64,000 nt of DNA from Photorhabdus thracensis. GTDB taxonomy: Bacteria > Pseudomonadota > Gammaproteobacteria > Enterobacterales > Enterobacteriaceae. Location of the stretch: positions 3,844,001-3,908,000 of the forward strand of contig NZ_CP011104.1 of assembly GCF_001010285.1 (NCBI RefSeq). Reading direction: 5' to 3'. Of the stretch, positions 1-64,000 are shown piece by piece. A model generated the notes under the pieces. That model did not search any database, had not been told where the DNA came from, and worked only from the letters and a program-made list of their open reading frames with translations. The stretch's first letter is position 1. Every line of letters starts with the position of its first letter. Position numbers and translations under genes: made by a program.

Positions 1-1
1 G

Positions 2-793
2 GTTATTGCTGATGACACGCTGACAGATAAAGATATTTTGTCTGTTGCCGACTACATCGAATCCGCGTCTGTTTCTCGTATCTATGGGCATACAGTACAG
101 AAAATAGACGCATTGGAGGCTGATGTTGCTACCGATATCGGATCACAACTGAAAGGCGGAAACTATCAGCGTACGCTCTGGCAATATTCATCCGGTAAAC
201 CGTATACCGCCGCATCTCTGATGGGACGGATGTTTACCGTCAATTTCAATGGCAATAACACCACCATTACCCTGAAATTCAAACAGGAACCGGCTGTGAC
301 GGCGGAAAGCCTGACAGCAACTCAAGCTAACGCCTTGAAGAAGAAAAACGGCAACGTTTTTGTTAAATACAACAACGACACGGCCATTATTCAGGAAGGC
401 GTCATGGCAAACGGCGATTTTATTGACGAGCGCCACAGCCTGGATTGGTTACAGAATTACGTTCAAAACAATCTTTATAACTTGCTTTACACCAGTACCA
501 GCAAGATCCCACAGACTGATGAAGGTGTCACGCGTCTGATTACCAATGTTGAACAGTCACTTGATCAAGCGGTGACCAATGGATTGATCGCTCATGGTGT
601 ATGGGGGGGCGATCCTTTTGGTGCATTGAATACCGGTGCGACATTAACAAAAGGTTATTACGTTTACGCGCCACCCATTGCGACACAAGCGCAGGCGGAT
701 AGGGAAGCCCGCAAAGCACCGGTTATCCAGTGTGCTATCAAATTAGCAGGGGCTGTTCACTACGCTGATGTCATTATTAATGTAAACAGATAA
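2..793 (+). CDS. Phage tail sheath-like protein, DUF3383 family (5' end cut off)
   Basis: The reading frame is open to the left window edge, so the N-terminus is missing and about 264 residues are visible. The text (…[17 protein letters not shown]… near the C-terminus, ending in a short beta strand INVNR) resembles the DUF3383 proteins that hold the sheath position in KPP10-type contractile phages. A sheath role is inferred from family and from the tube-like gene that follows. The next start lies about 10 bp after the stop, so the two are probably co-transcribed. Strand and frame are certain; the precise function is less so. Confidence 0.75.
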
Positions 794-802
794 GGGTTGA
801 AA

Positions 803-1243
803 ATGGCTACATATTCTTTTCTTGATGTCTCCGCATCTATTACCGGAGTCGGCGGTTCTTTTGATCTTGGCAACGGCGCAGCCCTCTCTGATGAGGGTAT
901 CACCGTCACAATGTCAGACAGCAAAAACACCATGACCACAGGGGCAGACGGTGAAGTGATGCATTCATTGCATGCGTCCAAATCTGGCACCATCACCGTT
1001 AATTTACTTAAAACCAGCCCGGTAAATGCCAAACTGAACGCGATGCTGAGTACACAATCGCTTTCATCGGCGGCATGGGGCAATAACGTGATTGTGATTC
1101 GTAATAAGCAGAGTAACGACACGGCTGTTGCCCGTTCTGTTGCATTTCAGAAGCAGCCGGATTTGCAGAATGCCAAAGCCGGCAATACCGTTGCCTGGGT
1201 ATTTGATTGCGGAAAAATCGACATCATGTTAGGCACATTCTAA
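803..1243 (+). CDS. Phage tail tube-like protein, DUF3277 family
   Basis: This 146-residue protein begins MATYSFLDVSASI and contains the beta-rich pattern of DUF3277 (KPP10 ORF10-like) proteins, which follow the sheath gene in contractile phages and are thought to form the inner tail tube. I chose the ATG at 803 over an in-frame TTG at 797 because an AAGGG ribosome-binding site sits about 7 bases before it. Size and position suit a tube monomer. A 100-bp gap with no clear gene separates it from the tail chaperone. Confidence 0.75.
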   Translation: MATYSFLDVSASITGVGGSFDLGNGAALSDEGITVTMSDSKNTMTTGADGEVMHSLHASKSGTITVNLLKTSPVNAKLNAMLSTQSLSSAAWGNNVIVIRNKQSNDTAVARSVAFQKQPDLQNAKAGNTVAWVFDCGKIDIMLGTF

Positions 1244-1342
1244 CAAGCTGACTTCATAGACGCTGAAACAACGCTCAAGCCAGCATTGGACTTATATTTC
1301 GGTGGCTTGAGCGATTTTGCGGATAAGTTTTAAGGGGGGATT

Positions 1343-1753
1343 ATGGAATTTGAAATTGACGGTAAAAAGTATCGCGGCGGCAAGCTAAACGCTTTTCAGC
1401 AACAGGATCTGGCAGTGGCTTTGGCGCCGGCCATTCCGGCACTTGGACCGCTCATGAAAAAGCTTGTTACAGCCAGAAATGATGAAAATGAGACCGGTTT
1501 TGAAGAATTGCTCCCTTATCTGGTTGAATCAATCAATGCGCTGGGAAAATCCAACCGACATGAAATTAATGATATTTGCTTATCAGTGGTTTCCCGTGAA
1601 CAGAATGGTATCTGGAGCAAAATTTATGAATCTAATGGTCAGGTATTGATGTTCGATGACATCAATGGCTTAGAGCTGCTGAAAATTGTGGGTTTTATTG
1701 TCAGAGACTCACTGGGAAATTTTTTTCCCGCCCCATTAGAGAGCGCAGTGTAA
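1343..1753 (+). CDS. Tail assembly chaperone, unshifted product (136 aa)
   Basis: A 136-residue acidic protein starts MEFEIDGKKYRGG behind a strong AAGGGGGG ribosome-binding site. Its place between tube and tape measure is where contractile and lambda-like phages encode the tail assembly chaperone (G/E protein). Near its 3' end the codons GGA AAT TTT TTT CCC form a slippery run, and the -1 frame is open from there to 1956, so this is probably the shorter of two products. No catalytic motif is expected or seen. Assignment is by position and frameshift architecture rather than by close sequence recognition. Confidence 0.7.
   Translation: MEFEIDGKKYRGGKLNAFQQQDLAVALAPAIPALGPLMKKLVTARNDENETGFEELLPYLVESINALGKSNRHEINDICLSVVSREQNGIWSKIYESNGQVLMFDDINGLELLKIVGFIVRDSLGNFFPAPLESAV
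1717..1726 (+). promoter_or_regulatory. -1 ribosomal frameshift slippery site
   Basis: In the zero frame the bases read A AAT TTT TTT, which satisfies the X XXY YYZ slippery rule at 1717-1723 and again as T TTT TTT at 1720-1726. The zero frame stops 27 bases later, while the -1 frame stays open for about 77 codons. Phage tail chaperone genes commonly use this arrangement to make a long and a short form in fixed ratio. I did not establish a downstream stimulatory stem-loop. Confidence 0.7.
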
Positions 1754-1956
1754 TCTCAGGACGAGCCAGCTTAAATTTTGAAACCTTACCGGAGGGGCGT
1801 GATTACCTGTTACGCCCGGTCATTGCGGGTATGTGCCGCTATGAATCTTTAAAAGATGGCGTTCTTGACCTGGCTGATATTGCACTGATGAATGATGCCC
1901 TTGACGTTAAATCGGAAAATGAGGCCATGATAGAGAGGTGGCGAAGTGAGCAATAA
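1723..1956 (+). CDS. -1 frame extension of the tail assembly chaperone (GT-like)
   Basis: After a -1 slip at 1717-1726 the frame continues through residues such as SLNFETLPEGRDYLLRP, then MCRYESLKDGVLDLADIALM, and ends ...IERWRSEQ at the TAA at 1954-1956. It has no good start of its own, the sequence looks coding, and it ends overlapping the tape-measure start by 11 bases. This fits the T part of a G-GT chaperone pair that bridges tail tube and tape measure, giving a fusion of about 204 residues. It could instead be read from an internal ATG near 1831, but no ribosome-binding site supports that. Confidence 0.65.
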   Translation, partial: FSRPIRERSVISGRASLNFETLPEGRDYLLRPVIAGMCRYESLKDGVLDLADIALMNDALDVKSENEAMIERWRSEQ

Positions 1957-3715
1957 CCCTGAAACAATTGAAGATTTCCTGGTGTCACTTAGGTTTGATA
2001 TTGATGAGGTGGGGCAGCGTAAATTCATGGCTGTTATCACCGAAGTCACGTCTAACGTTCTCAAAATGCGGGCGGAAATTGAAAACGCAACATTAGCTGT
2101 GGTTAATTTTATCACTCAAATCGCTAACGGCTTGGATAAGCTCGGTGGGCAATTGCAGAAAATAGGCGTAACGACTGAGAAAATTAAATCTATTGATAGT
2201 GGTATCAGCCAGGCTGCGGGAAATGTTGAGGGGCTTTTGCCCAACATGGATATTCAGGCCAGTGATACAAATAGCAACCATTGTAATACGGCTTCTTTAG
2301 TCTCATTGATAAGTGAACAGTTATTAAAAACACCAATGGATTGTGCTGGTCAATCCACGGGCATACTCGATAGTGATGACATATTTAATGCAGTTGAGGA
2401 ATTAGTTAAATGGTTAGACAAAGGGGAAATCTCAGCGAAAGGTTTATTGGCGACACTGAATGAATTGTGGAAATTCACAGGAAGAAAAATCACTCTGGGT
2501 ATACTCTTTGATTTGAATAATCGGTTAAATGCATTACAGGAAGAAGCAAAAAGAAATCACGAAAACGTGGGTGAAACTCTAATGCGGCGGCAAAGAGAAT
2601 ATGAAGCAAATAAAAAACCACTTATAACATCTGAGCAACTTGATAGCTGGATGTCAACGCATGGGCTCTATATTGCTTCTGACTGGGCACTGTTTTTCAG
2701 CAAAGATAAGTATGAAAAATACCAGGAACAACTTGATGTCAGGAAAACCATAATCGACAAAGGACACAACACAATAGTTACTGATGGTATTCTTGGTAAA
2801 GTATCAGACCAATTAAGTAAAACGAAAAAGAAACGAAAGAATAAGCCACTAAATAAAGATCATCTTAGGACTGATGTTGCTAAACAGCATGATGCTCATC
2901 ATGGTTTAATAGCTACAGCTAATCAGTCGATGAACGTTTTTAACAGTGAGCTTACAGGGGCAAAACTGAAGAAAATAATGTCTTCCAGAGGGGTACGGAA
3001 TAATAATCCATTAAATATGAACTTTGCACATCAGACAGGGGCAGTACTTGAAGATAGCCCAAAACCCAGATTTGCTAAGTATCCAGATGCATACAGTGGA
3101 TTAAAAGGTACAGCCCATCAGTTGAGACGTTATTTTCGTGGTCAAACTACCGGAAAAAAGCTACAGACCATTGCAAGTATTATCCCAACATGGGCACCAT
3201 CAAAAGATGGTAATAAGACGGAAGATTATATTGCCAACGTGTCTAAAATGATGGGAGTTTCTAAGAATACGTTCCTCGATCTCACTGATCCTGATGTGAT
3301 GCAAAGGCTAATTGATAGCATGATGGTAGTGGAAAGTGGTGGCAATCCTTATTCACCCGAACTTATCAGGGCAGCAATTACCGGAGTGCCACCGCCAGCG
3401 AATAAACCCTCAAAATTGGTTGGACATCTGCATAATGTCGCTCATTCTTTGAAAAATATTTCGATTGATCCCCGAATGATCAGTGGTGCGGTGACAAATA
3501 TCAATAATATGATGAATCATCAGATACTGACTCCTCATTTACTGCTGCACGCGCCAATACCCACTGGCAATAATGTGAGGGGGATAGGGGAAGTAAATTA
3601 TCATATTGAGGTTAACGGCGTTGAATCTCCCAGAGAGGCAGCAAGACTGACCGGGGAAACAGTAGAACGCACTCACAGTATGCTACTTAGAAATATGCAA
3701 ACACAGGTGAGATAA
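1946..3715 (+). CDS. Tape measure protein with murein-hydrolase-like domain
   Basis: This 589-residue protein starts at a GTG preceded by GAGAGGTGG. The N-terminal 130 residues are helical, with hydrophobic heptads (TLAVVNFITQIANGLDKLGG) as in tape measures. Residues about 345-470 carry RGVRNNNPLNMNFAHQTGAV and a later SIIPTWAPSKDGNKTEDYIA, the pattern of the phage structural protein P5 or virion lytic domains that open peptidoglycan. The C-terminus (EVNGVESPREAARLTGETVE) also resembles tape-measure tails. At 589 residues it is short, implying a short tail, unless the protein is a shortened derivative. The position after the chaperone supports the call. Confidence 0.75.
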   Translation: MSNNPETIEDFLVSLRFDIDEVGQRKFMAVITEVTSNVLKMRAEIENATLAVVNFITQIANGLDKLGGQLQKIGVTTEKIKSIDSGISQAAGNVEGLLPNMDIQASDTNSNHCNTASLVSLISEQLLKTPMDCAGQSTGILDSDDIFNAVEELVKWLDKGEISAKGLLATLNELWKFTGRKITLGILFDLNNRLNALQEEAKRNHENVGETLMRRQREYEANKKPLITSEQLDSWMSTHGLYIASDWALFFSKDKYEKYQEQLDVRKTIIDKGHNTIVTDGILGKVSDQLSKTKKKRKNKPLNKDHLRTDVAKQHDAHHGLIATANQSMNVFNSELTGAKLKKIMSSRGVRNNNPLNMNFAHQTGAVLEDSPKPRFAKYPDAYSGLKGTAHQLRRYFRGQTTGKKLQTIASIIPTWAPSKDGNKTEDYIANVSKMMGVSKNTFLDLTDPDVMQRLIDSMMVVESGGNPYSPELIRAAITGVPPPANKPSKLVGHLHNVAHSLKNISIDPRMISGAVTNINNMMNHQILTPHLLLHAPIPTGNNVRGIGEVNYHIEVNGVESPREAARLTGETVERTHSMLLRNMQTQVR

Positions 3716-3717
3716 CA

Positions 3718-4323
3718 ATGGATATATTATCAGTCATGTTTTCTCAGCAAACGAGAAAAATAGGTGTCATTGTACCGAGTGTTGTTATTTCAGAAAACCA
3801 TACGGATACATCTAATATAACAGATCACCCGGTCCAGCAAGGGGCGACAATCAGTGATCATGCTTATGACTCACCATCAGAAGTGACAATGAGCTTAGGT
3901 TTTGCTGGTGGTGGTTCGTTGCTTGATGTTGTGGATACCACAAAAGTATTTGATATTGCTACCGGGTTGAGCTTGGGAACCAACCCGCGCGCGGTATATC
4001 AACAGCTGCTTGATCTAAAATCATCATATAAACCTTTTGATGTTGCGACAGGGAAACGTTTATACAACAACATGTTAATTCAAAATATAAGTGTTACGAC
4101 GGATCAAACCAGTGAAAACGTTCTGTCAGTCACTTTAACTTTACGTGAAGTGATGATTGTTGAAACATCGCCGAATAAAACCGCGCCGGCGGAAAATATG
4201 AAACATTCTGAAGATACTGCACCTGTGGTTAATGTCGGAACCAAAGTCACGGTGAAGCCGTCATTACCACAAAGAATTCTTGACTTTGTTATAGAACGAG
4301 GTAAAAAATGGTTGGGATTGTAG
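3718..4323 (+). CDS. Dit-like phage tail protein
   Basis: The 201-residue product begins 2 bases after the tape measure stop. The segment VPSVVISENHTDTSNITDHPV followed by a central ATGLSLGTNPRAVYQQLLDLK and a beta-rich NMLIQNISVTTDQTSENVLS resembles the N-terminal domain of Dit-like distal tail proteins, which form a ring at the tail tip and attach the baseplate. The last 50 residues are low-complexity and charged. It overlaps the next gene by 16 bases. The function is inferred from domain resemblance and synteny. Confidence 0.7.
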   Translation: MDILSVMFSQQTRKIGVIVPSVVISENHTDTSNITDHPVQQGATISDHAYDSPSEVTMSLGFAGGGSLLDVVDTTKVFDIATGLSLGTNPRAVYQQLLDLKSSYKPFDVATGKRLYNNMLIQNISVTTDQTSENVLSVTLTLREVMIVETSPNKTAPAENMKHSEDTAPVVNVGTKVTVKPSLPQRILDFVIERGKKWLGL

Positions 4324-4613
4324 AAATTCCTTTATCACCTAAAAATCAGCAATTTGATGTTCAGCTAAATGGAATTAACTATAAAATGCGTTTGATGTGG
4401 CGTGATATTGCAGGTTGGATCCTGGATATTATGACACTAGACAGTGAGCCAATAATCAATGGCTTGCCGCTGGTTTTTGGGGTTAATCTGCTTGAACAAT
4501 ATTGTCATCTTGGTTTTAATGGTTCATTAGTCTTTTATGGCGATATAAATCAGCAGAAACCTTACAGGAATAATCTTGGCAAGGAGGATAGATTATACTT
4601 TGTAGTAAGTTAA
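4308..4613 (+). CDS. Baseplate plug protein, Pam3 gp18-like
   Basis: The 101-residue product begins MVGIVEIPLSPKNQQFDV behind a GAGG site. A core of alternating strands (INYKMRLMWRDIAGWILDIM, then INGLPLVFGVNLLEQY) is the shape of the small baseplate plug family known from cyanophage Pam3 gp18 and common beside Dit-like and hub genes in contractile prophages. It overlaps the Dit-like gene, so translation is probably coupled. Confidence rests on the pattern and on gene order. Confidence 0.7.
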   Translation: MVGIVEIPLSPKNQQFDVQLNGINYKMRLMWRDIAGWILDIMTLDSEPIINGLPLVFGVNLLEQYCHLGFNGSLVFYGDINQQKPYRNNLGKEDRLYFVVS

Positions 4614-4682
4614 CTTGGTAAAAATGAAGGATAATACATTTGTTTAAATTAGTTATAGGAAAATTTAAGCCAAGTAACGAGT

Positions 4683-4862
4683 ATGGCTATATCTTTTGAC
4701 CGCAATAAAATATATCTTGAATATCCTACTTTGGCGGCAGTAAAGGTTTTAGATAATAAAGAAGGAGCAATCTTATGTACCCTTCGGGGACTTGTGAGAC
4801 TTCTTGGGAACAAGGAAGCCAGGTACGGTAAAAAGGCGATGACAAGCCCACCGTTCCTGTGA
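4683..4862 (+). CDS. Possible small protein in the plug-hub gap, unknown
   Basis: In the 390-bp gap before the hub gene an ATG opens 59 codons (MAISFDRNKIYLEYPTLAAV… ending KKAMTSPPFL). No convincing ribosome-binding site precedes it and I recognise no family. The same stretch can form hairpins (CCC-TTCG-GGG at about 4769-4780, and a CTTCTTG/CAAGGAAG stem just after), so it may instead be a structured RNA or a decayed moron gene. The rest of the gap shows no other gene. Confidence 0.25.
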   Translation: MAISFDRNKIYLEYPTLAAVKVLDNKEGAILCTLRGLVRLLGNKEARYGKKAMTSPPFL

Positions 4863-4960
4863 ATGGGTGCCAGCGATGGTGCCCTTTGTCATTTATAGAA
4901 TCTTATTCCGATGCAGTTTTATAGCCACAACCTTTAACTTCCCATGATTTGTTACACGTG

Positions 4961-4981
4961 CCGCTTAATTGCGGTTTTTTT
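4961..4981 (+). terminator. Weak intrinsic terminator before the hub gene
   Basis: CCGC-TTAATT-GCGG forms a 4-bp GC stem followed by a run of seven T. The stem is short, so this may only attenuate transcription of the baseplate genes. It would fit the end of a small transcript coming from the 4614-4950 gap. Confidence 0.4.
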
Positions 4982-5003
4982 GTTTCTGTTAATTAGGTGA
5001 ATT

Positions 5004-5957
5004 ATGTCAAAACAATGGATAAGAGAATGTCACCTTATCGTTGTAGACGAAAAGGGTGAAAAAATAGATTTATCAAACCTGAAAATTATATTTAATATCA
5101 ACAGAGCTGAACACTCCTATCCGGCTACGGGTGTTTTCACAATATATAACCTCAATGACGAAACCAGTAATAAATTACGCCGAAATGAGTTTAAAACAAT
5201 TAAATTTGTGGCGGGCTACAAGGAGAACTCAGGACAAATATTTTCAGGCCAAATCCAATACACACATGTGAAGAGAGAAAGTGCAACCGATACCTGTGTT
5301 GTTATTCAAGCTGCGGATGGGGATGAGCCACACAATTACGCGACAGTAAATACCACTATTGCTGCTGGGTATTCGCAAGCAGACTTAGACCATTTACTGA
5401 TGCGTGATATTGCCAAATATGGCATTACCGCAGGTCTGCGCCCGGAATTCCGCAAATCAGCATCCCCTAGGGGAAAAGTGCTTTTTGGTATGCACCGTAA
5501 TGAAGTTTCTAATCTGGCAAAGCAGTGTGATGCTAACTGGCGTTACGAAGATAACCAGTTGCATATTGTGCCCAGGAATAAATATCTGACAGAGGCGGTT
5601 GTACTTACATTAAAAACCGGTCTGATTGGTATGCCTGAACAGACCATCGGCGCTGGTATTAACGTTAAATGCCTAATTAATCCCAATATCGGCCCCGGCA
5701 CATTAATCAGACTGGATAACCGCTCAATTAAGCCGGTTGAGCCTTCTGGCGATGAAACATCTAAATCTGACAATCATAAAGATGCAAAACAGCAACCGTC
5801 AGCATTGGATTCTGACGGTGATTACATCGTCTTCAGCGTAAATTATTCCGGCGACACCCGCGGAACCGACTGGTACATGGAGATGATGTGTGTTGCCAAA
5901 AGCGATCACACATTGCTGAAAAAATTAATGAGCGATAAAGATAAGGCAAACACCTGA
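5004..5957 (+). CDS. Phage baseplate hub protein
   Basis: The 317-residue protein starts MSKQWIRECHLIVVDEKG. The N-terminal half resembles the barrel domains of phage hub proteins (gpD/gp27-like): TFNRAEHS-like NINRAEHSYPATGVFTIYNL and FSGQIQYTHVKRESATD. A middle segment, HRNEVSNLAKQCDANWRYED, is typical of hub proteins. The linker near residues 235-265 is Lys/Asp/Ser-rich. The hub trimer would hold the spike encoded next; the two genes are nearly adjacent. The ATG follows an AATTAGGTGA site. Confidence 0.75.
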   Translation: MSKQWIRECHLIVVDEKGEKIDLSNLKIIFNINRAEHSYPATGVFTIYNLNDETSNKLRRNEFKTIKFVAGYKENSGQIFSGQIQYTHVKRESATDTCVVIQAADGDEPHNYATVNTTIAAGYSQADLDHLLMRDIAKYGITAGLRPEFRKSASPRGKVLFGMHRNEVSNLAKQCDANWRYEDNQLHIVPRNKYLTEAVVLTLKTGLIGMPEQTIGAGINVKCLINPNIGPGTLIRLDNRSIKPVEPSGDETSKSDNHKDAKQQPSALDSDGDYIVFSVNYSGDTRGTDWYMEMMCVAKSDHTLLKKLMSDKDKANT

Positions 5958-6712
5958 TGATAAATACTGATGAACGACTAAATAGACCCGAAGCGGTCTT
6001 TTTTTCTATGCAAGAGGTCATTAGCGCCGGATTGTATGTCTCTTTACCCTGCATTATTCAATCATTTAACGCTGACGCGGTCACCGTAACAGCACAACCC
6101 GCCATCAGATGGAAAATCAGGAAAAAAGACGGCGAACTGGAATCCGTATCCTTGCCGCTGCTAGTCGATGTACCCGTTATATTTCCAAGAGGCGGAGGTG
6201 TGACGTTAACGTTCCCGGTAAAAGCGGGTGATGAATGCCTGGTGGTATTTGCTGATCGCTGTATTGATTACTGGTGGCAATCCGGCGGCATACAAGAGCC
6301 GGTAGATCCCCGGCAACACAACCTGTCCGATGGATTTGCGATTATTGGCCCACAATCCCAGCAACAAAAAATAGCCGATATCAGCATCAGCGCCGCGCAG
6401 CTAAGAAGTGATGATGGCGCGGCTTATATCGAACTCGATCCCGGTAGCCATAATGTCACCGTGATCACACCGGCAAAACTCATTGCTACTGCACATGGCG
6501 GTACTGAAATCACCTCACCTGAAATCACCCTGAACGGCAACGTCACCATTAACGGCAACTTATCGCAGGGAATGGGGGCGGGTGGTGGAACAGCAACCCT
6601 GCAAGGCCCGGTCGCGGTGAACAACGATCTGACCGCGGGTGGCATAAGCCTGATGAACCATACGCACGGTGGTGTACAAACCGGTAGCGGTAGCACGAGG
6701 AAACCGCAATGA
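5957..6712 (+). CDS. Gp138-type membrane-puncturing spike
   Basis: The 251-residue protein has an N-terminal OB-fold-like domain (SLPCIIQSFNADAVTVTAQP, then LVDVPVIFPRGGGVTLTFPV), the signature of the phage P2/Gp138 spike N-terminal domain. The C-terminal part is a repetitive beta-helix (ITSPEITLNGNVTINGNLSQ) ending in MNHTHGGVQTGSGSTRKPQ, where the HTHGG histidines suit a metal-stabilised spike tip. It follows the hub gene without a gap and overlaps the gp25-like gene by 4 bases. This is the device that pierces the outer membrane. Confidence 0.85.
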   Translation: MINTDERLNRPEAVFFSMQEVISAGLYVSLPCIIQSFNADAVTVTAQPAIRWKIRKKDGELESVSLPLLVDVPVIFPRGGGVTLTFPVKAGDECLVVFADRCIDYWWQSGGIQEPVDPRQHNLSDGFAIIGPQSQQQKIADISISAAQLRSDDGAAYIELDPGSHNVTVITPAKLIATAHGGTEITSPEITLNGNVTINGNLSQGMGAGGGTATLQGPVAVNNDLTAGGISLMNHTHGGVQTGSGSTRKPQ

Positions 6713-7056
6713 GATACAGAAGAGAAATTGATAACGACTATGTATTTGGTCGTGGAGACGCGAGTTTTCTTATCAACTCACCGGAAGCGGTCGCGCAGGC
6801 GGTAAAAACCCGCCTGATGCTGCGCAGTGGCGAATGGTTTCTTGATGACCGGGAGGGAACCGATTACGACAAAGTACTGGGTAAAGGCACATCGGGTTTT
6901 TATGACCTGATTATCAGACAGCGAATACTGCAAACGCAGGGCGTGTCAGAAATTATCCACTACCGTAGTGAAAGAAACCCCAACACAAGAAAAATCACCA
7001 TTACCGCCACGATTGACACGATTTATGGACAGACAGGAGTAACTGCTGATGTATGA
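6709..7056 (+). CDS. Baseplate wedge protein, gp25-like
   Basis: The 115-residue protein has the compact wedge-initiator pattern VAQAVKTRLMLRSGEWFLD near residues 28-46 and a C-terminal strand-rich IRQRILQTQGVSEIIHYRSE. T4 gp25 homologues contact the sheath and start its contraction. The start codon overlaps the spike stop and the stop overlaps the baseplate J start, so these genes are translationally coupled. Confidence 0.8.
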   Translation: MRYRREIDNDYVFGRGDASFLINSPEAVAQAVKTRLMLRSGEWFLDDREGTDYDKVLGKGTSGFYDLIIRQRILQTQGVSEIIHYRSERNPNTRKITITATIDTIYGQTGVTADV

Positions 7057-8242
7057 AAGTATTATCACCTCAATGCTACCTGCTATTGATAAAAACGGGA
7101 TCAACGCGCCTGATTATCAAACCATCTTAAATGGCTGGAAGGCGATATTCAGGGATATCTACGGGAACGATATTTACGTTGAATCTGACAGTAAAGACGG
7201 GGTTTTTCTGTCGCTGATCGCGTACGTTGTTCACGGTTGTAACAACGCCACCATTGCCTCCTACAACTCATTTAGCCCGACAACTGCGGTGGGTGAAGGA
7301 CTTTCCCGCAGTGTCAAAATCAATGGCATTACCAGAAAAAGCTCCAGTAACTCAACTGTGGATGTATTGGTAACTGGTCGGGCAGGAACCGTTATTCGCA
7401 ACGCTTCCGTGCGGGATGACGCTGGAAACAGCTGGTCACTCCCTGATGAAGTGATTATCGACACACACGGACAGGCTATTGTGACGGCCATATGTCAACA
7501 GACCGGCGCGATTGGCGCGCTGCCTCACACAGTTAATCAGATTGCTACGCCAACCCTGGGTTGGCAAACAGTGACAAACCCGGTTGCCGCCACCCTTGGC
7601 CGGGGAATTGAATCTGATGCAGAACTGCGAATACGCCAGGCGGCTTCAGTCGCGTTGCCATCACAAACCATTATGGATGGACTAATCGGCGCGATTGCCA
7701 ATTTGCATGGCGTCTCACGTTATCGGGGATACGACAACGACACGGATCAAACCGATGAAAATGGCATACCTGCGCACAGTATAGCCATTGTGATTGATGG
7801 TGGAGACTCGAAAGAAATTGCTCAGACCATCTTAAAAAAGAAAACGCCGGGCATACCAACATTTGGCACCACTGCTGAAATTGTCACAGACATTGCTGGC
7901 AATGAAAAAACGATAAACTTCTATCGTCCTACGCTGGTGCCAATCTACGTTGAAATTCAGATTAGACCCTTTGTCGGATACACCTCGGATATTGGGAATA
8001 GCATTCGTACAGAAATATCTGACTATATCAACTCACTTTACATTGGTGATGGCATATATGTTACCCGCCTGTTTGTTCCGGCAAACTTGTGCAATAAAAA
8101 CGGCAGTCAGACATATGAAGTCCTGTCTGTGATGGCAGGTAAAACAGCATTAACAACAAACTCGGCGAACATCAACATTGCTTTTAACGAAGCACCGACT
8201 TGTTCACCTGGAAATATAAAAATAGTGACGGTGCTCGAATGA
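7049..8242 (+). CDS. Baseplate J-like protein
   Basis: The 397-residue protein shows the baseplate J pattern: DKNGINAPDYQTILNGWKAI at the start, an unusually conserved TAVGEGLSRSVKINGITRK near residues 73-91, and DAELRIRQAASVALPSQTIM near 190-210. J proteins form the wedge ring that spreads during contraction. Its last bases overlap the following DUF2612 gene (ATGA). Length is normal for the family. Confidence 0.85.
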   Translation: MYESIITSMLPAIDKNGINAPDYQTILNGWKAIFRDIYGNDIYVESDSKDGVFLSLIAYVVHGCNNATIASYNSFSPTTAVGEGLSRSVKINGITRKSSSNSTVDVLVTGRAGTVIRNASVRDDAGNSWSLPDEVIIDTHGQAIVTAICQQTGAIGALPHTVNQIATPTLGWQTVTNPVAATLGRGIESDAELRIRQAASVALPSQTIMDGLIGAIANLHGVSRYRGYDNDTDQTDENGIPAHSIAIVIDGGDSKEIAQTILKKKTPGIPTFGTTAEIVTDIAGNEKTINFYRPTLVPIYVEIQIRPFVGYTSDIGNSIRTEISDYINSLYIGDGIYVTRLFVPANLCNKNGSQTYEVLSVMAGKTALTTNSANINIAFNEAPTCSPGNIKIVTVLE

Positions 8243-8811
8243 ATAAATATATGAAACTGATTCCGGCGTATCACATGGAGGGTAAAAAATACGTCAGAAT
8301 GCTTGAAGCGGTTACTGATATATTAAACCAAAGTGCACTAACAAATGACTTACTGATTAGCAGTTTTGACCTTGATAAAGCGGTGGGTAAACAGCTTGAT
8401 ATTATCGGTGAATGGGTAGGGAGAAACCGAACAATCCAGGCTCCGATTGAATACTATTACTTCTCCTTTGATATACCTGAATTGGGATTTGATTACGGTA
8501 CCTGGAAAGATCGGTTTGATAGTGACAAAAGTTATATCGACTTGGATGACAACAATTACCGAATCGTGATTAAAGCCAAAATAGGGGAAAACAACTGGGA
8601 TGGAACGGGAGAATCACTTAATAACATCCTGAGTTTTATTCATTCAAACCATAACATATCCATATCCTTTGAGGATAATTTGGATATGTCATTCACTGTG
8701 ACAGTAAAAGGTAAATCAATTAGTACTATCACCAAAGAAATTATCCGTCAGGGTTATCTCTCCATTAAACCAATGGGAATAACGGTAAATTACCATGTCG
8801 TTGAGGGTTAG
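8239..8811 (+). CDS. DUF2612 phage baseplate protein
   Basis: The 190-residue protein begins MNKYMKLIPAYHMEGKKYV; this ATG overlaps the J stop as ATGA, the reason it is preferred over upstream in-frame codons. The segment FDLDKAVGKQLDIIGEWVGR is typical of DUF2612, which occupies the P2 gpI/tail-fibre-connector position between J and the fibre. It probably joins fibres to the baseplate. It is moderately AT-rich, with no sign of decay. Confidence 0.75.
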   Translation: MNKYMKLIPAYHMEGKKYVRMLEAVTDILNQSALTNDLLISSFDLDKAVGKQLDIIGEWVGRNRTIQAPIEYYYFSFDIPELGFDYGTWKDRFDSDKSYIDLDDNNYRIVIKAKIGENNWDGTGESLNNILSFIHSNHNISISFEDNLDMSFTVTVKGKSISTITKEIIRQGYLSIKPMGITVNYHVVEG

Positions 8812-8813
8812 AA

Positions 8814-10949
8814 ATGGCTAAAAATGACTTTAAAGCGTTTGCCACTGGTGAAAACGCGAATACATTATCGCAAGAAGAATATGAAAGCTTAGGTTTTATT
8901 GAAGAGGGATTTAAATCAGGAATAGCAAGGAGTGAACAGCTCAATAAAGTGTGGCGGCAATCCTCAATTATCGCTGCGGTGATTGGGAAATATATTGCAG
9001 AAAAAACGGGTGAGGATGTTATTGATGATGGAGATCTTGAGAAACTCGTCGCGCAATTGGACCTGGCGTTAAAACAAAAAATTACTGCGGAAATTCCGGA
9101 TGCTTTGCTTACCCGGAAAGGAATTTCGCAACTTAACAACGCGACAAATTCTGACAGAGAAGATCAGGCGGCAACGCCGAAAGCGGTGAACGATGTTAGA
9201 AAAATGGCTGAAGGCAAATTAAGTAGCGTTGCTGATGCTACGTTAAGCCAAAAGGGGATTGTACAGTTAAGCAGTGCTACTGATAGTGCGAATGAAACCT
9301 TAGCTGCGACTCCTAGAGCAGTTAAGGGCGCGTATGATTTTGCAAATACGGCAAATGTAGCGGCTAAAAATGCTCATGATGAAGCGAATAGGGCTACAGA
9401 TAATGCTAATAGTCGGTTGGCAAAAAATCAAAATGGTACAGATATCCCTAATAAGAGTGAGTTTATAAAAAACCTTGGTTTAGCGGAAACGGTGAATAAG
9501 GCCAATCATGCGGTGCCGAGTAGTCGGAAAGTGAACGGCAAGGTGTTGACCGGAGATATCAGTTTGAGTGCCGGGGATGTGGGGGCGTGTCGTGCTTATA
9601 GCGGCTCGATCAATACAGGCGGGGGCACATGGACTACTCAAGAGTTTATTGCATGGCTTAAGCAAAACGGGGCCTTTGATGTTCCATACTGGATGTGCAA
9701 AGGCTCATGGTCATATGCCGACAATCGTATAATCAACGATACAGGCTGCGGTAATATCTGTCTTGCGGGGGCTGTGGTTGAAGTCATGGGCGTAGAATCT
9801 GCAATGACTATCCGTGTTACAACACCGACGACAACAAGCGGAAACGGTATTGCAAGCGTACAATTTACTTATATTAATCATGGTGAAGGGTACTATCCGG
9901 GTTGGCGTAGGGACTATAACACCGCAAATAAACCTACTGTTGAGGATGTAGGAGCATGTCGGGCCTATAGCGGCTCGATCAATACCGGCGGTGGCACATG
10001 GACCACTAAAGAGTTTATTGTATGGCTTAAGCAAAACGGGGCCTTTGATGTTCCATACTGGATGTGCAAAGGCTCATGGTCATATGCCGACAATCGCATA
10101 ATCAACGATACGGGCTGCGGCAATATCTGTCTTGCGGGGGCTGTGGTTGAAGTCATGGGCGTAGAATCTGCAATGACTATCCGTGTTACAACACCGACGA
10201 CAACAAGCGGAAACGGTATCGCAAGCGTACAATTTACTTATATTAATCATGGTGAAGGGTACTATCCGGGTTGGCGTAGGGACTACAACACAAAAAATAA
10301 GCCTTCTGCTGAGGATGTAGGGGCTTTTCCTGGATTTATTTTTGTCAATAGTATCCCGACACGTAGTTATGTTGGGGCTTGGGGCGGATCCGGGAACGGG
10401 AGTTCGGGGTGGGTTAAAGGACTTAATATCGGTACGGCAGGTAGTGATGTAGGTCAACTATACATTGATCCCGATGGAAATCTTTATGCATATTTTTTAA
10501 ATAATAATGGCTTTACAAGAGGGGGAGCAGTCAATACCTACCCTGTGGGCTCACCTATCCCGTGGCCGCAACCAAATCCCCCATCAGGTTACCTTGCGTG
10601 CAACGGCCAAACATTTAATAAATCCACATATCCGCAATTAGCGGCGGCATACCCCAACGGCAGAGTACCCGATTTAAGAGGTGAATTTATCCGAGGATGG
10701 GATGATAACCGCGGTGTGGATAGTGGTCGTGGAGTGCTGTCTTACCAAGAGGGCCAAGCACCAGTATCTGCTATTGCCGGCTACTGGGATAATGATAACT
10801 GGAAAAACGGTAAGCACAGAGAAACTGGATTTTCCGCAGCAACAGGAACAGACAATGGTGGCTGGCATAACATTATTCAAGAATATGAAAATCAAAGAGA
10901 AACTCGTCCTCGCAACATCGCATTTAACTACATAGTGAGAGCCGCATAA
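8814..10949 (+). CDS. Tail fibre, currently expressed form
   Basis: The 711-residue fibre has three parts. Residues about 1-216 are the constant base, including two tail-fibre repeats (KGISQLNNATNSD… and KGIVQLSSATDSA…). A recombination site at codons 217-225 joins it to the tip. The tip holds the recurring VPSSRKVNGK…LSAGDVGA module, then two nearly identical 123-residue copies of a CRAYSGSINTGGGTWTT module, and a C-terminal collar domain (SPIPWPQPNPPSGYLACNGQ … PDLRGEFIRGWDDNRG … PRNIAFNYIVRAA). The collar recurs in two silent tips at 22 and 28 kb. The stop overlaps the tfa start. Ligand is unknown; surface glycans are likely. Confidence 0.9.
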   Translation: MAKNDFKAFATGENANTLSQEEYESLGFIEEGFKSGIARSEQLNKVWRQSSIIAAVIGKYIAEKTGEDVIDDGDLEKLVAQLDLALKQKITAEIPDALLTRKGISQLNNATNSDREDQAATPKAVNDVRKMAEGKLSSVADATLSQKGIVQLSSATDSANETLAATPRAVKGAYDFANTANVAAKNAHDEANRATDNANSRLAKNQNGTDIPNKSEFIKNLGLAETVNKANHAVPSSRKVNGKVLTGDISLSAGDVGACRAYSGSINTGGGTWTTQEFIAWLKQNGAFDVPYWMCKGSWSYADNRIINDTGCGNICLAGAVVEVMGVESAMTIRVTTPTTTSGNGIASVQFTYINHGEGYYPGWRRDYNTANKPTVEDVGACRAYSGSINTGGGTWTTKEFIVWLKQNGAFDVPYWMCKGSWSYADNRIINDTGCGNICLAGAVVEVMGVESAMTIRVTTPTTTSGNGIASVQFTYINHGEGYYPGWRRDYNTKNKPSAEDVGAFPGFIFVNSIPTRSYVGAWGGSGNGSSGWVKGLNIGTAGSDVGQLYIDPDGNLYAYFLNNNGFTRGGAVNTYPVGSPIPWPQPNPPSGYLACNGQTFNKSTYPQLAAAYPNGRVPDLRGEFIRGWDDNRGVDSGRGVLSYQEGQAPVSAIAGYWDNDNWKNGKHRETGFSAATGTDNGGWHNIIQEYENQRETRPRNIAFNYIVRAA
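9463..9488 (+). other. Invertase crossover-like site 1, inside the fibre gene
   Basis: A 26-bp site with two 12-bp arms around a central TT. The inner arms read AAACC-TT-GGTTT and the outer right arm ends GCGGAA. Length, near-palindromic AAACC/GGTTT core and asymmetric dinucleotide match the gix/cix/hix sites used by Gin, Cin and Hin. Close copies lead the other fibre tips at 12713, 21572 and 29395. The core TT sits in the same codon position (CTT or ATT before GGT) in all four, so recombination keeps the frame. Confidence 0.75.
9580..10317 (+). repeat. 369-bp tandem duplication inside the fibre gene
   Basis: Two head-to-tail copies of 369 bp (123 codons), the first about 9580-9948 and the second about 9949-10317. 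They differ by a handful of bases, mostly synonymous, such as a Q/K change in WTTQEF/WTTKEF and A/V in FIAW/FIVW. The period is a whole number of codons, so the fibre gains a second receptor-binding-like module without a frame change. The near identity suggests recent duplication or gene conversion. Confidence 0.9.
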
Positions 10950-11575
10950 TGACAGAGCAAAAGTATTCTTTAGAACATGAAACAGCCGTATTGGGTAAAG
11001 ACGGATTAGCCACTCAGGCCGGGTGGATAAAGGTTTATCACTCGAATCAGATAACAAGAGAATTCACGAGCTCTGATATCGAGTATGTGATGCTCGGTGT
11101 CAGTTTATCGGCGGGTGCTTATCCTGATGCTCCAGAGTTACCGAAATCTGATGACGAGGCTGTCTGCCGCAGCATGGACGGTAAATGTTGGGAAATCCTC
11201 CCAGACTATCGCGGAAAAATCGCTTACGATACGAAAACTCGTCAAAAACGTGAGATAACTGAAATCGGTGAGCTGCCCGATACGCTGACTTTCAAGAAAC
11301 CTGACACCGACTATGACAAATGGGACGGCAAAGAGTGGGTAGTTGATAAAGATCTCTTGAAATCCAGTCAGATTAATAATGCCAAGCAACAACAAGCAAC
11401 ACTGTTACGACAAGCGAATGAAACACTTTCGTTACTCCAAGACTCTGTTGATTTGGAAGTTGCTACTGAAGCAGAAAGAGCCGCTTTACTCGAATGGAAG
11501 AAATATCGGGTATTACTCACTCGTGTAGATACTTCACTGGCTCTTGATGTTACATGGCCTGAGATGCCGAAGTAA
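10949..11575 (+). CDS. Tail fibre assembly chaperone (Tfa), partner of the expressed fibre
   Basis: This 208-residue Tfa-family protein starts at an ATG overlapping the fibre stop (TAATG). N-terminal MTEQKYSLEHETAVLGKDGL and the C-terminal helical part ending LTRVDTSLALDVTWPEMPK are shared with the assembly genes at 22.5 and 27.5 kb. Tfa proteins help trimerise the fibre tip and may remain attached to it. Each silent tip carries its own copy, which fits tip-specific chaperoning. Confidence 0.85.
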   Translation: MTEQKYSLEHETAVLGKDGLATQAGWIKVYHSNQITREFTSSDIEYVMLGVSLSAGAYPDAPELPKSDDEAVCRSMDGKCWEILPDYRGKIAYDTKTRQKREITEIGELPDTLTFKKPDTDYDKWDGKEWVVDKDLLKSSQINNAKQQQATLLRQANETLSLLQDSVDLEVATEAERAALLEWKKYRVLLTRVDTSLALDVTWPEMPK

Positions 11576-11584
11576 AATATTCAG

Positions 11585-11602
11585 AGGGCCAGCAATGGCC
11601 CT
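11585..11602. terminator. Hairpin between convergent tfa genes
   Basis: AGGGCC-AGCAAT-GGCCCT forms a 6-bp stem between the stop of the forward tfa (11575) and the stop of the reverse tfa (11607). There is no strong T run on either side, so it is at most a weak bidirectional terminator. A related hairpin follows the tfa copy at 23.2 kb. Confidence 0.45.
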
Positions 11603-11606
11603 GCTC

Positions 11607-11960
11607 TCACTTCGGCACATCCGGCCATTGGATATCGGGTGCGGTAGTACAATCCACCCGATTGAGCAGCACCCGGTATTTACGCCATTCGGTTAATGCG
11701 AATTTTTCCGAGTTGGTGGCGATACTCAAATCGACTGCATCCTGGTAGATATCGATTTTTTCTGTGGCAGTCCTGAGTAGGTATTGTTTTTCATATTCCA
11801 CGTGTTGTTGTAACTGCTCCGGTGTGGGTGGTGGGTTTGCAATCGCCATAGCCTCAGCTTCTGTGACAAGGATTAAATCCGGTTTAATCCAATCGTTCTG
11901 AGAACCGTCTGACTCGTATGCATAAACCTGATTGTCTTTAGATTTGTAATATTTCATCAT
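11607..11960 (-). CDS. Tail fibre assembly protein, silent cassette B
   Basis: A 117-residue short-form Tfa protein ([20 protein letters not shown] … [14 protein letters not shown]). The C-terminal ending matches the long Tfa proteins, but the N-terminal half is a shorter, different type. Its start overlaps the end of the reverse-oriented fibre tip that it would serve. It would be transcribed only after inversion of the segment between sites 1 and 2. Confidence 0.8.
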
Positions 11961-12718
11961 TACCTCAGCTCAATCCAATTATTAATCACTACCCACTCAG
12001 ACGGTTGTCCCCAGCCACCATTAACACGATATGTTGCACCAGGAGGGACAATCGCACATAGAGACACAATTTCATCAACGCTTATCCAACGGTAAGCAAC
12101 CCGCAACCCGCTGACTGTAATATCGATACTGAACGGGCTTGATGCTCCTGTTCTGTTTGATTCAATGTAAACAATGATGGGTTTATCGCTGGAATTTGTG
12201 TACGTTGTTTTATTTCGGCGATTGGATATAACGTCAGTCCATTTCTGACCGACACCGAGCAACTGTTCAACCAACGCCATCGTGCCGGATTTTTTCCGTA
12301 TATCCACATAGTGCATTGTGTCATCTTTCTTATCCCTATACCGGATAGTCAGCATATTTTCGCTGTTATCAGGATTGGAGTTTAACGTGGTGTTGTAACC
12401 ACTCGGCTTTTTGAATTCAATACCAGACCAGTCATGCGTTGCATCAACATGCAGGTTGCCACAGGTGAAGGTTTCCTGTGAGGTTTTGTACGCGAATTTG
12501 GTATTGGACTCATCACGGGAATAGGCGCCAACAACTGCCGCTGAGGGGGGAAACGCCTCGCTGTACGCACGCGACCAGCCACCATGGTCAAAATGATCAT
12601 ACAGTTTGGTCGCCCCAATCCACCCTTTGGCTTCAATATCGTCGTCAGCATAAACTTTCCCTGTAATTTGTCCGCCTGTTTTCGGATAGGCATTTTTTGC
12701 CTGCTCTACTGTTCCCAC
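11960..12718 (-). CDS. Silent tail fibre tip, cassette B
   Basis: A 252-residue fibre tip without a proper start of its own; the frame is open through crossover site 2 (…[20 protein letters not shown]). It is unlike the other tips: it contains [20 protein letters not shown], as in lambdoid and P2 side-fibre tips, and ends in a compact beta domain ([19 protein letters not shown]) rather than the collar domain. Inversion between sites 1 and 2 would join it in frame to the constant base, giving a fibre near 475 residues. Confidence 0.8.
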
Positions 12719-12738
12719 TAAACCAATGTTTGTTGTAA
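12713..12738 (-). other. Invertase crossover-like site 2 (inverted)
   Basis: Read on the minus strand this matches site 3 through the left arm and core (ACAAACA-TT-GGTTTAG). The distal right arm reads GTGGGA instead of GCGGAA, the most divergent intact copy. It is inverted relative to site 1, so recombination with site 1 would invert 9.47-12.73 kb and switch the tip from A to B. Confidence 0.7.
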
Positions 12739-12838
12739 CCCGTTAACTGGCAGCATTCTTTGCCAAGGCAGCTGCTTAAAGCATTAAACGGGATTAAAAA
12801 TGGTAAAAATCGGACCTATCCGCGTATCAATAAATAAC
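12719..12838 (+). repeat. About 120-bp repeat flanking fibre cassette B
   Basis: The stretch starting at the crossover site and running outward (TAACCCGTTAACTGGCAGC… to …ATCCGCGTATCAATAAATAA) recurs almost unchanged at 29402-29521 in the same orientation and, inverted, at about 21480-21590. A worn copy lies near 15717-15780. It lies on the side of each site away from the tip, so it probably came along each time a cassette was duplicated. The rest of 12839-13181 shows no gene; it ends in the higBA promoter region. Confidence 0.8.
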
Positions 12839-13181
12839 CAAATTAACGACTTAAAGAGGAATGCATTAACCATGATGGAATTATGAACGCATTTTGGGTG
12901 ATAAATCAGCAAAAAATTAGCATTGTTCTTGTCTTACCAACTCAGAAACTTCATCAGGCATATCCCAAGCAAGACATTTTTCTCCAGGGGGGTTAGATTC
13001 TCTGTTAACACCATAACCTATGCCTTATTGGTTAGTCAGGATAATTAATAGCCTTGTTTTGTCTCTTATTGCCCCAAAATTGATTGTGTTAACGCTGATT
13101 GATGAAGTTCACCTATGAGTTAAATTAACCCTTGATTTAAATGTACCTGCGGGTTAATGTCTTTACCCAAAGGGGGTATGT

Positions 13182-13502
13182 ATGTTTGAACTGATATTTC
13201 ACGAAGAAGCTAACAACGAGATTCAATCGCTAGACGAAGTTATGCGAGGTAAAACGGTACTGGCGATTGATAAGCTGGAAGCCAGAGGGAATACGCTGCG
13301 GTACCCGGCAACAGAGCCGTTGCGCGACGGGTTATTCCAGCTAAGAGTTGGCAATAAAGACATTACCCGGACCATTTTTGCTTATGCCACTGGCCGGCGA
13401 ATTTACATACTCCGTACATTTATCAAGAAAACACCAAAAACCCCAGCGTCAGAAATAAAACTGGCATTGCAAAGATTAGAGGAGATGACAAATGAAAGTT
13501 AA
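13182..13502 (+). CDS. higB: HigB/RelE-type toxin
   Basis: The 106-residue protein starts MFELIFHEEANNEIQSLDEV behind AAAGGGGG. The pattern (LEARGNTLRYPATEPLRDGL, LRVGNKDITRTIFAYATGRR, FIKKTPKTPASEIKLALQRL) is that of phage-derived Gp49-like HigB toxins, ribosome-dependent mRNA interferases of the RelE fold. It overlaps the antitoxin start by 11 bases in the toxin-first order usual for HigBA. It lies between cassette B and the mqsRA pair. Confidence 0.85.
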   Translation: MFELIFHEEANNEIQSLDEVMRGKTVLAIDKLEARGNTLRYPATEPLRDGLFQLRVGNKDITRTIFAYATGRRIYILRTFIKKTPKTPASEIKLALQRLEEMTNES

Positions 13503-13776
13503 AGGCATTCCTTGGTCAGAAGTCAGGGCGCAAGCCCTTTCATCCCCTGGAGCTCAGGCCGCTTATGAAGCAGCCAAACAGGAAGAGGAACTCTACGAGC
13601 TGATACAGAGCATGAAAAACAGGGCGGGCATTAACAGTTCACAGTTAGCCGAAAGACTGGGAATTACCCCACCGGCAGTAGCTAAGGTTGAAAAAAACCC
13701 GATGAAAGCCAGTGTTGCGACACTTAAACGCTATGCGGCGGCGTGTGGCGTCAACCTCAAAATTAGTATAGTTTAA
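13492..13776 (+). CDS. higA: HigA antitoxin, XRE family
   Basis: The 94-residue protein carries a helix-turn-helix near residues 46-90 (NSSQLAERLGITPPAVAKVE, KASVATLKRYAAACGVNLKI). It would bind HigB and repress the pair's promoter. The 3' end is duplicated downstream as decayed copies at 13829-13918 and 15205-15520, showing past tandem duplication or recombination at this locus. Confidence 0.85.
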   Translation: MKVKGIPWSEVRAQALSSPGAQAAYEAAKQEEELYELIQSMKNRAGINSSQLAERLGITPPAVAKVEKNPMKASVATLKRYAAACGVNLKISIV

Positions 13777-13828
13777 CTGCTGCCCACCTCTTGGACATTA
13801 ACTAATCGATGAACCGCTCGTATTTCTT

Positions 13829-13918
13829 ATGGAAAACAATATTAACAAGGCCAGCATAGATACCCTGGCACGTTATGCCCAAGCTTGAGGTGTCGAAAAA
13901 CTCCAGATAACACTTTAA
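13829..13918 (+). pseudogene. higA 3' remnant
   Basis: An ATG opens MENNINKASIDTLARYAQA, then an in-frame TGA at 13886-13888, then GVEKLQITL and a TAA. It matches the C-terminal half of the XRE antitoxin (KASVATLKRYAAACGVNLKI), so it is a broken antitoxin end. The same remnant recurs at 15431-15520. Confidence 0.7.
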
Positions 13919-13931
13919 TTTTAGCCACATC

Positions 13932-13972
13932 CCCCGGTATCTTTATCGTGAAGTTTGATTAAGATACCGGGG
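13932..13972. other. 12-bp perfect inverted repeat
   Basis: CCCCGGTATCTT and AAGATACCGGGG face each other across 17 bases. No T run follows, so it is either a weak terminator for higBA or part of an old element end. A degraded version lies at about 15535-15575 beside the second higA remnant. The following stretch 13973-14260 shows no gene; near 14092-14110 it resembles the end motif of IS200/IS605-type elements (CATCCTCCCCTTCC), but no transposase is present. Confidence 0.5.
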
Positions 13973-14266
13973 CATTAGGATTAACGTATTACGTGATATT
14001 GATGCTCCCCGCCCTACCGAGGCTGCCGCAAAAGTTAACCTTTATCAGCTAAGATCCGGGTTAATATTCCAAACGAGACCCTTGTATTGACATCCTCCCC
14101 TTCCTAAAGCATGGTGAGGCCGTTGTTGGTGATGGATTCTCATTTTCAGTTATTGTGGGTTCATGGCAATGGAATGCAAGTTGGCGTTGATAAATGTAGG
14201 TTGTCACACTTAGTGGGCAGATAATAGTTTGAAACGGTTTCGGAAATCAAGATACGGTTAATCTGT

Positions 14267-14302
14267 TATAATATCTATTGCACTAGAATAACCAAGTAGG
14301 TT
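14267..14302 (+). promoter_or_regulatory. mqsRA promoter and MqsA operator-like palindrome
   Basis: A TATAAT box at 14267-14272 is followed at 14290-14302 by AACC-AAGTA-GGTT, a palindrome of the kind bound by MqsA in the E. coli mqsRA promoter. It ends 12 bases before the mqsR start. The arrangement implies autorepression by the antitoxin. No good -35 box was found. Confidence 0.6.
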
Positions 14303-14314
14303 AATATTTGTTTT

Positions 14315-14611
14315 ATGGAAAAACGAACACCACATTGTAAGTTATCAGTTGTCAAAACTTTGATCGAAGCCAGAAAAGTACGTACCACATATACAGCGCT
14401 AGCTGGTGCGAATGAGCTGGGACTTGAGTTCTCCGACATGCTAGCCATAGTGATGGCGCTCACGCCAGCGGATTTCTACAAGAGTATGACGACTTACGCT
14501 GATCATACGGTCTGGCAAGACGTGTACCGGCCAAACACACATGTGGGTGATGTGTATCTGAAGCTGACGGTCATTGATGACGTGCTGATCGTGTCCTTCA
14601 AGGAGCTATAA
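14315..14611 (+). CDS. mqsR: MqsR toxin, mRNA interferase
   Basis: The 98-residue protein begins MEKRTPHCKLSVVKTLIEA and contains DFYKSMTTYADHTVWQDVYR and KLTVIDDVLIVSFKEL, closely matching E. coli MqsR across its length. MqsR is a RelE-fold endoribonuclease that cuts mRNA at GCU sites. Full length, no damage seen. It is followed 2 bases later by its antitoxin. Confidence 0.93.
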   Translation: MEKRTPHCKLSVVKTLIEARKVRTTYTALAGANELGLEFSDMLAIVMALTPADFYKSMTTYADHTVWQDVYRPNTHVGDVYLKLTVIDDVLIVSFKEL

Positions 14612-14613
14612 AC

Positions 14614-15015
14614 ATGAAATGTCCTTTTTGCAGCACAGCGGAACTTATCCACGATACGCGCGATCTACCCTATACATACAAGGGCGAAACCACAATCATT
14701 TCTGCTGTAACGGGCGACTTCTGCCCTGCCTGCTCCGAATCTGTTTTGGACGCTGCGGAATCAGAGCGTGTTATGTGCGAAATGCGCGCATTTTCGAAGC
14801 AGGTCAACGCAGCTATTGTCGATCCTAGCTTCATTGCCAGTGTGCGTAAAAAACTCGCACTTGACCAGCGAGAAGCCTCTGAAATCTTCGGCGGTGGTAT
14901 CAATGCTTTCTCGCGCTACGAGAATGGCAAGACTAAACCGTCGCTAGCTTTAGTGAAGCTGCTTAAGGTGTTAGATCGTCACCCCGATTTGCTCTCTGAA
15001 ATCAGAACGGCGTAA
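14614..15015 (+). CDS. mqsA: MqsA antitoxin
   Basis: The 133-residue protein has an N-terminal zinc-binding domain with the Cys pairs MKCPFC and GDFCPAC, and a C-terminal XRE helix-turn-helix (SEIFGGGINAFSRYENGKTK), the two-domain layout of MqsA. The N-terminus binds MqsR and the C-terminus binds DNA. Full length. Confidence 0.93.
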   Translation: MKCPFCSTAELIHDTRDLPYTYKGETTIISAVTGDFCPACSESVLDAAESERVMCEMRAFSKQVNAAIVDPSFIASVRKKLALDQREASEIFGGGINAFSRYENGKTKPSLALVKLLKVLDRHPDLLSEIRTA

Positions 15016-15071
15016 TTCCGTCTTGCACCACTGGAAATTGTGCCAGAGCACTATGAAACACTCTCAACCTT

Positions 15072-15090
15072 GCGGGGATTAAATCCCCGC
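15072..15090 (+). terminator. Hairpin after mqsRA
   Basis: GCGGGGATT-A-AATCCCCGC is a perfect palindrome about 57 bp after the mqsA stop. There is no T run directly after it, so it may end the mqsRA transcript inefficiently or be the operator of the truncated gene that starts at 15108. Confidence 0.45.
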
Positions 15091-15107
15091 CGACTTTGGA
15101 GGTCATC

Positions 15108-15263
15108 ATGTTTTTCTCAGTAGGTGTTGAGTTGCCGAAAGACGAAAATACAGCGTATGGTCTGGTTATTCCTGCGCTGTGTACCGAAGATTATGGCTGT
15201 TTCTCAACACCAAAAACCCCAGTGTCAGAAATCAGGGCGCAAGCCCTTTCATCACCGCAGTAG
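15108..15263 (+). pseudogene. HicB-like antitoxin N-terminus fused to higBA debris
   Basis: A 51-codon frame begins MFFSVGVELPKDENTAYGLV and IPALCTEDYGCFS, the start of HicB-type antitoxins, behind a GGAGG site. It then runs directly into TPKTPVSEI and RAQALSSP, which are HigB C-terminal and HigA N-terminal residues of the pair at 13.2 kb. It is therefore a chimera made by deletion, not a functional antitoxin. Confidence 0.65.
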
Positions 15264-15520
15264 CTAAGGTTGAAAAAAACCGATGAGAACCAGCATCGCG
15301 ACACTTGAACGCTACGCGGGGGCGTGTGGCGTCAACCTCAAAATTAGTATAGCTTAACTGTTGCCTGTCTTTTGGATATTAAACTAAAAGGTCGGGTATT
15401 TTACTAATCAATGAACCCTTCGTGTTTTTTATGGAAAACAATATTAACAAGGCCAGTAAGATACCTTGCACGTTATGCCCGAGCTTGCGGCGTCGAAAAT
15501 CCTCAGATAACACTTTAAAC
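15205..15520 (+). pseudogene. Second decayed copy of the higBA 3' region
   Basis: The bases match 13435-13915 in patches: the HigB end (CACCAAAAACCCCAG), then an internal deletion, the HigA end (GGCGTCAACCTCAAAATTAG) and finally the short ATGGAAAACAATATTAAC remnant at 15431. Frames are broken in several places. Between here and 16020 there is no gene, only AT-rich leader sequence with an 8-bp inverted repeat (ATACTACT/AGTAGTAT) at 15807-15826. Confidence 0.7.
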
Positions 15521-16020
15521 TTTATGTCAGATCACCCGATATCTTTATCGTGAAATTTGAGTAAGATACTGGGCGAAAAGTGAGAAAACTTACCCGATTA
15601 CTATCAATTGCAGGGGATCAATTAGGCGTTGATGAGTTAAATTGCGGGATAACCATCCCCTGTTTAACAATGTCTTCTATAACTTATTAACTCACAACGA
15701 TCCTTGTAAAGTCGGCTTTTCAAAATATTAAATGGGATTAAATACGGTAAAAATTAGCTATATCCGTACATCTAAGAATTATATTGCTTTATTTCCTTAT
15801 GTTGGAATACTACTATACAGTAGTATCTCTACATCATCCAATTTGTCCTATGTTAGGAGTTTTCCAATTAAAAATATCAGATTACTCTTATTCACATGAC
15901 GAAAAATACATAGTATAGTATCGAAAATTTGGCTAGATGAATAAATTGAATCCCAGTTTTTAGCCTTTTGAAATCCGAACTATCTTTTACCACCATTTGA
16001 TATCCTATTGATATATAAAT

Positions 16021-17571
16021 ATGAAATTTATAAAAAACCACCTAATCAAGCTATTGCCAGTTGTTGCACTCTTCATTTTTTGTCTTTTAGCTCATATCGC
16101 TATGGGTTATCGTTTAAAAATAGGGTACGTATTCGCTGTATTCTTTATTTTCCTATTGCTAAACAAGGTCACTGCCGTTTATAGAGTCCTTCTTGTCGTT
16201 CTTGGCATAACAACTCTCATTTATGCCCCTGTAGGGCTGACATATGGATCACCAAACTTCAACTCAATTCTTTCATTATTCTATACAAATAAACAAGAAG
16301 CCAGTGAGTTTATCTCTTCTATTCCAATTGAACATTATCTTTTTAGTGCGCTTATCTTGATATTTTGTTTTTTATCGCTAAAGGTAAGCATTAATTTATA
16401 TAAAAAGGTTAATGTCTTTCTATTTTCTTTTGCATTAATCACGATAATACACCACCCTTTAAAATCCTTTATACAGGGAAAAGAGTTTAATATCTTTGAC
16501 TCAGGTCTTCCTGAAATCAGAGTAGTCAAAGATGTTACTATCAACTTTATAAGGGTAAAAAGCGAATACAAAAAAATGCAGGAAATATTGAGAGAGAAAG
16601 ATACATGGGGAACAGTATCAGCACAGTCCAAATATAACACTTACGTCGTTGTTATTGGGGAAAGTGTACGTAAAGATTTTATGAATGCGTATGGATTCCC
16701 GATACACAATACGCCTTTTATGAGCACTGCGAATGGGACACTTTTTACAAATTATATCTCAGCAGGTCCATCAACCCAGATATCATTGGCAAACTCACTA
16801 GCAATGGTCAAAGATGGTAAAGAGATTTTAAGTAATAATATTGTTACACTGGCGAAAAAAGCTGGCTTTTATACTTATTGGATATCAAATCAAGGTTCGA
16901 TGGGGTTATTTGATACTCCGGTTGCCAGTATGGGAGCAAGGGCAGATTCTCCATTGTTTATTAAAAAAGGTGAATCCAGTTCTGGTCTTAACAGAAGTAT
17001 GCCTGATACAAATGTAATACCCATTGTGAAAAAAGTCCTGGAAGATAAGAAAGAGAAAAAATTAATTGTTATCCATTTAATGGGATCACACTCTCCTGCT
17101 TGTACCCGAACAAATTATGAATACAAAGTGTTTTTTAAGTCAGAGCAGGTTTCTTGCTATATACAGAGTATTGAAAATACTGATAACTTACTGTCAATAA
17201 TTACTGATGAAGTACAGAAAAATGAGAAGAATTGGTCTTTGATGTATTTTGCTGATCATGGAGTGTCTTTCTTTGAGAGAGATACTAAGAAAATGAGACT
17301 TGCTCATAACGATAAATACAAGCAGAACTATCAGGTTCCTATGTTTATTACTTCTTACGACGATACATCACGGAAATTTATTAATTCTCAACGAAGTTCA
17401 ATGAATTTTTTAACGCTATTTTCAGAATGGACAGGTATTAAAGAGCCTACAATATCTGAAAATTGTAAAATGTTGTCTAATGAAATATGTGAAAACCAAG
17501 ATGATGTTTTGAATTTTAGTAATAACATCATGAAATACAGTTCATTACCAGAAGATAAAATTCCCAAATGA
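16021..17571 (+). CDS. Phosphoethanolamine transferase, EptA-like
   Basis: The 516-residue inner-membrane enzyme has four or five N-terminal membrane segments (residues about 8-150) and a periplasmic sulfatase-fold domain. Metal and nucleophile residues line up with the EptA family: E214 in VVVIGESVRKDF, T252 in AGPSTQISL, H352 and H357 in IHLMGSHSP, and D412-H413 in MYFADHGVSF. It would transfer phosphoethanolamine from phosphatidylethanolamine to lipid A or core sugars. Its N-terminal quarter and leader recur as fragments at 23.7 and 27.0 kb. The AT-rich composition and the site between fibre cassettes suggest phage cargo. The exact acceptor cannot be told from sequence. Confidence 0.88.
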   Translation: MKFIKNHLIKLLPVVALFIFCLLAHIAMGYRLKIGYVFAVFFIFLLLNKVTAVYRVLLVVLGITTLIYAPVGLTYGSPNFNSILSLFYTNKQEASEFISSIPIEHYLFSALILIFCFLSLKVSINLYKKVNVFLFSFALITIIHHPLKSFIQGKEFNIFDSGLPEIRVVKDVTINFIRVKSEYKKMQEILREKDTWGTVSAQSKYNTYVVVIGESVRKDFMNAYGFPIHNTPFMSTANGTLFTNYISAGPSTQISLANSLAMVKDGKEILSNNIVTLAKKAGFYTYWISNQGSMGLFDTPVASMGARADSPLFIKKGESSSGLNRSMPDTNVIPIVKKVLEDKKEKKLIVIHLMGSHSPACTRTNYEYKVFFKSEQVSCYIQSIENTDNLLSIITDEVQKNEKNWSLMYFADHGVSFFERDTKKMRLAHNDKYKQNYQVPMFITSYDDTSRKFINSQRSSMNFLTLFSEWTGIKEPTISENCKMLSNEICENQDDVLNFSNNIMKYSSLPEDKIPK

Positions 17572-17678
17572 ATTTCATGCTACGAAGAATACAAACAGAA
17601 TTTGTGTTGAACCTGATTTTTAGATAAAACTAACAGGTAATAGTGATAAGGTTAGACTAATTTATGAAAGCTAAATTA

Positions 17679-18394
17679 GGGGCTGTCCTAGATAACGATC
17701 ATAATTTCCCCTTAACTATTTGTTTTAGAATATATAATTGGTCTTTTACACCCGGAGTGTTAAATCTCCACTCACATTCCTTGAGAAAGAGCTCAAAATG
17801 TTCCTTTGGTATACCATTAAATTTACGCATATGACGTTTGGCCTGGTTGCAAAAATTCTCTATCCCATTGATATAGTTTTGACTATTTTTAGCGTCTACA
17901 AACTCCGTGCTATGGTTGATTCGATAGTGTTTAAAATCGGACACGTCCAGCACATCATAGCTGGCAAAATTGTCTGTATAGACCAGGCTGTCAGGCTTAA
18001 TTTTCGCCGTGATTATCGGCATCAAGGTATCAGATTTAGCGTTAGGTATTAAGCGGGTGTAGACCTTACCACCCCCGCTTGAAAAGCCCGAAAACAGGGA
18101 CTTTTCCGGCTGAACCCCGCGTTTTCCCTTACGTTTACTCCCGAAATAGCTTTCGTCTATCTCGAATTCACCTTCAAACATAGAGTGTTCATCGACATAA
18201 TCAGCGATAAGGACTCTGAGGCGGTGGAGATAGTAAGCTGAAGTCGTTTTGTTGACACCACAACTGACTCTGCCGCAGTACGAGCTGTAGCCCCTGCCAC
18301 AAAGAGCTCCTGAAGACGTTTTTGCTTGTATTGGCTAATCCGACTTTTTCTCATTTGGATATCCTAGATCAAATTACTTATCTAGGACAGCCCC
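17679..18394 (-). mobile_element. IS1595-family (IS1016-like) insertion sequence
   Basis: A 716-bp element bounded by 17-bp perfect terminal inverted repeats starting GGGGCTGTCCTAGATAA, flanked by a 6-bp direct repeat AAATTA (17673-17678 and 18395-18400). It carries one frameshifted transposase on the minus strand. It separates the phosphoethanolamine transferase from the glycosyltransferase genes. Confidence 0.88.
17699..18354 (-). pseudogene. IS1595-type transposase, one frameshift
   Basis: Translation from 18354 begins MRKSRISQYKQKRLQELFVA and matches the IS1016 group up to about codon 29; the frame is then lost near 18265. In the shifted frame the protein continues GVNKTTSAYYLHRLRVLIAD, then FEGEFEIDESYFGSKRKGKR with the DDE residues, and VYTDNFASYD, ending LKQIVKGKL. 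The total span is not a multiple of three, so one small indel explains the break. This copy is probably dead unless helped in trans. Confidence 0.85.
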
Positions 18395-18433
18395 AAATTA
18401 TTTACTAATACTCATAAACAAAATAGACATTAA

Positions 18434-19204
18434 TTAAAATCCTTTAATCAAATACATTAAAATGCACCCTGTAATTACACCAAAAGTAAAATACTTTATC
18501 TTTCGTCTATTTTTGATTTTTCTTTGCTTTATCTCTTCATCTGTTTTTATATGATCATCCCAACCAATATGCCTAACTGCACTTTTATCCAAAATAACTG
18601 TATATTTACCTATTTCAGCATATTTCTTTGATAGCGTCATCTCCGTGTCACCAGCTAGATTGTATGGCATGAATAACTCATAATCTGATTTTCTTCTAAG
18701 GCCTGGATTAAAACTAAACCCTCTCCATTTGGGATCATTACTTTCCAGAGTAGAAAAACAAACTCCTTCTAATTCTCTGAAATTACTAGGGTAATGGAAT
18801 GGATAATGAAGTATCACATCCTCTTTCAAATCCCTAAGCCATACTTGAAGTATGTTTTCATCAGATCTCAAAATAACGAAAGAATCTTCGATAAATTTAT
18901 CTCGATAGAAAAGCCAATCGTCTTCACAATGGAATATATAGTCAGTTTTTACTTTACTATATGCCAGATCAATTGATTTAATCTGTCCTAGATTAGGATT
19001 ATTTAAAATAATTTCACAATGTGGTAACCAGTGCTGAGGTATAACAGAATAAATAGATTTGTCTCCAGAATCTTCTGTTATTACAACCTCTTTTATAGGA
19101 TAAGAATTATACTTATCAAATGACTCAATGGTTTGCTTTAATAAATCAAACCGACCACAACTTGTAATAACCAGGGTAACATCACTTGAATCAGAAAAAA
19201 ACAT
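18434..19204 (-). CDS. Glycosyltransferase, GT-A fold
   Basis: The 256-residue protein begins with the GT-A nucleotide-sugar motif LVITSCGRFDLLKQTIESFD and contains HCEDDW near residues 91-96, an acidic DXD-like metal site. A single hydrophobic segment at the C-terminus (YFTFGVITGCILMYLIKGF) would anchor it in the membrane. It probably decorates LPS or another surface polymer. It is very AT-rich. The donor sugar cannot be inferred. The 330 bp between its start and the next gene (19205-19532) contain nothing recognisable. Confidence 0.75.
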   Translation of the reverse strand: MFFSDSSDVTLVITSCGRFDLLKQTIESFDKYNSYPIKEVVITEDSGDKSIYSVIPQHWLPHCEIILNNPNLGQIKSIDLAYSKVKTDYIFHCEDDWLFYRDKFIEDSFVILRSDENILQVWLRDLKEDVILHYPFHYPSNFRELEGVCFSTLESNDPKWRGFSFNPGLRRKSDYELFMPYNLAGDTEMTLSKKYAEIGKYTVILDKSAVRHIGWDDHIKTDEEIKQRKIKNRRKIKYFTFGVITGCILMYLIKGF

Positions 19205-19532
19205 AATATTTACTCATCGATTTCTATAAAATCACTATTATTTAGCATAGTAACAAAAAAATCACTACACTCATAGTATTATAACAAATGGTTTCATTTT
19301 AAGGCCTTTTTAACCTTTTAGCAAAAGATAATATACAACTCTTCGTGTATTCTCACATAGTGCTTATGGCTCATCTGCTTTACCCATAGACGAATAAATA
19401 TTTCCTATGAAATTGCATATAATTTTATAAAAAACAATCTTATTCTTTGGATACTGAATAATTCCTATCTATTATGCAATATTTTCTTTAATAAGAGAAA
19501 ATGCGGGTACGGATTTTTTCACCTTTGAAATT

Positions 19533-20489
19533 CTATTTCTTTTTTATCTTCATAAATTTTCTTTTAAAACTAAATCTAACGTTATAGTCCAATATAAATC
19601 TTAATGTAGACAAGCTATTTATTATCTTGTAAATAGAATCAGAATATTCCTTTGATAATTTATCCCCATACTTATAGATAAGCTCTATAGCATGGCAAGC
19701 TGTAAGATTCCTAAATTTTCTCCCGAAAGTTTTATCAGTTATTAAGATAACCTCTGCCATTATATTTACTTTAACTTCATTAATGGAATTAGACAGACTT
19801 CCCTCTCTTTTTACGTAGTTATAGTACTTCATTTCAGTATAGTGAATATTATTACACTTGATCAATAACAAAGGGAATAACAATGCATCTTCATAACAAG
19901 GAGCTTCAGGGAAATTATTTCCATGAAACAGTTCTTTCCTAAAAAATTTCCCTATTAGATGAGCTTGATATTTTTTATGAATTAAAAATTCTTTTATTGC
20001 TGTATTTCTGTGAAGTTCTACCGAAGAAAGTAATTTTGATTTTTCCATTATATCTGAATCTTTTCTAACTTCATTTAACCTACTGATAAATATATCTGGT
20101 TTATTATACTCTAAGAAATCTAAAATTTCTCTCATAGAGAAGTCAGATAAAAAGTCATCACCATCAACGAATGTTATATACTCTCCATTGCTTATTTCTA
20201 CCGCATATTTTTTTACTTTACCTGCGTTTCTAAACTCCTTTCTTATATAAATAAAGGACTCATTCTCCTCAGAGAATTTTTTTAAGATTGATGAAGTCGA
20301 ATCAGAAGAACTATCATCTATCAGCAAAACTTCATATTCTTCAGGATCGCATTGAGATAAAGCATGTTTTATGGTGCTTACACATTTGAAAATTAGTTTT
20401 TCTAGGTTATGCGCAGCTACTGCGATTGATAATCTCTTTGGAACACAACCATGAGTATCATTAGTTTTAGTCATCATATAGATAATCAC
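19533..20489 (-). CDS. Glycosyltransferase family 2
   Basis: The 318-residue protein has the GT2 motifs RLSIAVAAHNLEKLIFKCV at the N-terminus, LLIDDSSSDSTSSIL near residues 55-69 and ITFVDGDDFLSDF near 109-121 (the DXD site). The C-terminal half is helical and basic. Two in-frame ATGs lie just inside (20477 and 20474), so the true start may be 12-15 bases downstream. It is probably involved in surface polysaccharide synthesis, on the same strand as the GT at 18.4 kb and of similar AT-rich composition. Confidence 0.8.
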   Translation of the reverse strand: MIIYMMTKTNDTHGCVPKRLSIAVAAHNLEKLIFKCVSTIKHALSQCDPEEYEVLLIDDSSSDSTSSILKKFSEENESFIYIRKEFRNAGKVKKYAVEISNGEYITFVDGDDFLSDFSMREILDFLEYNKPDIFISRLNEVRKDSDIMEKSKLLSSVELHRNTAIKEFLIHKKYQAHLIGKFFRKELFHGNNFPEAPCYEDALLFPLLLIKCNNIHYTEMKYYNYVKREGSLSNSINEVKVNIMAEVILITDKTFGRKFRNLTACHAIELIYKYGDKLSKEYSDSIYKIINSLSTLRFILDYNVRFSFKRKFMKIKKK

Positions 20490-21479
20490 CTTTTACTACT
20501 TTTTTACAATTGCCAATGAATTAACCAGTGATAACTAAGTTAACGAGCCAACTGATATGTTGTAGTTAGTAAAAAAATTCTATTAGCATTATTCATAAAA
20601 AGGAGTGATTTTCATCGGAAAACCACAAGTCCCTGAGCATTCCGTTATCAACGGCAATAATACACGTATCATAGCTGGGTATGGCTGATACTATGTTATA
20701 CATATCAATATGACTTAACAGATTTTACATTTTCTTATGCCCGCTTCTTGATTGGCTATACTATAGTTAATCGCAATATCTTTTACCATTCTGTTCGTAT
20801 CCTAAAACTATATGAGTTAAAAGGAAAAGTAAACAGTCTGATTAGATAGCTTTTTATAAGCTTCATACTTCTATACCAATAACATATTCATGCAACGGTA
20901 AAAAGTCATTTAGCTTTTAAATAGAAGCTGAAATTCAATATCTACATCCATTTGAGCCATTTGCGAGTAACATACAACATATTTTTCATCATGTGAATCA
21001 AAATAATATAATATTTTTATAAACCTGAATACTTCGATTATAGGATAACTAACATAGCATAGAAATATCACTGTGATTTTCAAGTATAAATAAACTCATG
21101 CTATACCATACGTTAATCAATTATAGTGGCGAGATAAAGCCACTTAAAATGATAAGTCATGATGTAAAACTACTTCAACATCGAAGAACGTCAGTTTATC
21201 TAAAACAAGGCATTACAATCTCATTATTATCCTCAGCGATTTTCGTGAAGTACCAGAAGGTATCGGTTATGGTATTTATAGCTAGATCACAAAACAGGGA
21301 GTAGAGCATCAATACACAGGATTTTAATGTCGGCTTATCATCCTAAGTATTGAGAATATTGTGGGTCCCATGATGTAAGAAAGTGGGTCATGCGAATATG
21401 CTGATTTATTACCCAAAACATGATCGCGATTCAATCACAATGCATAAGTTCTTTCCTAAATCGCCATTTTGGTTATTTC
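20490..21479. other. Gene-poor AT-rich gap
   Basis: Nearly 1 kb without a gene I can support. A 68-codon frame at 21098-21304 has no ribosome-binding site and no recognisable content. The right part (from about 21380) is an inverted, worn extension of the repeat that flanks cassette B, including an ACCCAAAA match to 12890. Confidence 0.5.
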
Positions 21480-21590
21480 TTGACACGCTGAACCATCCGA
21501 TTTTTACCATACTAAATCTCGTTTAATGCTTTAAGCAGCTGCCTTGGCAAAGAATGCTGTCAGTTAACGGGTTACAACAAACATTGGTTT
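21480..21590 (-). repeat. Inverted copy of the cassette-flanking repeat
   Basis: Read on the minus strand, this is the same repeat as at 12719-12838 and 29402-29521 (…TAACCCGTTAACTGACAGC…CGGGAT-like…). It directly precedes crossover site 3. Confidence 0.8.
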
Positions 21591-21597
21591 GTCGGAA
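21572..21597 (+). other. Invertase crossover-like site 3
   Basis: A 26-bp site with arms around a central TT (ACAAACA-TT-GGTTTGTCGGAA). It has the same orientation as site 1, so direct recombination with site 1 would delete rather than invert. With sites 2 or 4 it would invert. Confidence 0.75.
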
Positions 21598-22533
21598 ACG
21601 GTGAATTTGGCTAAGGGGGCGTATCCCGGTTTGAGATCCGTTAATGAGATCCCTTCTCTTGGATATAACGGCGCGTTCCAAGGTAGAGAATCTATTAATT
21701 ATGCAAAAGGAGTCAGTATTGGCGATAGCGACTACGGACAGATTTGGGTTAACTCATCGGGTCGGCTATTTGCTCAATTTTCCAATAATAATGGCGCAAA
21801 ACAGGGAGGTGAATGTGTTTATATGGACGATATTACATCCATTGAGCAAAAAGCTAATAATGCCGTACCGAGCAGCCGGAAAGTGAACGGCAAGGCGTTA
21901 ACCAGGGATATCAGTTTGAGTGCGGGGGATGTGGGGGCTTTTAATGGATTTATTTTTGTCAACAGTATCCCGACACGTAGTTATGTTGGGGCCTGGGGCG
22001 GGTCCGGGAACGGAAGTTCAGGGTGGGTTAAAGGACTTAATATCGGTACGGCGGGTAGTGATGTCGGTCAACTATACATTGATCCCGATGGAAATCTTTA
22101 TGCATATTTTTTAAATAATCATGACTTTACAAGAGGGGGGGCAGTCAATACTCATCCTGTGGGCTCACCCATCCCGTGGCCGTTACCTAATGCTCCTACT
22201 GGTTATTTCACATGCAACGGTCAGTCATTTAATAAATCCATATATCCACAATTGGCCGTAGCTTACCCATCAGGAAAACTGCCTGATTTGCGTGGGGAAT
22301 TTATCCGTGGTTGGGATGATGGAAGAGGTGTTGATAGTGGTCGCGGGATTTTGTCTTGGCAGGCTGATGAATTTAAATCACATTCACATAGCTATCAAAC
22401 AATAAATGAACCGGGGACGGGAAGAGCATCGGGGGCCGGAGCAGGGTTTCAAACATTTGAAACAAATAAGACTGGTGGCAACGAAACCCGCCCTCGCAAT
22501 ATCGCATTTAACTACATAGTGAGAGCAGCATAA
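21589..22533 (+). CDS. Silent tail fibre tip, cassette C
   Basis: A 314-residue fibre tip in frame with crossover site 3 (…NIGLSETVNLAKGAYPGLRS). The TTG at 21589 is unlikely to be a real start. Content: a unique module with WVNSSGRLFAQFSNNNGAKQ, then VPSSRKVNGKALTRDISLS, a segment almost identical to the expressed fibre (FIFVNSIPTRSYVGAWGGSG), and the collar domain ending PRNIAFNYIVRAA. It has no promoter or constant base of its own, so it should be silent in this orientation. Confidence 0.8.
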   Translation: MSETVNLAKGAYPGLRSVNEIPSLGYNGAFQGRESINYAKGVSIGDSDYGQIWVNSSGRLFAQFSNNNGAKQGGECVYMDDITSIEQKANNAVPSSRKVNGKALTRDISLSAGDVGAFNGFIFVNSIPTRSYVGAWGGSGNGSSGWVKGLNIGTAGSDVGQLYIDPDGNLYAYFLNNHDFTRGGAVNTHPVGSPIPWPLPNAPTGYFTCNGQSFNKSIYPQLAVAYPSGKLPDLRGEFIRGWDDGRGVDSGRGILSWQADEFKSHSHSYQTINEPGTGRASGAGAGFQTFETNKTGGNETRPRNIAFNYIVRAA

Positions 22534-23159
22534 TGACAGAACAAAAGTATTCTTTAGAACCAGAAGTAGCAGTATTGGGCAAAGATGGATTAGCCGAAAA
22601 AGCAGGTTGGATAAATGTTTACCACACTAATCAATCAACAAGAGAATTTACAAGCGCAGATATTGAATATCTGATGCTCGGTATCGGTCTATCAGCTGGG
22701 GCCTATCCCGATGCGCTAGAACTCCCTAGTTCTCATGATTTGGCGGTTTGGCGCAGTGAAAACGGTAAGTGTTGGGAAACCGTCCCAGACTATCGCGGAA
22801 AAATTGCTTACAATAAGCAAACCCGCATACAGCAAGAAATCACAAAAATCGGTGAGCTACCAGAAACACTGACATTTAAACAACCTAAGACCCATTTTGA
22901 CATATGGAACGGTAAAACGTGGGTTATTAACAAAGACGCTCTGAAAGCAAATCAGATTGAACAGGCAGAGCAGCAACGAGCTACACTGCGCAAACATGCA
23001 AATGAAACAGTTATGTTACTGCAACATGCCGTTGATGCTAAACTGGCCTCAGAAGCGGAGAAAACAGCATTATTGAACTGGAAAAAATATTTTGTATTAT
23101 TGAGCCGTGTTGACACCTCACTAATTCCTGATATCGAATGGCCGGAAAAGCCAGAGTGA
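22533..23159 (+). CDS. Tail fibre assembly protein, cassette C
   Basis: The 208-residue Tfa-family protein (MTEQKYSLEPEVAVLGKDGL … SLIPDIEWPEKPE) overlaps the tip stop as TAATG. It is the same length as the expressed Tfa and clearly homologous over its whole length. It is intact. Confidence 0.85.
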   Translation: MTEQKYSLEPEVAVLGKDGLAEKAGWINVYHTNQSTREFTSADIEYLMLGIGLSAGAYPDALELPSSHDLAVWRSENGKCWETVPDYRGKIAYNKQTRIQQEITKIGELPETLTFKQPKTHFDIWNGKTWVINKDALKANQIEQAEQQRATLRKHANETVMLLQHAVDAKLASEAEKTALLNWKKYFVLLSRVDTSLIPDIEWPEKPE

Positions 23160-23171
23160 GAGTGACGAAAT

Positions 23172-23190
23172 CAGGGCCAAGATGGCCCTG
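23172..23190 (+). terminator. Intrinsic terminator after cassette C tfa
   Basis: CAGGGCC-AAGAT-GGCCCTG makes a 7-bp stem, followed by TTCTTGTTTT. It lies 12 bp after the tfa stop. From here to 23691 there is no gene; the last 150 bp resemble the leader of the phosphoethanolamine transferase at 16 kb (CACATGA.GAA.AATACATAGTAT). Confidence 0.7.
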
Positions 23191-23691
23191 TTCTTGTTTT
23201 GGCTGCACAGTGAACCGGTCATGGTCAATAGCCGGAAAGACTATTGTTACTGCTGAAGTAATATAGTCGATCTCAACAAAACAAGGAGCTTCCAGGGAAC
23301 TACCCAATTATTTAATACTCTATCTAGGATTTCTATAACAGAAACGTATCTATTCATAAAACTAATAGGGAATTTAATTACGTATTCACCTTTCCTACTA
23401 AACAAACCCCATTAATAAATAACCTCTGTATCACCACGTTTCTACCATCCATTTATGGATAGTATAGCTGTACTTTTTGTACTTACATTTTCCACTAAGA
23501 TATCTTATTTCAATTATCTAAGTATTCAGGTTTAATAAAATAATTGAATTATTCTGATTCACATGATGAAGAATACATAGTATGGTATTAACAAATAACT
23601 CATCCGGATAGAAATATTGGGTTTTGATTTATATTTCTTTGAAAATTAAACTACTTTTTACTATTACTCGATTTCCTATTGACGCATAGAT

Positions 23692-23994
23692 ATGCAGCCT
23701 AAAAAGATCATGATAATCAATCAGTTACTATCTATTTCGCTATTTATTTTTTGTCTTTTAGATCATATAACTTTGGGGTGCCGCTTAAAAATAGGTTATG
23801 TACTTACTATATTCCCTATTTTCCTGTCGCTAAATAATACTTATAAGATTTTTAGAGTTCTTCTTATCGCTCTTAGTATAGTAGCTCTCATTTACATTTC
23901 TACTGGCCTGGTGTATAGCCTGCCGAACTTTAATTCTACTTTCTATTCATATCGGGAATTTTCTCGATATCAATCAGCACTAGGTGTAATCTAA
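23692..23994 (+). pseudogene. N-terminal fragment of an EptA-like transferase
   Basis: This 100-residue frame matches residues about 1-80 of the transferase at 16.0 kb (LFIFCLLDHITLGCRLKIGY versus LFIFCLLAHIAMGYRLKIGY; then LPNFNS). It covers only the first membrane segments, then diverges and stops exactly where a methyltransferase gene begins (TAATG). The catalytic domain is absent, so it cannot act as a transferase. It may simply have kept the promoter and leader for the inserted gene. Confidence 0.75.
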
Positions 23995-24689
23995 TGAAAA
24001 ATATTCCACGCTCTACCTTAAACGATATCATTGAATGGGATGTTAATAGTTGGTCTAAATGTTTAGGTTTTTGGCTTTCAAAGGGAAAGGTTAATTTAGA
24101 AAATGCTCAAGCTTTGGAGATTGGCAGTCGCAATGGTGGTTTGTCATTATGGGCATCACTAAATGGTGCTAGAGTAATTTGCTCAGATCTTGGCGGCCCG
24201 AATAAAAAAGCTTACCAAAAACATAGAGATTACAATCTTAGTGATTATATTACATATAAAAACATAAATGCACTAAACATTCCATATGAAAATGAACTGG
24301 ATATTGTACTTTCTAAATCAGTTATCGGCGGTATAGGGCGCAATAATAATATTGAAAATCAGAAAATAGCCATATCAGAAATATACAAATCTTTAAAGAA
24401 AGGAGGAGAATACTGGTTTGCTGAAAACCTATTAGCATCTCCTGCACATAAAATATTAAGATCTAAGTTTATCCAATGGGGAAATGAATGGAAATATATA
24501 ACAATAAACGATATGAATGAATATTTATATCAATTCTCAAGTGTTGAATATACTACCGTAGGGTTTGTTTCCTGTTTTGGAAGAACAGAAAAACAAAGAA
24601 GAGTATTAAATTTTTTTGATAAATTTATATTCTCAGCAATAATTCCTGAAAAATGGAATTATATTATGATTGGAGTGGCTAAAAAATAG
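23994..24689 (+). CDS. SAM-dependent methyltransferase, class I
   Basis: The 231-residue protein has motif I as ALEIGSRNGGLSLWASLNGA (residues about 40-59), an acidic loop CSDLGG, and KSLKKGGEYWFAENLL, the usual layout of class I methyltransferases acting on small molecules or sugars. Its start overlaps the stop of the EptA-like fragment. AT-rich, like the glycosyltransferases. Substrate unknown; the neighbourhood suggests a surface glycan. Confidence 0.75.
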   Translation: MKNIPRSTLNDIIEWDVNSWSKCLGFWLSKGKVNLENAQALEIGSRNGGLSLWASLNGARVICSDLGGPNKKAYQKHRDYNLSDYITYKNINALNIPYENELDIVLSKSVIGGIGRNNNIENQKIAISEIYKSLKKGGEYWFAENLLASPAHKILRSKFIQWGNEWKYITINDMNEYLYQFSSVEYTTVGFVSCFGRTEKQRRVLNFFDKFIFSAIIPEKWNYIMIGVAKK

Positions 24690-24775
24690 AGTTTTTTTCA
24701 TATAAAGCTTGAGGTTTGAAATGAGGGAAAACATCCCTCATTTATTTTATTCTGGCAATTCCGACCATTAGATAA

Positions 24776-24925
24776 ATAGCTTTCCATAATACCGATACAC
24801 CTATGCCTTTTATTTTCTTTCTGAACAACATTGGCTCTGTAGCCTATTTCACTGATTCTACGGACCGCTTGGATGAAAAGGCTGTATGTCTTGGTACACA
24901 AGGGCTAGTTGGAAGTGGAGCATAA
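24776..24925 (+). pseudogene. Possible C-terminal fragment of an unknown protein
   Basis: After an in-frame stop, a frame reads AFHNTDTPMPFIFFLNNIGS and DSTDRLDEKAVCLGTQGLVG, ending at a TAA at 24923. It looks protein-like but has no start, and I cannot name a family. It lies just before the wrecked fibre cassette D and may be a remnant of another fibre or hydrolase. Confidence 0.3.
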
Positions 24926-24967
24926 TTATGAAAACTTATTTATCATAAACCTAATAAATATCAAAAC

Positions 24968-24993
24968 TATTCAATAGCATTGATTTGATGGAA
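24968..24993 (+). other. Degenerate crossover site of cassette D
   Basis: Aligned to site 3, this 26-bp stretch keeps AGCATTG-TTTG-TGGAA but has lost the GG of the core (TTGATTTG). The bases after it (GGGGGCTTATCCCGGTTTGAGGC) continue the match to cassette C. It is probably no longer a recombination substrate. Confidence 0.55.
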
Positions 24994-25345
24994 ACAGTGG
25001 AATCGGCAAGGGGGCTTATCCCGGTTTGAGGCCCGTTGCTGAACTTACATCAGAAGCAGTGCCAGCTGAAATAAATACTACAGTGGGATGGGTTTTTGAC
25101 GGTAAAAAATCATCCCGCGCATTTACACGTTGGAAGAGCAACGACAACAGATAGAGGGCCAAAAATCAGAGAAGATGATTGCCGCAAACTTAATTATTCA
25201 GCCTTTGCAAGATGCCATTGATTTAGGGATAGCCACCAACGAGGAAAAAACGTTATTACTTTCATGGAAAAGGTATAGAGTGTTACTGAGTCGCATTGAT
25301 ACCTCATTAGTATCAGAAATTAACTGGCCTGAAAAACCAGCGTGA
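24994..25345 (+). pseudogene. Wrecked fibre cassette D: tip start joined to tfa end
   Basis: The left part matches the start of cassette C (GGCTTATCCCGGTTTGAGGC). Near 25100 it passes into assembly-protein sequence, and from 25130 a 71-codon frame reads as a Tfa C-terminus (LIIQPLQDAIDLGIATNEEK … SLVSEINWPEKPA). The middle of the fibre tip and the N-terminal part of the Tfa are deleted. Confidence 0.75.
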
Positions 25346-25352
25346 AATAATA

Positions 25353-25373
25353 ACGGCCTGCTCTCCAGGCCGT
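25353..25373. terminator. Hairpin between cassette D and the reverse glycosyltransferase
   Basis: ACGGCCTG-CTCTC-CAGGCCGT is an 8-bp stem between two convergent genes. No strong T run follows, though the flanks are AT-rich. Likely a bidirectional terminator. Confidence 0.55.
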
Positions 25374-25385
25374 AAATCTAAAGAT

Positions 25386-26483
25386 TTAGGATTTATAAAC
25401 TGAACTATAAATATTTATCGTTTCTGAGACCATTTTTCTCACATCAAACTCTTTAATCGCTTTTTCTCTGGCCTTTTCAGACAGCCTTTCTAACTCTTGA
25501 GATGATAAACCAGCAATCAGTTTTAAAATCTCATATACTGATGCTTCATTTCCTGCTTTTGTGATCCAGCCATTAACACCATGATCAATGTTTTCTGGTA
25601 ATCCCCCAAAATCACTGACAATAATAGGTAGACTACAAGCCATCATCTCTCTGCAAGCAAAACTGATAGTTTCACAATTGGTAGATAAAACAAATCCTAC
25701 AGAAGCATTCTTCATGTAATTAATGATCCTTTTGTCATCATTGATATAACCAGTGAATTCAACATCAACATGATAGAAAGGAATACCGACTAATTTATCG
25801 ATATCTTTTTGATAAGGAATACGCCCAATGATCTTTATACGAAATTTATCAGATAATGCTTTATCTTTTGCCAGGCATCTTATCAACAAATACCAACCTT
25901 TGTGCCCAGCTGTCCCAGCAGAAGAGATAAGCGTTATCTTTCCTTTTTCTGTAATTATACGTTCAATCTTCCATTTGTCAGTATTAACACCATTTTTTAT
26001 GGTAATAGCTTGTTTGTCAGAGACAAAAGATGAGCATTGGTTTCTGGTGGCGTCACTAACGAAGATGATTTTTTCATTGAATTTTTTCAGCCTGACTCTG
26101 GATAACCAAGACACAAAATAATGATTATGTTTCGTATAGATTATCTTACTTTTCAAGCCAAAAAGAACCTTTGCTAGGATAGCGATCTTATTATCAGAAG
26201 TTCCATTAGTATGAATAACGTCAATTTTTTGTTTTTTTGCAATACGTGACAAGGTTTTACAGGTTGTTACGAGTTGTTTAACTTTATTGAGTTTGCAGAA
26301 AAAATAAAGTGGAACAACATTGTTGAATCCAGAGCTGACAAGTTCTTTGTACAATCTACTTTCTGGTGGGCAAGCAATAAATAGTTTCCCTTTGTTATAA
26401 TCAAAATATTTAACTATACTCATTATATATGTGGTATGACCACCACCATTTCCTGTATGAAAATTTGTAATCAAAATATTCAT
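25386..26483 (-). CDS. Glycosyltransferase family 4
   Basis: The 365-residue protein begins MNILITNFHTGNGGGHTTYI, with the glycine-rich loop of GT-B enzymes, and has the family 4 acceptor and donor signature NCETISFACREMMACSLPII then VSDFGGLPENIDHG (residues about 270-305), including the EX7E-type glutamates. It would transfer a sugar during LPS or capsule assembly at the cytoplasmic face. Intact, and AT-rich. Confidence 0.85.
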   Translation of the reverse strand: MNILITNFHTGNGGGHTTYIMSIVKYFDYNKGKLFIACPPESRLYKELVSSGFNNVVPLYFFCKLNKVKQLVTTCKTLSRIAKKQKIDVIHTNGTSDNKIAILAKVLFGLKSKIIYTKHNHYFVSWLSRVRLKKFNEKIIFVSDATRNQCSSFVSDKQAITIKNGVNTDKWKIERIITEKGKITLISSAGTAGHKGWYLLIRCLAKDKALSDKFRIKIIGRIPYQKDIDKLVGIPFYHVDVEFTGYINDDKRIINYMKNASVGFVLSTNCETISFACREMMACSLPIIVSDFGGLPENIDHGVNGWITKAGNEASVYEILKLIAGLSSQELERLSEKAREKAIKEFDVRKMVSETINIYSSVYKS

Positions 26484-26677
26484 GATTCTTGCTTACTCTT
26501 ACCTTTAATTATCTGTTAAGTTTATGAGCTGTGTCTCATGATCTTGTTACTAAAATTCTTATTTCCCTCTGTTACGTAGTCAGTACCTACAGCAGGAAGC
26601 CTATTTCCCTGCTACATTATACTGCACTCTACTTTATCTTTAATTCAACGTAGCCAGGGTTTTAAATATCCAACAGG

Positions 26678-26803
26678 CTATTTCTTTGCAGTGAAGCCTC
26701 TTGGAGTATTATCAGACTCAAGATGCTGTTTGATCAACTGTTGAAAATCTGGGACATATGAATCAATAAACTTCTTGTTTACTGCACCATGTAATTTTAG
26801 CAT
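26678..26803 (-). CDS. Short unidentified frame, possibly a gene remnant
   Basis: A 41-codon frame reads MLKLHGAVNKKFIDSYVPDF … SDNTPRGFTAKK. The composition looks protein-like but I recognise no family and see no clear ribosome-binding site. It could be the C-terminal end of a lost gene. The rest of 26484-26984 shows no gene. Confidence 0.25.
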   Translation of the reverse strand: MLKLHGAVNKKFIDSYVPDFQQLIKQHLESDNTPRGFTAKK

Positions 26804-26984
26804 GTTTTGCGTAATCGATAGTTAGGTTACGAAAGGGTATTTAGAGCTTACCTGTTTACAATACTCTGCTTTACCGAGATATCAGCTCATTCTAAATTAC
26901 GTAATGTAAAAGTATATGATAATCCCTAGGGAAGATTTTGGCTAGATAAAATTGAATTTTGGCTTCTCCTATTTTTTGCAATTT

Positions 26985-27191
26985 ATGGAGTTCTTTTTAT
27001 TGGTCTCTGCATAATCACTCTTATTTGTGTCCCTGTCAGGCTAACATATGGCCCGCTGGGCTTTAATTCTATTATTTCCCTGTTTTACACAAACAAGAAA
27101 GAAACCGATGAGTTTATAACAGCTATCCCTGAGAATTATTATCTATTTCTCTGATCCTCATATTCAGCCTGTTAGTATTAAAATTAAATAG
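26985..27191 (+). pseudogene. Internal fragment of an EptA-like transferase
   Basis: Translation gives LIGLCIITLICVPVRLTYGP, then FNSIISLFYTNKKETDEFIT and PENYYLFL, matching residues about 57-107 of the transferase at 16.0 kb, followed by a stop and a shifted continuation (ILIFSLLVLK). Sequence before it (TTTTGGCTAGAT, AAATTGAAT) resembles the leader at 15.9 kb. This is a third, dead copy. The stretch 27192-27435 holds no gene. Confidence 0.75.
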
Positions 27192-27435
27192 AATAGTTAA
27201 CCAATAAAAAGTGCTGTCTATGCTCCTAACTGTAAAATGGGGTAAACATCTCAAAATCTGGTTTGATTGAGAATATACACTCAGATGGTGTAATCTACGA
27301 CCAATTGGTAGAATACTGAGCCTGTAAAGTTAAAGTGATCTGCTTCGGTGAATTACGAAACGGCAGCATAAAGCACAATAGTTGGGAATAATCTCGGAAA
27401 AGGCAAATAAAATAGGATGTTTTATTCTTGTCATC

Positions 27436-27453
27436 GGGCTGCATAAGCAGCCC
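27436..27453. terminator. Hairpin downstream of cassette E tfa
   Basis: GGGCTGC-ATAA-GCAGCCC is a 7-bp stem with a tetraloop about 11 bp beyond the reverse tfa stop. There is no T run, so termination would be weak. Confidence 0.5.
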
Positions 27454-27463
27454 TTACTTGTCA

Positions 27464-28090
27464 TCATTCTGGCATTTTGGGCCATTCAATATCAGGCGCT
27501 AGTGAAGTATCAACACGGCTCAGTAATACCAGATACTTTTTCCAATTCAACAGCTGCACTTTTTCTTCTTCTGAGGCCAATTCAGTCTCGACAGCATATT
27601 GTAATAAAGTAGCGGCCTCATTAGCTTGTTGGCAAAGTGTGATTCGTTGCTGTTCAGTCTGTTCAATTTGGCTGGCTTTTAGAGCGTTTTTGTCAGTGAC
27701 CCACTCTTTACCGGTCCACTTGTCGAAATGAGTTGCGGGTTGTTTGAAGGTCAAGGTTTCTGGTAATTCACCCAGCTCAGTAACTTCTTGTTGTGCGAGG
27801 GTTTGCGTGTTGTAAACACTTTTTCCGCGATAGTCTGGGACGGTTTCCCAACACTTTCCATCTTCACTGCTACAAACAGCCAAGTCATCAGACTTCGGCA
27901 GCTCTGGCGCATCGGGATAAGCACCCGCTGATAGACTGACGCCGAGCATCAGATATTCAATATCAGTAATTGTAAATTCCCTTGTTGATTGATTTGTGTG
28001 ATAAACCTTTATCCAGCCTGCTTTCTTAGCTAATCCGTCTTTATCCAATACGGCTACTTCGGGTTCTAAAGAGTATTTTTGTTCTGTCAT
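27464..28090 (-). CDS. Tail fibre assembly protein, cassette E
   Basis: An intact 208-residue Tfa-family protein (MTEQKYSLEPEVAVLDKDGL … SLAPDIEWPKMPE), the reverse-strand counterpart of the genes at 10.9 and 22.5 kb. Its start overlaps the stop of the tip gene that precedes it on the minus strand. Confidence 0.85.
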   Translation of the reverse strand: MTEQKYSLEPEVAVLDKDGLAKKAGWIKVYHTNQSTREFTITDIEYLMLGVSLSAGAYPDAPELPKSDDLAVCSSEDGKCWETVPDYRGKSVYNTQTLAQQEVTELGELPETLTFKQPATHFDKWTGKEWVTDKNALKASQIEQTEQQRITLCQQANEAATLLQYAVETELASEEEKVQLLNWKKYLVLLSRVDTSLAPDIEWPKMPE

Positions 28091-29391
28091 TATGCTGCTC
28101 TCACTATGTAGTTAAAAGCGATGTTACGGGGGCGGGTTTCATTTCCACCGGTCGGTGATGTCGTGCTGTCGATATACAGGAAACTATTATTATCAGTATC
28201 TGTAGCATTTGAGCCGACATTGTTGTTATACCCAGCTGGAGTTGCCTCCTTATTGCTAGCCCCGTGGAGACTGTTTACATTTTCGATATAATACCGGTCA
28301 CGATAGCCGTGTTCATGACTTGCCAATAAATCGTTTTCTGCCGATAACAGTTTGCGACCCGGATTGACACCACGTCCTCCATCCCAACCACGAATAAACT
28401 CACCACGCAAATCAGGCAGTGCTCCTGATGGGTAAGCTGCCGCTAATTTAGGGTATATGGATTTATTAAATGCTTGACCGTTGCACGCAAGGTAACCTGA
28501 TGGGGGATTTGGTTGCGGCCACGGGATGGGTGAACCAACTGGATAGATATCATCTTCTTTTCCAGATAATAAATAAGAGTAAACTTTCCCCTTAACCGCC
28601 CCTTTGGGGACTTCTGATAACTCTGCTATCTTCAATAACTGATTAACAGTTGCATTATCTGACACAAAAGCATTTAAAATTATGTTTTGAGCAAAAGGAC
28701 CAATGAATATGTAAATATCATAGTTATCACCAGATGTATTAACAGTTGCTAAGTCAGTAGGTGCTTGAGTATTAACTGTGTACATCACTGCATTGATTCC
28801 GGCTGGCGCTCCATTCCCGGTTCTTAAAACTATATTGGTGATAGCGCATTGCTCAAAACTCCCAACGTTGTACCCTGAACCGCCAACAATATTAATATTG
28901 ATAGTGCTCATCACTTTCATTGTTACTTCGGCAATTTTTACCCAAGCCGATGTCTGTACCGTCAGACTATTAATATATTGTTTACCTGACAAAGCCCCCA
29001 CATCCTCAGCAGTAGGCTTATTCAATGTATTATATTGAATAGTCCAAGGTAGGTATTGCTCCGGCCCACCCCATGTCTGTCGCGTCGCAATATCGCCGTG
29101 ATGCGATATGTACCGCTGCAAAATGACTCCGTTGGCGTTTTGTACATCAAGAATTCCATAGCCGTACATGTTGCCGTCGCGAGGAAAATCAGATACAGAC
29201 GATGGGTTGGGTACAGCTACTCGATAAAAACCAGTTGATAAATAGTTCTTAAATTTTCCGCCGTTGGCAATTTCGCCGAGTTGATTTGAGCTTATCGCCC
29301 CCACATCCCCGGCACTCAAACTGATATCTCCGGTCAACGCCTTACCGTTTACTTTCCGACTACTCGGTACCGCATTATTCGCCAAATTCAC
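28090..29391 (-). CDS. Silent tail fibre tip, cassette E
   Basis: A 433-residue tip, open through crossover site 4 (…NIGLAETVNLANNAVPSSRK). It carries the VPSSRKVNGKALTGDISLS module, a unique region with YRVAVPNPSSVSDFPRDGNM, a second unique beta region (TNIVLRTGNGAPAGINAVMY), and the collar domain with SHEHGYRDRYY before the common end PRNIAFNYIVRAA. Inversion between sites 1 and 4 (about 20 kb) would place it on the fibre base and turn the cargo around as well. The ATG at 29391 is unlikely to be used. Confidence 0.8.
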   Translation of the reverse strand: MNLANNAVPSSRKVNGKALTGDISLSAGDVGAISSNQLGEIANGGKFKNYLSTGFYRVAVPNPSSVSDFPRDGNMYGYGILDVQNANGVILQRYISHHGDIATRQTWGGPEQYLPWTIQYNTLNKPTAEDVGALSGKQYINSLTVQTSAWVKIAEVTMKVMSTININIVGGSGYNVGSFEQCAITNIVLRTGNGAPAGINAVMYTVNTQAPTDLATVNTSGDNYDIYIFIGPFAQNIILNAFVSDNATVNQLLKIAELSEVPKGAVKGKVYSYLLSGKEDDIYPVGSPIPWPQPNPPSGYLACNGQAFNKSIYPKLAAAYPSGALPDLRGEFIRGWDGGRGVNPGRKLLSAENDLLASHEHGYRDRYYIENVNSLHGASNKEATPAGYNNNVGSNATDTDNNSFLYIDSTTSPTGGNETRPRNIAFNYIVRAA

Positions 29392-29394
29392 CGT

Positions 29395-29420
29395 TTCCGC
29401 TAAACCAATGTTTGTTGTAA
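29395..29420 (-). other. Invertase crossover-like site 4 (inverted)
   Basis: On the minus strand it combines the left arm of site 3 (ACAAACA) with the right arm of site 1 (GGTTTAGCGGAA) around a central TT. This mixed form is what past recombination between the sites would leave. It is inverted relative to sites 1 and 3. Confidence 0.75.
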
Positions 29421-29521
29421 CCCGTTAACTGACAGCATTCTTTGCCAAGGCAGCCTCTTAAAGCATTAAACGGGATTAAAAATGGTAAAAATCGGATCTA
29501 TCCGCGTATCAATAAATAACC
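29402..29521 (+). repeat. Cassette-flanking repeat, right copy
   Basis: Nearly identical to 12719-12838 (a few base changes in about 120 bp) and inverted relative to 21480-21590. It marks the right border of the fibre region. The stretch 29522-29735 holds no gene. Confidence 0.85.
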
Positions 29522-29735
29522 AAAATGACGATTATAGAGGACAGTATTACAGGTGGTTAAATAATGACCTTTTTTTGTATAAAAAGTAACCAAAATAAAT
29601 CACATATATTGGTAAACTATGGGGTATTCCAATTCACGGGAAGTGTTATAACTAGAATCAATTAGAAAGTTACCTGGCAGTTGTTGACGTTTCGTGTACA
29701 TCTTATGGAGCCCAGTTATAAGAGTTTAACCGAAT

Positions 29736-29867
29736 GCCATTGTCCGGCTTACAACCCCTGAAGGCAAAGTGAAGGGTGGGCGCAAGCCCAAAATGACCAG
29801 CAGCAAGATCGAATCGGCCAAGAAGCTATTAACCAGCGGCAGAACGCACGTAGTGTGCTTTATATGA
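29736..29867 (+). pseudogene. C-terminal remnant of a serine recombinase (DNA invertase)
   Basis: The frame reads AIVRLTTPEGKVKGGRKPKM then TSSKIESAKKLLTSG before breaking into RTHVVCFI and a stop. GGRKPKMT…KIESAKKLL is the linker and first helix of the C-terminal DNA-binding domain of Hin/Gin/Pin-type invertases. The catalytic domain is absent and an in-frame stop lies just upstream. Its place about 0.3 kb beyond crossover site 4 suggests the remains of the enzyme that served the fibre cassettes. Confidence 0.65.
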
Positions 29868-29902
29868 CCCCAAATATCCGACTTATTGAAAAAACGGGGC
29901 AA

Positions 29903-30187
29903 TTAAGCCCCTGTGAAATGTAATTTTAAACCCAACGCTTTCGTTATTTTAAACACTGTATTAAATGTAGGGTTTGCTTCTCCAGAAAGTGCTTTATAAA
30001 TACCCTCTCTACTCATTCCAACTTGTTTTGATAGCTGGCTGATATTTTTTGCTCTTGCAATATTGCCTAATGCAATAAATAAATATTTAGTATCGTTTTC
30101 CTCTATCGCTGCATTTAAATAGGCTTGAATATCTTCATCATCATGTAAAAACTCAACAACATCAAACTCTTTAAGCTCTTTATTCAT
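29903..30187 (-). CDS. Addiction-module antidote (HigA/HI1420-type)
   Basis: The 94-residue protein has an N-terminal toxin-binding part (FDVVEFLHDDEDIQAYLNAA) and a helix-turn-helix (ISQLSKQVGMSREGIYKALS), as in antidotes paired with HI1419-type killers. It starts 1 base after the toxin stop. It would bind the toxin and repress the pair. Intact. Confidence 0.85.
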   Translation of the reverse strand: MNKELKEFDVVEFLHDDEDIQAYLNAAIEENDTKYLFIALGNIARAKNISQLSKQVGMSREGIYKALSGEANPTFNTVFKITKALGLKLHFTGA

Positions 30188-30188
30188 G

Positions 30189-30485
30189 TCAAAATCCCCA
30201 TTCTTTAGCTATTTCTTTTGCTTTTTTGATATCTTGTTGTTGTGTATTTTTATCGCCACCACAAAGCAACAAAACTATTTCATTATTCCTATTAGTAAAA
30301 TATACCCTGTATCCCTTCCCTTGATGAATTCTTAATTCTGATATTCCATTTCCAACAGGTTCTGCATCTCCGAAATTACCCTCTTTCATTCTATCAATTC
30401 TTATAATGATTTTTGCTTTTGCGGTTTTGTCTTTCAAAGATTTTAACCATCTCTCTACTTCGGGTGTTCGATTTACTTTAATCAT
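30189..30485 (-). CDS. Addiction-module killer protein (RelE/HI1419-type)
   Basis: The 98-residue toxin begins MIKVNRTPEVERWLKSLKDK and shows RIDRMKEGNFGDAEPVGNGI, ELRIHQGKGYRVYFTNR and LLCGGDKNTQQQDIKKAKEI, closely matching the HI1419 family (RelE/ParE superfamily, probable mRNA interferase). I chose the ATG at 30485 over one 12 bases upstream because GAGGGG precedes it at good spacing. Its family differs from the higB at 13.2 kb. Confidence 0.85.
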   Translation of the reverse strand: MIKVNRTPEVERWLKSLKDKTAKAKIIIRIDRMKEGNFGDAEPVGNGISELRIHQGKGYRVYFTNRNNEIVLLLCGGDKNTQQQDIKKAKEIAKEWGF

Positions 30486-30568
30486 TTTACCCCTCATTTA
30501 TTTCTATAATACTGAGTATAATACAGCCTTTTGTGTTGTCAACCGCAGTTAACAGTTTTCTGGGTGTT

Positions 30569-30790
30569 TCATTTAAAAATTCCTCTCAAAACGCCAACTG
30601 CCCCTATGCCTTTATCCCACCACCGGCAAAATCGACGGTGAGTGTTTTTCCAGCCGCCATAATCGGGGGACAAATCTCGCCAAGGTACCCATGTTCGTAA
30701 AATCCAAAACACCGCATTGATAAATAATCGATTTTCGTGGGCTTCACGCCCCATGCGCCTTTTCGGCCAGACAAATGAGGTTCAAGTCAG
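30569..30790 (-). pseudogene. IS5-family transposase N-terminal fragment
   Basis: The frame reads GREAHENRLFINAVFWILRT then WVPWRDLSPDYGGWKNTHRR and FCRWWDKGIGA, the DUF4096 domain at the start of IS5-type transposases (IS427/IS1031 groups). It stops after about 60 residues, with no DDE domain or inverted repeats found. A dead fragment at the junction between phage region and host genes. The stretch 30791-30989 shows nothing recognisable. Confidence 0.7.
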
Positions 30791-30989
30791 TCCCAAACAG
30801 GGTCTGAAATATCATGGCGACGGTGTGAAGGTGTGCTCATTGTCAAACAATTCTATATATGAAATGGACGATGCTCATAGCAGATATTCTTCATGATGAC
30901 ATTATCTAGAGTCTTGTATGTTTTGTTTAGGATTAGACAACTATATCAGAACCAGTAACTCTGAACCTTTTTATATTTATCAGTAAAAA

Positions 30990-31014
30990 CAAAAAAGGCC
31001 AGCAAACGCTGGCC
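30990..31014 (-). terminator. Intrinsic terminator of the protease gene
   Basis: Read on the minus strand, GGCCAGC-GTTT-GCTGGCC is a perfect 7-bp stem followed by a run of T (AAAAAAA at 30990-30996 on the plus strand). It lies 13 bp beyond the protease stop. Confidence 0.88.
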
Positions 31015-31026
31015 GATTTTAAAAAC

Positions 31027-32538
31027 TTATTTCTTAACACCAAAATCACGATAATCTATTGGGCCTTTATTACCCGCCTGATCCAAACCATATACACAGA
31101 AGCGTACTGGGGAATCTTTCTTCATAAGAGAAATCGGTATTCTTCTATAGATAGAATATCCGGTGTGATCGTCACACTTCGTAGATTCCAGAGGACCTGA
31201 TTTTATACGTAAGTCAACAATTTCCCATTGATTAAATATAGGATTAACAACCCATCTGTCCTCTGCTTCAAAAACTAATCTTATGGCTGGTTTTATTGAC
31301 GGAGGAGTGTTATCAATTTCACGTAATTTTACTGACGCGTAAGATGTATCCTGCCAGCGTTTATCTTCAGCATGTCGTCCAATGACACACATTGTGTAAA
31401 CCCCTTCTTTAGAAGGTGTCAGGAGTTTATCCAGCGGTTGCTCAGTGACTGAGAAGGGTTTGCTGTATCCTTTAGGGTTTGAACAATCAGTATTACTCGC
31501 AAGTCCTTTTTTATAGCGGATTTTGTCAAAACCATCTTCATCAAGTCGTAAATTCCATGTGGCAGCGTTGCTATTAACGGTACTCTGAGTAATAAGAGGA
31601 CCACTGGCTCTAATGGTGATTCCTTTGCCATCGTCAAGTTTATTTAAATCCAGTTTTCCATCATGGGTAAGTGCACGTGCAATTTTGTCAACAGGCATAT
31701 AGTAACTGGCGCCTTCGCGCGAGTAACCTTTATCATCGACTAATTCACATGGCCGGCCAAGCCCACAACCACTGTAACCCGGCGTGACGGTGGTATTTAA
31801 TACGCCAATTATCTTAGATTGGTTTTTCAATATGACCGGTGAACCAGAGGTTCCCCCAGAAACACCAGCACAATCCACAGAAACACTTGGCGCCCAATTC
31901 CACACATGTTCATACAGGAGCGGTGTTTCTCCAAGGATGTGGCAGTCGGAATATCGCAGATAACGTTTATCGCTCTCTACACCATTGACAGGTATATGAG
32001 CAAGTTCAACGGCCTGACCTGATGGTTTAAGTTCTTTTTGTAATGTCACCGGCAGTATTCCACGCTTTGCCAGTTCTCCATAAGTTGCTTTCAGTCTGAA
32101 AACCGCCAGGTCACCGCCTTTCATAGTCGCGTACAAAACTTTATCAATATCAAAAGGTTGATGTTTATCGATCAAGTCAATAAAGTAGTTTGGTGTAAAT
32201 GTCCAACCAGGACCGGCGGGTTGATCAATAATGACTTCGTTTGTGTCTAAGGTATCGTCAAGACAATGGCCTGCGGAGAGAATAAGCGCCTGTTGATTGG
32301 CATCCGGTTTTTCTGAGCCGGCAATGAGTGTGGCGGTACAGAGGCCATTCGTTCTTAATTTTCCAACATGCTTAAATCTATCTGCACCCGGATCGGTCGA
32401 TTTTAATAGCGGAGCTTCGTTTCTGGTGTTGTATTGCTGATGAGCAATATGCTCATTTTTGCTTTCAGGGAGTGTTTGTGCGAAGCAATTTGTTGACACA
32501 ATCCCTGTAATAAGAGTAGCTAAAAATATTTTTTTCAT
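31027..32538 (-). CDS. Secreted trypsin-like serine protease
   Basis: The 503-residue protein has a signal peptide (MKKIFLATLITGIVSTNCFA, cleavage near residue 21). A chymotrypsin-fold domain spans about residues 55-290, with triad residues H91 (LSAGHC), D143 (GGDLAVF) and S231 (GGTSGSPV), and paired cysteines. The remaining 200 residues form two beta-rich domains with further cysteines, perhaps substrate-binding. It is probably exported to the periplasm or outside, where such an enzyme in an insect pathogen could act on host proteins, but that is inference. It ends at a strong terminator. The upstream 32539-32961 region is AT-rich and gene-free and should hold its promoter. Confidence 0.85.
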   Translation of the reverse strand: MKKIFLATLITGIVSTNCFAQTLPESKNEHIAHQQYNTRNEAPLLKSTDPGADRFKHVGKLRTNGLCTATLIAGSEKPDANQQALILSAGHCLDDTLDTNEVIIDQPAGPGWTFTPNYFIDLIDKHQPFDIDKVLYATMKGGDLAVFRLKATYGELAKRGILPVTLQKELKPSGQAVELAHIPVNGVESDKRYLRYSDCHILGETPLLYEHVWNWAPSVSVDCAGVSGGTSGSPVILKNQSKIIGVLNTTVTPGYSGCGLGRPCELVDDKGYSREGASYYMPVDKIARALTHDGKLDLNKLDDGKGITIRASGPLITQSTVNSNAATWNLRLDEDGFDKIRYKKGLASNTDCSNPKGYSKPFSVTEQPLDKLLTPSKEGVYTMCVIGRHAEDKRWQDTSYASVKLREIDNTPPSIKPAIRLVFEAEDRWVVNPIFNQWEIVDLRIKSGPLESTKCDDHTGYSIYRRIPISLMKKDSPVRFCVYGLDQAGNKGPIDYRDFGVKK

Positions 32539-32961
32539 ATTTTGACCTCAGGTTGTTTACATTTTTAATATTTCCATGTAAAGAAAACAGACGTTCAATA
32601 AAATGATGTTTATTGCTAATCTTTTTTTAGGATTTTAATAAATCCTCTTATTGGGGTATTTAATGCTTACTAATTTATGAGTTAATAAACATTTTTTTTA
32701 GCGCATAAAATCATTCTATTGGGTGCCGGTGTTCCTTACCCGATAATAAATAACATAAAAATCAGCTGAACAGTTTTATATACGGCAATAGGGCTATAAC
32801 GTTCAATGGAACGAAAGCTGATGATAAGGTTTTTTTTGATATAAGTTCGTCGTTATAAATGATTAATTGGTTAAATAGGATTTAAGCTCCGGGAAAATGT
32901 AAGTTTGTTAGCTGTTACTTAATTCATCACCCAGAGCATTGATTGTGGAATAATAAAAATG

Positions 32962-33558
32962 TTAGCGAAATAATTCTGGTTTTGCCGGAATTAATTCCAG
33001 TTCAGTTTGAAGTGTTTTTAAATAGTCAATAGCAATAGTTGCTAAAATGGGATAAAAATTATTTTCCAGTTTGGCCTCTTCAGTCAATTCCAGATAACGA
33101 TACGCCCACGGCAGTAAGTGCTGTTCCAGCAGTGTACGAGCAGCAGGTTTATGTCCTTGTTCCAAAATATAAACCAGGGCCAGCAGCATCAGGCCGAATT
33201 GATCTTCCGGTTCCCGTTGTTTACTGGAGATGATCATATTTTGTTGCGCCAGAAATTCCCGGTAAGCCAATGTGCTTTCACCTAATAACAGGTTTTCTCT
33301 GTCCAGATAAACGGATCCCCAAGGCGGCGCTGGCATGGCTCCTTGTCCTTCGAACAGGATGGAATAGTCATATTGCAGGGATTCCGCCGGCAGAGCAGCG
33401 ATTTTTTTCGTCAGGTTTCCTATTTTTCCGCTATCCGACCAGGGAAATAATTTATCAATATCTGTAAGCAATGGAATTAGCGGACGGACTTGTTCTGATT
33501 GCGGTGAGTAATAAAAACAGGCGCCAAGAATGCGGGGTACAGTGGTATCTAATAACAT
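32962..33558 (-). CDS. dmsD: DmsD/TorD-family redox-enzyme chaperone
   Basis: The 198-residue all-helical protein has ILGACFYYSPQSEQVRPLIP at the start, PAPPWGSVYLDRENLLLGES near residues 76-95, EPEDQFGLMLLA near 115-126 and ends PAKPELFR, closely following E. coli DmsD. DmsD binds the twin-arginine leader of DMSO-reductase-type molybdoenzymes and holds them until folded. No molybdoenzyme gene is in the window, so its client must be elsewhere. A perfect FNR box about 94 bp upstream fits anaerobic expression. Confidence 0.85.
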   Translation of the reverse strand: MLLDTTVPRILGACFYYSPQSEQVRPLIPLLTDIDKLFPWSDSGKIGNLTKKIAALPAESLQYDYSILFEGQGAMPAPPWGSVYLDRENLLLGESTLAYREFLAQQNMIISSKQREPEDQFGLMLLALVYILEQGHKPAARTLLEQHLLPWAYRYLELTEEAKLENNFYPILATIAIDYLKTLQTELELIPAKPELFR

Positions 33559-33651
33559 TGGCAGCTCTCATTGTGATTTGGTTATACAGAGGGTGTAGGA
33601 AGCTATTTTATGACAAGCTGCATCATAAACTTATATGATATGAATAGATAG

Positions 33652-33665
33652 TTGATTATGATCAA
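33652..33665. promoter_or_regulatory. FNR-binding site
   Basis: TTGAT-TATG-ATCAA is an exact match to the FNR consensus TTGATNNNNATCAA. On the minus side a TATGAT box (33622-33627) lies at roughly the spacing of class II FNR activation of dmsD. On the plus side a weaker TACTAT (33689-33694) is at the spacing that could serve the cobalamin leader. It may therefore act in one or both directions. Confidence 0.75.
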
Positions 33666-33904
33666 CGATTAAGCTGTTGTGGTGTTGTTACTATCTTTGT
33701 TACCAGATTGGCGGTGGTTTTTGTTATAAGTCGTATAAATTTATCGTCGAAAATAATAAATCCAACCGTCTTCTTGATGTGAAGAATATATATTTAATTC
33801 GCATCTTAATTCAATGGGGTTAATAAGGTTATTATAATGTCAAAGGATATATATCATTAGCCATCTAATAACTTAGTAAATAGTCCCGTTAAAAATAAAT
33901 AAAC

Positions 33905-34095
33905 CGCTGTCGGGTTAATACTGCACCTCAATGGGTGTGGTTGGGAAGGGGGTGAAAATCCTCCGCAGCCCCCGCTGCTGTGATGCTGACAACTCCGCTG
34001 ATGCCACTGGTCGGAATGACTGGGAAGGTGGCGGGGAAGGATGACGCTAAGCCAGAAGACCGACCTGACAGGTATGAGACATTCAACTCCTTCGG
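33905..34095 (+). ncRNA. Cobalamin riboswitch
   Basis: The leader holds the conserved aptamer core GGTGAAAATCCTCCGCAGCC followed by CCCGCTGCTGTGAT, and the B12-box-like GCCAGAAGACCGACCTG about 100 bases later, in the order and spacing of enterobacterial cobalamin riboswitches. It ends roughly 100 bases before the cbiA start. When adenosylcobalamin is plentiful, it should lower translation or transcription of the operon. Boundaries are approximate. Confidence 0.93.
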
Positions 34096-34195
34096 AGGGA
34101 AGCGGGTTGTCATCCAATGGATGTGTGCAGTGCTGATGCTGCGTCAGGCACGTCTTGTTGACACCTATTCTCGGTCGATATATCGGGAATTTTTT

Positions 34196-35578
34196 ATGCA
34201 ACAGTCAGGCAAGAAGGCGTTTGTTATTGCAGGTACGGGGAGTGGTTGCGGTAAGACCACGGTTACCCTTGGCATTTTGCGGGCGTTGAGGCTGCGCGGG
34301 TTGGCTGTCCAGCCGTTTAAAGTGGGGCCGGATTATCTGGACAGCGGCTGGCACAGCGCGGTGTGTGGCGTGGCATCCCGCAATCTTGATGCGTTTATGC
34401 TGCCAACAGCAACTTTAAACGGTCTTTATAATCAGCATATGCGCCATGCTGATGTGGCCGTCATCGAAGGTGTGATGGGGTTGTATGATGGTTATGGTAC
34501 GAACCCGAATTATTGCAGTAGCGCTGCAATGGCGAAACAGTTGGGATGTCCGGTGATTTTGCTGGTAGATGGTAAGGCAGTATCCACTTCTGTTGCGGCT
34601 ACTGTTCTGGGTTTTTGTCGTTTTGATCCCTCTCTGACAATTGCGGGCGTTATTGTTAACCGCGTCAATTCTGAAAATCATTTCGAACTCATCCGTAGTG
34701 CTATTGAACATTATTGTGGTGTTCCGGTGCTGGGGCGTTTGCCCGTTATGCAAGATGTGTCGTTGCCGTCCCGCCATCTTGGTCTTATTCCGGCTCAGGA
34801 ACAGGTTGCTGATGATGCCCGCTGGCAGCGGTTGGCTCAACAGGTTGAAACGTATATCAACCTTGATCGTCTGTTGGCGCTTTGTGGCTGTCCTGTTTCA
34901 CCGGAAGGTGAGGCGCCATCATTGCCTGATCCCGCACTGGCTGACGGCCTGACGCTGGCATTGGCGGATGATGAAGCTTTTAACTTTTATTATCCGGATA
35001 ATCTGGAAATGCTGGAACGGGCAGGGGTACGTATCCACCGTTTTAGCCCACTACATGATCGCCGCCTGCCTGATTGTCAGATGATTTATCTGGGCGGTGG
35101 CTACCCGGAAATCTATGCCGCTCAATTGGCCGCCAATAGCCCGATGCGGGAAGCTTTACAGGATGCGCATTATCGTCAGGTTCCCCTTTATGCTGAATGC
35201 GGTGGCCTGATGTACCTTGGCGAGTCATTGACCGATGGAGAAGGGGCGCGTCACCAGATGGCCGGCATTTTGCCGGGAGAAAGCCGTATGGGGACACGGC
35301 TGATGCGCTTTGGTTACTGTCAGGCCAAAGCCCGTTGCAGTACGTTGCTGGCCGCTGCGGGCGAAGTTTTACGCGGCCACGAGTTTCACTATTCCGATTT
35401 TATCAGTTCGGTACCTTCGGTTTTTGATTGCACGAAATGGCGTGATGGTATGGCAATCCAGCAATGGGCGGGGGGCTATCAGGTACAGCAAACACTGGCC
35501 AGTTACCTTCATATCCATTTTGCCCAGCGCCCTGGTCTGCTTGATCGCTGGTTGATGTATGCGAGGAGACTATTGTGA
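34196..35578 (+). CDS. cbiA: Cobyrinate a,c-diamide synthase
   Basis: The 460-residue enzyme amidates the a and c side chains of cobyrinate using ATP and glutamine. The P-loop GTGSGCGKTT is at residues 13-22 (BioD-like domain), and the C-terminal class I amidotransferase domain has its nucleophile at C335 (YAECGGLMYL). I chose the ATG at 34196, since the in-frame extension upstream runs into the riboswitch leader. First gene of the operon; its stop overlaps the cbiB GTG. Confidence 0.95.
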   Translation: MQQSGKKAFVIAGTGSGCGKTTVTLGILRALRLRGLAVQPFKVGPDYLDSGWHSAVCGVASRNLDAFMLPTATLNGLYNQHMRHADVAVIEGVMGLYDGYGTNPNYCSSAAMAKQLGCPVILLVDGKAVSTSVAATVLGFCRFDPSLTIAGVIVNRVNSENHFELIRSAIEHYCGVPVLGRLPVMQDVSLPSRHLGLIPAQEQVADDARWQRLAQQVETYINLDRLLALCGCPVSPEGEAPSLPDPALADGLTLALADDEAFNFYYPDNLEMLERAGVRIHRFSPLHDRRLPDCQMIYLGGGYPEIYAAQLAANSPMREALQDAHYRQVPLYAECGGLMYLGESLTDGEGARHQMAGILPGESRMGTRLMRFGYCQAKARCSTLLAAAGEVLRGHEFHYSDFISSVPSVFDCTKWRDGMAIQQWAGGYQVQQTLASYLHIHFAQRPGLLDRWLMYARRLL

Positions 35579-36534
35579 CACTTGCCGCTTGGTTCGCTGC
35601 TTTCTTGCTCGATAGTTGGCTGGGTGATCCGCCACATTGGCCTCATCCGGTACGTTGGATCGGTCATCTGATTTCATGGGTGCAACGGGTTATCCGGCGC
35701 TGTTGTCGCAATGAGCGAGCATTGAAAGTTGGTGGAGCCGTGTTGTGGGTAGTCGTTGTTGGCTTGACCTGGCTGGTGAGTTGGGGATGTTTATGGTTGA
35801 TGAACTGCATTCATCCTTGGATCGGCTGGTTGGCCGAAGTATGGATGATTTATACCCTGTTGGCTGGCCGTTGTCTGAGTGATGCCGCTCTGGCGGTACA
35901 TGGTGTGTTACAGCAGGGTTCTTTGGATGAGAGTCGCCGGCAATTGTTATGGATTGTCGGGCGCGATACTTCTCAACTGGATAAGCCGCAAATCACGTGT
36001 GCAGTGGTGGAGACGGTGGCGGAAAACAGCGTTGACGGCGTTATTGCGCCACTCTTTTTCCTGATGATTGGCGGTGCGCCGTTGGCAATGGCTTACAAAG
36101 CGGTCAATACCCTTGATTCAATGGTGGGATATAAAACGCCGAAATATCGCGCGATTGGGTATGTCTCCGCCCGTATGGATGATTTGGCAAATTGGTTACC
36201 GGCACGGCTGAGTTGGCTGTTGCTGAGTGCAGCGGCTTGGTTCATTCGGGTTGATTTTCGTCAGGCCCTGCGTATTGGCTGGCGCGATCGTTATCAACAT
36301 GCCAGTCCTAACTGTGGCTGGTCTGAAGCGACAGTTGCCGGAGCCTTGGGTATTCGCCTTGGCGGCCCGAATTACTACTTTGGTGAACGGGTAGATAAAC
36401 CCTGGATTGGTGATGAACGCCGTGAAATCGCGCTGACGGATATCCCGCTCACTATCCACTTGATGATGATAGCTTCGCAACTGGCCTTACTGTTGTTTGC
36501 GTTGCTGCACTTACTGTTGGTCGGAATAGCTTAG
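35575..36534 (+). CDS. cbiB: Adenosylcobinamide-phosphate synthase
   Basis: The 319-residue inner-membrane protein starts at a GTG overlapping the cbiA stop. It has several membrane segments (LLDSWLGDPPHWPHPVRWIG near the N-terminus; LLALFALLHLLLVG-like hydrophobic C-terminus) and the conserved NTLDSMVGYK. It attaches aminopropanol phosphate, made by CobD, to adenosylcobyric acid, so it links this operon to cobD and pduX at 61-63 kb. Normal length. Confidence 0.95.
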   Translation: MTLAAWFAAFLLDSWLGDPPHWPHPVRWIGHLISWVQRVIRRCCRNERALKVGGAVLWVVVVGLTWLVSWGCLWLMNCIHPWIGWLAEVWMIYTLLAGRCLSDAALAVHGVLQQGSLDESRRQLLWIVGRDTSQLDKPQITCAVVETVAENSVDGVIAPLFFLMIGGAPLAMAYKAVNTLDSMVGYKTPKYRAIGYVSARMDDLANWLPARLSWLLLSAAAWFIRVDFRQALRIGWRDRYQHASPNCGWSEATVAGALGIRLGGPNYYFGERVDKPWIGDERREIALTDIPLTIHLMMIASQLALLLFALLHLLLVGIA

Positions 36535-36549
36535 AAAAGGGCAACGAAT

Positions 36550-37179
36550 ATGAACTATCTCCAGAAACCTCAGCAAATTGAACAGAATAGTTTCGCAATC
36601 ATTGGCGATATTATTGCCTGTGAACGCCCCGATTATCGTTTTGTTGATGAGATGCAGGAAGCGGTGATTAAACGGGTGATCCACACTACCGCAGATTTTG
36701 ACTGGTTGGATATTTTGTGGTTCTCATCGGATGTGCTGACCCGTATTGCTGAGGCGCTGCGTCGGGGATGCATTCTGTATACTGATACTACGATGGCTCA
36801 GTCCGGTATCAACAAGGCGTTGTTACAGCAGATGGGCTGTGAATGCCGTTGTTATATCAGTGATCCGCGAGTGGTAGCGATGGCGAAAACGCAGGGTATT
36901 ACCCGTTCTATGGCAGCGGTGGATATCGCATTGGCTGAGGAAGGCGACAAAATATTCGTGTTCGGCAATGCTCCGACAGCGCTGTTCCGCCTGCTGGAGA
37001 GGCGGGCTTCACCATTGGCGGTGATCGGGGTGCCGGTCGGGTTTGTCGGCGCGGCAGAATCGAAAGCGGCGTTGATGCAAAGCGAATTGCCTTATATCGC
37101 CGCCGCAGGCCGTAAAGGCGGAAGTAATATCGCGGCGGCGATTATCAATGCCATTCTGTACCGGTTGCGGGAGGCATAA
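36550..37179 (+). CDS. cbiC: Cobalt-precorrin-8 methylmutase
   Basis: The 209-residue protein moves the C-11 methyl group to C-12 to give cobyrinate. The catalytic histidine is H45 in [12 protein letters not shown], and [13 protein letters not shown] plus [16 protein letters not shown] are conserved family motifs. It follows cbiB by 15 bp and its stop overlaps the cbiD start. Confidence 0.95.
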
Positions 37180-38315
37180 TGAGCGATACGATGCAATTAG
37201 ACAGCATCTGGCATAACGGTAAGCAATATCGCAAAGGTTATACCACCGGTTCCTGTGCTACTGCTGCCGCCAAGGTTGCCGCATTGATGGTGTTGCGTCA
37301 GCAAGTTATTGACCATGTTTCTATTGTTACCCCTTCCGGCGTGACATTACGCCTTAACGTCGAACAGCCACTGATTGAAGGCCAACAGGCGACGGCTGCT
37401 ATCCGTAAAGATGGTGGCGATGATGTGGATGCGACTCATGGCATGTTGATTTTTGCCCGCGTCACGCTGTGCGATCACGGTGAAATCCATCTGAGCGGCG
37501 GGGAGGGGGTTGGTACGGTTACCCGCAAAGGTGTCGGGTTGCCGGTGGGCAGTGCCGCTATTAACCGTACACCACGTCAGACTATTGAGTCTGCGGTACG
37601 GGAGGCTATTGGTCCGATGCGGGGCGCGGAAGTGGAGATCTTTGCGCCGGAAGGTGAAGAGCGGGCAAAGAAAACCTACAACGGCAAGTTGGGAATACTT
37701 GGCGGTATTTCCATTATTGGGACCACCGGTATTGTCACGCCAATGTCGGAGGAGAGTTGGAAACGTTCACTGGCGATTGAGTTGGAAATGAAACGTGCAG
37801 CAGGAGCCGAAAAGGTCATTCTGGTTCCCGGCAATCACGGCGAGCGTTTTGTGCGTGAACAATTGGGGCTTGATGGTCAACTGGTGGTGACGATGAGTAA
37901 CTTTGTCGGCTACATGTTGCAGGAAGCGGTTCGGCTTGGGTTCCGCCATATCATGCTGGTAGGGCATCCCGGCAAACTGGTGAAGGTGGCCGCGGGGATT
38001 TTTCATACTCACAGTCACATTGCTGATGGTCGCATAGAAACATTGATTGCCTATCTGGCCCTGATGGGGGCGCCGCAGGCCCTTCTGTTGGAGGTGAATC
38101 GCTGCGATACCACGGAAGCGGCAATGGAACTGATTGCCGAGTATGGCTTGCAAGCGGTTTATGACCGTATCGCCGAACGAATTTGTGAACGGATGAGCGA
38201 GATGTTGCGTTTTGCCGTTAACCCACCGCGCTGTGACGCCATTATGTTCTCTTTTGATAATCAGATACTCGGCGCCAGCCGTCCATTGAACGACATTTTG
38301 GAGGAGATGCGATGA
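37179..38315 (+). CDS. cbiD: Cobalt-precorrin-5B C1-methyltransferase
   Basis: The 378-residue protein begins with the family signature [18 protein letters not shown] near residues 18-35 and has [20 protein letters not shown] in the middle. CbiD methylates C-1 during ring contraction in the anaerobic route, which marks this as the oxygen-independent pathway. Starts and stops overlap with neighbours on both sides. Confidence 0.95.
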
Positions 38316-38905
38316 TCACTGTTGTCGGTATTGGTCCCGGTGATACGGCGTATCTGACGCCACAGGCGCAGCATTATATTACTGACGCGGAGGTACTGGT
38401 TGGCGGCAGGCGTCATCTGGAGATATTTAGCGGCATCACCCATGAAACCCGCATATTGGATGCCGATCTTGCCAGTTTGCTGGTCTGGCTACAGAACAAC
38501 AATACGCGTCATATTGTGGTATTGGCGTCCGGTGATCCGTTGTTGTATGGCATCGGCAAATTATTATCTGAATATTTTACCGCAGATGATCTGCGCATCA
38601 TTCCGGGTATCAGTTCAATTCAGTATCTGTGTGCCAAAGCGGCGCTGGATATGAACGATATCTATCTGACCAGCAGTCACGGGCGTACCCCGGATTTCGA
38701 CTGGATTCTGCAACATGACAAAGTAGCGATGGTAACTGATGGGCGCGTCGGCCCGCGGGCAATTGCGGAGGCCATTATTGCGCGTGGCCTGAGCCGTACA
38801 TTGATTATTGGTGAAAACCTCTCTTTGCCTAATGAGCGTATTCACCGTCTGCGGCCAGAAGCGGTGGCGACTGACTATGACATGAACGTGGTGGTGATCC
38901 TATGA
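38312..38905 (+). CDS. cbiE: Cobalt-precorrin-7 C5-methyltransferase
   Basis: The 197-residue tetrapyrrole methylase has the SAM-binding start [16 protein letters not shown] and [10 protein letters not shown] (residues about 71-80). It works with CbiT, encoded next; some bacteria fuse the two as CobL, but here they are separate. ATGA-type overlaps join it to cbiD and cbiT. Confidence 0.93.
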
Positions 38906-39471
38906 GAGATGACGAATTTTTACGCGGACAGAAAGTACCGATGACCAAAGAGCCGGTTCGTGCACTGGCATTGGAGCGGCTGGAATTGAATCATGCCAGC
39001 CAGTTGATTGATGTGGGAGCGGGTACCGGCAGCGTGGCGCTGGAGGCGGCGCTGCGATTCCCGGCGCTGACGGTCACCGCTATTGAACGTAACCCTGCTG
39101 CTCTGGCTTTGATTGGGGAGAATTGTCAACGGCTGGGTTGTCATAATGTGGCGATCATCGCCGGAGAGGCCCCGTTGGCATTGGATGTAATGGCAGATGC
39201 GGTATTTATTGGCGGCAGTGGGGGGCAATTGACGGCACTGATCGACTGGGCGTTGGATCACATGTACCCCGGTGGCCGTCTGGTGCTGACGTTCATTTTG
39301 CTGAACAACCTGAATGACGCGCTGGCACATTTGCGGACGTGTCAGATAAGTGATTTAGAGTGCATACAGCTACAGGCGTCTACTCTGGCATCACTTGGCA
39401 GCGGTCACTATTTTAAGCCGAATAATCCGACTTATCTGATTTCCTGTTACAAGGAGAAGATCGATGTCTGA
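38902..39471 (+). CDS. cbiT: Cobalt-precorrin-6B C15-methyltransferase (decarboxylating)
   Basis: The 189-residue class I methyltransferase has motif [21 protein letters not shown] near residues 34-53 and the start [16 protein letters not shown], typical of CbiT. It methylates C-15 and removes the C-12 acetate carboxyl group. Its end overlaps the cbiF start by 8 bases. Confidence 0.93.
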
Positions 39472-40237
39472 ACATTTTGATCCTCGGAAAGTCTGGTTTG
39501 TGGGGGCCGGGCCGGGTGATAAGGCGTTGATCACCCTGAAAGGCTATCGTTTATTGCAGCAGGCGCAGGTGGTGATTTACGCCGGTTCATTGATTAACAC
39601 CGAACTGCTGGATTACTGTCCGCCGGAAGCTGAATGCCATGACAGCGCCGGTCTGACGCTGGAACAGATTGTTGCACTAATGGTGGATGGCGTACATGCG
39701 GGTAAATTGGTGGTTCGATTGCAAACCGGTGATCTCTCGTTATACGGCTCTATCCGTGAGCAGGGGGAAGCTCTGACTGATGCCGGCATTGGTTTTGTCT
39801 CGGTGCCGGGTGTCAGTGCTTTTCTTGGCGCGGCGGCGCAGTTAGGGGTGGAGTACACCGTACCGGAAGTGTCGCAAAGCCTGATTATCACCCGGATTGA
39901 AGGACGTACACCGGTGCCCCCGCTCGAACAGTTGGAATCCTTTGCCGCTCATCAGACTTCAATGGCGATTTATCTTTCTGTGCAGAAGATGAGACATGTG
40001 GTTGTACGTCTTCAAGCTGGTGGTTACCCGGTCACAACACCGGTCGTGGTGATATACAAGGCAACTTGGGCTGACAGTCGTACCGTGCGCGGTACGCTGG
40101 CCGATATCGCCGAAAAAGTACAGGCAGCGGGTATCCGTAAAACCGCTTTGATTCTGGTCGGTGCTTTCCTGGGAGAGGAATATCACTATTCCAGGCTCTA
40201 CGATGCGGGGTTTAGCCATGAATATCGCCGGGCATGA
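39464..40237 (+). CDS. cbiF: Cobalt-precorrin-4 C11-methyltransferase
   Basis: The 257-residue protein has the tetrapyrrole methylase motifs [19 protein letters not shown] and [17 protein letters not shown], close to known CbiF/CobM proteins. It methylates C-11 of cobalt-precorrin-4. The 3' end overlaps the start of cbiG by 20 bases. Confidence 0.95.
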
Positions 40238-41279
40238 ATCGATCGCGGTGTTCTGTTTGACTCCGGGCGGGGTCAGATTGGTGCGAAGGTTGAGAACGCA
40301 TCTGCCGCTGACCTGTTTTACCAGTGAAAAGCTGCTGGAGCCGGGATTTATTCCTTTTAATGGCAGTTTTGGCGACACCTTGCGTGGGGCATTCAAGAAT
40401 TATTCGGCGCTAGTGGTGGTTGCGGCGCTGGGGATCACTGTACGAATGATTGCGCCACTGATAAACGACAAAATGCATGATCCGGCGGTGGTGGTGATTG
40501 ATGAACGTGGTCGGCATGTCATCAGTTTGCTATCCGGTCATGTGGGTGGCGCTAATGCATTGACTCATTATCTGGCGGAACTGCTGGGGGCCGATCCGGT
40601 GATTACTACCGCTACGGATATCAATGGGGTGGCGGCGCTGGATACTCTTGCCACTCAGTTAAACGCGGATATGCAGGATTTTCGCCATGTGGTGAAAGTG
40701 GTCAACCAAATGCTGGTCAGTGGTCAGAAAGTCGGGCTGTGGTGGGATGAATCACTGCTTAACGAACGTGAACATTTTGATACCCGTGGTTTTGTCCCGG
40801 TAGCGAGTCTGGCGGCATTGCCGGAGCTGGATGTGCTGGTATGTGTCACGTTGCGCGATTCACTGCCCGAACTACCTCTGCCGGTTTATAAACTGGTGCC
40901 GAAACGTGTTGTGGCCGGGATCGGCTGCCGTCGGGACACCCCGTTACAAACACTGGTTGAGTTATTGCAGCAGCAGATGGCGGAAAATCATTTTGATCTG
41001 ATGGCCCTGAGTGCCATCGGCAGTGTTGTCATCAAGAAAGATGAGCCAGCGTTGAATCAGCTTGCACAGCGTTGGCGTGTACCGTTTAAGTTGTTCAGTG
41101 TTAATGAGTTAAGTCGCCATGAGCAACGTTTTCCTGCTTCCGATTTTGTCCGCCAGACGGTGGGAGTTGGCAGTGTTTCACAACCTGTTGCCTGGTTGAT
41201 GAGCGAAGGAAAACTGGTTGGTCGGACCTTGCGTCAGCAGGGCGTCACTATCACTTTGGGGGTATCACAATTATGTTAA
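40218..41279 (+). CDS. cbiG: Cobalt-precorrin-5A hydrolase
   Basis: The 353-residue protein opens the delta-lactone and releases acetaldehyde during ring contraction. Residues about 75-160 hold [20 protein letters not shown] and [20 protein letters not shown], the CbiG signature, and [20 protein letters not shown] begins the C-terminal domain. I used the ATG at 40218 ([12 protein letters not shown]); an in-frame GTG 57 bases upstream would add residues not seen in the family. Confidence 0.93.
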
Positions 41280-41998
41280 CCGTAATCGGCATTGGACCAG
41301 GCAATGAATCTATGATGACGCAGGATGCCATTGCGGCGATCCGCGAAGCTGAAATTATTGTCGGCTATAAAACCTACACCCATTTGGTCAAACATCTGAC
41401 GATGGATAAAGAAGTGATTAAGACTGGAATGTGTAAGGAGATTGAACGCTGCCAGACAGCGATTGATCTGGCGTTATCCGGTCGTAAAGTGGCGTTGATC
41501 AGCAGCGGGGATGCGGGGATCTACGGCATGGCTGGTTTAGTGCTGGAGTTGGTTTGTCAGCAACAGTGTGATCTTGAAGTCAAACTGGTGGCCGGGATCA
41601 CTGCCAGCATTGCTGCGGCTACGTTACTGGGGGCACCGTTGATGCACGATTTTTGTCATATCAGCTTGAGCGATTTGTTGACACCGTGGCCGGTGATTGA
41701 GAAACGTGTTATTGCCGCAGCGCAGGCCGACTTTGTTGTTTGTTTCTATAACCCACGCAGTCGTGGTCGTGAAGGGCACCTTGCCAAAGCGTTTGAACTT
41801 ATGAGCCCATGGAAAGACCCACATACGCCGGTGGGGGTGGTAAAAGCCGCCGGGCGTAAAAAGCAGGATAAATGGATTACCACTTTCGGCGAGATGGACT
41901 TTTCACCGGTGGATATGACCAGTCTGGTGATCGTTGGCAATCATACAACCTATTGCCGTGATGGATTGATGATCACGCCACGGGGGTATGAGCTATGA
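41273..41998 (+). CDS. cbiH: Cobalt-precorrin-3 C17-methyltransferase
   Basis: The 241-residue tetrapyrrole methylase has VIGIGPGNESMMTQDAIAAI and SSGDAGIYGMAGLVLEL near residue 77. It methylates C-17 and starts ring contraction. Start overlaps cbiG by 7 bases; stop overlaps cbiJ. Confidence 0.95.
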   Translation: MLTVIGIGPGNESMMTQDAIAAIREAEIIVGYKTYTHLVKHLTMDKEVIKTGMCKEIERCQTAIDLALSGRKVALISSGDAGIYGMAGLVLELVCQQQCDLEVKLVAGITASIAAATLLGAPLMHDFCHISLSDLLTPWPVIEKRVIAAAQADFVVCFYNPRSRGREGHLAKAFELMSPWKDPHTPVGVVKAAGRKKQDKWITTFGEMDFSPVDMTSLVIVGNHTTYCRDGLMITPRGYEL

Positions 41999-42792
41999 GC
42001 CATCCGGCTATCCATGTTTTCGGTGGTACCAGTGACGCCCGGCTGATTTGCCGGGCGCTGGACGCGGCAGGAGCGCGTTACCGCCTCTCTGTTGCTACCG
42101 ATGCCGGGAGGCAACTGGCGGGTGATATTCAGGGAGAGGTAATGGTGGGGCGAATGGATGCTGAGGCGATGGTGCACTATTTTGATCAGCATCAGGTAGG
42201 TTGGGTCATTGATGCGTCGCATCCTTACGCAGACGTGTTAACTCACAACGTGATCGCCGCCTGTCGCCAATTGTCACTGCGGTTTACCCGTTATCAACGT
42301 CCCAGTGAAATTGACTTACTGAATCACCCATTGTTGCACAAAGTCGATAGTGTGGAGGCGGCTTGCGACGTTGCCCGGACTCTGGGGTCGCGGGTATTAC
42401 TGACCACCGGCAGTAAACAACTGGCGCTGTATCAGCGTTTACTGCCGGAAAAAACCTTACTGGTACGGGTATTGCCGACGGCTGAGGTACTGGTTCAGTG
42501 TGAGGCGCTGGGGTTGGGGGTTGATCATATTATCGCATTGCGTGGACCATTCTCGGCTGAATTCAATCATGCGTTGTATGAGTTTTGCCACCCTGATGTG
42601 GTGATCACTAAAGAGTCCGGTGCTGAGGGGGGATATCAACAGAAAGTGGCTCCCTGTCTGGCACTCAATATTCCCTGTATTGTTGTGTGCCGTCCTGCAC
42701 AGACCTTACAGGCAGATGAAGGAGAGCAGATTAGTTCGCTGGATGAGTTTGTCCAACACCTGACCCAATGGCAGGAACAACGAGGGCAATAA
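41995..42792 (+). CDS. cbiJ: Cobalt-precorrin-6A reductase
   Basis: The 265-residue NAD(P)H-dependent reductase begins with VFGGTSDARLICRALDAAGA and has DASHPYADVLTHNVIAAC near residues 74-91, both conserved in CbiJ/CobK. It reduces the macrocycle before CbiET act. It ends 1 base before cbiK. Confidence 0.93.
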   Translation: MSHPAIHVFGGTSDARLICRALDAAGARYRLSVATDAGRQLAGDIQGEVMVGRMDAEAMVHYFDQHQVGWVIDASHPYADVLTHNVIAACRQLSLRFTRYQRPSEIDLLNHPLLHKVDSVEAACDVARTLGSRVLLTTGSKQLALYQRLLPEKTLLVRVLPTAEVLVQCEALGLGVDHIIALRGPFSAEFNHALYEFCHPDVVITKESGAEGGYQQKVAPCLALNIPCIVVCRPAQTLQADEGEQISSLDEFVQHLTQWQEQRGQ

Positions 42793-42793
42793 A

Positions 42794-43588
42794 ATGAAAA
42801 AAGCACTGTTAATCATCAGCTTTGGTACCAGTTATCAGCAGACCCGGCAAAAGAATATTGATGCTTGTGAGCGGCAATTGTCGGCTGCTTACCCTGATCG
42901 TGATCTGTATCGTGCATTCACTTCAGGAATGATCATCCGCAAATTGCAAAAACGTGATGGCCTACAGGTGGATAACCCACGTCAGGCGCTGGAGCGTTTG
43001 GTCAATGAAGGTTATCAAGATGTGGCTATTCAGTCCCTGCATGTTATCAACGGTGACGAATATGAGAAGATCGTCAGTGAAGTGAGTGCCTTTAGTGAGT
43101 GCTTCCAACGTTTGGTTGTGGGTACGCCGTTGCTTAACAGTTTTGCCGATTATCAACAACTGCTTATTGCCTTGGAAAATCAGATGCCGCCACTGGCTGC
43201 GGATGAACGCGTGGTGTTTATGGGACACGGCACCAGTCATCATGCGTTTTCTGTCTATGCCTGCCTTGATCACCTGATGAGTTCACTTAATTTTCCGGCG
43301 TTGGTGGGGGCGGTGGAAAGTTACCCAGAAATTGGCCATCTCATCATCCGCTTGGGGCGGCAGGCAGTGCGTAAGGTACATTTGATGCCGTTAATGCTGG
43401 TGGCCGGCGATCATGCAATCAACGATATGGCATCAGACGAACCGGACTCCTGGCGTTCTCAGTTGGAAGCCGTTGGGATCAGCACGCAATCCTGGTTACA
43501 GGGATTAGGTGAAAACCCGTTGATTCGCCAAATGTTTGTTCAACACCTGGACGCCGCGTTGCAGTCAGATCAGCAGGAGGTAGTGTGA
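42794..43588 (+). CDS. cbiK: Sirohydrochlorin cobaltochelatase
   Basis: The 264-residue chelatase inserts cobalt into sirohydrochlorin, the entry step of the anaerobic branch. The catalytic histidines fall at H145 (FMGHGTSHH) and H207 (LVAGDHAIND), the same numbers as in Salmonella CbiK. There is no signal peptide, so this is a cytoplasmic form. Its substrate comes from the precorrin-2 dehydrogenase at 63.1 kb. Confidence 0.96.
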   Translation: MKKALLIISFGTSYQQTRQKNIDACERQLSAAYPDRDLYRAFTSGMIIRKLQKRDGLQVDNPRQALERLVNEGYQDVAIQSLHVINGDEYEKIVSEVSAFSECFQRLVVGTPLLNSFADYQQLLIALENQMPPLAADERVVFMGHGTSHHAFSVYACLDHLMSSLNFPALVGAVESYPEIGHLIIRLGRQAVRKVHLMPLMLVAGDHAINDMASDEPDSWRSQLEAVGISTQSWLQGLGENPLIRQMFVQHLDAALQSDQQEVV

Positions 43589-44301
43589 TGAAGGGAAGAC
43601 TTTATGCAATGGGCGTCGGTCCTGGCGCCAGTGATTTGATTACCGTACGGGCCGCCCGGATACTTGCCCGCCTTGATGTGCTTTATGCACCCGCCGGGCG
43701 TAAAGGCGGAGATAGTCTGGCGCTCTCTATCGTGCGTGAATACCTGTTGCCCCACACTGAAATTCGCACCTGTCATTTCCCGATGAGCAGTAACGGCGAA
43801 GAAAAACAGGCGGTGTGGGATGAAGTGGCGCAACAACTGAAAGATGAAGTCGCACAGGGACGGCAAATCGGGTTTATCACATTGGGTGATGCCATGCTGT
43901 TCAGTACCTGGGTCTTTTTGCTGGCGCGCATTGGCAGGCAGGAATGGCTGGAAATTGTGCCGGGTATCACCTCTTTTGCCGCTATTGCCGCACGAACCGC
44001 ACTACCGCTTGCCATGGAGCAACAATCAATGGCGGTCATGTCCTGTACTGCGCCGGAAGTTGAGTTGGAACAGGCATTGCAAACCCATGATTGTGTCGTG
44101 CTGATGAAAGTTTATAACCGTTTTGCCACCGTGCGTGCGTTGCTGGCACGCTTGAATCTGTTTGAACATGCTTTGCTGATGGCAGACGCTTCATTGCCGG
44201 GTGAGCAGTGCTGGCGTTGTCTGGATCAGGTAGCGGCTGATCAGCCGCTACCCTATTTCTCCACCATTTTGGTGAATAAACAATGGCATACCAAGGAGTA
44301 G
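43585..44301 (+). CDS. cbiL: Cobalt-precorrin-2 C20-methyltransferase
   Basis: The 238-residue tetrapyrrole methylase starts MKGRLYAMGVGPGASDLITV and has FITLGDAMLFSTWVFLLARI and VPGITSFAAIAA, matching CbiL/CobI. It makes cobalt-precorrin-3. It overlaps cbiK by 4 bases and lies 3 bp before cbiM. Confidence 0.95.
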   Translation: MMKGRLYAMGVGPGASDLITVRAARILARLDVLYAPAGRKGGDSLALSIVREYLLPHTEIRTCHFPMSSNGEEKQAVWDEVAQQLKDEVAQGRQIGFITLGDAMLFSTWVFLLARIGRQEWLEIVPGITSFAAIAARTALPLAMEQQSMAVMSCTAPEVELEQALQTHDCVVLMKVYNRFATVRALLARLNLFEHALLMADASLPGEQCWRCLDQVAADQPLPYFSTILVNKQWHTKE

Positions 44302-44304
44302 ATT

Positions 44305-45036
44305 ATGGAACAACAGCTAAAGAAACTCTCGTTGACCGGGTTGGCAATGGCAGTCTTGTTGATGCTGGTGCCGGAGCAAGCCTTTGCCATGCACATTATG
44401 GAAGGTTTTTTGCCTCCTATGTGGGCATTGGCTTGGTGGGTTCTGTTTTTGCCTTGTCTGTTTATGGGGTTGGTACGATTGAGGCAGATTGTCAGTGATG
44501 ACAGTAACCAAAAAGTGCTGCTGGCGTTGTGTGGGGCATTTATTTTCGTGCTGTCCGCATTGAAAATTCCATCAGTTACTGGTAGCTGCTCTCATCCGAC
44601 TGGGGTAGGTCTGGCAGTGATCTTATTTGGTCCTTCGGTCGTTGCAGTACTTGGGGTCATTGTTCTGTTATTTCAGGCGCTGCTACTGGCGCATGGTGGT
44701 CTGACAACCCTTGGCGCTAATGGTATGTCAATGGCCGTGTTTGGTCCGGTTGTGGGTTATTGGGTCTGGCGTTTAGCCAATAAAATCGGATTCCGGCGTG
44801 ATGTTGCCGTGTTCCTTTGTGCCATGATCGCGGATCTGGTGACCTATTTTGTCACGTCGGTGCAGTTGGGCGTGGCTTTCCCAGAGCCTGAATTCGGTAT
44901 TAGCGGTTCTATCATTAAGTTTATGAGTGTGTTCTGCCTGACTCAGATCCCGATTGCAATTGCGGAAGGTTTGCTCACCGTACTGATTTACGATCAGTTA
45001 ACTAAACGTCATCTTATCCACGTCAGGAGTCATTAA
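44305..45036 (+). CDS. cbiM: Cobalt transporter substrate-capture protein
   Basis: The 243-residue membrane protein is the S-component of the cobalt ECF importer. An N-terminal signal-like segment would be removed after QAFA, leaving M29-H30 ([10 protein letters not shown]) at the new N-terminus, the metal ligand in CbiM/NikM proteins. [20 protein letters not shown] near residues 93-112 is also conserved. It works with CbiN, CbiQ and CbiO, encoded next. Confidence 0.96.
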
Positions 45037-45037
45037 C

Positions 45038-45319
45038 ATGAAAAAGACCATTACCTTACTGTTGGTGTTAATCGCGTTGGTTATTCTGCCGTTCTTTATT
45101 AACCACGGAGGCGAATATGGCGGAGCTGATGGAGAAGCAGAAGCACTGATTCAGGTCACTGCTCCAGACTATGAACCCTGGTTCCAGCCGCTGTATGAGC
45201 CGGCCAGCGGAGAGATTGAAAGTTTACTGTTCACCTTGCAAGGTTCATTAGGAGCCGCGGTGATCTTCTATATTCTGGGTTACTACCGGAGTAAACGCAG
45301 TGAGCATGTTGGGAATTGA
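45038..45319 (+). CDS. cbiN: Cobalt transport protein CbiN
   Basis: The 93-residue protein has two membrane segments (LLLVLIALVILPFFI and SLGAAVIFYILGYY) with a periplasmic loop containing the conserved GADGEAEALI and YEPWFQPLYEP. CbiN helps load cobalt onto CbiM. It lies 1 bp after cbiM and overlaps the cbiQ start. Confidence 0.95.
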   Translation: MKKTITLLLVLIALVILPFFINHGGEYGGADGEAEALIQVTAPDYEPWFQPLYEPASGEIESLLFTLQGSLGAAVIFYILGYYRSKRSEHVGN

Positions 45320-45983
45320 TCGACTAAGTTATCAAAGCCGCTGGCGGCGGGTTGATCCGATGGCAAAACTGGCGCTCTATGGCTTGTTTCTGCTACTGGC
45401 GATGATCAGCCCGCCGCGCTACCAGGCATTGCTATTGCTGGTGATTGCGGTGCTGACCTGCTATCTGTTACAGATCGGGCCGCGTCGCTATCTGCTTTGG
45501 TTGTCTGTACCTTTATCGTTCTTACTGGTAGGACTGATAGCCATTGTGCTATCAGTTTCCCGTCAGCCGGACGCCCTGTGGTGGGGCGTTCAGGTAGGGC
45601 AGTTTTGGTTCGGTATTGATAAAGCAGGGCTGATCACGGCCAATCAGACAATGTGGCGCAGCTTGGCAGCATTGGCGGCTACCTTCTGGTTTGTACTTAA
45701 TACCCCGTTTCCACAATTGATCCAACTGTTGAAACGTTGTCATGTCCCGGATCTATTAACGGAACAGATCCTGCTGACTTGGCGTTTTATCTTTATTTTT
45801 ATTGATGAAGCGGCGGCGATCCATCGTGCGCAATCCCTGCGGTTTGGTTACACGTCGTTGGGAAGTGGCTACCGTTCACTGGCAATGTTAGTTAGTATGC
45901 TATTTACACGTGTGATGATCCGTTATCAGCAAATGATCGTTTCGCTGGATATCAAACTTTATCAGGGGAATTTTCACCTGTAA
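45300..45983 (+). CDS. cbiQ: Cobalt ECF transporter T-component CbiQ
   Basis: The 227-residue membrane protein begins MSMLGIDRLSYQSRWRRVDP. The GTG at 45300 and the ATG at 45306 are both possible starts. It has four to five membrane helices and coupling motifs near the C-terminus (AAAIHRAQSLRFGY) that bind the ATPase. It couples CbiO hydrolysis to cobalt uptake by CbiMN. Confidence 0.94.
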   Translation: MSMLGIDRLSYQSRWRRVDPMAKLALYGLFLLLAMISPPRYQALLLLVIAVLTCYLLQIGPRRYLLWLSVPLSFLLVGLIAIVLSVSRQPDALWWGVQVGQFWFGIDKAGLITANQTMWRSLAALAATFWFVLNTPFPQLIQLLKRCHVPDLLTEQILLTWRFIFIFIDEAAAIHRAQSLRFGYTSLGSGYRSLAMLVSMLFTRVMIRYQQMIVSLDIKLYQGNFHL

Positions 45984-45996
45984 GGACAGGATTCCG

Positions 45997-46800
45997 ATGT
46001 TAGCTACCCGACAGTTAAGTTTCAGTTATCAGGATGAGCCGGTCTTACAGAATTTGACCATGGATTTTAGCCGACATGCCGTTACTGGCCTGTTAGGGGC
46101 AAATGGTTGCGGCAAATCCACGTTATTTATGAATCTGAGTGGCATTCTGCGTCCCCAACAGGGTGAGGTTTTATGGCAAGACCAGCCTATCGGTTATGGT
46201 AAAGCCCATTTGCGGGCCTTGCGCCAGCGGGTGACGACGGTATTTCAGGATCCGGAACAGCAAATTTTCTATACCGATATCGACAGTGATATCGCTTTCA
46301 GTTTACGTAATCTTGGCATTGATGAGGCGCTGATTGCGCAGCGTGTTGAACGGGCGCTGGCGCTGGTGGATGCTCATGAATTCCGTCATAAGCCAATCCA
46401 ACATCTGAGTCATGGCCAGAAAAAGCGTGTTGCGATAGCGGGGGCATTGGTGATGGAGGCGGAATATCTGCTGTTGGATGAACCGACTGCCGGGTTGGAC
46501 CCTTCTGGCCGACAACATATGATCGCTATCATTGAACGTATTGTGGCAGAAGGAAAACGGGTGATTATTTCCAGCCATGATATCGATTTAATCTACAACG
46601 TCTGTGATTATCTGTACGTACTATCCCACGGTAAATTGGTCTGTGCAGGTGAAACTGCTGAGGTTTTTCTGCAACATGAGCAGTTGCAGGCCGCCGGACT
46701 GGTGCAGCCTTGGTTGGTTAAGATCCACAGCGAACTGGGGTTGCCATTGTGTAAAACTGAGGAGCAACTTTTTGCTCTGCTACGTCAGCGTAATAATTAA
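45997..46800 (+). CDS. cbiO: Cobalt ECF transporter ATPase CbiO
   Basis: The 267-residue ABC ATPase has Walker A GANGCGKST at residues 34-42, the signature LSHGQKKRVAIAGALVMEAE, Walker B YLLLDEPTAGLD and a switch histidine in ISSHDID. It powers cobalt import with CbiMNQ. It is followed 11 bp later by cbiP. Confidence 0.96.
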   Translation: MLATRQLSFSYQDEPVLQNLTMDFSRHAVTGLLGANGCGKSTLFMNLSGILRPQQGEVLWQDQPIGYGKAHLRALRQRVTTVFQDPEQQIFYTDIDSDIAFSLRNLGIDEALIAQRVERALALVDAHEFRHKPIQHLSHGQKKRVAIAGALVMEAEYLLLDEPTAGLDPSGRQHMIAIIERIVAEGKRVIISSHDIDLIYNVCDYLYVLSHGKLVCAGETAEVFLQHEQLQAAGLVQPWLVKIHSELGLPLCKTEEQLFALLRQRNN

Positions 46801-46811
46801 GGAAATGACAT

Positions 46812-48350
46812 ATGAGTCTGTCTTTAATGTTGCAAGGTACGGCGTCCGATGTTGGGAAAAGCATATTGGTGGCGGGATTATGCCGTATCTTTGTTCAGGA
46901 TGGTTATCGCTGCGCGCCGTTTAAGTCACAGAATATGGCGCTGAATTCGGGTATCACTGCTAATGGTGAAGAGATGGGGCGGGCGCAGATTTTTCAGGCA
47001 GAAGCGGCGGGTATAGAACCTGATGTACGAATGAACCCGATATTGCTAAAACCCACCAGCGATTGTAAGGCGCAGGTTGTATTGATGGGAAAAGTGGCCT
47101 GTAGCATGAATGCGGTGGAATATCACCAGTACAAGCCCCGTTTGCAGCAGCAAATCTGTGAAGTTTTTCATAGTCTGGCCCGTGAATATGACGTGATGGT
47201 GCTGGAAGGCGCTGGTAGCCCGGCGGAGATCAATCTGCGTGATCGGGATATTGTCAACATGGGAATGGCGGAGATGGTTGATGCGCCTGTGCTGCTGGTG
47301 GCGGATATCGATCGTGGCGGCGTATTTGCGGCCATTTACGGTACGCTGGCACTGTTACTGCCGGAGGAGAAAGCGCGGATCAAAGGGGTGATCATCAATA
47401 AATTCCGCGGTGATATCAGCCTGCTCCAGCCGGGTATTGAACAGATTGAAGCCTTAACCGGGGTGCCTGTGCTGGGAGTGATGCCTTGGCTGAATATTGA
47501 CCTGGAAGATGAAGACGGTGTAGCGCTGCAAACCGGTAAATACGATGGTGCAGCTGAAAAGGCGCTGGATATTGCCGTGGTTCGTTTGCCTTACATTGCC
47601 AATTTTACTGACTTTAACGCACTGGCAATGCAACCGGATGTTCGCTTGCGCTATGTGACTCAACCATCAGAGTTGCAGTCGTCGGATCTGATTATCCTAC
47701 CTGGTAGCAAAAACACGCTGGGCGATCTGCGATGGCTGCGACAGAACGGATTTGCGGATGCTCTGTTGACGGCACATCAGTCTGGTATTCCGGTTATCGG
47801 TATCTGTGGCGGTTATCAAATGCTGGGGAAGCGAATTATCGATGGAGTGGAATCGGGTATTGACCAGATGGATGGTCTTGGATTGCTGGATGTGGAAACC
47901 CGATTTGCCCATGAAAAAGTGACAACCAGGGTAAACGGTAGCTGCCTGGCGGCGTTGCCGGGATTGTTATCAGACTGCATTGAGCAACCGGTCCGTGGTT
48001 ATGAGATTCATATGGGAAGTTCGTTATTAGGGGCGGATGCAACACCGTTTGCCTGTATTACCGATCGTAACGGTCAATCCGGCAGTTGGTTTGATGGTGC
48101 GGTCAATCGGGAGGGCAGTGTGATGGGCAGTTATATTCATGGCCTGTTCGATAGTACCCATTTTACCCGTGCTCTGCTTAATGCTTTGCGTCTGCGCAAA
48201 GGATTGATGGCTTATCAGGGAGATACATTGGATTATGCCCACTACAAACAGATACAGTTTGACCTTTTGGCGGAAGCCATGCGCGAACATCTGGATATAG
48301 AACGGATTTATCAGTGTATGAAAAGCCATCAACAAGGTTCGGTGCCGTGA
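46812..48350 (+). CDS. cbiP: Adenosylcobyric acid synthase
   Basis: The 512-residue enzyme amidates four side chains (b, d, e, g) of adenosylcobyrinate diamide. It has a P-loop-like [17 protein letters not shown] at residues 7-23 and an amidotransferase domain with nucleophile C332 ([12 protein letters not shown]). Its TGA overlaps the cobU start (GTGA). It needs the adenosylated substrate from the adenosyltransferase at 63.8 kb. Confidence 0.96.
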
Positions 48351-48892
48351 TTTTGATTACCGGCGGCGCTCGCAGTGGTAAAAGTGTGTTGGCGGAGAGA
48401 TTAGCGGCACAAGCCAGTGAGCAGGTGTTGTATATTGCGACTGCCGTGGTAACAGACGGCGAAATGGCTGAACGTATACGACTGCACCGTGAAAACCGGC
48501 CAGCCCATTGGCGTACATGGGAGGGCTATCGTGATCTTGGTACGGTAATTACCACGCAAACCCAGCCGGGAGAAGCGGTCATTCTTGAATGTATTACGAC
48601 ATTGATTACCAATCTATTATTTGATCAGGCCGGAGAGACTTCACCTGAACAGATGGATTTTGCTGTATTGGAGGTGGAGATTCAGCAGCAAATTAGCGAT
48701 CTGTTAGCGGCTTGTACCGGCGTGACTTCACCGATATATCTGGTTACTAACGAACTGGGAATGGGCATCGTGCCGGAAAACAGACTGGCACGCCATTTCC
48801 GTGACATCGCAGGAAGGGTTAACCAGCGGCTGGCGGCGGCTGCCAGTGAGGTATTTCTGATGGTCTCGGGGATTGAGGTAAAAATTAAATGA
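48347..48892 (+). CDS. cobU: Adenosylcobinamide kinase / guanylyltransferase
   Basis: With the GTG at 48347 the protein has 181 residues, the same as the enterobacterial enzymes, and begins [20 protein letters not shown] with the P-loop at residues 6-13. [14 protein letters not shown] holds the guanylylated histidine region. It phosphorylates adenosylcobinamide and adds GMP before CobS acts. A start 33 bases upstream is possible but would extend into cbiP. Confidence 0.94.
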
Positions 48893-49635
48893 ATCTGCGT
48901 CTATTTCTTGCCACCTTGCAATTTATGACTCGCATCCCCATTCCGTCGCGCTGGACACAGGGAGTGGAAATGGATCAATACGTGCGTGGTATTGCTAGTT
49001 TCCCCTTTGTCGGATTGATCGTCGGTACACTTGCTGCGGTTATTTTTACCCTGCTTGCGCCTTGGTGTGGTGTGCCACTGGCGGCATTAAGTTACGTATT
49101 AGTGCTGGCATTGCTAACGGGTGCGCTTCATCTTGATGGTTTGGCGGATACCTGTGATGGAGTGTTTTCTGCCCGTAGCCGGGAAAGAATGCTGGAGATT
49201 ATGCGTGACAGCCGTTTGGGAACTCACGGCGGGCTGGCGTTGATCTTCCTGATTCTGGCAAAAGTGCTGGTCGTGAGTGAATTGGCACTGCGTGACGTCC
49301 CGATGTTGGTGACCTTAATCGCTGCGTCAGTAGCGGGCAGGAGTGCGATTGTGTTGTTAATGTATCGCCAGCGTTGTGCCCGTGAAGGAAGTGGGTTGGG
49401 GTATCTCTATATTGGCCGGGTTAATGGTCATCAGGCAGCGTTAACATTGTTGAGTGGGATGATGTTGATTACTCTGCTGACTGGAGTGCCTGGTGTGTTG
49501 GCATTGGTGATCACACTGTTGGTTATTGGATTACTGGCGATTTATTTGCACCGTCGTTTAGGTGGACAAACAGGCGATACCTTGGGTGCGTCTGTGGAAA
49601 TCGGGGAACTGGTGTTTTTACTGGCGCTACTGTGA
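48889..49635 (+). CDS. cobS: Adenosylcobinamide-GDP ribazoletransferase
   Basis: The 248-residue integral membrane enzyme joins adenosylcobinamide-GDP and alpha-ribazole. [20 protein letters not shown] near residues 83-102 is the conserved acidic motif. Several membrane segments follow. It overlaps the cobU stop by 4 bases. Confidence 0.95.
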
Positions 49636-49641
49636 GTCACG

Positions 49642-50262
49642 ATGATGCGACTATTTTTGGTTCGGCATGGTCAGACGGAAGCGAATTTGAGTGGTGTTTT
49701 CTGTGGTATGACCGATGTGAAACTGACCGAAACGGGAATAAACCAGGCTCGGCAGGTTGCCCGCTCTCTATCGGCAGTGACATTTTCGCAAGCGACAAGC
49801 AGCATGTTATGGCGGGCGCGTCATACTGCGGAAATTATTTTGGCAGATCGTCGGTTATCAGCTGGCATTGATGCGCAACTCAATGAAATGCATTTCGGCG
49901 CATGGGAAATGCGTCACCATCACGATTTGCAACATGAAGACGCTAAAGCTTGGGCTGCCTGGTTAGCCGACTGGCAACAAGCCTCTCCTACCGGTGGTGA
50001 AACCTTTTCTGCATTTGCTGAACGTATAGAAAACGTGGCGCAGCAACTGCTGAAACAGGACAGTCAGGATAATTTATTGCTGGTGGCTCATCAGGGTGTA
50101 CTTGGTCTGTTATTGGCGCGTTTGCTGGCTATGCCGCCTGCTGCCATGTGGCATTTTCATTTTGAACAGGGTGCATACAGCGTAGTAGAAATCCATCATG
50201 GATTTACTACGCTGCGTACATTTAATAGCCGGGCGTACTGGCAACCTGAGACGCGGGAATAA
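49642..50262 (+). CDS. cobC: Alpha-ribazole phosphatase
   Basis: The 206-residue histidine-phosphatase family protein begins [20 protein letters not shown] with the RHG motif at residues 8-10, and has a second histidine in [13 protein letters not shown]. It removes phosphate from alpha-ribazole phosphate or adenosylcobalamin 5'-phosphate. Here it sits between cobS and cobT, whereas Salmonella has cobT before cobC. Confidence 0.92.
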
Positions 50263-50266
50263 CGCT

Positions 50267-51331
50267 ATGCAAACATCTTCATCAATCTCATTTTCATCGA
50301 TCGTTAGTGCGATTGTGCCGTTGGATAGCGTGGCTATGGCGCGTACTGCTACCCGATTGGATGGATTGCTTAAACCAACGGGCAGTCTTGGGCGTTTGGA
50401 ACATCTGGCGATTCAACTTGCCGGAATGCGGGGATTACCGGGTCATCATATTGATCGTAAACAAATCATTGTGATGGTGGCTGATCATGGGGTTTATGAT
50501 GAAGGCGTGACGATATCCCCTAAATCAGCAACGGCTATTCACGCCCAGAATATGGTGAAAGGGATCACGGGTGTTTGTGTGCTGGCGGAGAATGCGGGTG
50601 CAGAAGTTAAAGTTGTGGACGTAGGGATTGACAGTGATCCGCTGCCGGGATTGGTGGACATGAGGGCAGGGCGTGGCAGTGGCAATATTGCTCATGAACC
50701 AGCCATGAGCCGTCAGCAAGCAGAAGATCTGTTGTTGGCAAGCGCATGCCTGACGTTGGAACAAGCCGCAGATGGCGTGAAATTGTTTGGTGTGGGTGAA
50801 TTGGGCATGGCGAATACCACACCGGCGGCGGCAGTGGTCAGCGTTTTTACGGACAGCGATCCACAACAGATTGTAGGCATTGGGGCTAACTTTCCCAGTG
50901 ATCGTTTGCATCATAAAGTGGCGATTGTGCGGCAGGCGATTGAAATCAATCGGCCTGATGCCAGTGACGGCATTGATGTGTTGGCGAAGGTCGGTGGTTA
51001 TGATTTGGTGGGGATGGCGGGAGTGATGCTTGGCGCGGCTTCTGTCGGACTGCCGGTCATTCTGGATGGTTTTCCCTCGTACGCTGCGGCGTTGGCAGCT
51101 TGCCGTATCGCTCCCGGTGTACGCCATTACCTTATCCCGTCACATTTATCGGCTGAGAAGGGCTCAATTATTGCGTTGCAACATCTGCAACTGGAACCTT
51201 ATCTGCATCTGGACATGCGTCTGGGAGAGGGCAGCGGCGCGGCGCTGGCTATGCATCTGGTGGATGCGGCTTGCGCTACGTATAACAATATGGGGCTATT
51301 GGCCGATAGCAATATTGTGCTGCCGTCGTAA
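50267..51331 (+). CDS. cobT: Nicotinate-nucleotide-dimethylbenzimidazole phosphoribosyltransferase
   Basis: With the ATG at 50267 the protein has 354 residues. It has [20 protein letters not shown] near the start, [20 protein letters not shown], and [20 protein letters not shown] near the C-terminus with the catalytic glutamate. It activates the lower-ligand base as alpha-ribazole phosphate. Last gene of the long cbi-cob run. Its 3' end is overlapped on the other strand by an antitoxin fragment. Confidence 0.95.
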
Positions 51332-51466
51332 AAGAATGAGAGAAAAAGCGTTGCCACCTTCTTCATCAAGTTCTTTAAAAGCAGTGTGAAGGTATATCTC
51401 AGCAAACTCAGGGTCCTTACGGATCATTTCAATTACTGCTTCATTGTGATTACGTGATGTCCTCAT
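51296..51466 (-). pseudogene. HigA-type antitoxin N-terminal fragment
   Basis: The frame reads MRTSRNHNEAVIEMIRKDPE then FAEIYLHTAFKELDEEGGNA and loses similarity at [16 protein letters not shown], where it runs antisense through the cobT end. The first 40 residues resemble the start of HigA/addiction-module antidotes; the helix-turn-helix is missing. It marks the left edge of the accessory island. Confidence 0.6.
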
Positions 51467-51560
51467 GGTTTCCAATGCTAAATATAAATTAAGGTTTTTG
51501 ACGGAAGGGATTAGAAAACACCCTGCATTATGCCAGCATTTTACTGAGTGCTGATCTCTG

Positions 51561-51595
51561 GTCTCTTATTGGCGTGGGTCATACCAATAAGAGAC
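51561..51595. terminator. 12-bp perfect hairpin between cobT and hicB
   Basis: GTCTCTTATTGG and CCAATAAGAGAC pair perfectly around an 11-base loop, midway between the cobT stop and the convergent hicB stop. There is no T run, so it may be a weak bidirectional terminator or a remnant of a small mobile repeat. Confidence 0.5.
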
Positions 51596-51630
51596 TGAAT
51601 AAAGCTTTATGTTGTTGCCTCCGTTACCTA

Positions 51631-52047
51631 TCAGTGTGAAGTCACGGATACCTCAAGATTTTTACCCATTGCCCCGATAGCACGCTGAACAGTGTCGATT
51701 TTTGTTGAATGCCGTAAATTAAAAATACGTTGTACTTCCTGTTTTTTAACCGTAATACGCTTGGCCAGCTCCACCTGAGTTAAGCCGGAATCAACAAACG
51801 TATTCAACATCATAATTTTTGCCGCAACACTTATCGGTACATCGACAAAATCACCTGTTATTGAACCAGGTAAAGGCACTTTCTCATTATCTTCAAAATA
51901 AAATTCAAAAGCGGTAATAAGTGCATCAAGCGCCATTTCTAGCGCTTCTTCGCGTGTATCACCTTGTGTAAGGGCTTCTGGTATATCGGGAAACGATACA
52001 ACAAAGCCGCCCTCATCGGCTGACTTTAGGTTTACTGGATATCGCAT
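51631..52047 (-). CDS. hicB: HicB antitoxin
   Basis: The 138-residue protein begins with the HicB fold (RYPVNLKSADEGGFVVSFPD, IPEALTQGDTREEALEMALD) and ends with a helix-turn-helix (SGLTQVELAKRITVKKQEVQ), the E. coli-like HicB layout. It appears intact, but the toxin gene upstream is broken, so it is probably an orphan antitoxin that could still repress its own promoter or neutralise a related HicA. Confidence 0.85.
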   Translation of the reverse strand: MRYPVNLKSADEGGFVVSFPDIPEALTQGDTREEALEMALDALITAFEFYFEDNEKVPLPGSITGDFVDVPISVAAKIMMLNTFVDSGLTQVELAKRITVKKQEVQRIFNLRHSTKIDTVQRAIGAMGKNLEVSVTSH

Positions 52048-52098
52048 ATTTTTTTATGGTGAAAGTCCGCAAGTACCAGCCACGAAGGGCTGGATTTG

Positions 52099-52188
52099 TT
52101 AAAGACCTAACTGCTTGATAATGGCTCTTCTTAGTGCTTCTTTTATCTCATTGCCGGGGTGCCTCGGCATTACGCGTTGTTTCACCAT
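52099..52188 (-). pseudogene. hicA toxin C-terminal remnant
   Basis: The frame MVKQRVMPRHPGNEIKEALR and RAIIKQLGL matches the C-terminal half of the E. coli-type HicA toxin (VMPRHP…EIKE…KAILKQLGL). In frame upstream there are only about ten more codons (LPQLYVQQKGG) before a TGA. The N-terminal half with the catalytic histidine region is gone, so no functional toxin is expected. It lies 51 bp before hicB. Confidence 0.7.
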
Positions 52189-52219
52189 CCCTCCTTTTTG
52201 TTGAACATAGAGTTGTGGT

Positions 52220-52579
52220 AATCATTTTTGATTACCTTGGTCAACATTTATATTTGTTATTTTCATGCTTGAAACAGAAAAGGATAATTTATCTGTTTTA
52301 GGGGCTTTCTGCTCTGCTATAACTACCCTTGGACAAAAACTTTAAGTATTTTAGGTAAATATATCTTGTACAATTTGATTATTAATATCTTTCATCTATT
52401 CTGAGGTTGCTTGGATGAGTAAAAGAATTAAATTCGATTACTAACACAAAAGTATTAATTGAATCTGTTTTGTCATGAAATATATCACATTTTTTGGGAT
52501 AAAATTTATAACTAATTATAATTCTTATTAATTTAATATATATTCATGTTTTTGAAAATTAACTAACTGATGGTTCTTT
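52220..52579 (+). promoter_or_regulatory. AT-rich leader upstream of hcp
   Basis: About 360 bp with no gene. Very AT-rich, with several TATAAT-like boxes, so no single promoter can be chosen. H-NS-type silencing of the type VI genes would be expected from the composition, but that is inference. Confidence 0.4.
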
Positions 52580-53059
52580 ATGGCGAATATAATCTATTTG
52601 GAAATTAAGGGTGATAAGCAAGGATTAATATCACAAGGATGTTCAACAGTTGATTCTATTGGCAACACATGTCAGCTTGGTCATGAAGACCATATATTCG
52701 TTTATGAATTGACATCGAATATAACCCGAGGTCAACATGTCAACCATCAGCCGGTTGAGATAAGAAAGCCAATCGATAAATCTTCTCCTCTTTTGGGTTT
52801 AGCTATAACCAATAAAGAATCACTTCAATGTATTTTTTATTTTTACAGAACATCAACAAAAGGTGGTTTAGAACTCTATTATAAGATAAAACTCACCGGC
52901 GCATATCTATGTGGATTGAATGGGTTTTATCCAAATTCATCTACGCATAATGAGTGTCAGCCACAGGAAAGTTTATCTTTGATGTACCAGTCAATCACGT
53001 GGGAACATGTTATGTCTGGCACAAGTGCATATAGCATATGGGAAGACAACGTTTATTGA
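52580..53059 (+). CDS. hcp: Hcp-family type VI secretion tube protein
   Basis: The 159-residue protein begins MANIIYLEIKGDKQGLISQG, with SIGNTCQLGHEDHIFVYELT, REIKPIDKSSP-like IRKPIDKSSPLLGLAITNKE and YYKIKLTGAYLCGLNGFYPN, the pattern of Hcp1-family proteins. Hcp forms hexameric rings of the type VI tube and carries small effectors. No other type VI structural gene is in the window, so this is an auxiliary hcp-effector cluster that would rely on a machine encoded elsewhere. The effector gene follows 7 bp later. Confidence 0.9.
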   Translation: MANIIYLEIKGDKQGLISQGCSTVDSIGNTCQLGHEDHIFVYELTSNITRGQHVNHQPVEIRKPIDKSSPLLGLAITNKESLQCIFYFYRTSTKGGLELYYKIKLTGAYLCGLNGFYPNSSTHNECQPQESLSLMYQSITWEHVMSGTSAYSIWEDNVY

Positions 53060-53066
53060 GGCTTTT

Positions 53067-53897
53067 ATGAAAGGGATATCTCATCTTTCTTATGACTTAA
53101 ATAATTACGCTTCGTCATTGAAGCGTAAAGCACATTTGGCTGCCAGTTTTTTTATAGAAGATAGCCAATTGAGAATGTCATATTTAAAAGAAATTGATGA
53201 CTTTGTTAATATAAAAACACGTGAGTTTAAAAATACATTTGATATAAGTGAAAAAAAGAGATTAGTTTATGAAGTAAAAGATGAATATGAAAATACTGAA
53301 AAAGAATATCAAGTTTTAAGGCGTAAGGATTATACCAAATATATTATAACCGATATATTTGAGGATCAGGGAGTGGTTAAATATGCAAAAATAGGGGGTG
53401 GCGTTGTTGCTGGTATTGTTCAGTCAGCTGCTGGTGTTGCTGTAATTAAGTCAGGGAGACTTGTAAAATCTAAAACGGTTCAGTCAATTGGGGCTGTTTT
53501 GTTCGCCCATGGCGTTAATAATACTTATGAGTCTGTTAGCCCTATTTTCTATGAAAGTCAAGATATAGGTTGGGTTAGGGAAGGATATCGGCATATCTCT
53601 CATGTTTTAGGTTATGATTATGATGTAGCTGATGTTGCTTATAGTTCAGTTGATTTAGTAGCAAGTGCATATGGAACGTATGGGATGCTTAGGCTTAAGC
53701 CTATTAAATCTCAGAATAATATATCAGGGGGCTATACTGTTAAGCCGGGTACGGGAAAATTATTTAGGTATATTAACGAAGATTTTATCAGAACTTGGAA
53801 ATTAACATCAAAGCCTATGCTAACTATTCAAGTATCAAGTAGTGGATATAAATTTAAACTTTTGATAGACGACATATATAAACTTCATGATGATTGA
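53067..53897 (+). CDS. Putative type VI effector, DUF4225-like
   Basis: The 276-residue protein starts at an ATG with GAGG upstream. The N-terminal 110 residues are helical and charged (a possible Hcp-loading part). A glycine-rich hydrophobic hairpin follows (GGGVVAGIVQSAAGVAVIKS, then SIGAVLFAHGVNNTYESVSP), the core of DUF4225 proteins often found beside Hcp genes. The C-terminal part is aromatic and polar (LFRYINEDFIRTWKLTSKPM). Two hydrophobic stretches suggest membrane insertion, so a membrane-damaging toxin is plausible; no enzymatic motif is seen. The 3' end overlaps the first reverse immunity-like gene by 13 bases. Confidence 0.7.
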   Translation: MKGISHLSYDLNNYASSLKRKAHLAASFFIEDSQLRMSYLKEIDDFVNIKTREFKNTFDISEKKRLVYEVKDEYENTEKEYQVLRRKDYTKYIITDIFEDQGVVKYAKIGGGVVAGIVQSAAGVAVIKSGRLVKSKTVQSIGAVLFAHGVNNTYESVSPIFYESQDIGWVREGYRHISHVLGYDYDVADVAYSSVDLVASAYGTYGMLRLKPIKSQNNISGGYTVKPGTGKLFRYINEDFIRTWKLTSKPMLTIQVSSSGYKFKLLIDDIYKLHDD

Positions 53898-54283
53898 AGT
53901 TTAGTTTTTATTTTAAAACGGAAGTAAAGTATTGATAATTTTAATTCTGTTATGAAATTAATAGAATGACCGAATAAAAATAAAAAAGATGTTGTTGTTA
54001 ATAAGTAAACAAAAAACATTAATGGAATTCCATATGCTTTTCCACTGAAAAACATTCCTAACATTATGAATGAACAAATAAGTGTTGAATATATTATTGG
54101 CATGGCTACTTCTTCGCCTCTAAACAATAGATAATGACAAAAACAATCTGTTTTACTTTTATATTTATCATAAATGTAGGGGTTGTCTTTATGAAGAATT
54201 AGAAAATTTCTCTTTATCTTAAGCAATTCTTTTAAGGTGAATCCACTATTTAATATTAACTTTCTTAAGTCAGTTAAGTTCAT
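53885..54283 (-). CDS. Putative immunity protein 1 (membrane)
   Basis: The 132-residue protein begins MNLTDLRKLILNSGFTLKEL, then a helix, then three to four hydrophobic segments (IIYSTLICSFIMLGMFFSGK, LMFFVYLLTTTSFLFLFG), and ends YFRFKIKTKLQSS. It is strongly similar to the next gene and clearly related to the third. It lies convergent with the effector. Immunity function is inferred from tandem duplication, membrane location and position; the family is unknown to me. Confidence 0.65.
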   Translation of the reverse strand: MNLTDLRKLILNSGFTLKELLKIKRNFLILHKDNPYIYDKYKSKTDCFCHYLLFRGEEVAMPIIYSTLICSFIMLGMFFSGKAYGIPLMFFVYLLTTTSFLFLFGHSINFITELKLSILYFRFKIKTKLQSS

Positions 54284-54347
54284 TTATTTAGATCCGATTT
54301 TATTTAGTTTTATAATTGGTTATTTCTATCATGTTTTATTAATAAAC

Positions 54348-54746
54348 TCAAGGATTAAATTTTTTTATTTTAAAACGAATATAGAATATTGCTAATTTTA
54401 ATCCTGTGATTAAATTACAGCTAACGGAAAGAGTATAATAAATAAAAGCAGAAATGGAAAAGAATAAGTAAATAGAGGACATTAATGGGATCCCATATGC
54501 TTTCCCACTGAAAAACATTCCTGTCATCATAAATGAATAAACTGAGGTTAATAGTATTATTGGTAATGCTATCTCGTCAGCTATAAATAGTAGATAATGA
54601 CAAAAACAATCCGTTTTACTTTGGTATTTATCATAAACATCAGGGTCATCTTTATGCAGGACAAGAAAGCTTCTCTTTATCTTAAGTAATTCTTTTAAGG
54701 TGAATCCACTATTTAATATTAACTTTCTTAAGTCAGCTAAATTCAT
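54348..54746 (-). CDS. Putative immunity protein 2 (membrane)
   Basis: The 132-residue paralogue of the first protein has a nearly identical N-terminal half (MNLADLRKLILNSGFTLKEL, KSFLVLHKDD-like SFLVLHKDDPDVYDKY) and a more divergent membrane half (YLFFSISAFIYYTLSVSCNL). It ends FKIKKFNP. The intergenic spacer is about 60 bp. The diverged membrane part suggests that it protects against a different effector variant. Confidence 0.6.
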   Translation of the reverse strand: MNLADLRKLILNSGFTLKELLKIKRSFLVLHKDDPDVYDKYQSKTDCFCHYLLFIADEIALPIILLTSVYSFMMTGMFFSGKAYGIPLMSSIYLFFSISAFIYYTLSVSCNLITGLKLAIFYIRFKIKKFNP

Positions 54747-54803
54747 TTTTTTAAACTCGTTTTTATAACTATATAAATGGCTTGTCGTAACATATTTAAT
54801 TTT

Positions 54804-55223
54804 TTATAGCTGCTTTAAATGTTCTTTTATTCTGAAACGAATATAGAAAATGACTAATTTTATGCATGTGAAAAGATTATAACGATAGCGATGATAAAAA
54901 GATTTATAGCATATGCATATTATTGTTGAAATGATATAAAGAATCGATACTAATGATAAATAGGATATTGAATTCTCGTCATAGAGGAAAATCTCCATTA
55001 TTATGCAGCCTGCATACATGAGAGTAAAAAATAACACTGGATCGCCGGCATCTTCAGCAAGCACTATTATGACATTGTAAATATTATCGTTTTTTGTATA
55101 ATACTTTATTACATATCTTCTTTCATCATCATTAAGATTTTTAAAGGTCCTTTGCATCATAAGAAGCTCTTTAAATGTGAATCCGCTACTGAGGGTTAAT
55201 TTTCTTAATTTTTCCAAATCCAT
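54804..55223 (-). CDS. Putative immunity protein 3 (membrane)
   Basis: The 139-residue protein is the most diverged of the trio: MDLEKLRKLTLSSGFTFKEL, LAEDAGDPVLFFTLMYAGCI and an ending FYIRFRIKEHLKQL. The same order of helix, membrane segments and basic tail is kept. Divergence rises from copy 1 to copy 3, as expected of successive immunity acquisitions. Confidence 0.6.
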   Translation of the reverse strand: MDLEKLRKLTLSSGFTFKELLMMQRTFKNLNDDERRYVIKYYTKNDNIYNVIIVLAEDAGDPVLFFTLMYAGCIIMEIFLYDENSISYLSLVSILYIISTIICICYKSFYHRYRYNLFTCIKLVIFYIRFRIKEHLKQL

Positions 55224-55723
55224 TTATTTAACCTATAATATTTAGCTGATATAATGACTTATTATAACATAACTATTGTTTTGTTATACTTAATAAATGC
55301 TTTCTTTAGACCTGTTTTTCGCAGGTTTGTTGTGCTTGTAAATTTTCGAATTATGCTAACCGTTTTGCCGATAAACTAAAACCAATAAAAAATGAATGAA
55401 TTTTCAATAAAATCACATAAAATTTTTCTCCTCTATGGAATTAAAGTTTACGTAATGCCGTTATATGGGGTGATTTTATTCTTAATTATGTAAAAGGGAT
55501 TTATCCCTTAAGTGGAATGTTATTAGAATAGGATAACGCGGAAAAAACGGTATCTAATTTCGGTAGTTGCTTATTATAATGTTGAATAATGACTTATATA
55601 CGATGAATTCGTTAACGATATCTTTTACTGCACTGATAAATTTCAATATTTAACTGCTTTTGAAAAGTGTTAAGTTAAATTTTACAGGTTAAATCACCTG
55701 TTATATATGTATCTAACTAACAG

Positions 55724-55795
55724 GATGATTGAAGTCTATTTTTAATTTTAAAACGAATGTAGATGATTAACAGTTTTGACCCTGTAAATAATTCT
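55724..55795 (-). pseudogene. 3' remnant of a fourth immunity-like gene
   Basis: On the minus strand the bases encode TGSKLLIIYIRFKIKNRLQSS and then TGC, matching the C-terminus of the first immunity-like protein (YFRFKIKTKLQSS), and share its 3' bases GATGATTGAAG. Nothing else of the gene is left. The surrounding 55224-55723 stretch is AT-rich and without a gene. Confidence 0.7.
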
Positions 55796-55884
55796 GTTTA
55801 ATTTTTCCTTATCATATTTTCATTAATAAAACTATATGTGTTTTTACTTAATTATAAATAGAATTTTAAAAGTTTCTTGAGGTT

Positions 55885-55968
55885 ATATACCCTTCATCTT
55901 TCAAGTTGCTGCTTTGTTGGCTGCGTTCACTTGCCGCCGCGCTGCAACTTGAAATCTATTGGGTATAT
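55885..55968. repeat. Palindromic intergenic repeat (84 bp)
   Basis: ATATACCC at the left end pairs with GGGTATAT at the right, and inside them TTTCAAGTTGC pairs with GCAACTTGAAA around a GC-rich centre. This is the look of the dispersed non-coding palindromes common between genes in Photorhabdus, Xenorhabdus and Yersinia relatives. It forms a single long hairpin, with no coding content. Confidence 0.75.
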
Positions 55969-55996
55969 TCCTTTATTTATTATGCCTAATAAATTT

Positions 55997-56158
55997 TCAA
56001 ATAAAGAAAGTTCTTTCTTTGCGTGCAGCTAATAGTTCATCAAGTAATGTATATTCTTCTTCCAGCTTGTCGTATTCAGCTTTGAATTTTGGATCTTTCA
56101 TCCAGTTAGCAACCATTTCATCGTGTGTTATGGTTGGAGGAATACGTTTATCTGTCAT
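55997..56158 (-). pseudogene. HigA-type antitoxin, truncated
   Basis: A 53-codon frame reads MTDKRIPPTITHDEMVANWM, then KDPKFKAEYDKLEEEYTLLD and ELLAARKERTFFI. This is the N-terminal half of XRE antitoxins of the type …ALFDELLRARKRAGLTQ…; the helix-turn-helix that should follow is missing. It overlaps the end of a HigB-like remnant by 11 bases, the usual toxin-antitoxin arrangement. Confidence 0.65.
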
Positions 56159-56222
56159 TCTTTTTGATCTCCTTTAATCTGGCTTCTGCAATGGTTCTCT
56201 CTTTGGATGGTTTTTTTGCGTC
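56148..56222 (-). pseudogene. HigB-type toxin C-terminal remnant
   Basis: The frame AKKPSKERTIAEARLKEIKK ending NDR is the last helix of phage-type HigB toxins. Just upstream the FIKKTQK-like strand lies in another frame, so the gene is both truncated and frameshifted. From 56223 to 56361 there is no gene; an 8-bp inverted repeat (ACATAACA/TGTTATGT) lies at 56238-56257. Confidence 0.55.
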
Positions 56223-56361
56223 TTTTTAATGAAGCTGACATAACATTCTTGTTATGTTTTCGTAAGGTCTTGCAAGGCAAAGGAGACTCATTTGGATTCT
56301 CTCTATTTCAATTCATTATTTTTTAAGTACCTGTTTATGATGCTGGAATAATCAGTTTCCA

Positions 56362-57237
<876 letters not shown>

Positions 57238-58599
57238 TCAGAAAAAGAACGATGCATCACCTGCGCGTGATGTTAAGCGCCCGTTTGCCATGATTCCCAT
57301 GTTTTCCAGCCAGCGTTCAAACTCTGGTGATGGACGCAAATTGAGCAGGTGACGGATAGTGGCGGTATCGTGGAAAGCGGATGTTTGGTAATTGAGCATA
57401 ATGTCATCACCGAGCGGCATGCCCATGATGAAGTTACATCCGGCGGTTGCCAGCAGGATCATCAGGTTTTCATTCTGGTTCTGATCGGAATCTGCATGAT
57501 TGGTATAGCAGCAGTCACATCCCATTGAGACACCGCTGAGTTTTCCCATAAAGTGATCTTCCAGTCCGGCGCGGATAATTTGGCGATCATTGTAGAGGTA
57601 TTCCGGCCCGATGAAGCCGACGACGGTGTTAACCAGGAATGGATCATAATGGCGCGCCAGACCGTAGTTCCGTGCTTCCATTGTTACTTGATCGGCACCA
57701 AAGTGAGCGCCAGCGGAGAGGGCAGAGCCTTGGCCGGTTTCAAGATACAGGCAGTTACTGCCGGCAAGACGGCAATATTCCGCGCCGACAGCTCGTGCTT
57801 CATCCAACATCGCTAGTTCTACCCCAAACTCTTTCAGCCCTTTTTCACTGCCACAGATACTTTGGAAAATTAAACCGCCCGGCGCGCCACGCTTAATGGC
57901 TTCTATCTGGGTGGTGACATGGGCTAAGACACAGCCCTGTGTTGGGATGGCGAATTTGTCGATCACCTCATAGATGGTGTCCAACACGCGAGTCAGGTTT
58001 TCCACATCGTCCGTTACCGGATTAACGCCGATGACGGCATCACCAACACCAAACGCTAATCCTTCGTAAATCTGGGCCAGAATGCTTTGCACTTCGTCGC
58101 GGGTATCGTTGGGTTGAAGGCGAGCGCTGAACGTTCCCGGCGTGCCGATGGTGGTATTGGCTTTTTTGATTACCGGCATTTTTTTCGCGCCATAAATCAG
58201 GTCGGCGTTGGAGCTGATTTTTGCCACAGCCGCGACCACTTCGGAACTTATCCCTTTGCGAAGAAAGGCAATATCATCCACGTTGGTGTCATCGCTCAAT
58301 ATATATTCACGCAGTTCGCCAATACGCCAGTTTTTTATGCGAGTGTAGGCAATTTCGTTAATGTCATCCTGAATAATGCGGGTAACGCAATCTTCTTCAT
58401 AGGGAATAACCGGATTCATACGGATATCCGCTATCGTCATTTCCGACAGGACATGTTTAGCCGCTACACGTTGTTGAGAACTTTCGGCAGCGACCCCGGC
58501 TAATATATCCCCTGAACGCGGTTCGTTAGCCATTGCCAGCACCTGTTTGACATCCTTAAACTGATACGTTTTACCAAAAAGTTGTGTTTTTAATTTCAT
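57238..58599 (-). CDS. eutB: Ethanolamine ammonia-lyase, large subunit
   Basis: The 453-residue catalytic subunit begins MKLKTQLFGKTYQFKDVKQV and has SARLQPNDTRDEVQSILAQI, LYLETGQGSALSAGAHFGAD and GVSMGCDCCYTNHADSDQNQ, diagnostic of EutB. It binds ethanolamine and the cofactor in a TIM barrel. Normal length and intact. It lies 12 bp after eutA. Confidence 0.97.
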   Translation of the reverse strand: MKLKTQLFGKTYQFKDVKQVLAMANEPRSGDILAGVAAESSQQRVAAKHVLSEMTIADIRMNPVIPYEEDCVTRIIQDDINEIAYTRIKNWRIGELREYILSDDTNVDDIAFLRKGISSEVVAAVAKISSNADLIYGAKKMPVIKKANTTIGTPGTFSARLQPNDTRDEVQSILAQIYEGLAFGVGDAVIGVNPVTDDVENLTRVLDTIYEVIDKFAIPTQGCVLAHVTTQIEAIKRGAPGGLIFQSICGSEKGLKEFGVELAMLDEARAVGAEYCRLAGSNCLYLETGQGSALSAGAHFGADQVTMEARNYGLARHYDPFLVNTVVGFIGPEYLYNDRQIIRAGLEDHFMGKLSGVSMGCDCCYTNHADSDQNQNENLMILLATAGCNFIMGMPLGDDIMLNYQTSAFHDTATIRHLLNLRPSPEFERWLENMGIMANGRLTSRAGDASFFF

Positions 58600-58611
58600 G
58601 TTTACGCTCTC

Positions 58612-60024
58612 TCAGGAAGGAAAAGCCAGTGATTTGATGGTGACGGGAACGACGGTGCCACCAAATAATGGAATCCCAATATCGATATAGTCTCCGGTGT
58701 GGGTAATCACTTCGTCGATTACCGCCAGTGGCCGTTCTTCCATCAGAGGATGCAGCAGCATACCCAGTGCCTTACCAAAGTCTTGACCGGCAACTATCAG
58801 CAGAGGATGGGAAGAGGGATAACGTTCGGTAAAATCCTGTAAAGCGGTGATGCATGTTTGTACTGCGGCATAATTAACTGGCAGGGCATCGGGCAGAGCC
58901 AGTGCATAAAGATCTTGTTGTGGGTCGAGGTCCATTTGTGTCAGCGCTTGCCGCCAGGCTTCTGTCAGTGATTCAGTGACCTCTGTTCCAGGATGAACCA
59001 CAGGGATGTTGCACAGTGGCAGCGACAGTGTATCAAGCCAGATAGTGCTACCGGATAGCGATAATGTATGAGCGCCGGCGCCAATTACGGTGGCGCGGAC
59101 GGTTTGTTTTGGGACTTGTAATGGCAGTTTAGTGAAATCATGATCACGATGAATAGCGTTCGCCAGTAGTGGCCCCAGATCGTGAAAGCGGAACAGATCA
59201 CGGTCCGACGCTTGACGATAACATTCACCTACACCGCCGGAGAGGGTGACAGCATAGAGTTCGTCACAGTTTGGTAGTGGCTCAGTCATCAGCAATTGCT
59301 GTGCCAATGGGGTGAGATGTCCGACGACGACTTCCCATAGCAACTGTGACATTCGGGCAGCAATCTGTTGTATCTGTGTGGCGGTCAGATGTTGAATATC
59401 GGTGTTTTCACCAAACAGAGAATGAACGATGAGTGTTCCGGGCGGATGTGCCCGTAAAACTTTTCCTTGAAGATCGGTTTCCAATAAGCGACCGCCGACA
59501 TTCAGGCAAGCGGAGGCGATCAGCCGTCCGGCATCGAACAGCGCGTAGTTTGCTGTGCCGCCGCCAATGTCAATGTTGAGCACTTTGGCCATTTTCTGTT
59601 GTGACAGTGCCTGAGCGCCGGAACCAAAACCAGCAATCACTGATTCCAGATGTGGCCCCGCTGTTGCTACAACAAAATCCCCCAGTTTCTGGGCCAGTGT
59701 CATGACCGCAGGACGTGCGTTACTGGTTTTAGCGGTTTCACCAGTAATGATCACCGCCCCGGAATCGATGTTTTCCGAATCGATGCCGGCTGCCTGATAT
59801 TGTGCCTGAATTAAGTTGAGCAGTTCTTCTTCACGCAGTTGTCCGGCGAAATCCACGGGAGTAAATAACACCGGGCTTTGCCAAATAATCTCGCGTCGGA
59901 CAAACTCATAGCGTGGCACTTGTGATACTGCCGCCCGGTTCACCAGCGACAGACGCGAAAAGATCACTTGTGTGGTGGTGGTACCAATATCAATACCGAC
60001 ACTGAATAATTCCTTGACCTCCAT
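58612..60024 (-). CDS. eutA: Ethanolamine ammonia-lyase reactivating factor
   Basis: The 470-residue actin/Hsp70-fold ATPase begins MEVKELFSVGIDIGTTTTQV and has the phosphate loop NIDIGGGTANYALFDAG. EutA removes damaged cobalamin from EutBC so that the cofactor can be replaced. I chose the ATG at 60024, preceded by AAGGGG, over one 39 bases upstream. First gene of eutABC; the divergent spacer to the SUMT gene (60025-60336) should hold both promoters, but shows no second cobalamin riboswitch. Confidence 0.94.
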   Translation of the reverse strand: MEVKELFSVGIDIGTTTTQVIFSRLSLVNRAAVSQVPRYEFVRREIIWQSPVLFTPVDFAGQLREEELLNLIQAQYQAAGIDSENIDSGAVIITGETAKTSNARPAVMTLAQKLGDFVVATAGPHLESVIAGFGSGAQALSQQKMAKVLNIDIGGGTANYALFDAGRLIASACLNVGGRLLETDLQGKVLRAHPPGTLIVHSLFGENTDIQHLTATQIQQIAARMSQLLWEVVVGHLTPLAQQLLMTEPLPNCDELYAVTLSGGVGECYRQASDRDLFRFHDLGPLLANAIHRDHDFTKLPLQVPKQTVRATVIGAGAHTLSLSGSTIWLDTLSLPLCNIPVVHPGTEVTESLTEAWRQALTQMDLDPQQDLYALALPDALPVNYAAVQTCITALQDFTERYPSSHPLLIVAGQDFGKALGMLLHPLMEERPLAVIDEVITHTGDYIDIGIPLFGGTVVPVTIKSLAFPS

Positions 60025-60336
60025 AGCTACGCCCCTTGTCTGTAATAAGGTGTATGTTGGCATTTTTTTCTATAAATCAGTATTAAATGTCGGCAATTTG
60101 GTCGGAAAGTCAACGGTAATCACAAAAACGTCAGGGGTTATAATAAAAATGGTGTAGGGACAAGGTGAAGGATTAAGTTACCAGAAGAAACAAACAGATA
60201 AAGCCAAAATGTGCCAGAACAAGTTGTCATCATCAATACATCAATAAAAGTGAAGAATTATTGATCTCACACCATATCGTGTTACCGGCTATGGGTAATA
60301 TATCTTCTAACAGACTTTCGTTACAGGGTGAGAAAA

Positions 60337-61122
60337 ATGATGAATAGCGGAAAAGTTTGGTTGGTAGGTGCCGGTCCGGGCGATGCGGCACTGATTACTG
60401 TCAGAGGATTACATTGTATTCGTCAGGCTGATGCGCTGGTATATGATCGGTTAGTCAGCCCGGATTTATTATCTGAAGCACCCGATCACTGCAAAATGAT
60501 CAACGTCGGCAAAACGCCGAATTACCACCCGGTGCCGCAACGGCAAATCAATCAGATCCTAGTCGAGTGCGCGCAACAGGGGTTAAATGTTGTCCGGTTG
60601 AAAGGGGGCGATCCTTACGTGTTTGGGCGTGGTGGCGAAGAGGCTGAAGCGTTGGCGCTGGCGAAAATCCCTTTTGAAGTTGTACCGGGTATCAGCTCAT
60701 CAATTGGTGGTCTGGCCTGTGCTGGGATCCCTGTGACTCATCGTGATTATGCTTCAGGTTTTCATGTTATTACCGGCCATCTGCGTCAGGGAAATGAGCC
60801 GCAGGATTGGGCGACACTGGCAAAGCTGGAGGGCACGCTGGTGATCCTGATGGGAATGACGCAACTGGCAAGCATTTGTGAGCAATTGATCGCAGGCGGT
60901 AAAGCACCGGCAACCCCGGCGGCGGTGGTAATGTATGCCAGTCACCAGCAGCAACAAATTGCCACTGCAACTCTGCTAACGCTGGCACAGCAAGTGGCGG
61001 CTCAGGGATTGACTGCACCGGCATTGATTGTGATTGGTGATGTGGTGCGTCTGCGGGAAACATTGGCTTGTCACCGGGATCGTTTGTTGCTGTCTTCCGT
61101 TTCATCACTGATGGCACTGTGA
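60337..61122 (+). CDS. cobA: Uroporphyrinogen-III C-methyltransferase (SUMT)
   Basis: The 261-residue enzyme methylates uroporphyrinogen III twice to give precorrin-2. It has VWLVGAGPGDAALITVRGLH, VRLKGGDPYVFGRGGEEAEA and VPGISSSIGGLACAGIPVTH, standard SUMT motifs. I placed the start at the ATG at 60337 behind AGGGTGAG; a second ATG follows at once, and a GTG lies 9 bases upstream. Here the methylase is a stand-alone protein rather than the C-terminal part of CysG, and its dehydrogenase partner is encoded at 63.1 kb. Confidence 0.93.
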   Translation: MMNSGKVWLVGAGPGDAALITVRGLHCIRQADALVYDRLVSPDLLSEAPDHCKMINVGKTPNYHPVPQRQINQILVECAQQGLNVVRLKGGDPYVFGRGGEEAEALALAKIPFEVVPGISSSIGGLACAGIPVTHRDYASGFHVITGHLRQGNEPQDWATLAKLEGTLVILMGMTQLASICEQLIAGGKAPATPAAVVMYASHQQQQIATATLLTLAQQVAAQGLTAPALIVIGDVVRLRETLACHRDRLLLSSVSSLMAL

Positions 61123-61153
61123 TTCTCTATTTAACATCTGGATTTTACATTTT

Positions 61154-62227
61154 ATGAGCGAACATGGCGGCAATGTGCTGGAAATGGCGCAGAAAATCGG
61201 TATTACAGCAGAAGAAATAACTGATTTCAGCGCTAATATTAACCCGCTGGGGATGCCGGTATCCCTGAAAGCGGCTATTATCGACCAGTTGCAATGTGCA
61301 GAATGTTACCCTGATACCGAATATTGCCGGTTACATGCAGCACTGGCGCATGTTCATCATTGCACCGCCGAAAACCTGATAGCAGGTAACGGTGCCACTG
61401 AACTGATTTATGCGGTAGTGAATTATCTTAAGCCGCGCCGTGCCATGCTATTGATTCCGGGATTCGCTGAATATCGGCGTGCTTTACTGCGGGTTGGTTG
61501 CCAGATTGATGATTATGTGATGAGTGAAACCGAGGGTTATCAGCCTGATGAGCGCTTGCTGGTGGCATTGGATCGTTGTCGCCCTGATTGCCTGTTTCTT
61601 GCCACACCGAATAACCCAACCGGCTTGATGCCGGATGCTGAACTGTTACAGGCGGTGCTTGAACGTTGCCATCAACATAATATCGCGCTGATTGTCGATG
61701 AAGCGTTTATTGATTTTCTCCCGGATGCTACCGGACTTATTCCCAAGATAGCCCATTATCCTCACCTCTATATTTTGCGTTCATTAACGAAGTTTTTTGC
61801 TATTCCGGGATTACGTCTTGGCTATCTGGTCAGCGGTGATGTAACCGGTATTCGGGAGATGAAATGCTGGCGGGAGCCGTGGACCATTAATGCTTTTGCG
61901 GCATTGGCCGGTGAAATCATTCTCAATGATAAGGCTTACATTCAGGCAACACACCGTTGGCTGGCACAGCAGCAACGTTGGCTCTATCAGGCATTAGCTG
62001 CATTGCCGGAATTATGTGTCTGGCCTCCCGCGGCCAATTATATTTTCTTGCGTTGTCTGCGTCCGCAAATCGATCTCCAGCAAGCATTGTTGAAACACCG
62101 AATACTTATCCGTCATTGCGCTAACTATCCAGGCTTGAGTGCTGCTCATTACCGGGTTGCCATAAAGGGTGAGCATGATAATCATCGGCTGGTATTGGCG
62201 TTGCGTCAGGTATTGGGTTATGGCTGA
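61154..62227 (+). CDS. cobD: L-threonine-O-3-phosphate decarboxylase
   Basis: The 357-residue PLP enzyme makes (R)-1-amino-2-propanol phosphate, the linker used by CbiB. DFSANINPLGMPVSLKAAI is typical of the start, TPNNPTGLMPDAELL of the middle, and the PLP lysine is K213 (RSLTKFFAIPGLRLGY). The stop overlaps the pduX start by 8 bases, which suits their consecutive steps. Confidence 0.95.
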   Translation: MSEHGGNVLEMAQKIGITAEEITDFSANINPLGMPVSLKAAIIDQLQCAECYPDTEYCRLHAALAHVHHCTAENLIAGNGATELIYAVVNYLKPRRAMLLIPGFAEYRRALLRVGCQIDDYVMSETEGYQPDERLLVALDRCRPDCLFLATPNNPTGLMPDAELLQAVLERCHQHNIALIVDEAFIDFLPDATGLIPKIAHYPHLYILRSLTKFFAIPGLRLGYLVSGDVTGIREMKCWREPWTINAFAALAGEIILNDKAYIQATHRWLAQQQRWLYQALAALPELCVWPPAANYIFLRCLRPQIDLQQALLKHRILIRHCANYPGLSAAHYRVAIKGEHDNHRLVLALRQVLGYG

Positions 62228-63080
62228 AGCCCGCTGTCCTGCATCGTGCGGTGAACTTATTCAAGGATGGATTCTTGGTGGTGAGAAGTTGATTTCCTGT
62301 CCGGTGAACTGGTTTAGCGAGGTTTCTGTTACTGATGGCGTACCGGGGAAACATGAACGTCCCCGTATGCGGCAAATGATGAAAGCTGTACTGGCGTACT
62401 TCGGCCTGTCGGTGGATATGGCGCGAGGTTTACACATCTCTTTGACTTCCACGATTCCGGTGGCAAAAGGGCTGGCAAGCAGTACCGCAGATATTGCCGC
62501 TACGGCGCTGGCGACGGCGCGTTATTTGGGAAAAATACTGGATGAAACAACACTTGCCCGGTTTTGCGTACAGATGGAACCCACAGATAGTACGCTGTTC
62601 AGTCACCTTACCTTGTTCGATCATCAAACGGGCGCTACTCAAATTGCATGTGACTGGCAGCCGCCTATAGACATTTTATTATTGGAAAGCCCGGAAACGT
62701 TGATTACCGCTGATTATCATCATTTGGAGCGACATCAGACATTGCTGGAAAGTGCCTCAGTATTGGAGCGTGCCTGGCGACTATTTTGTCAGGCGGTTGC
62801 CACCCAGGATTGTTTGCGGTTGGGGGAAGCCACGACGCTCAGTGCGCAGGCGAGTCAAAAACTGTTGGTAAAACCGGCATTTGACAGTTTGCTGGAACTG
62901 GTAGAGCGCAGTGGGATCTACGGGTTGAATGTTGCTCATAGCGGCAGTGTTGTAGGGTTGTTGTGTGATCGTCACTATCATGATGTTGAGTACCTGTGCT
63001 GGTGGCTAACACACTGGGAGATCACCCGTTTTTATCCGCGTCAGCATTTGCTGACCATGATACCGGGTGGTGTGCGCTAG
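62220..63080 (+). CDS. pduX: L-threonine kinase
   Basis: The 286-residue GHMP kinase begins MAEARCPASCGELIQGWILG and has the ATP-binding loop IPVAKGLASSTADIAATALA near residues 80-99. PduX phosphorylates threonine to feed CobD. In Salmonella it lies in the propanediol operon; here it is beside cobD. I chose the ATG at 62220, which overlaps the cobD stop, over an in-frame start further inside cobD. Confidence 0.93.
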   Translation: MAEARCPASCGELIQGWILGGEKLISCPVNWFSEVSVTDGVPGKHERPRMRQMMKAVLAYFGLSVDMARGLHISLTSTIPVAKGLASSTADIAATALATARYLGKILDETTLARFCVQMEPTDSTLFSHLTLFDHQTGATQIACDWQPPIDILLLESPETLITADYHHLERHQTLLESASVLERAWRLFCQAVATQDCLRLGEATTLSAQASQKLLVKPAFDSLLELVERSGIYGLNVAHSGSVVGLLCDRHYHDVEYLCWWLTHWEITRFYPRQHLLTMIPGGVR

Positions 63081-63096
63081 CTGAGGAGAGGGGATC

Positions 63097-63780
63097 ATGC
63101 TGGATTATTTGCCGATGTTTTGTCAGATTCGGGATAAAACTTGCCTATTGGTTGGGGGAGGTAAGGTGGCCGAACGCAAAGCGCGTCTATTATTGGATGC
63201 CGGTGCGCGTCTGCTGGTTAATGCACGGGAGTTCACTGCGCAATTCCAGATTTGGCAAGATGCGGGTCAAGTGACATTGATTCGTGGTGAGTTTGAGCCT
63301 GATTGGCTTGATCTCTGCTGGTTGGTGATTGCTGCGACCAATGATGCAGCAGTTAATGGTTATGTCAGTGATTGTGCAACGGAGCGTCATATTTTCTGCA
63401 ATGTGGTGGATGAACCACAGCAGGCGAGTTTTATTACACCATCAGTCATTGATCGCTCGCCGCTGGTGATTGCTATCTCTTCCGGGGGTAATGCACCGGT
63501 ATTGGTCAGGTTATTGCGTGAAAAACTGGAACGGCTGTTACCGATGCATCTTGGTCGCCTGGCTGCTTACGGCGGGACACTTCGCCAGCGGGTAAAACGG
63601 CATTTTCATCATCTGGCGGCCCGCTGTCGCTTTTGGGAACAGTTTTTTACCAGTGAGCCGTTGACGCAATCGTTGATCAGCCAAGATTATCAACAAGTTG
63701 AGCGTGTAACAGAAACACTGTTCTCTGAGTTATCTCAAGCAGATTCGAACAAAACAGATAACTGCTCTTTGACTGACTAA
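63097..63780 (+). CDS. Precorrin-2 dehydrogenase (CysG N-terminal / Met8-type)
   Basis: The 227-residue protein has an N-terminal NAD-binding fold ([20 protein letters not shown]), [40 protein letters not shown] and [20 protein letters not shown], as in the first half of CysG, then a helical dimerisation tail, and no methylase domain. It would oxidise precorrin-2 to sirohydrochlorin for CbiK; Met8-type enzymes can also insert iron. Together with the SUMT at 60.3 kb it makes a split CysG dedicated to this locus. It ends 18 bp before the adenosyltransferase. Confidence 0.9.
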
Positions 63781-63798
63781 CATACTGGAGTGATAAAA

Positions 63799-64000
63799 AT
63801 GAGTGAGGAGCGGTATAAACAGAGAAAACAGCGGCAAAAAGAGAGATTTATGGCACAAGTTGCAGCCGCTCAGGAGAAGCGTGGGATCGTAATCATCTAT
63901 ACCGGCAATGGTCAAGGGAAAACAACTGCCGCTATGGGAACGGTTACGCGGGCGTTGGGGCATGGATTAAAGGCCGGGGTTATCCAGTTTGTTAAAGGAA
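63799..64000 (+). CDS. btuR: Cob(I)alamin adenosyltransferase (3' end beyond window)
   Basis: The first 67 residues are visible: MSEERYKQRKQRQKERFMAQ, then GIVIIYTGNGQGKTTAAMGT with the P-loop at residues 36-43, as in the CobA/BtuR/CobO family. It transfers the adenosyl group of ATP to reduced corrinoids, needed before CbiP and by ethanolamine ammonia-lyase. The gene continues past the right edge. Confidence 0.93.
   Translation, partial: MSEERYKQRKQRQKERFMAQVAAAQEKRGIVIIYTGNGQGKTTAAMGTVTRALGHGLKAGVIQFVKG

What the first reader, a model, noticed from the sequence alone, without database searches (positions are those of the whole stretch)
9463..29420. Multi-cassette tail-fibre switch with at least four Gin/Hin-like crossover sites spread over 20 kb
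Four 26-bp sites with AAACC/AAACA-TT-GGTTT cores sit at 9463 (+), 12713 (-), 21572 (+) and 29395 (-), each at the junction between a shared fibre base or silent tip and the same codon position. Three silent tips with their own tfa genes are in frame with them, so any inversion between opposite sites yields a full fibre. Classical Gin/Cin loci flip one segment of a few kb with two tips; here there is one expressed tip, three silent tips and one wreck, with unrelated cargo inside the invertible DNA. Sequence facts are direct; switching is inferred.
Basis: partly seen in the sequence, partly recalled or inferred. Interest (0 to 1): 0.75.

Follow-up and report, generated by a model that had tools for sequence, protein, structure and literature searches.

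The report
Tailocin fibre switch with borrowed recombinase
A Photorhabdus chromosome carries genes for a phage-tail-like particle whose target-recognising tip could be exchanged by flipping DNA between four matching sites, but the enzyme that would flip it is not at the locus, appears to be supplied from a second such locus in related bacteria, and seems to be lost in this strain.

Summary
The four sites are real (4 found, 0 in 100 shuffles), alternate +,-,+,- and share one codon phase. The locus is a Photorhabdus chromosomal contractile-tail cluster whose fibre base is found in 12 of 12 genus genomes searched. It is best read as a Gin/Hin-type tail-fibre inversion array. In the draft genome matching P. 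caribbeanensis HG29 the assembly breaks exactly at the orthologous sites: a free 5,855-bp segment bounded by inverted sites overlaps base and flank by exactly 127 nt, the mark expected when both orientations are present in one culture. In two sister strains homologues of window tips occupy other sites (3 of 7 tips compared). New here: no full-length invertase was found near this locus in any of the 12 genomes. A Gin-like invertase of one family is present in the 11 others, at the P2-type photorhabdicin locus in the four read, and missing in the window genome. Silent sites abut a decayed stub of the invertase gene. So this array is probably moved in trans elsewhere and probably frozen here. Inversion of tailocin fibres without a local invertase is already published for Xenorhabdus (PMC13280938): a variant of a known kind.

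The parts
38..8811 (+). Contractile-tail genes: sheath (part), a virion structural protein (tube by position), tail assembly chaperone, tape measure, Dit-like protein, baseplate hub and wedge proteins, a tail protein before the fibre
   Evidence: PHROGs and Pfam. PHROGs files two of them (797-1243, 8200-8811) under 'head and packaging' as structural proteins. Tail terminator, sheath start and antiterminator Q lie just upstream in L110; no head gene recognised by eye among the ORFs of at least 100 aa there
8814..9476 (+). Conserved fibre base (N-terminal part of the expressed fibre)
   Evidence: 12 of 12 genus genomes carry it, best match 76-100% DNA identity
9463..9490 (+). Crossover site S1 (core AAACC-TT-GGTTT)
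9477..10949 (+). Expressed tip 1 (Collar domain)
   Evidence: homologues at S4 and S2 of two sister strains
10949..11575 (+). tfa 1, fibre assembly protein (Caudo_TAP)
11607..11960 (-). tfa 2, short (117 aa; profile positions 56-131 only)
11960..12724 (-). Silent tip 2 (252 aa, no Collar match)
12711..12738 (-). Crossover site S2
12800..12925 (+). Decayed stub of an invertase gene (first ~42 codons, 3 stops)
   Evidence: (window 12800-12922, 51% identity, E 0.02)
13182..20489 (.). Cargo between S2 and S3: Gp49/HTH pair, MqsR/MqsA pair, sulfatase-fold protein (PF00884; 'phosphoethanolamine-transferase-like' is from recall), IS1595-type transposase-domain protein (160 aa), two family-2 glycosyltransferases
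21385..21510 (-). Decayed invertase stub beside S3 (3 stops)
   Evidence: (window 21403-21510, E 0.38: weak alone)
21572..21599 (+). Crossover site S3
21586..22533 (+). Silent tip 3 (Collar domain)
   Evidence: homologue at S1 in L120
22533..23159 (+). tfa 3 (Caudo_TAP)
23994..26483 (.). Cargo between S3 and S4: methyltransferase (+) and group-1 glycosyltransferase (-), with the wreck between them
24968..25346 (+). Wreck: degenerate fifth site (7 mismatches), tip start and tfa tail
   Evidence: (D15); tfa tail by reading
27464..28090 (-). tfa 4 (Caudo_TAP)
28090..29406 (-). Silent tip 4 (Collar domain)
29393..29420 (-). Crossover site S4
29482..29607 (+). Decayed invertase stub beside S4 (2 stops); keeps two Fis-like boxes 48 bp apart
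   Evidence: not listed by the protein search
29733..29866 (+). Possible C-terminal invertase remnant (HTH_7-like)
   Evidence: E 0.03, below the Pfam cut-off: weak

Best explanation
The locus is the tail-fibre end of a chromosomal Photorhabdus tailocin. A Gin/Hin-type serine invertase exchanges DNA at the central TT of inverted 26-28-bp sites. The conserved fibre base keeps its left half-site and each tip with its tfa gene carries the right half-site, so inversions bring a different tip in frame with the base. Four alternating sites allow 16 arrangements and four possible expressed tips (computed). No full-length invertase was found near this locus in 12 genus genomes. In the other 11 a Gin-like invertase of one family is present, at the P2-type photorhabdicin locus in the four genomes whose surroundings were read, and I infer that it acts in trans on this array. 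The window strain has lost that gene with most of photorhabdicin, so its array is probably frozen with tip 1 expressed. Shown: sites, frames, tip positions in sister strains, assembly breaks at the sites in two related drafts, absence of a Gin-type gene from the one-contig window genome. Inferred: both orientations in a culture, action in trans, frozen state, tailocin function.
For: Sites and phase. Permuted tips: over 450 nt from the core, tip 1 of the window matches S4 of strain K (84.9%) and S2 of strain T (86.5%); tip 3 matches S1 of strain K over 363 nt (86.8%). Both strains are 94-96% identical to the window upstream. HG29 assembly: suffix(C17)=prefix(C70)=127 nt and suffix(C35)=prefix(rc C70)=127 nt; C70 starts and ends with AAAACCTTGGTTT in inverted orientation, and the overlap starts exactly where base and flank contexts become identical. 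P. tasmaniensis: 127 nt from the start of the expressed tip's site also end a second contig, behind a silent-type flank. Near-identical strains differ beyond the site: L033 against L136, 99.3% over 10,721 bp. The HG29 genome's only PF00239 match that spans the domain is this invertase, on a contig that also ends at the edges of two sites (by reading).
Against: No reads were examined; the assembly argument is indirect. Matched tips are only 85-87% identical to the window while upstream DNA is 94-96%, so exchange between strains may explain part of the permutation. Four of the seven sister-strain tips compared (K_S2, K_S3, T_S1, T_S3) have no full-length match in the window. Of nine strain pairs at least 99% identical upstream, six keep the same sequence after the site (five of these are 100% identical upstream and may be one strain sequenced twice), one differs cleanly, one differs but has a run of N at the site, and one has no site by my pattern. 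Action in trans rests on elimination.
Confidence: 0.75

Rival explanations
1. Tip exchange is by RecA homologous recombination between strains and between inverted repeats, not by site-specific inversion; the sites are conserved coding sequence (FIKNLGL...ETV).
For: Matches with 2 mismatches at genome 508254 and 533588 have no oppositely oriented match nearby in the list. Tip starts share about 117 bp. Genus-wide homologous exchange of fibres is published for Pectobacterium (PMC13195805, abstract and passages seen).
Against: In HG29 the two left contexts share only AAAACC before the core while the two tips differ first at base 23 of 127, so the junctions confine the exchange to the core region. 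Silent sites keep the site and an adjoining decayed flank across species.
Confidence: 0.15
2. A switch still active in this strain through another recombinase, for example the 203-aa one at genome position 4543610.
For: That protein is 49% identical to the photorhabdicin invertase over residues 3-179, its best PDB matches are Gin, and PHROGs files it and the three other recombinases as DNA invertase.
Against: Its match to Gin covers residues 1-158 only. It lies about 690 kb away, and genes of its kind were seen in 3 of 12 genomes.
Confidence: 0.1
3. Fully dead relic: the sites are leftovers everywhere in the genus.
For: The invertase stubs are decayed: 15 of 15 window-type stubs that could be translated have stops.
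Against: Assembly breaks at the sites in two drafts; different tips beyond the site in near-identical strains.
Confidence: 0.07

Closest known systems
Xenorhabdus xenorhabdicin locus xnp1/xbp1 (PMC13280938; sections 15, 17 and 18 read, other passages by find)
   Same: Tailocin fibre locus with extra fibre tips, segments inverted between sister strains, no invertase in the locus, glycosyltransferase genes there; the authors suggest recombinases encoded elsewhere and LPS modification as self-resistance
   Different: Another tail cluster and genus. In the parts I read the trans-acting gene is not identified, and neither invertase stubs at the sites nor loss of the invertase is described.
Photorhabdus R-type pyocin/photorhabdicin, plu0008-plu0034 (PMC2717986; passages seen)
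   Same: Invertible DNA with alternative fibre genes was already noted there; here three genomes show the P2-type cluster beside a GlmS-like gene with Gin-like invertase and AAACC-TT-GGTTT sites (P2-type genes by Pfam in one). That this cluster is photorhabdicin is inferred from its place and content.
   Different: P2-type locus with its own invertase; the window locus is a separate tail cluster without one
Carotovoricin of Pectobacterium (PMC13195805 abstract and passages; Nguyen 2001 seen only as cited)
   Same: Fibre inversion in a tailocin; the invertase ein is present in 172 of 365 clusters
   Different: ein, where present, is a local gene; no trans supply proposed in the passages seen
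Mu G segment/Gin and P1 C segment/Cin (NC_000929, NC_005856)
   Same: Tip+tfa pairs facing each other between inverted sites; gin starts 67 nt from the G boundary; the Cin enhancer is annotated at nt 19-90 of cin
   Different: Two sites, one segment, local intact invertase
Min cluster of p15B (recalled; no primary paper opened)
   Same: More than two crossover sites and several fibre tips (recall)
   Different: Plasmid/phage element with a local invertase (recall)

Membership tests
Gin/Hin/Cin (DNA invertase) switch | Inverted 26-bp sites with AAACC-NN-GGTTT core and equal central dinucleotide | tested here: met
   TT at all four; the three silent sites have AAACA in the left half. The core consensus is from recall and the Mu sequence
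Gin/Hin/Cin (DNA invertase) switch | Cognate serine invertase gene at the locus | tested here: not met
   No PF00239 match in the window; none near the fibre base in 12 of 12 genomes as far as their contigs reach; only stubs
Gin/Hin/Cin (DNA invertase) switch | Fis-bound recombinational enhancer | tested here: inconclusive
   Fis-like pair at 48 bp in the S4 stub (1 of 400 shuffles reaches its score); S2 and S3 pairs, at 49 bp, are not above chance (255 and 239 of 400); Fis consensus from recall
Gin/Hin/Cin (DNA invertase) switch | Both orientations found | tested here: inconclusive
   Inferred from contig overlaps in two related drafts; not tested in the window strain
Tailocin (R-type phage-tail-like bacteriocin) | Contractile tail genes without head genes at a conserved chromosomal place | tested here: met
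   downstream flank collinear in L027 and L111. Absence of head genes upstream judged by eye; PHROGs files two window proteins under 'head and packaging' as structural proteins
Tailocin (R-type phage-tail-like bacteriocin) | Particle production and killing | not testable with these tools
   needs bench work
Shufflon (Rci, tyrosine recombinase) | sfx repeats and rci recombinase | not tested
   Site type is Gin-like; no search for rci was made

The most novel reading that the evidence does not exclude
One invertase, encoded in one tailocin locus, runs the fibre switches of two different tailocins in the same cell. The second locus has lost the enzyme but kept, beside its silent crossover sites, the 5' stub of the dead invertase gene because that stub is the Fis-bound enhancer needed in cis. 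Loss of the first tailocin then freezes the second, as in this strain.
Probability: 0.35. Interest if true: 0.7.

Novelty: new variant of a known kind. Interest (0 to 1): 0.52.

Why it matters
Fibre tips decide which neighbours a tailocin kills. A switch whose enzyme sits in another weapon's locus would couple the targeting of two weapons and would explain how tailocin loci without an invertase, as reported for Xenorhabdus, can still invert. It also names a concrete gene to delete and a concrete cis element to test.

Tried and rejected
Chance: rejected by shuffles. A loose core pattern alone is near chance (46 found, 37.5 expected, 12 of 100 shuffles as many), so the flanks are needed to recognise the sites. 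The alignment break of P. khanii L024 exactly at the core first looked like a breakpoint; it is a run of N in that record and was dropped as breakpoint evidence. Five of 22 close IMG/VR base loci (L118-L139, 72-100% identity; L119, L123, L124, L126, L131) end 1 to 112 nt past the core, 16 run on for at least 1,088 nt and one has no site by my pattern: suggestive only, since record ends may be trimmed. Partner contigs were looked for among held loci and, for L124 alone, in IMG/VR; none was found. Fis enhancer: only the S4 pair passes shuffles. The C-terminal remnant at 29733-29866 is weak (E 0.03; no NCBIfam match). NCBIfam gave no match over its cut-off for any of the recombinases, the photorhabdicin invertase included. 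No structure prediction was made. The species of the window was not established; its genome length matches my recall of P. thracensis DSM 15199, unverified.
Full report
Observation. The four sites exist as described. Pattern TTAYAAMAAACMTTGGTTTRBNGGRAAC matches four places in the window with up to 3 mismatches, all with none, against 0 in 100 shuffles. A 19-bp core pattern has four exact matches in the 5.15-Mb genome, all here (18 with up to 2 mismatches, reversed control 9). All four sites have TT as central dinucleotide and the same codon phase. S1-S2 is a 3.25-kb segment built like the Mu G segment (tip-tfa facing tfa-tip; Mu annotation). S3-S4 is a second such segment of 7.8 kb. Between them lie 8.9 kb of cargo. 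Inverted repeats of 125 to 228 nt lie at the sites (I3, I6, I7).

What the locus is. The base occurs in 12 of 12 genus genomes searched, the window's own included, and the best named matches are Photorhabdus species. Upstream genes encode a contractile tail preceded by a tail terminator and antiterminator Q; further upstream come GyrA- and Rcs-like genes (named by reading, recall), and I recognised no head gene among the listed ORFs. PHROGs files two of the window's tail-cluster proteins under 'head and packaging' as structural proteins. In 12 of 12 named loci the upstream DNA is collinear (84-96%). In 11 the similarity to the window ends between 9472 and 9592, at the site or the short shared tip start; one of these ends in N (L024) and one at a contig end (L026). 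In L035 it ends at 9259, before the site, and no base site was found. I call it a tailocin locus; particle production is untested.

Relatives. In strain K (L120 and L246, two records of one IMG genome number, their adjacency inferred) and strain T (L121, L243 and L206, pieces of one contig, order checked) the sites are again four and alternate +,-,+,-. I compared 450 nt from each core for 11 sites: 4 of the window, 4 of K and 3 of T; T's fourth site was not included. Tip 1 of the window matches K_S4 and T_S2 full length, and tip 3 matches K_S1 over 363 nt; K_S2, K_S3, T_S1 and T_S3 have no full-length match in the window, and window tips 2 and 4 none at these sites. A homologue of tip 4 ends the HG29 segment (by reading). 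Tip identities (85-87% to the window) are lower than upstream identity (94-96%), so exchange between strains is not excluded. Nine pairs are at least 99% identical upstream: L033/L136 have different tips beyond the site; L024/L120 share no tip match, but L024 has a run of N at the site; L025/L122 have the same tip; L028/L130, L029/L134, L034/L138, L132/L133 and L118/window are 100% identical with the same sequence after the site and may be duplicates; L035/L139 had no site by my pattern.

Assembly evidence. In G004 (its base contig has the length of the HG29 record) the fibre base contig C17, a free 5,855-bp contig C70 and the right flank contig C35 meet by overlaps of exactly 127 nt. C70 begins and ends with AAAACCTTGGTTT in inverted orientation and contains tip-tfa, a group-1 glycosyltransferase and tfa-tip. 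The base before the overlap is A in one context and T in the other, with no further common suffix; the two 127-mers differ first at base 23. A 127-mer graph of a single-orientation genome has no reason to branch there; one of a mixed culture does. That the assembler used k=127 is inferred from the overlap. No other contig carries the C17 end 127-mer exactly. In most of the other named loci the base contig runs through the site. This is inference from assemblies, not reads.

The invertase. PF00239 finds 5 places in the window genome, none in the window. A search with the photorhabdicin invertase finds the four distant recombinases (36-49%) and short remnants: at the photorhabdicin remnant, at genome 1944135, and beside S2 and S3. 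In 11 of 11 other genus genomes a Gin-like gene of one family with an open frame of 191-195 aa is present. Its surroundings were read in four: G002, G006 and G007, beside a GlmS-like gene, and G004. In G006 the neighbours match P2-type Phage_base_V, gp25/W, Baseplate_J, Tail_P2_I, sheath and FII tube. In G000 that cluster is reduced to tip pieces between asd- and glmS-like genes (named by reading). No PF00239 match lies near the window-type base in any of the 12 (searches compared), though several base contigs are short. In G004 the only match spanning the domain is this gene; two fragments are on other contigs.

Stubs. The DNA outside the silent sites aligns over about 200 nt with the region from site to codon ~42 of the intact invertase gene, start codon 67-69 nt from the core. 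18 window-type flanks and 6 flanks of photorhabdicin type were chosen from the matches and aligned; they are not independent, and some come from one contig. Of the 18, 15 could be translated and all 15 have stops in the first 42 codons; the other 3 had no start by my pattern. All 6 photorhabdicin-type stubs have stops; the 5 intact Photorhabdus genes have none. In P1 the Cin enhancer is annotated at nucleotides 19-90 of cin, and the hin enhancer lies about 100 bp from a hix site (PMC3798978, passages seen). The stubs cover that place. Among the best conserved 10-nt blocks are the site (0.95), the start region (0.96) and the first Fis-like box (0.96); the start region is no Fis box, so recent common descent can also explain the conservation. 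The second box is intact at 48 bp in the S4 stub but degraded at S2 and S3. An enhancer role is possible, not shown.

Cargo. tblastn of window cargo against the downstream part (up to 10 kb) of the 12 named loci: L026 was left out, holding only about 80 bp there. Of the other 11, eight (L024, L028, L029, L030, L031, L032, L034, L035) carry a match of at least 200 aa to the PF00884 protein, a glycosyltransferase or the methyltransferase; L025, L027 and L033 do not. The Xenorhabdus authors propose LPS modification as self-resistance (PMC13280938). I regard that as the likely role here; untested.

Literature. Searches were made in the open library only. PMC13280938 already reports inversion of fibre segments in a tailocin locus without an invertase and suggests recombinases elsewhere; PMC2717986 already notes invertible fibre DNA at the R-type locus of Photorhabdus. 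In these listings and the passages opened I saw no report on the window-type locus, on invertase stubs beside silent sites, or on loss of the trans-acting gene; most subscription papers are not in the library.

Verdict. Observation confirmed. Mechanism: Gin-type fibre inversion array (probable), enzyme supplied in trans (likely), frozen in this strain (likely). New variant of a known kind.

Noticed in passing
G000:C1:1901543-1904777 (L115): The photorhabdicin cluster of the window genome is reduced to fibre-tip pieces between asd- and glmS-like genes; one edge of the match to P. khanii (L106 position 13907) falls in a crossover-site core, as if a deletion had used the site.
   Followed up: partly
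L107 (G007:C1:15000-34000) and L108 (G002): In photorhabdicin the piece between sites that would invert carries the invertase, baseplate genes and fibre base, with tips outside on both sides; four sites are seen in each.
   Followed up: partly
L122 position 4449: A strain 99.7% identical to P. tasmaniensis upstream has one extra A just after the core, which would shift the tip out of frame; may be an assembly error at a mixed site.
   Followed up: no
window 9575-10321: Tip 1 holds a tandem duplication with a period of 369 nt (about 95% identical).
   Followed up: no
window 13182-15015 and 29903-30497: A Gp49/HTH pair, an MqsR/MqsA pair and an HI1420/Gp49-type pair lie beside the crossover sites S2 and S4.
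   Followed up: no
L119 (IMG/VR 2585428140_000014), L224, L232, L237, L238: These fibre-type sites have TC instead of TT as the central dinucleotide, which would keep them from recombining with TT sites if the usual matching rule (recall) holds.
   Followed up: no
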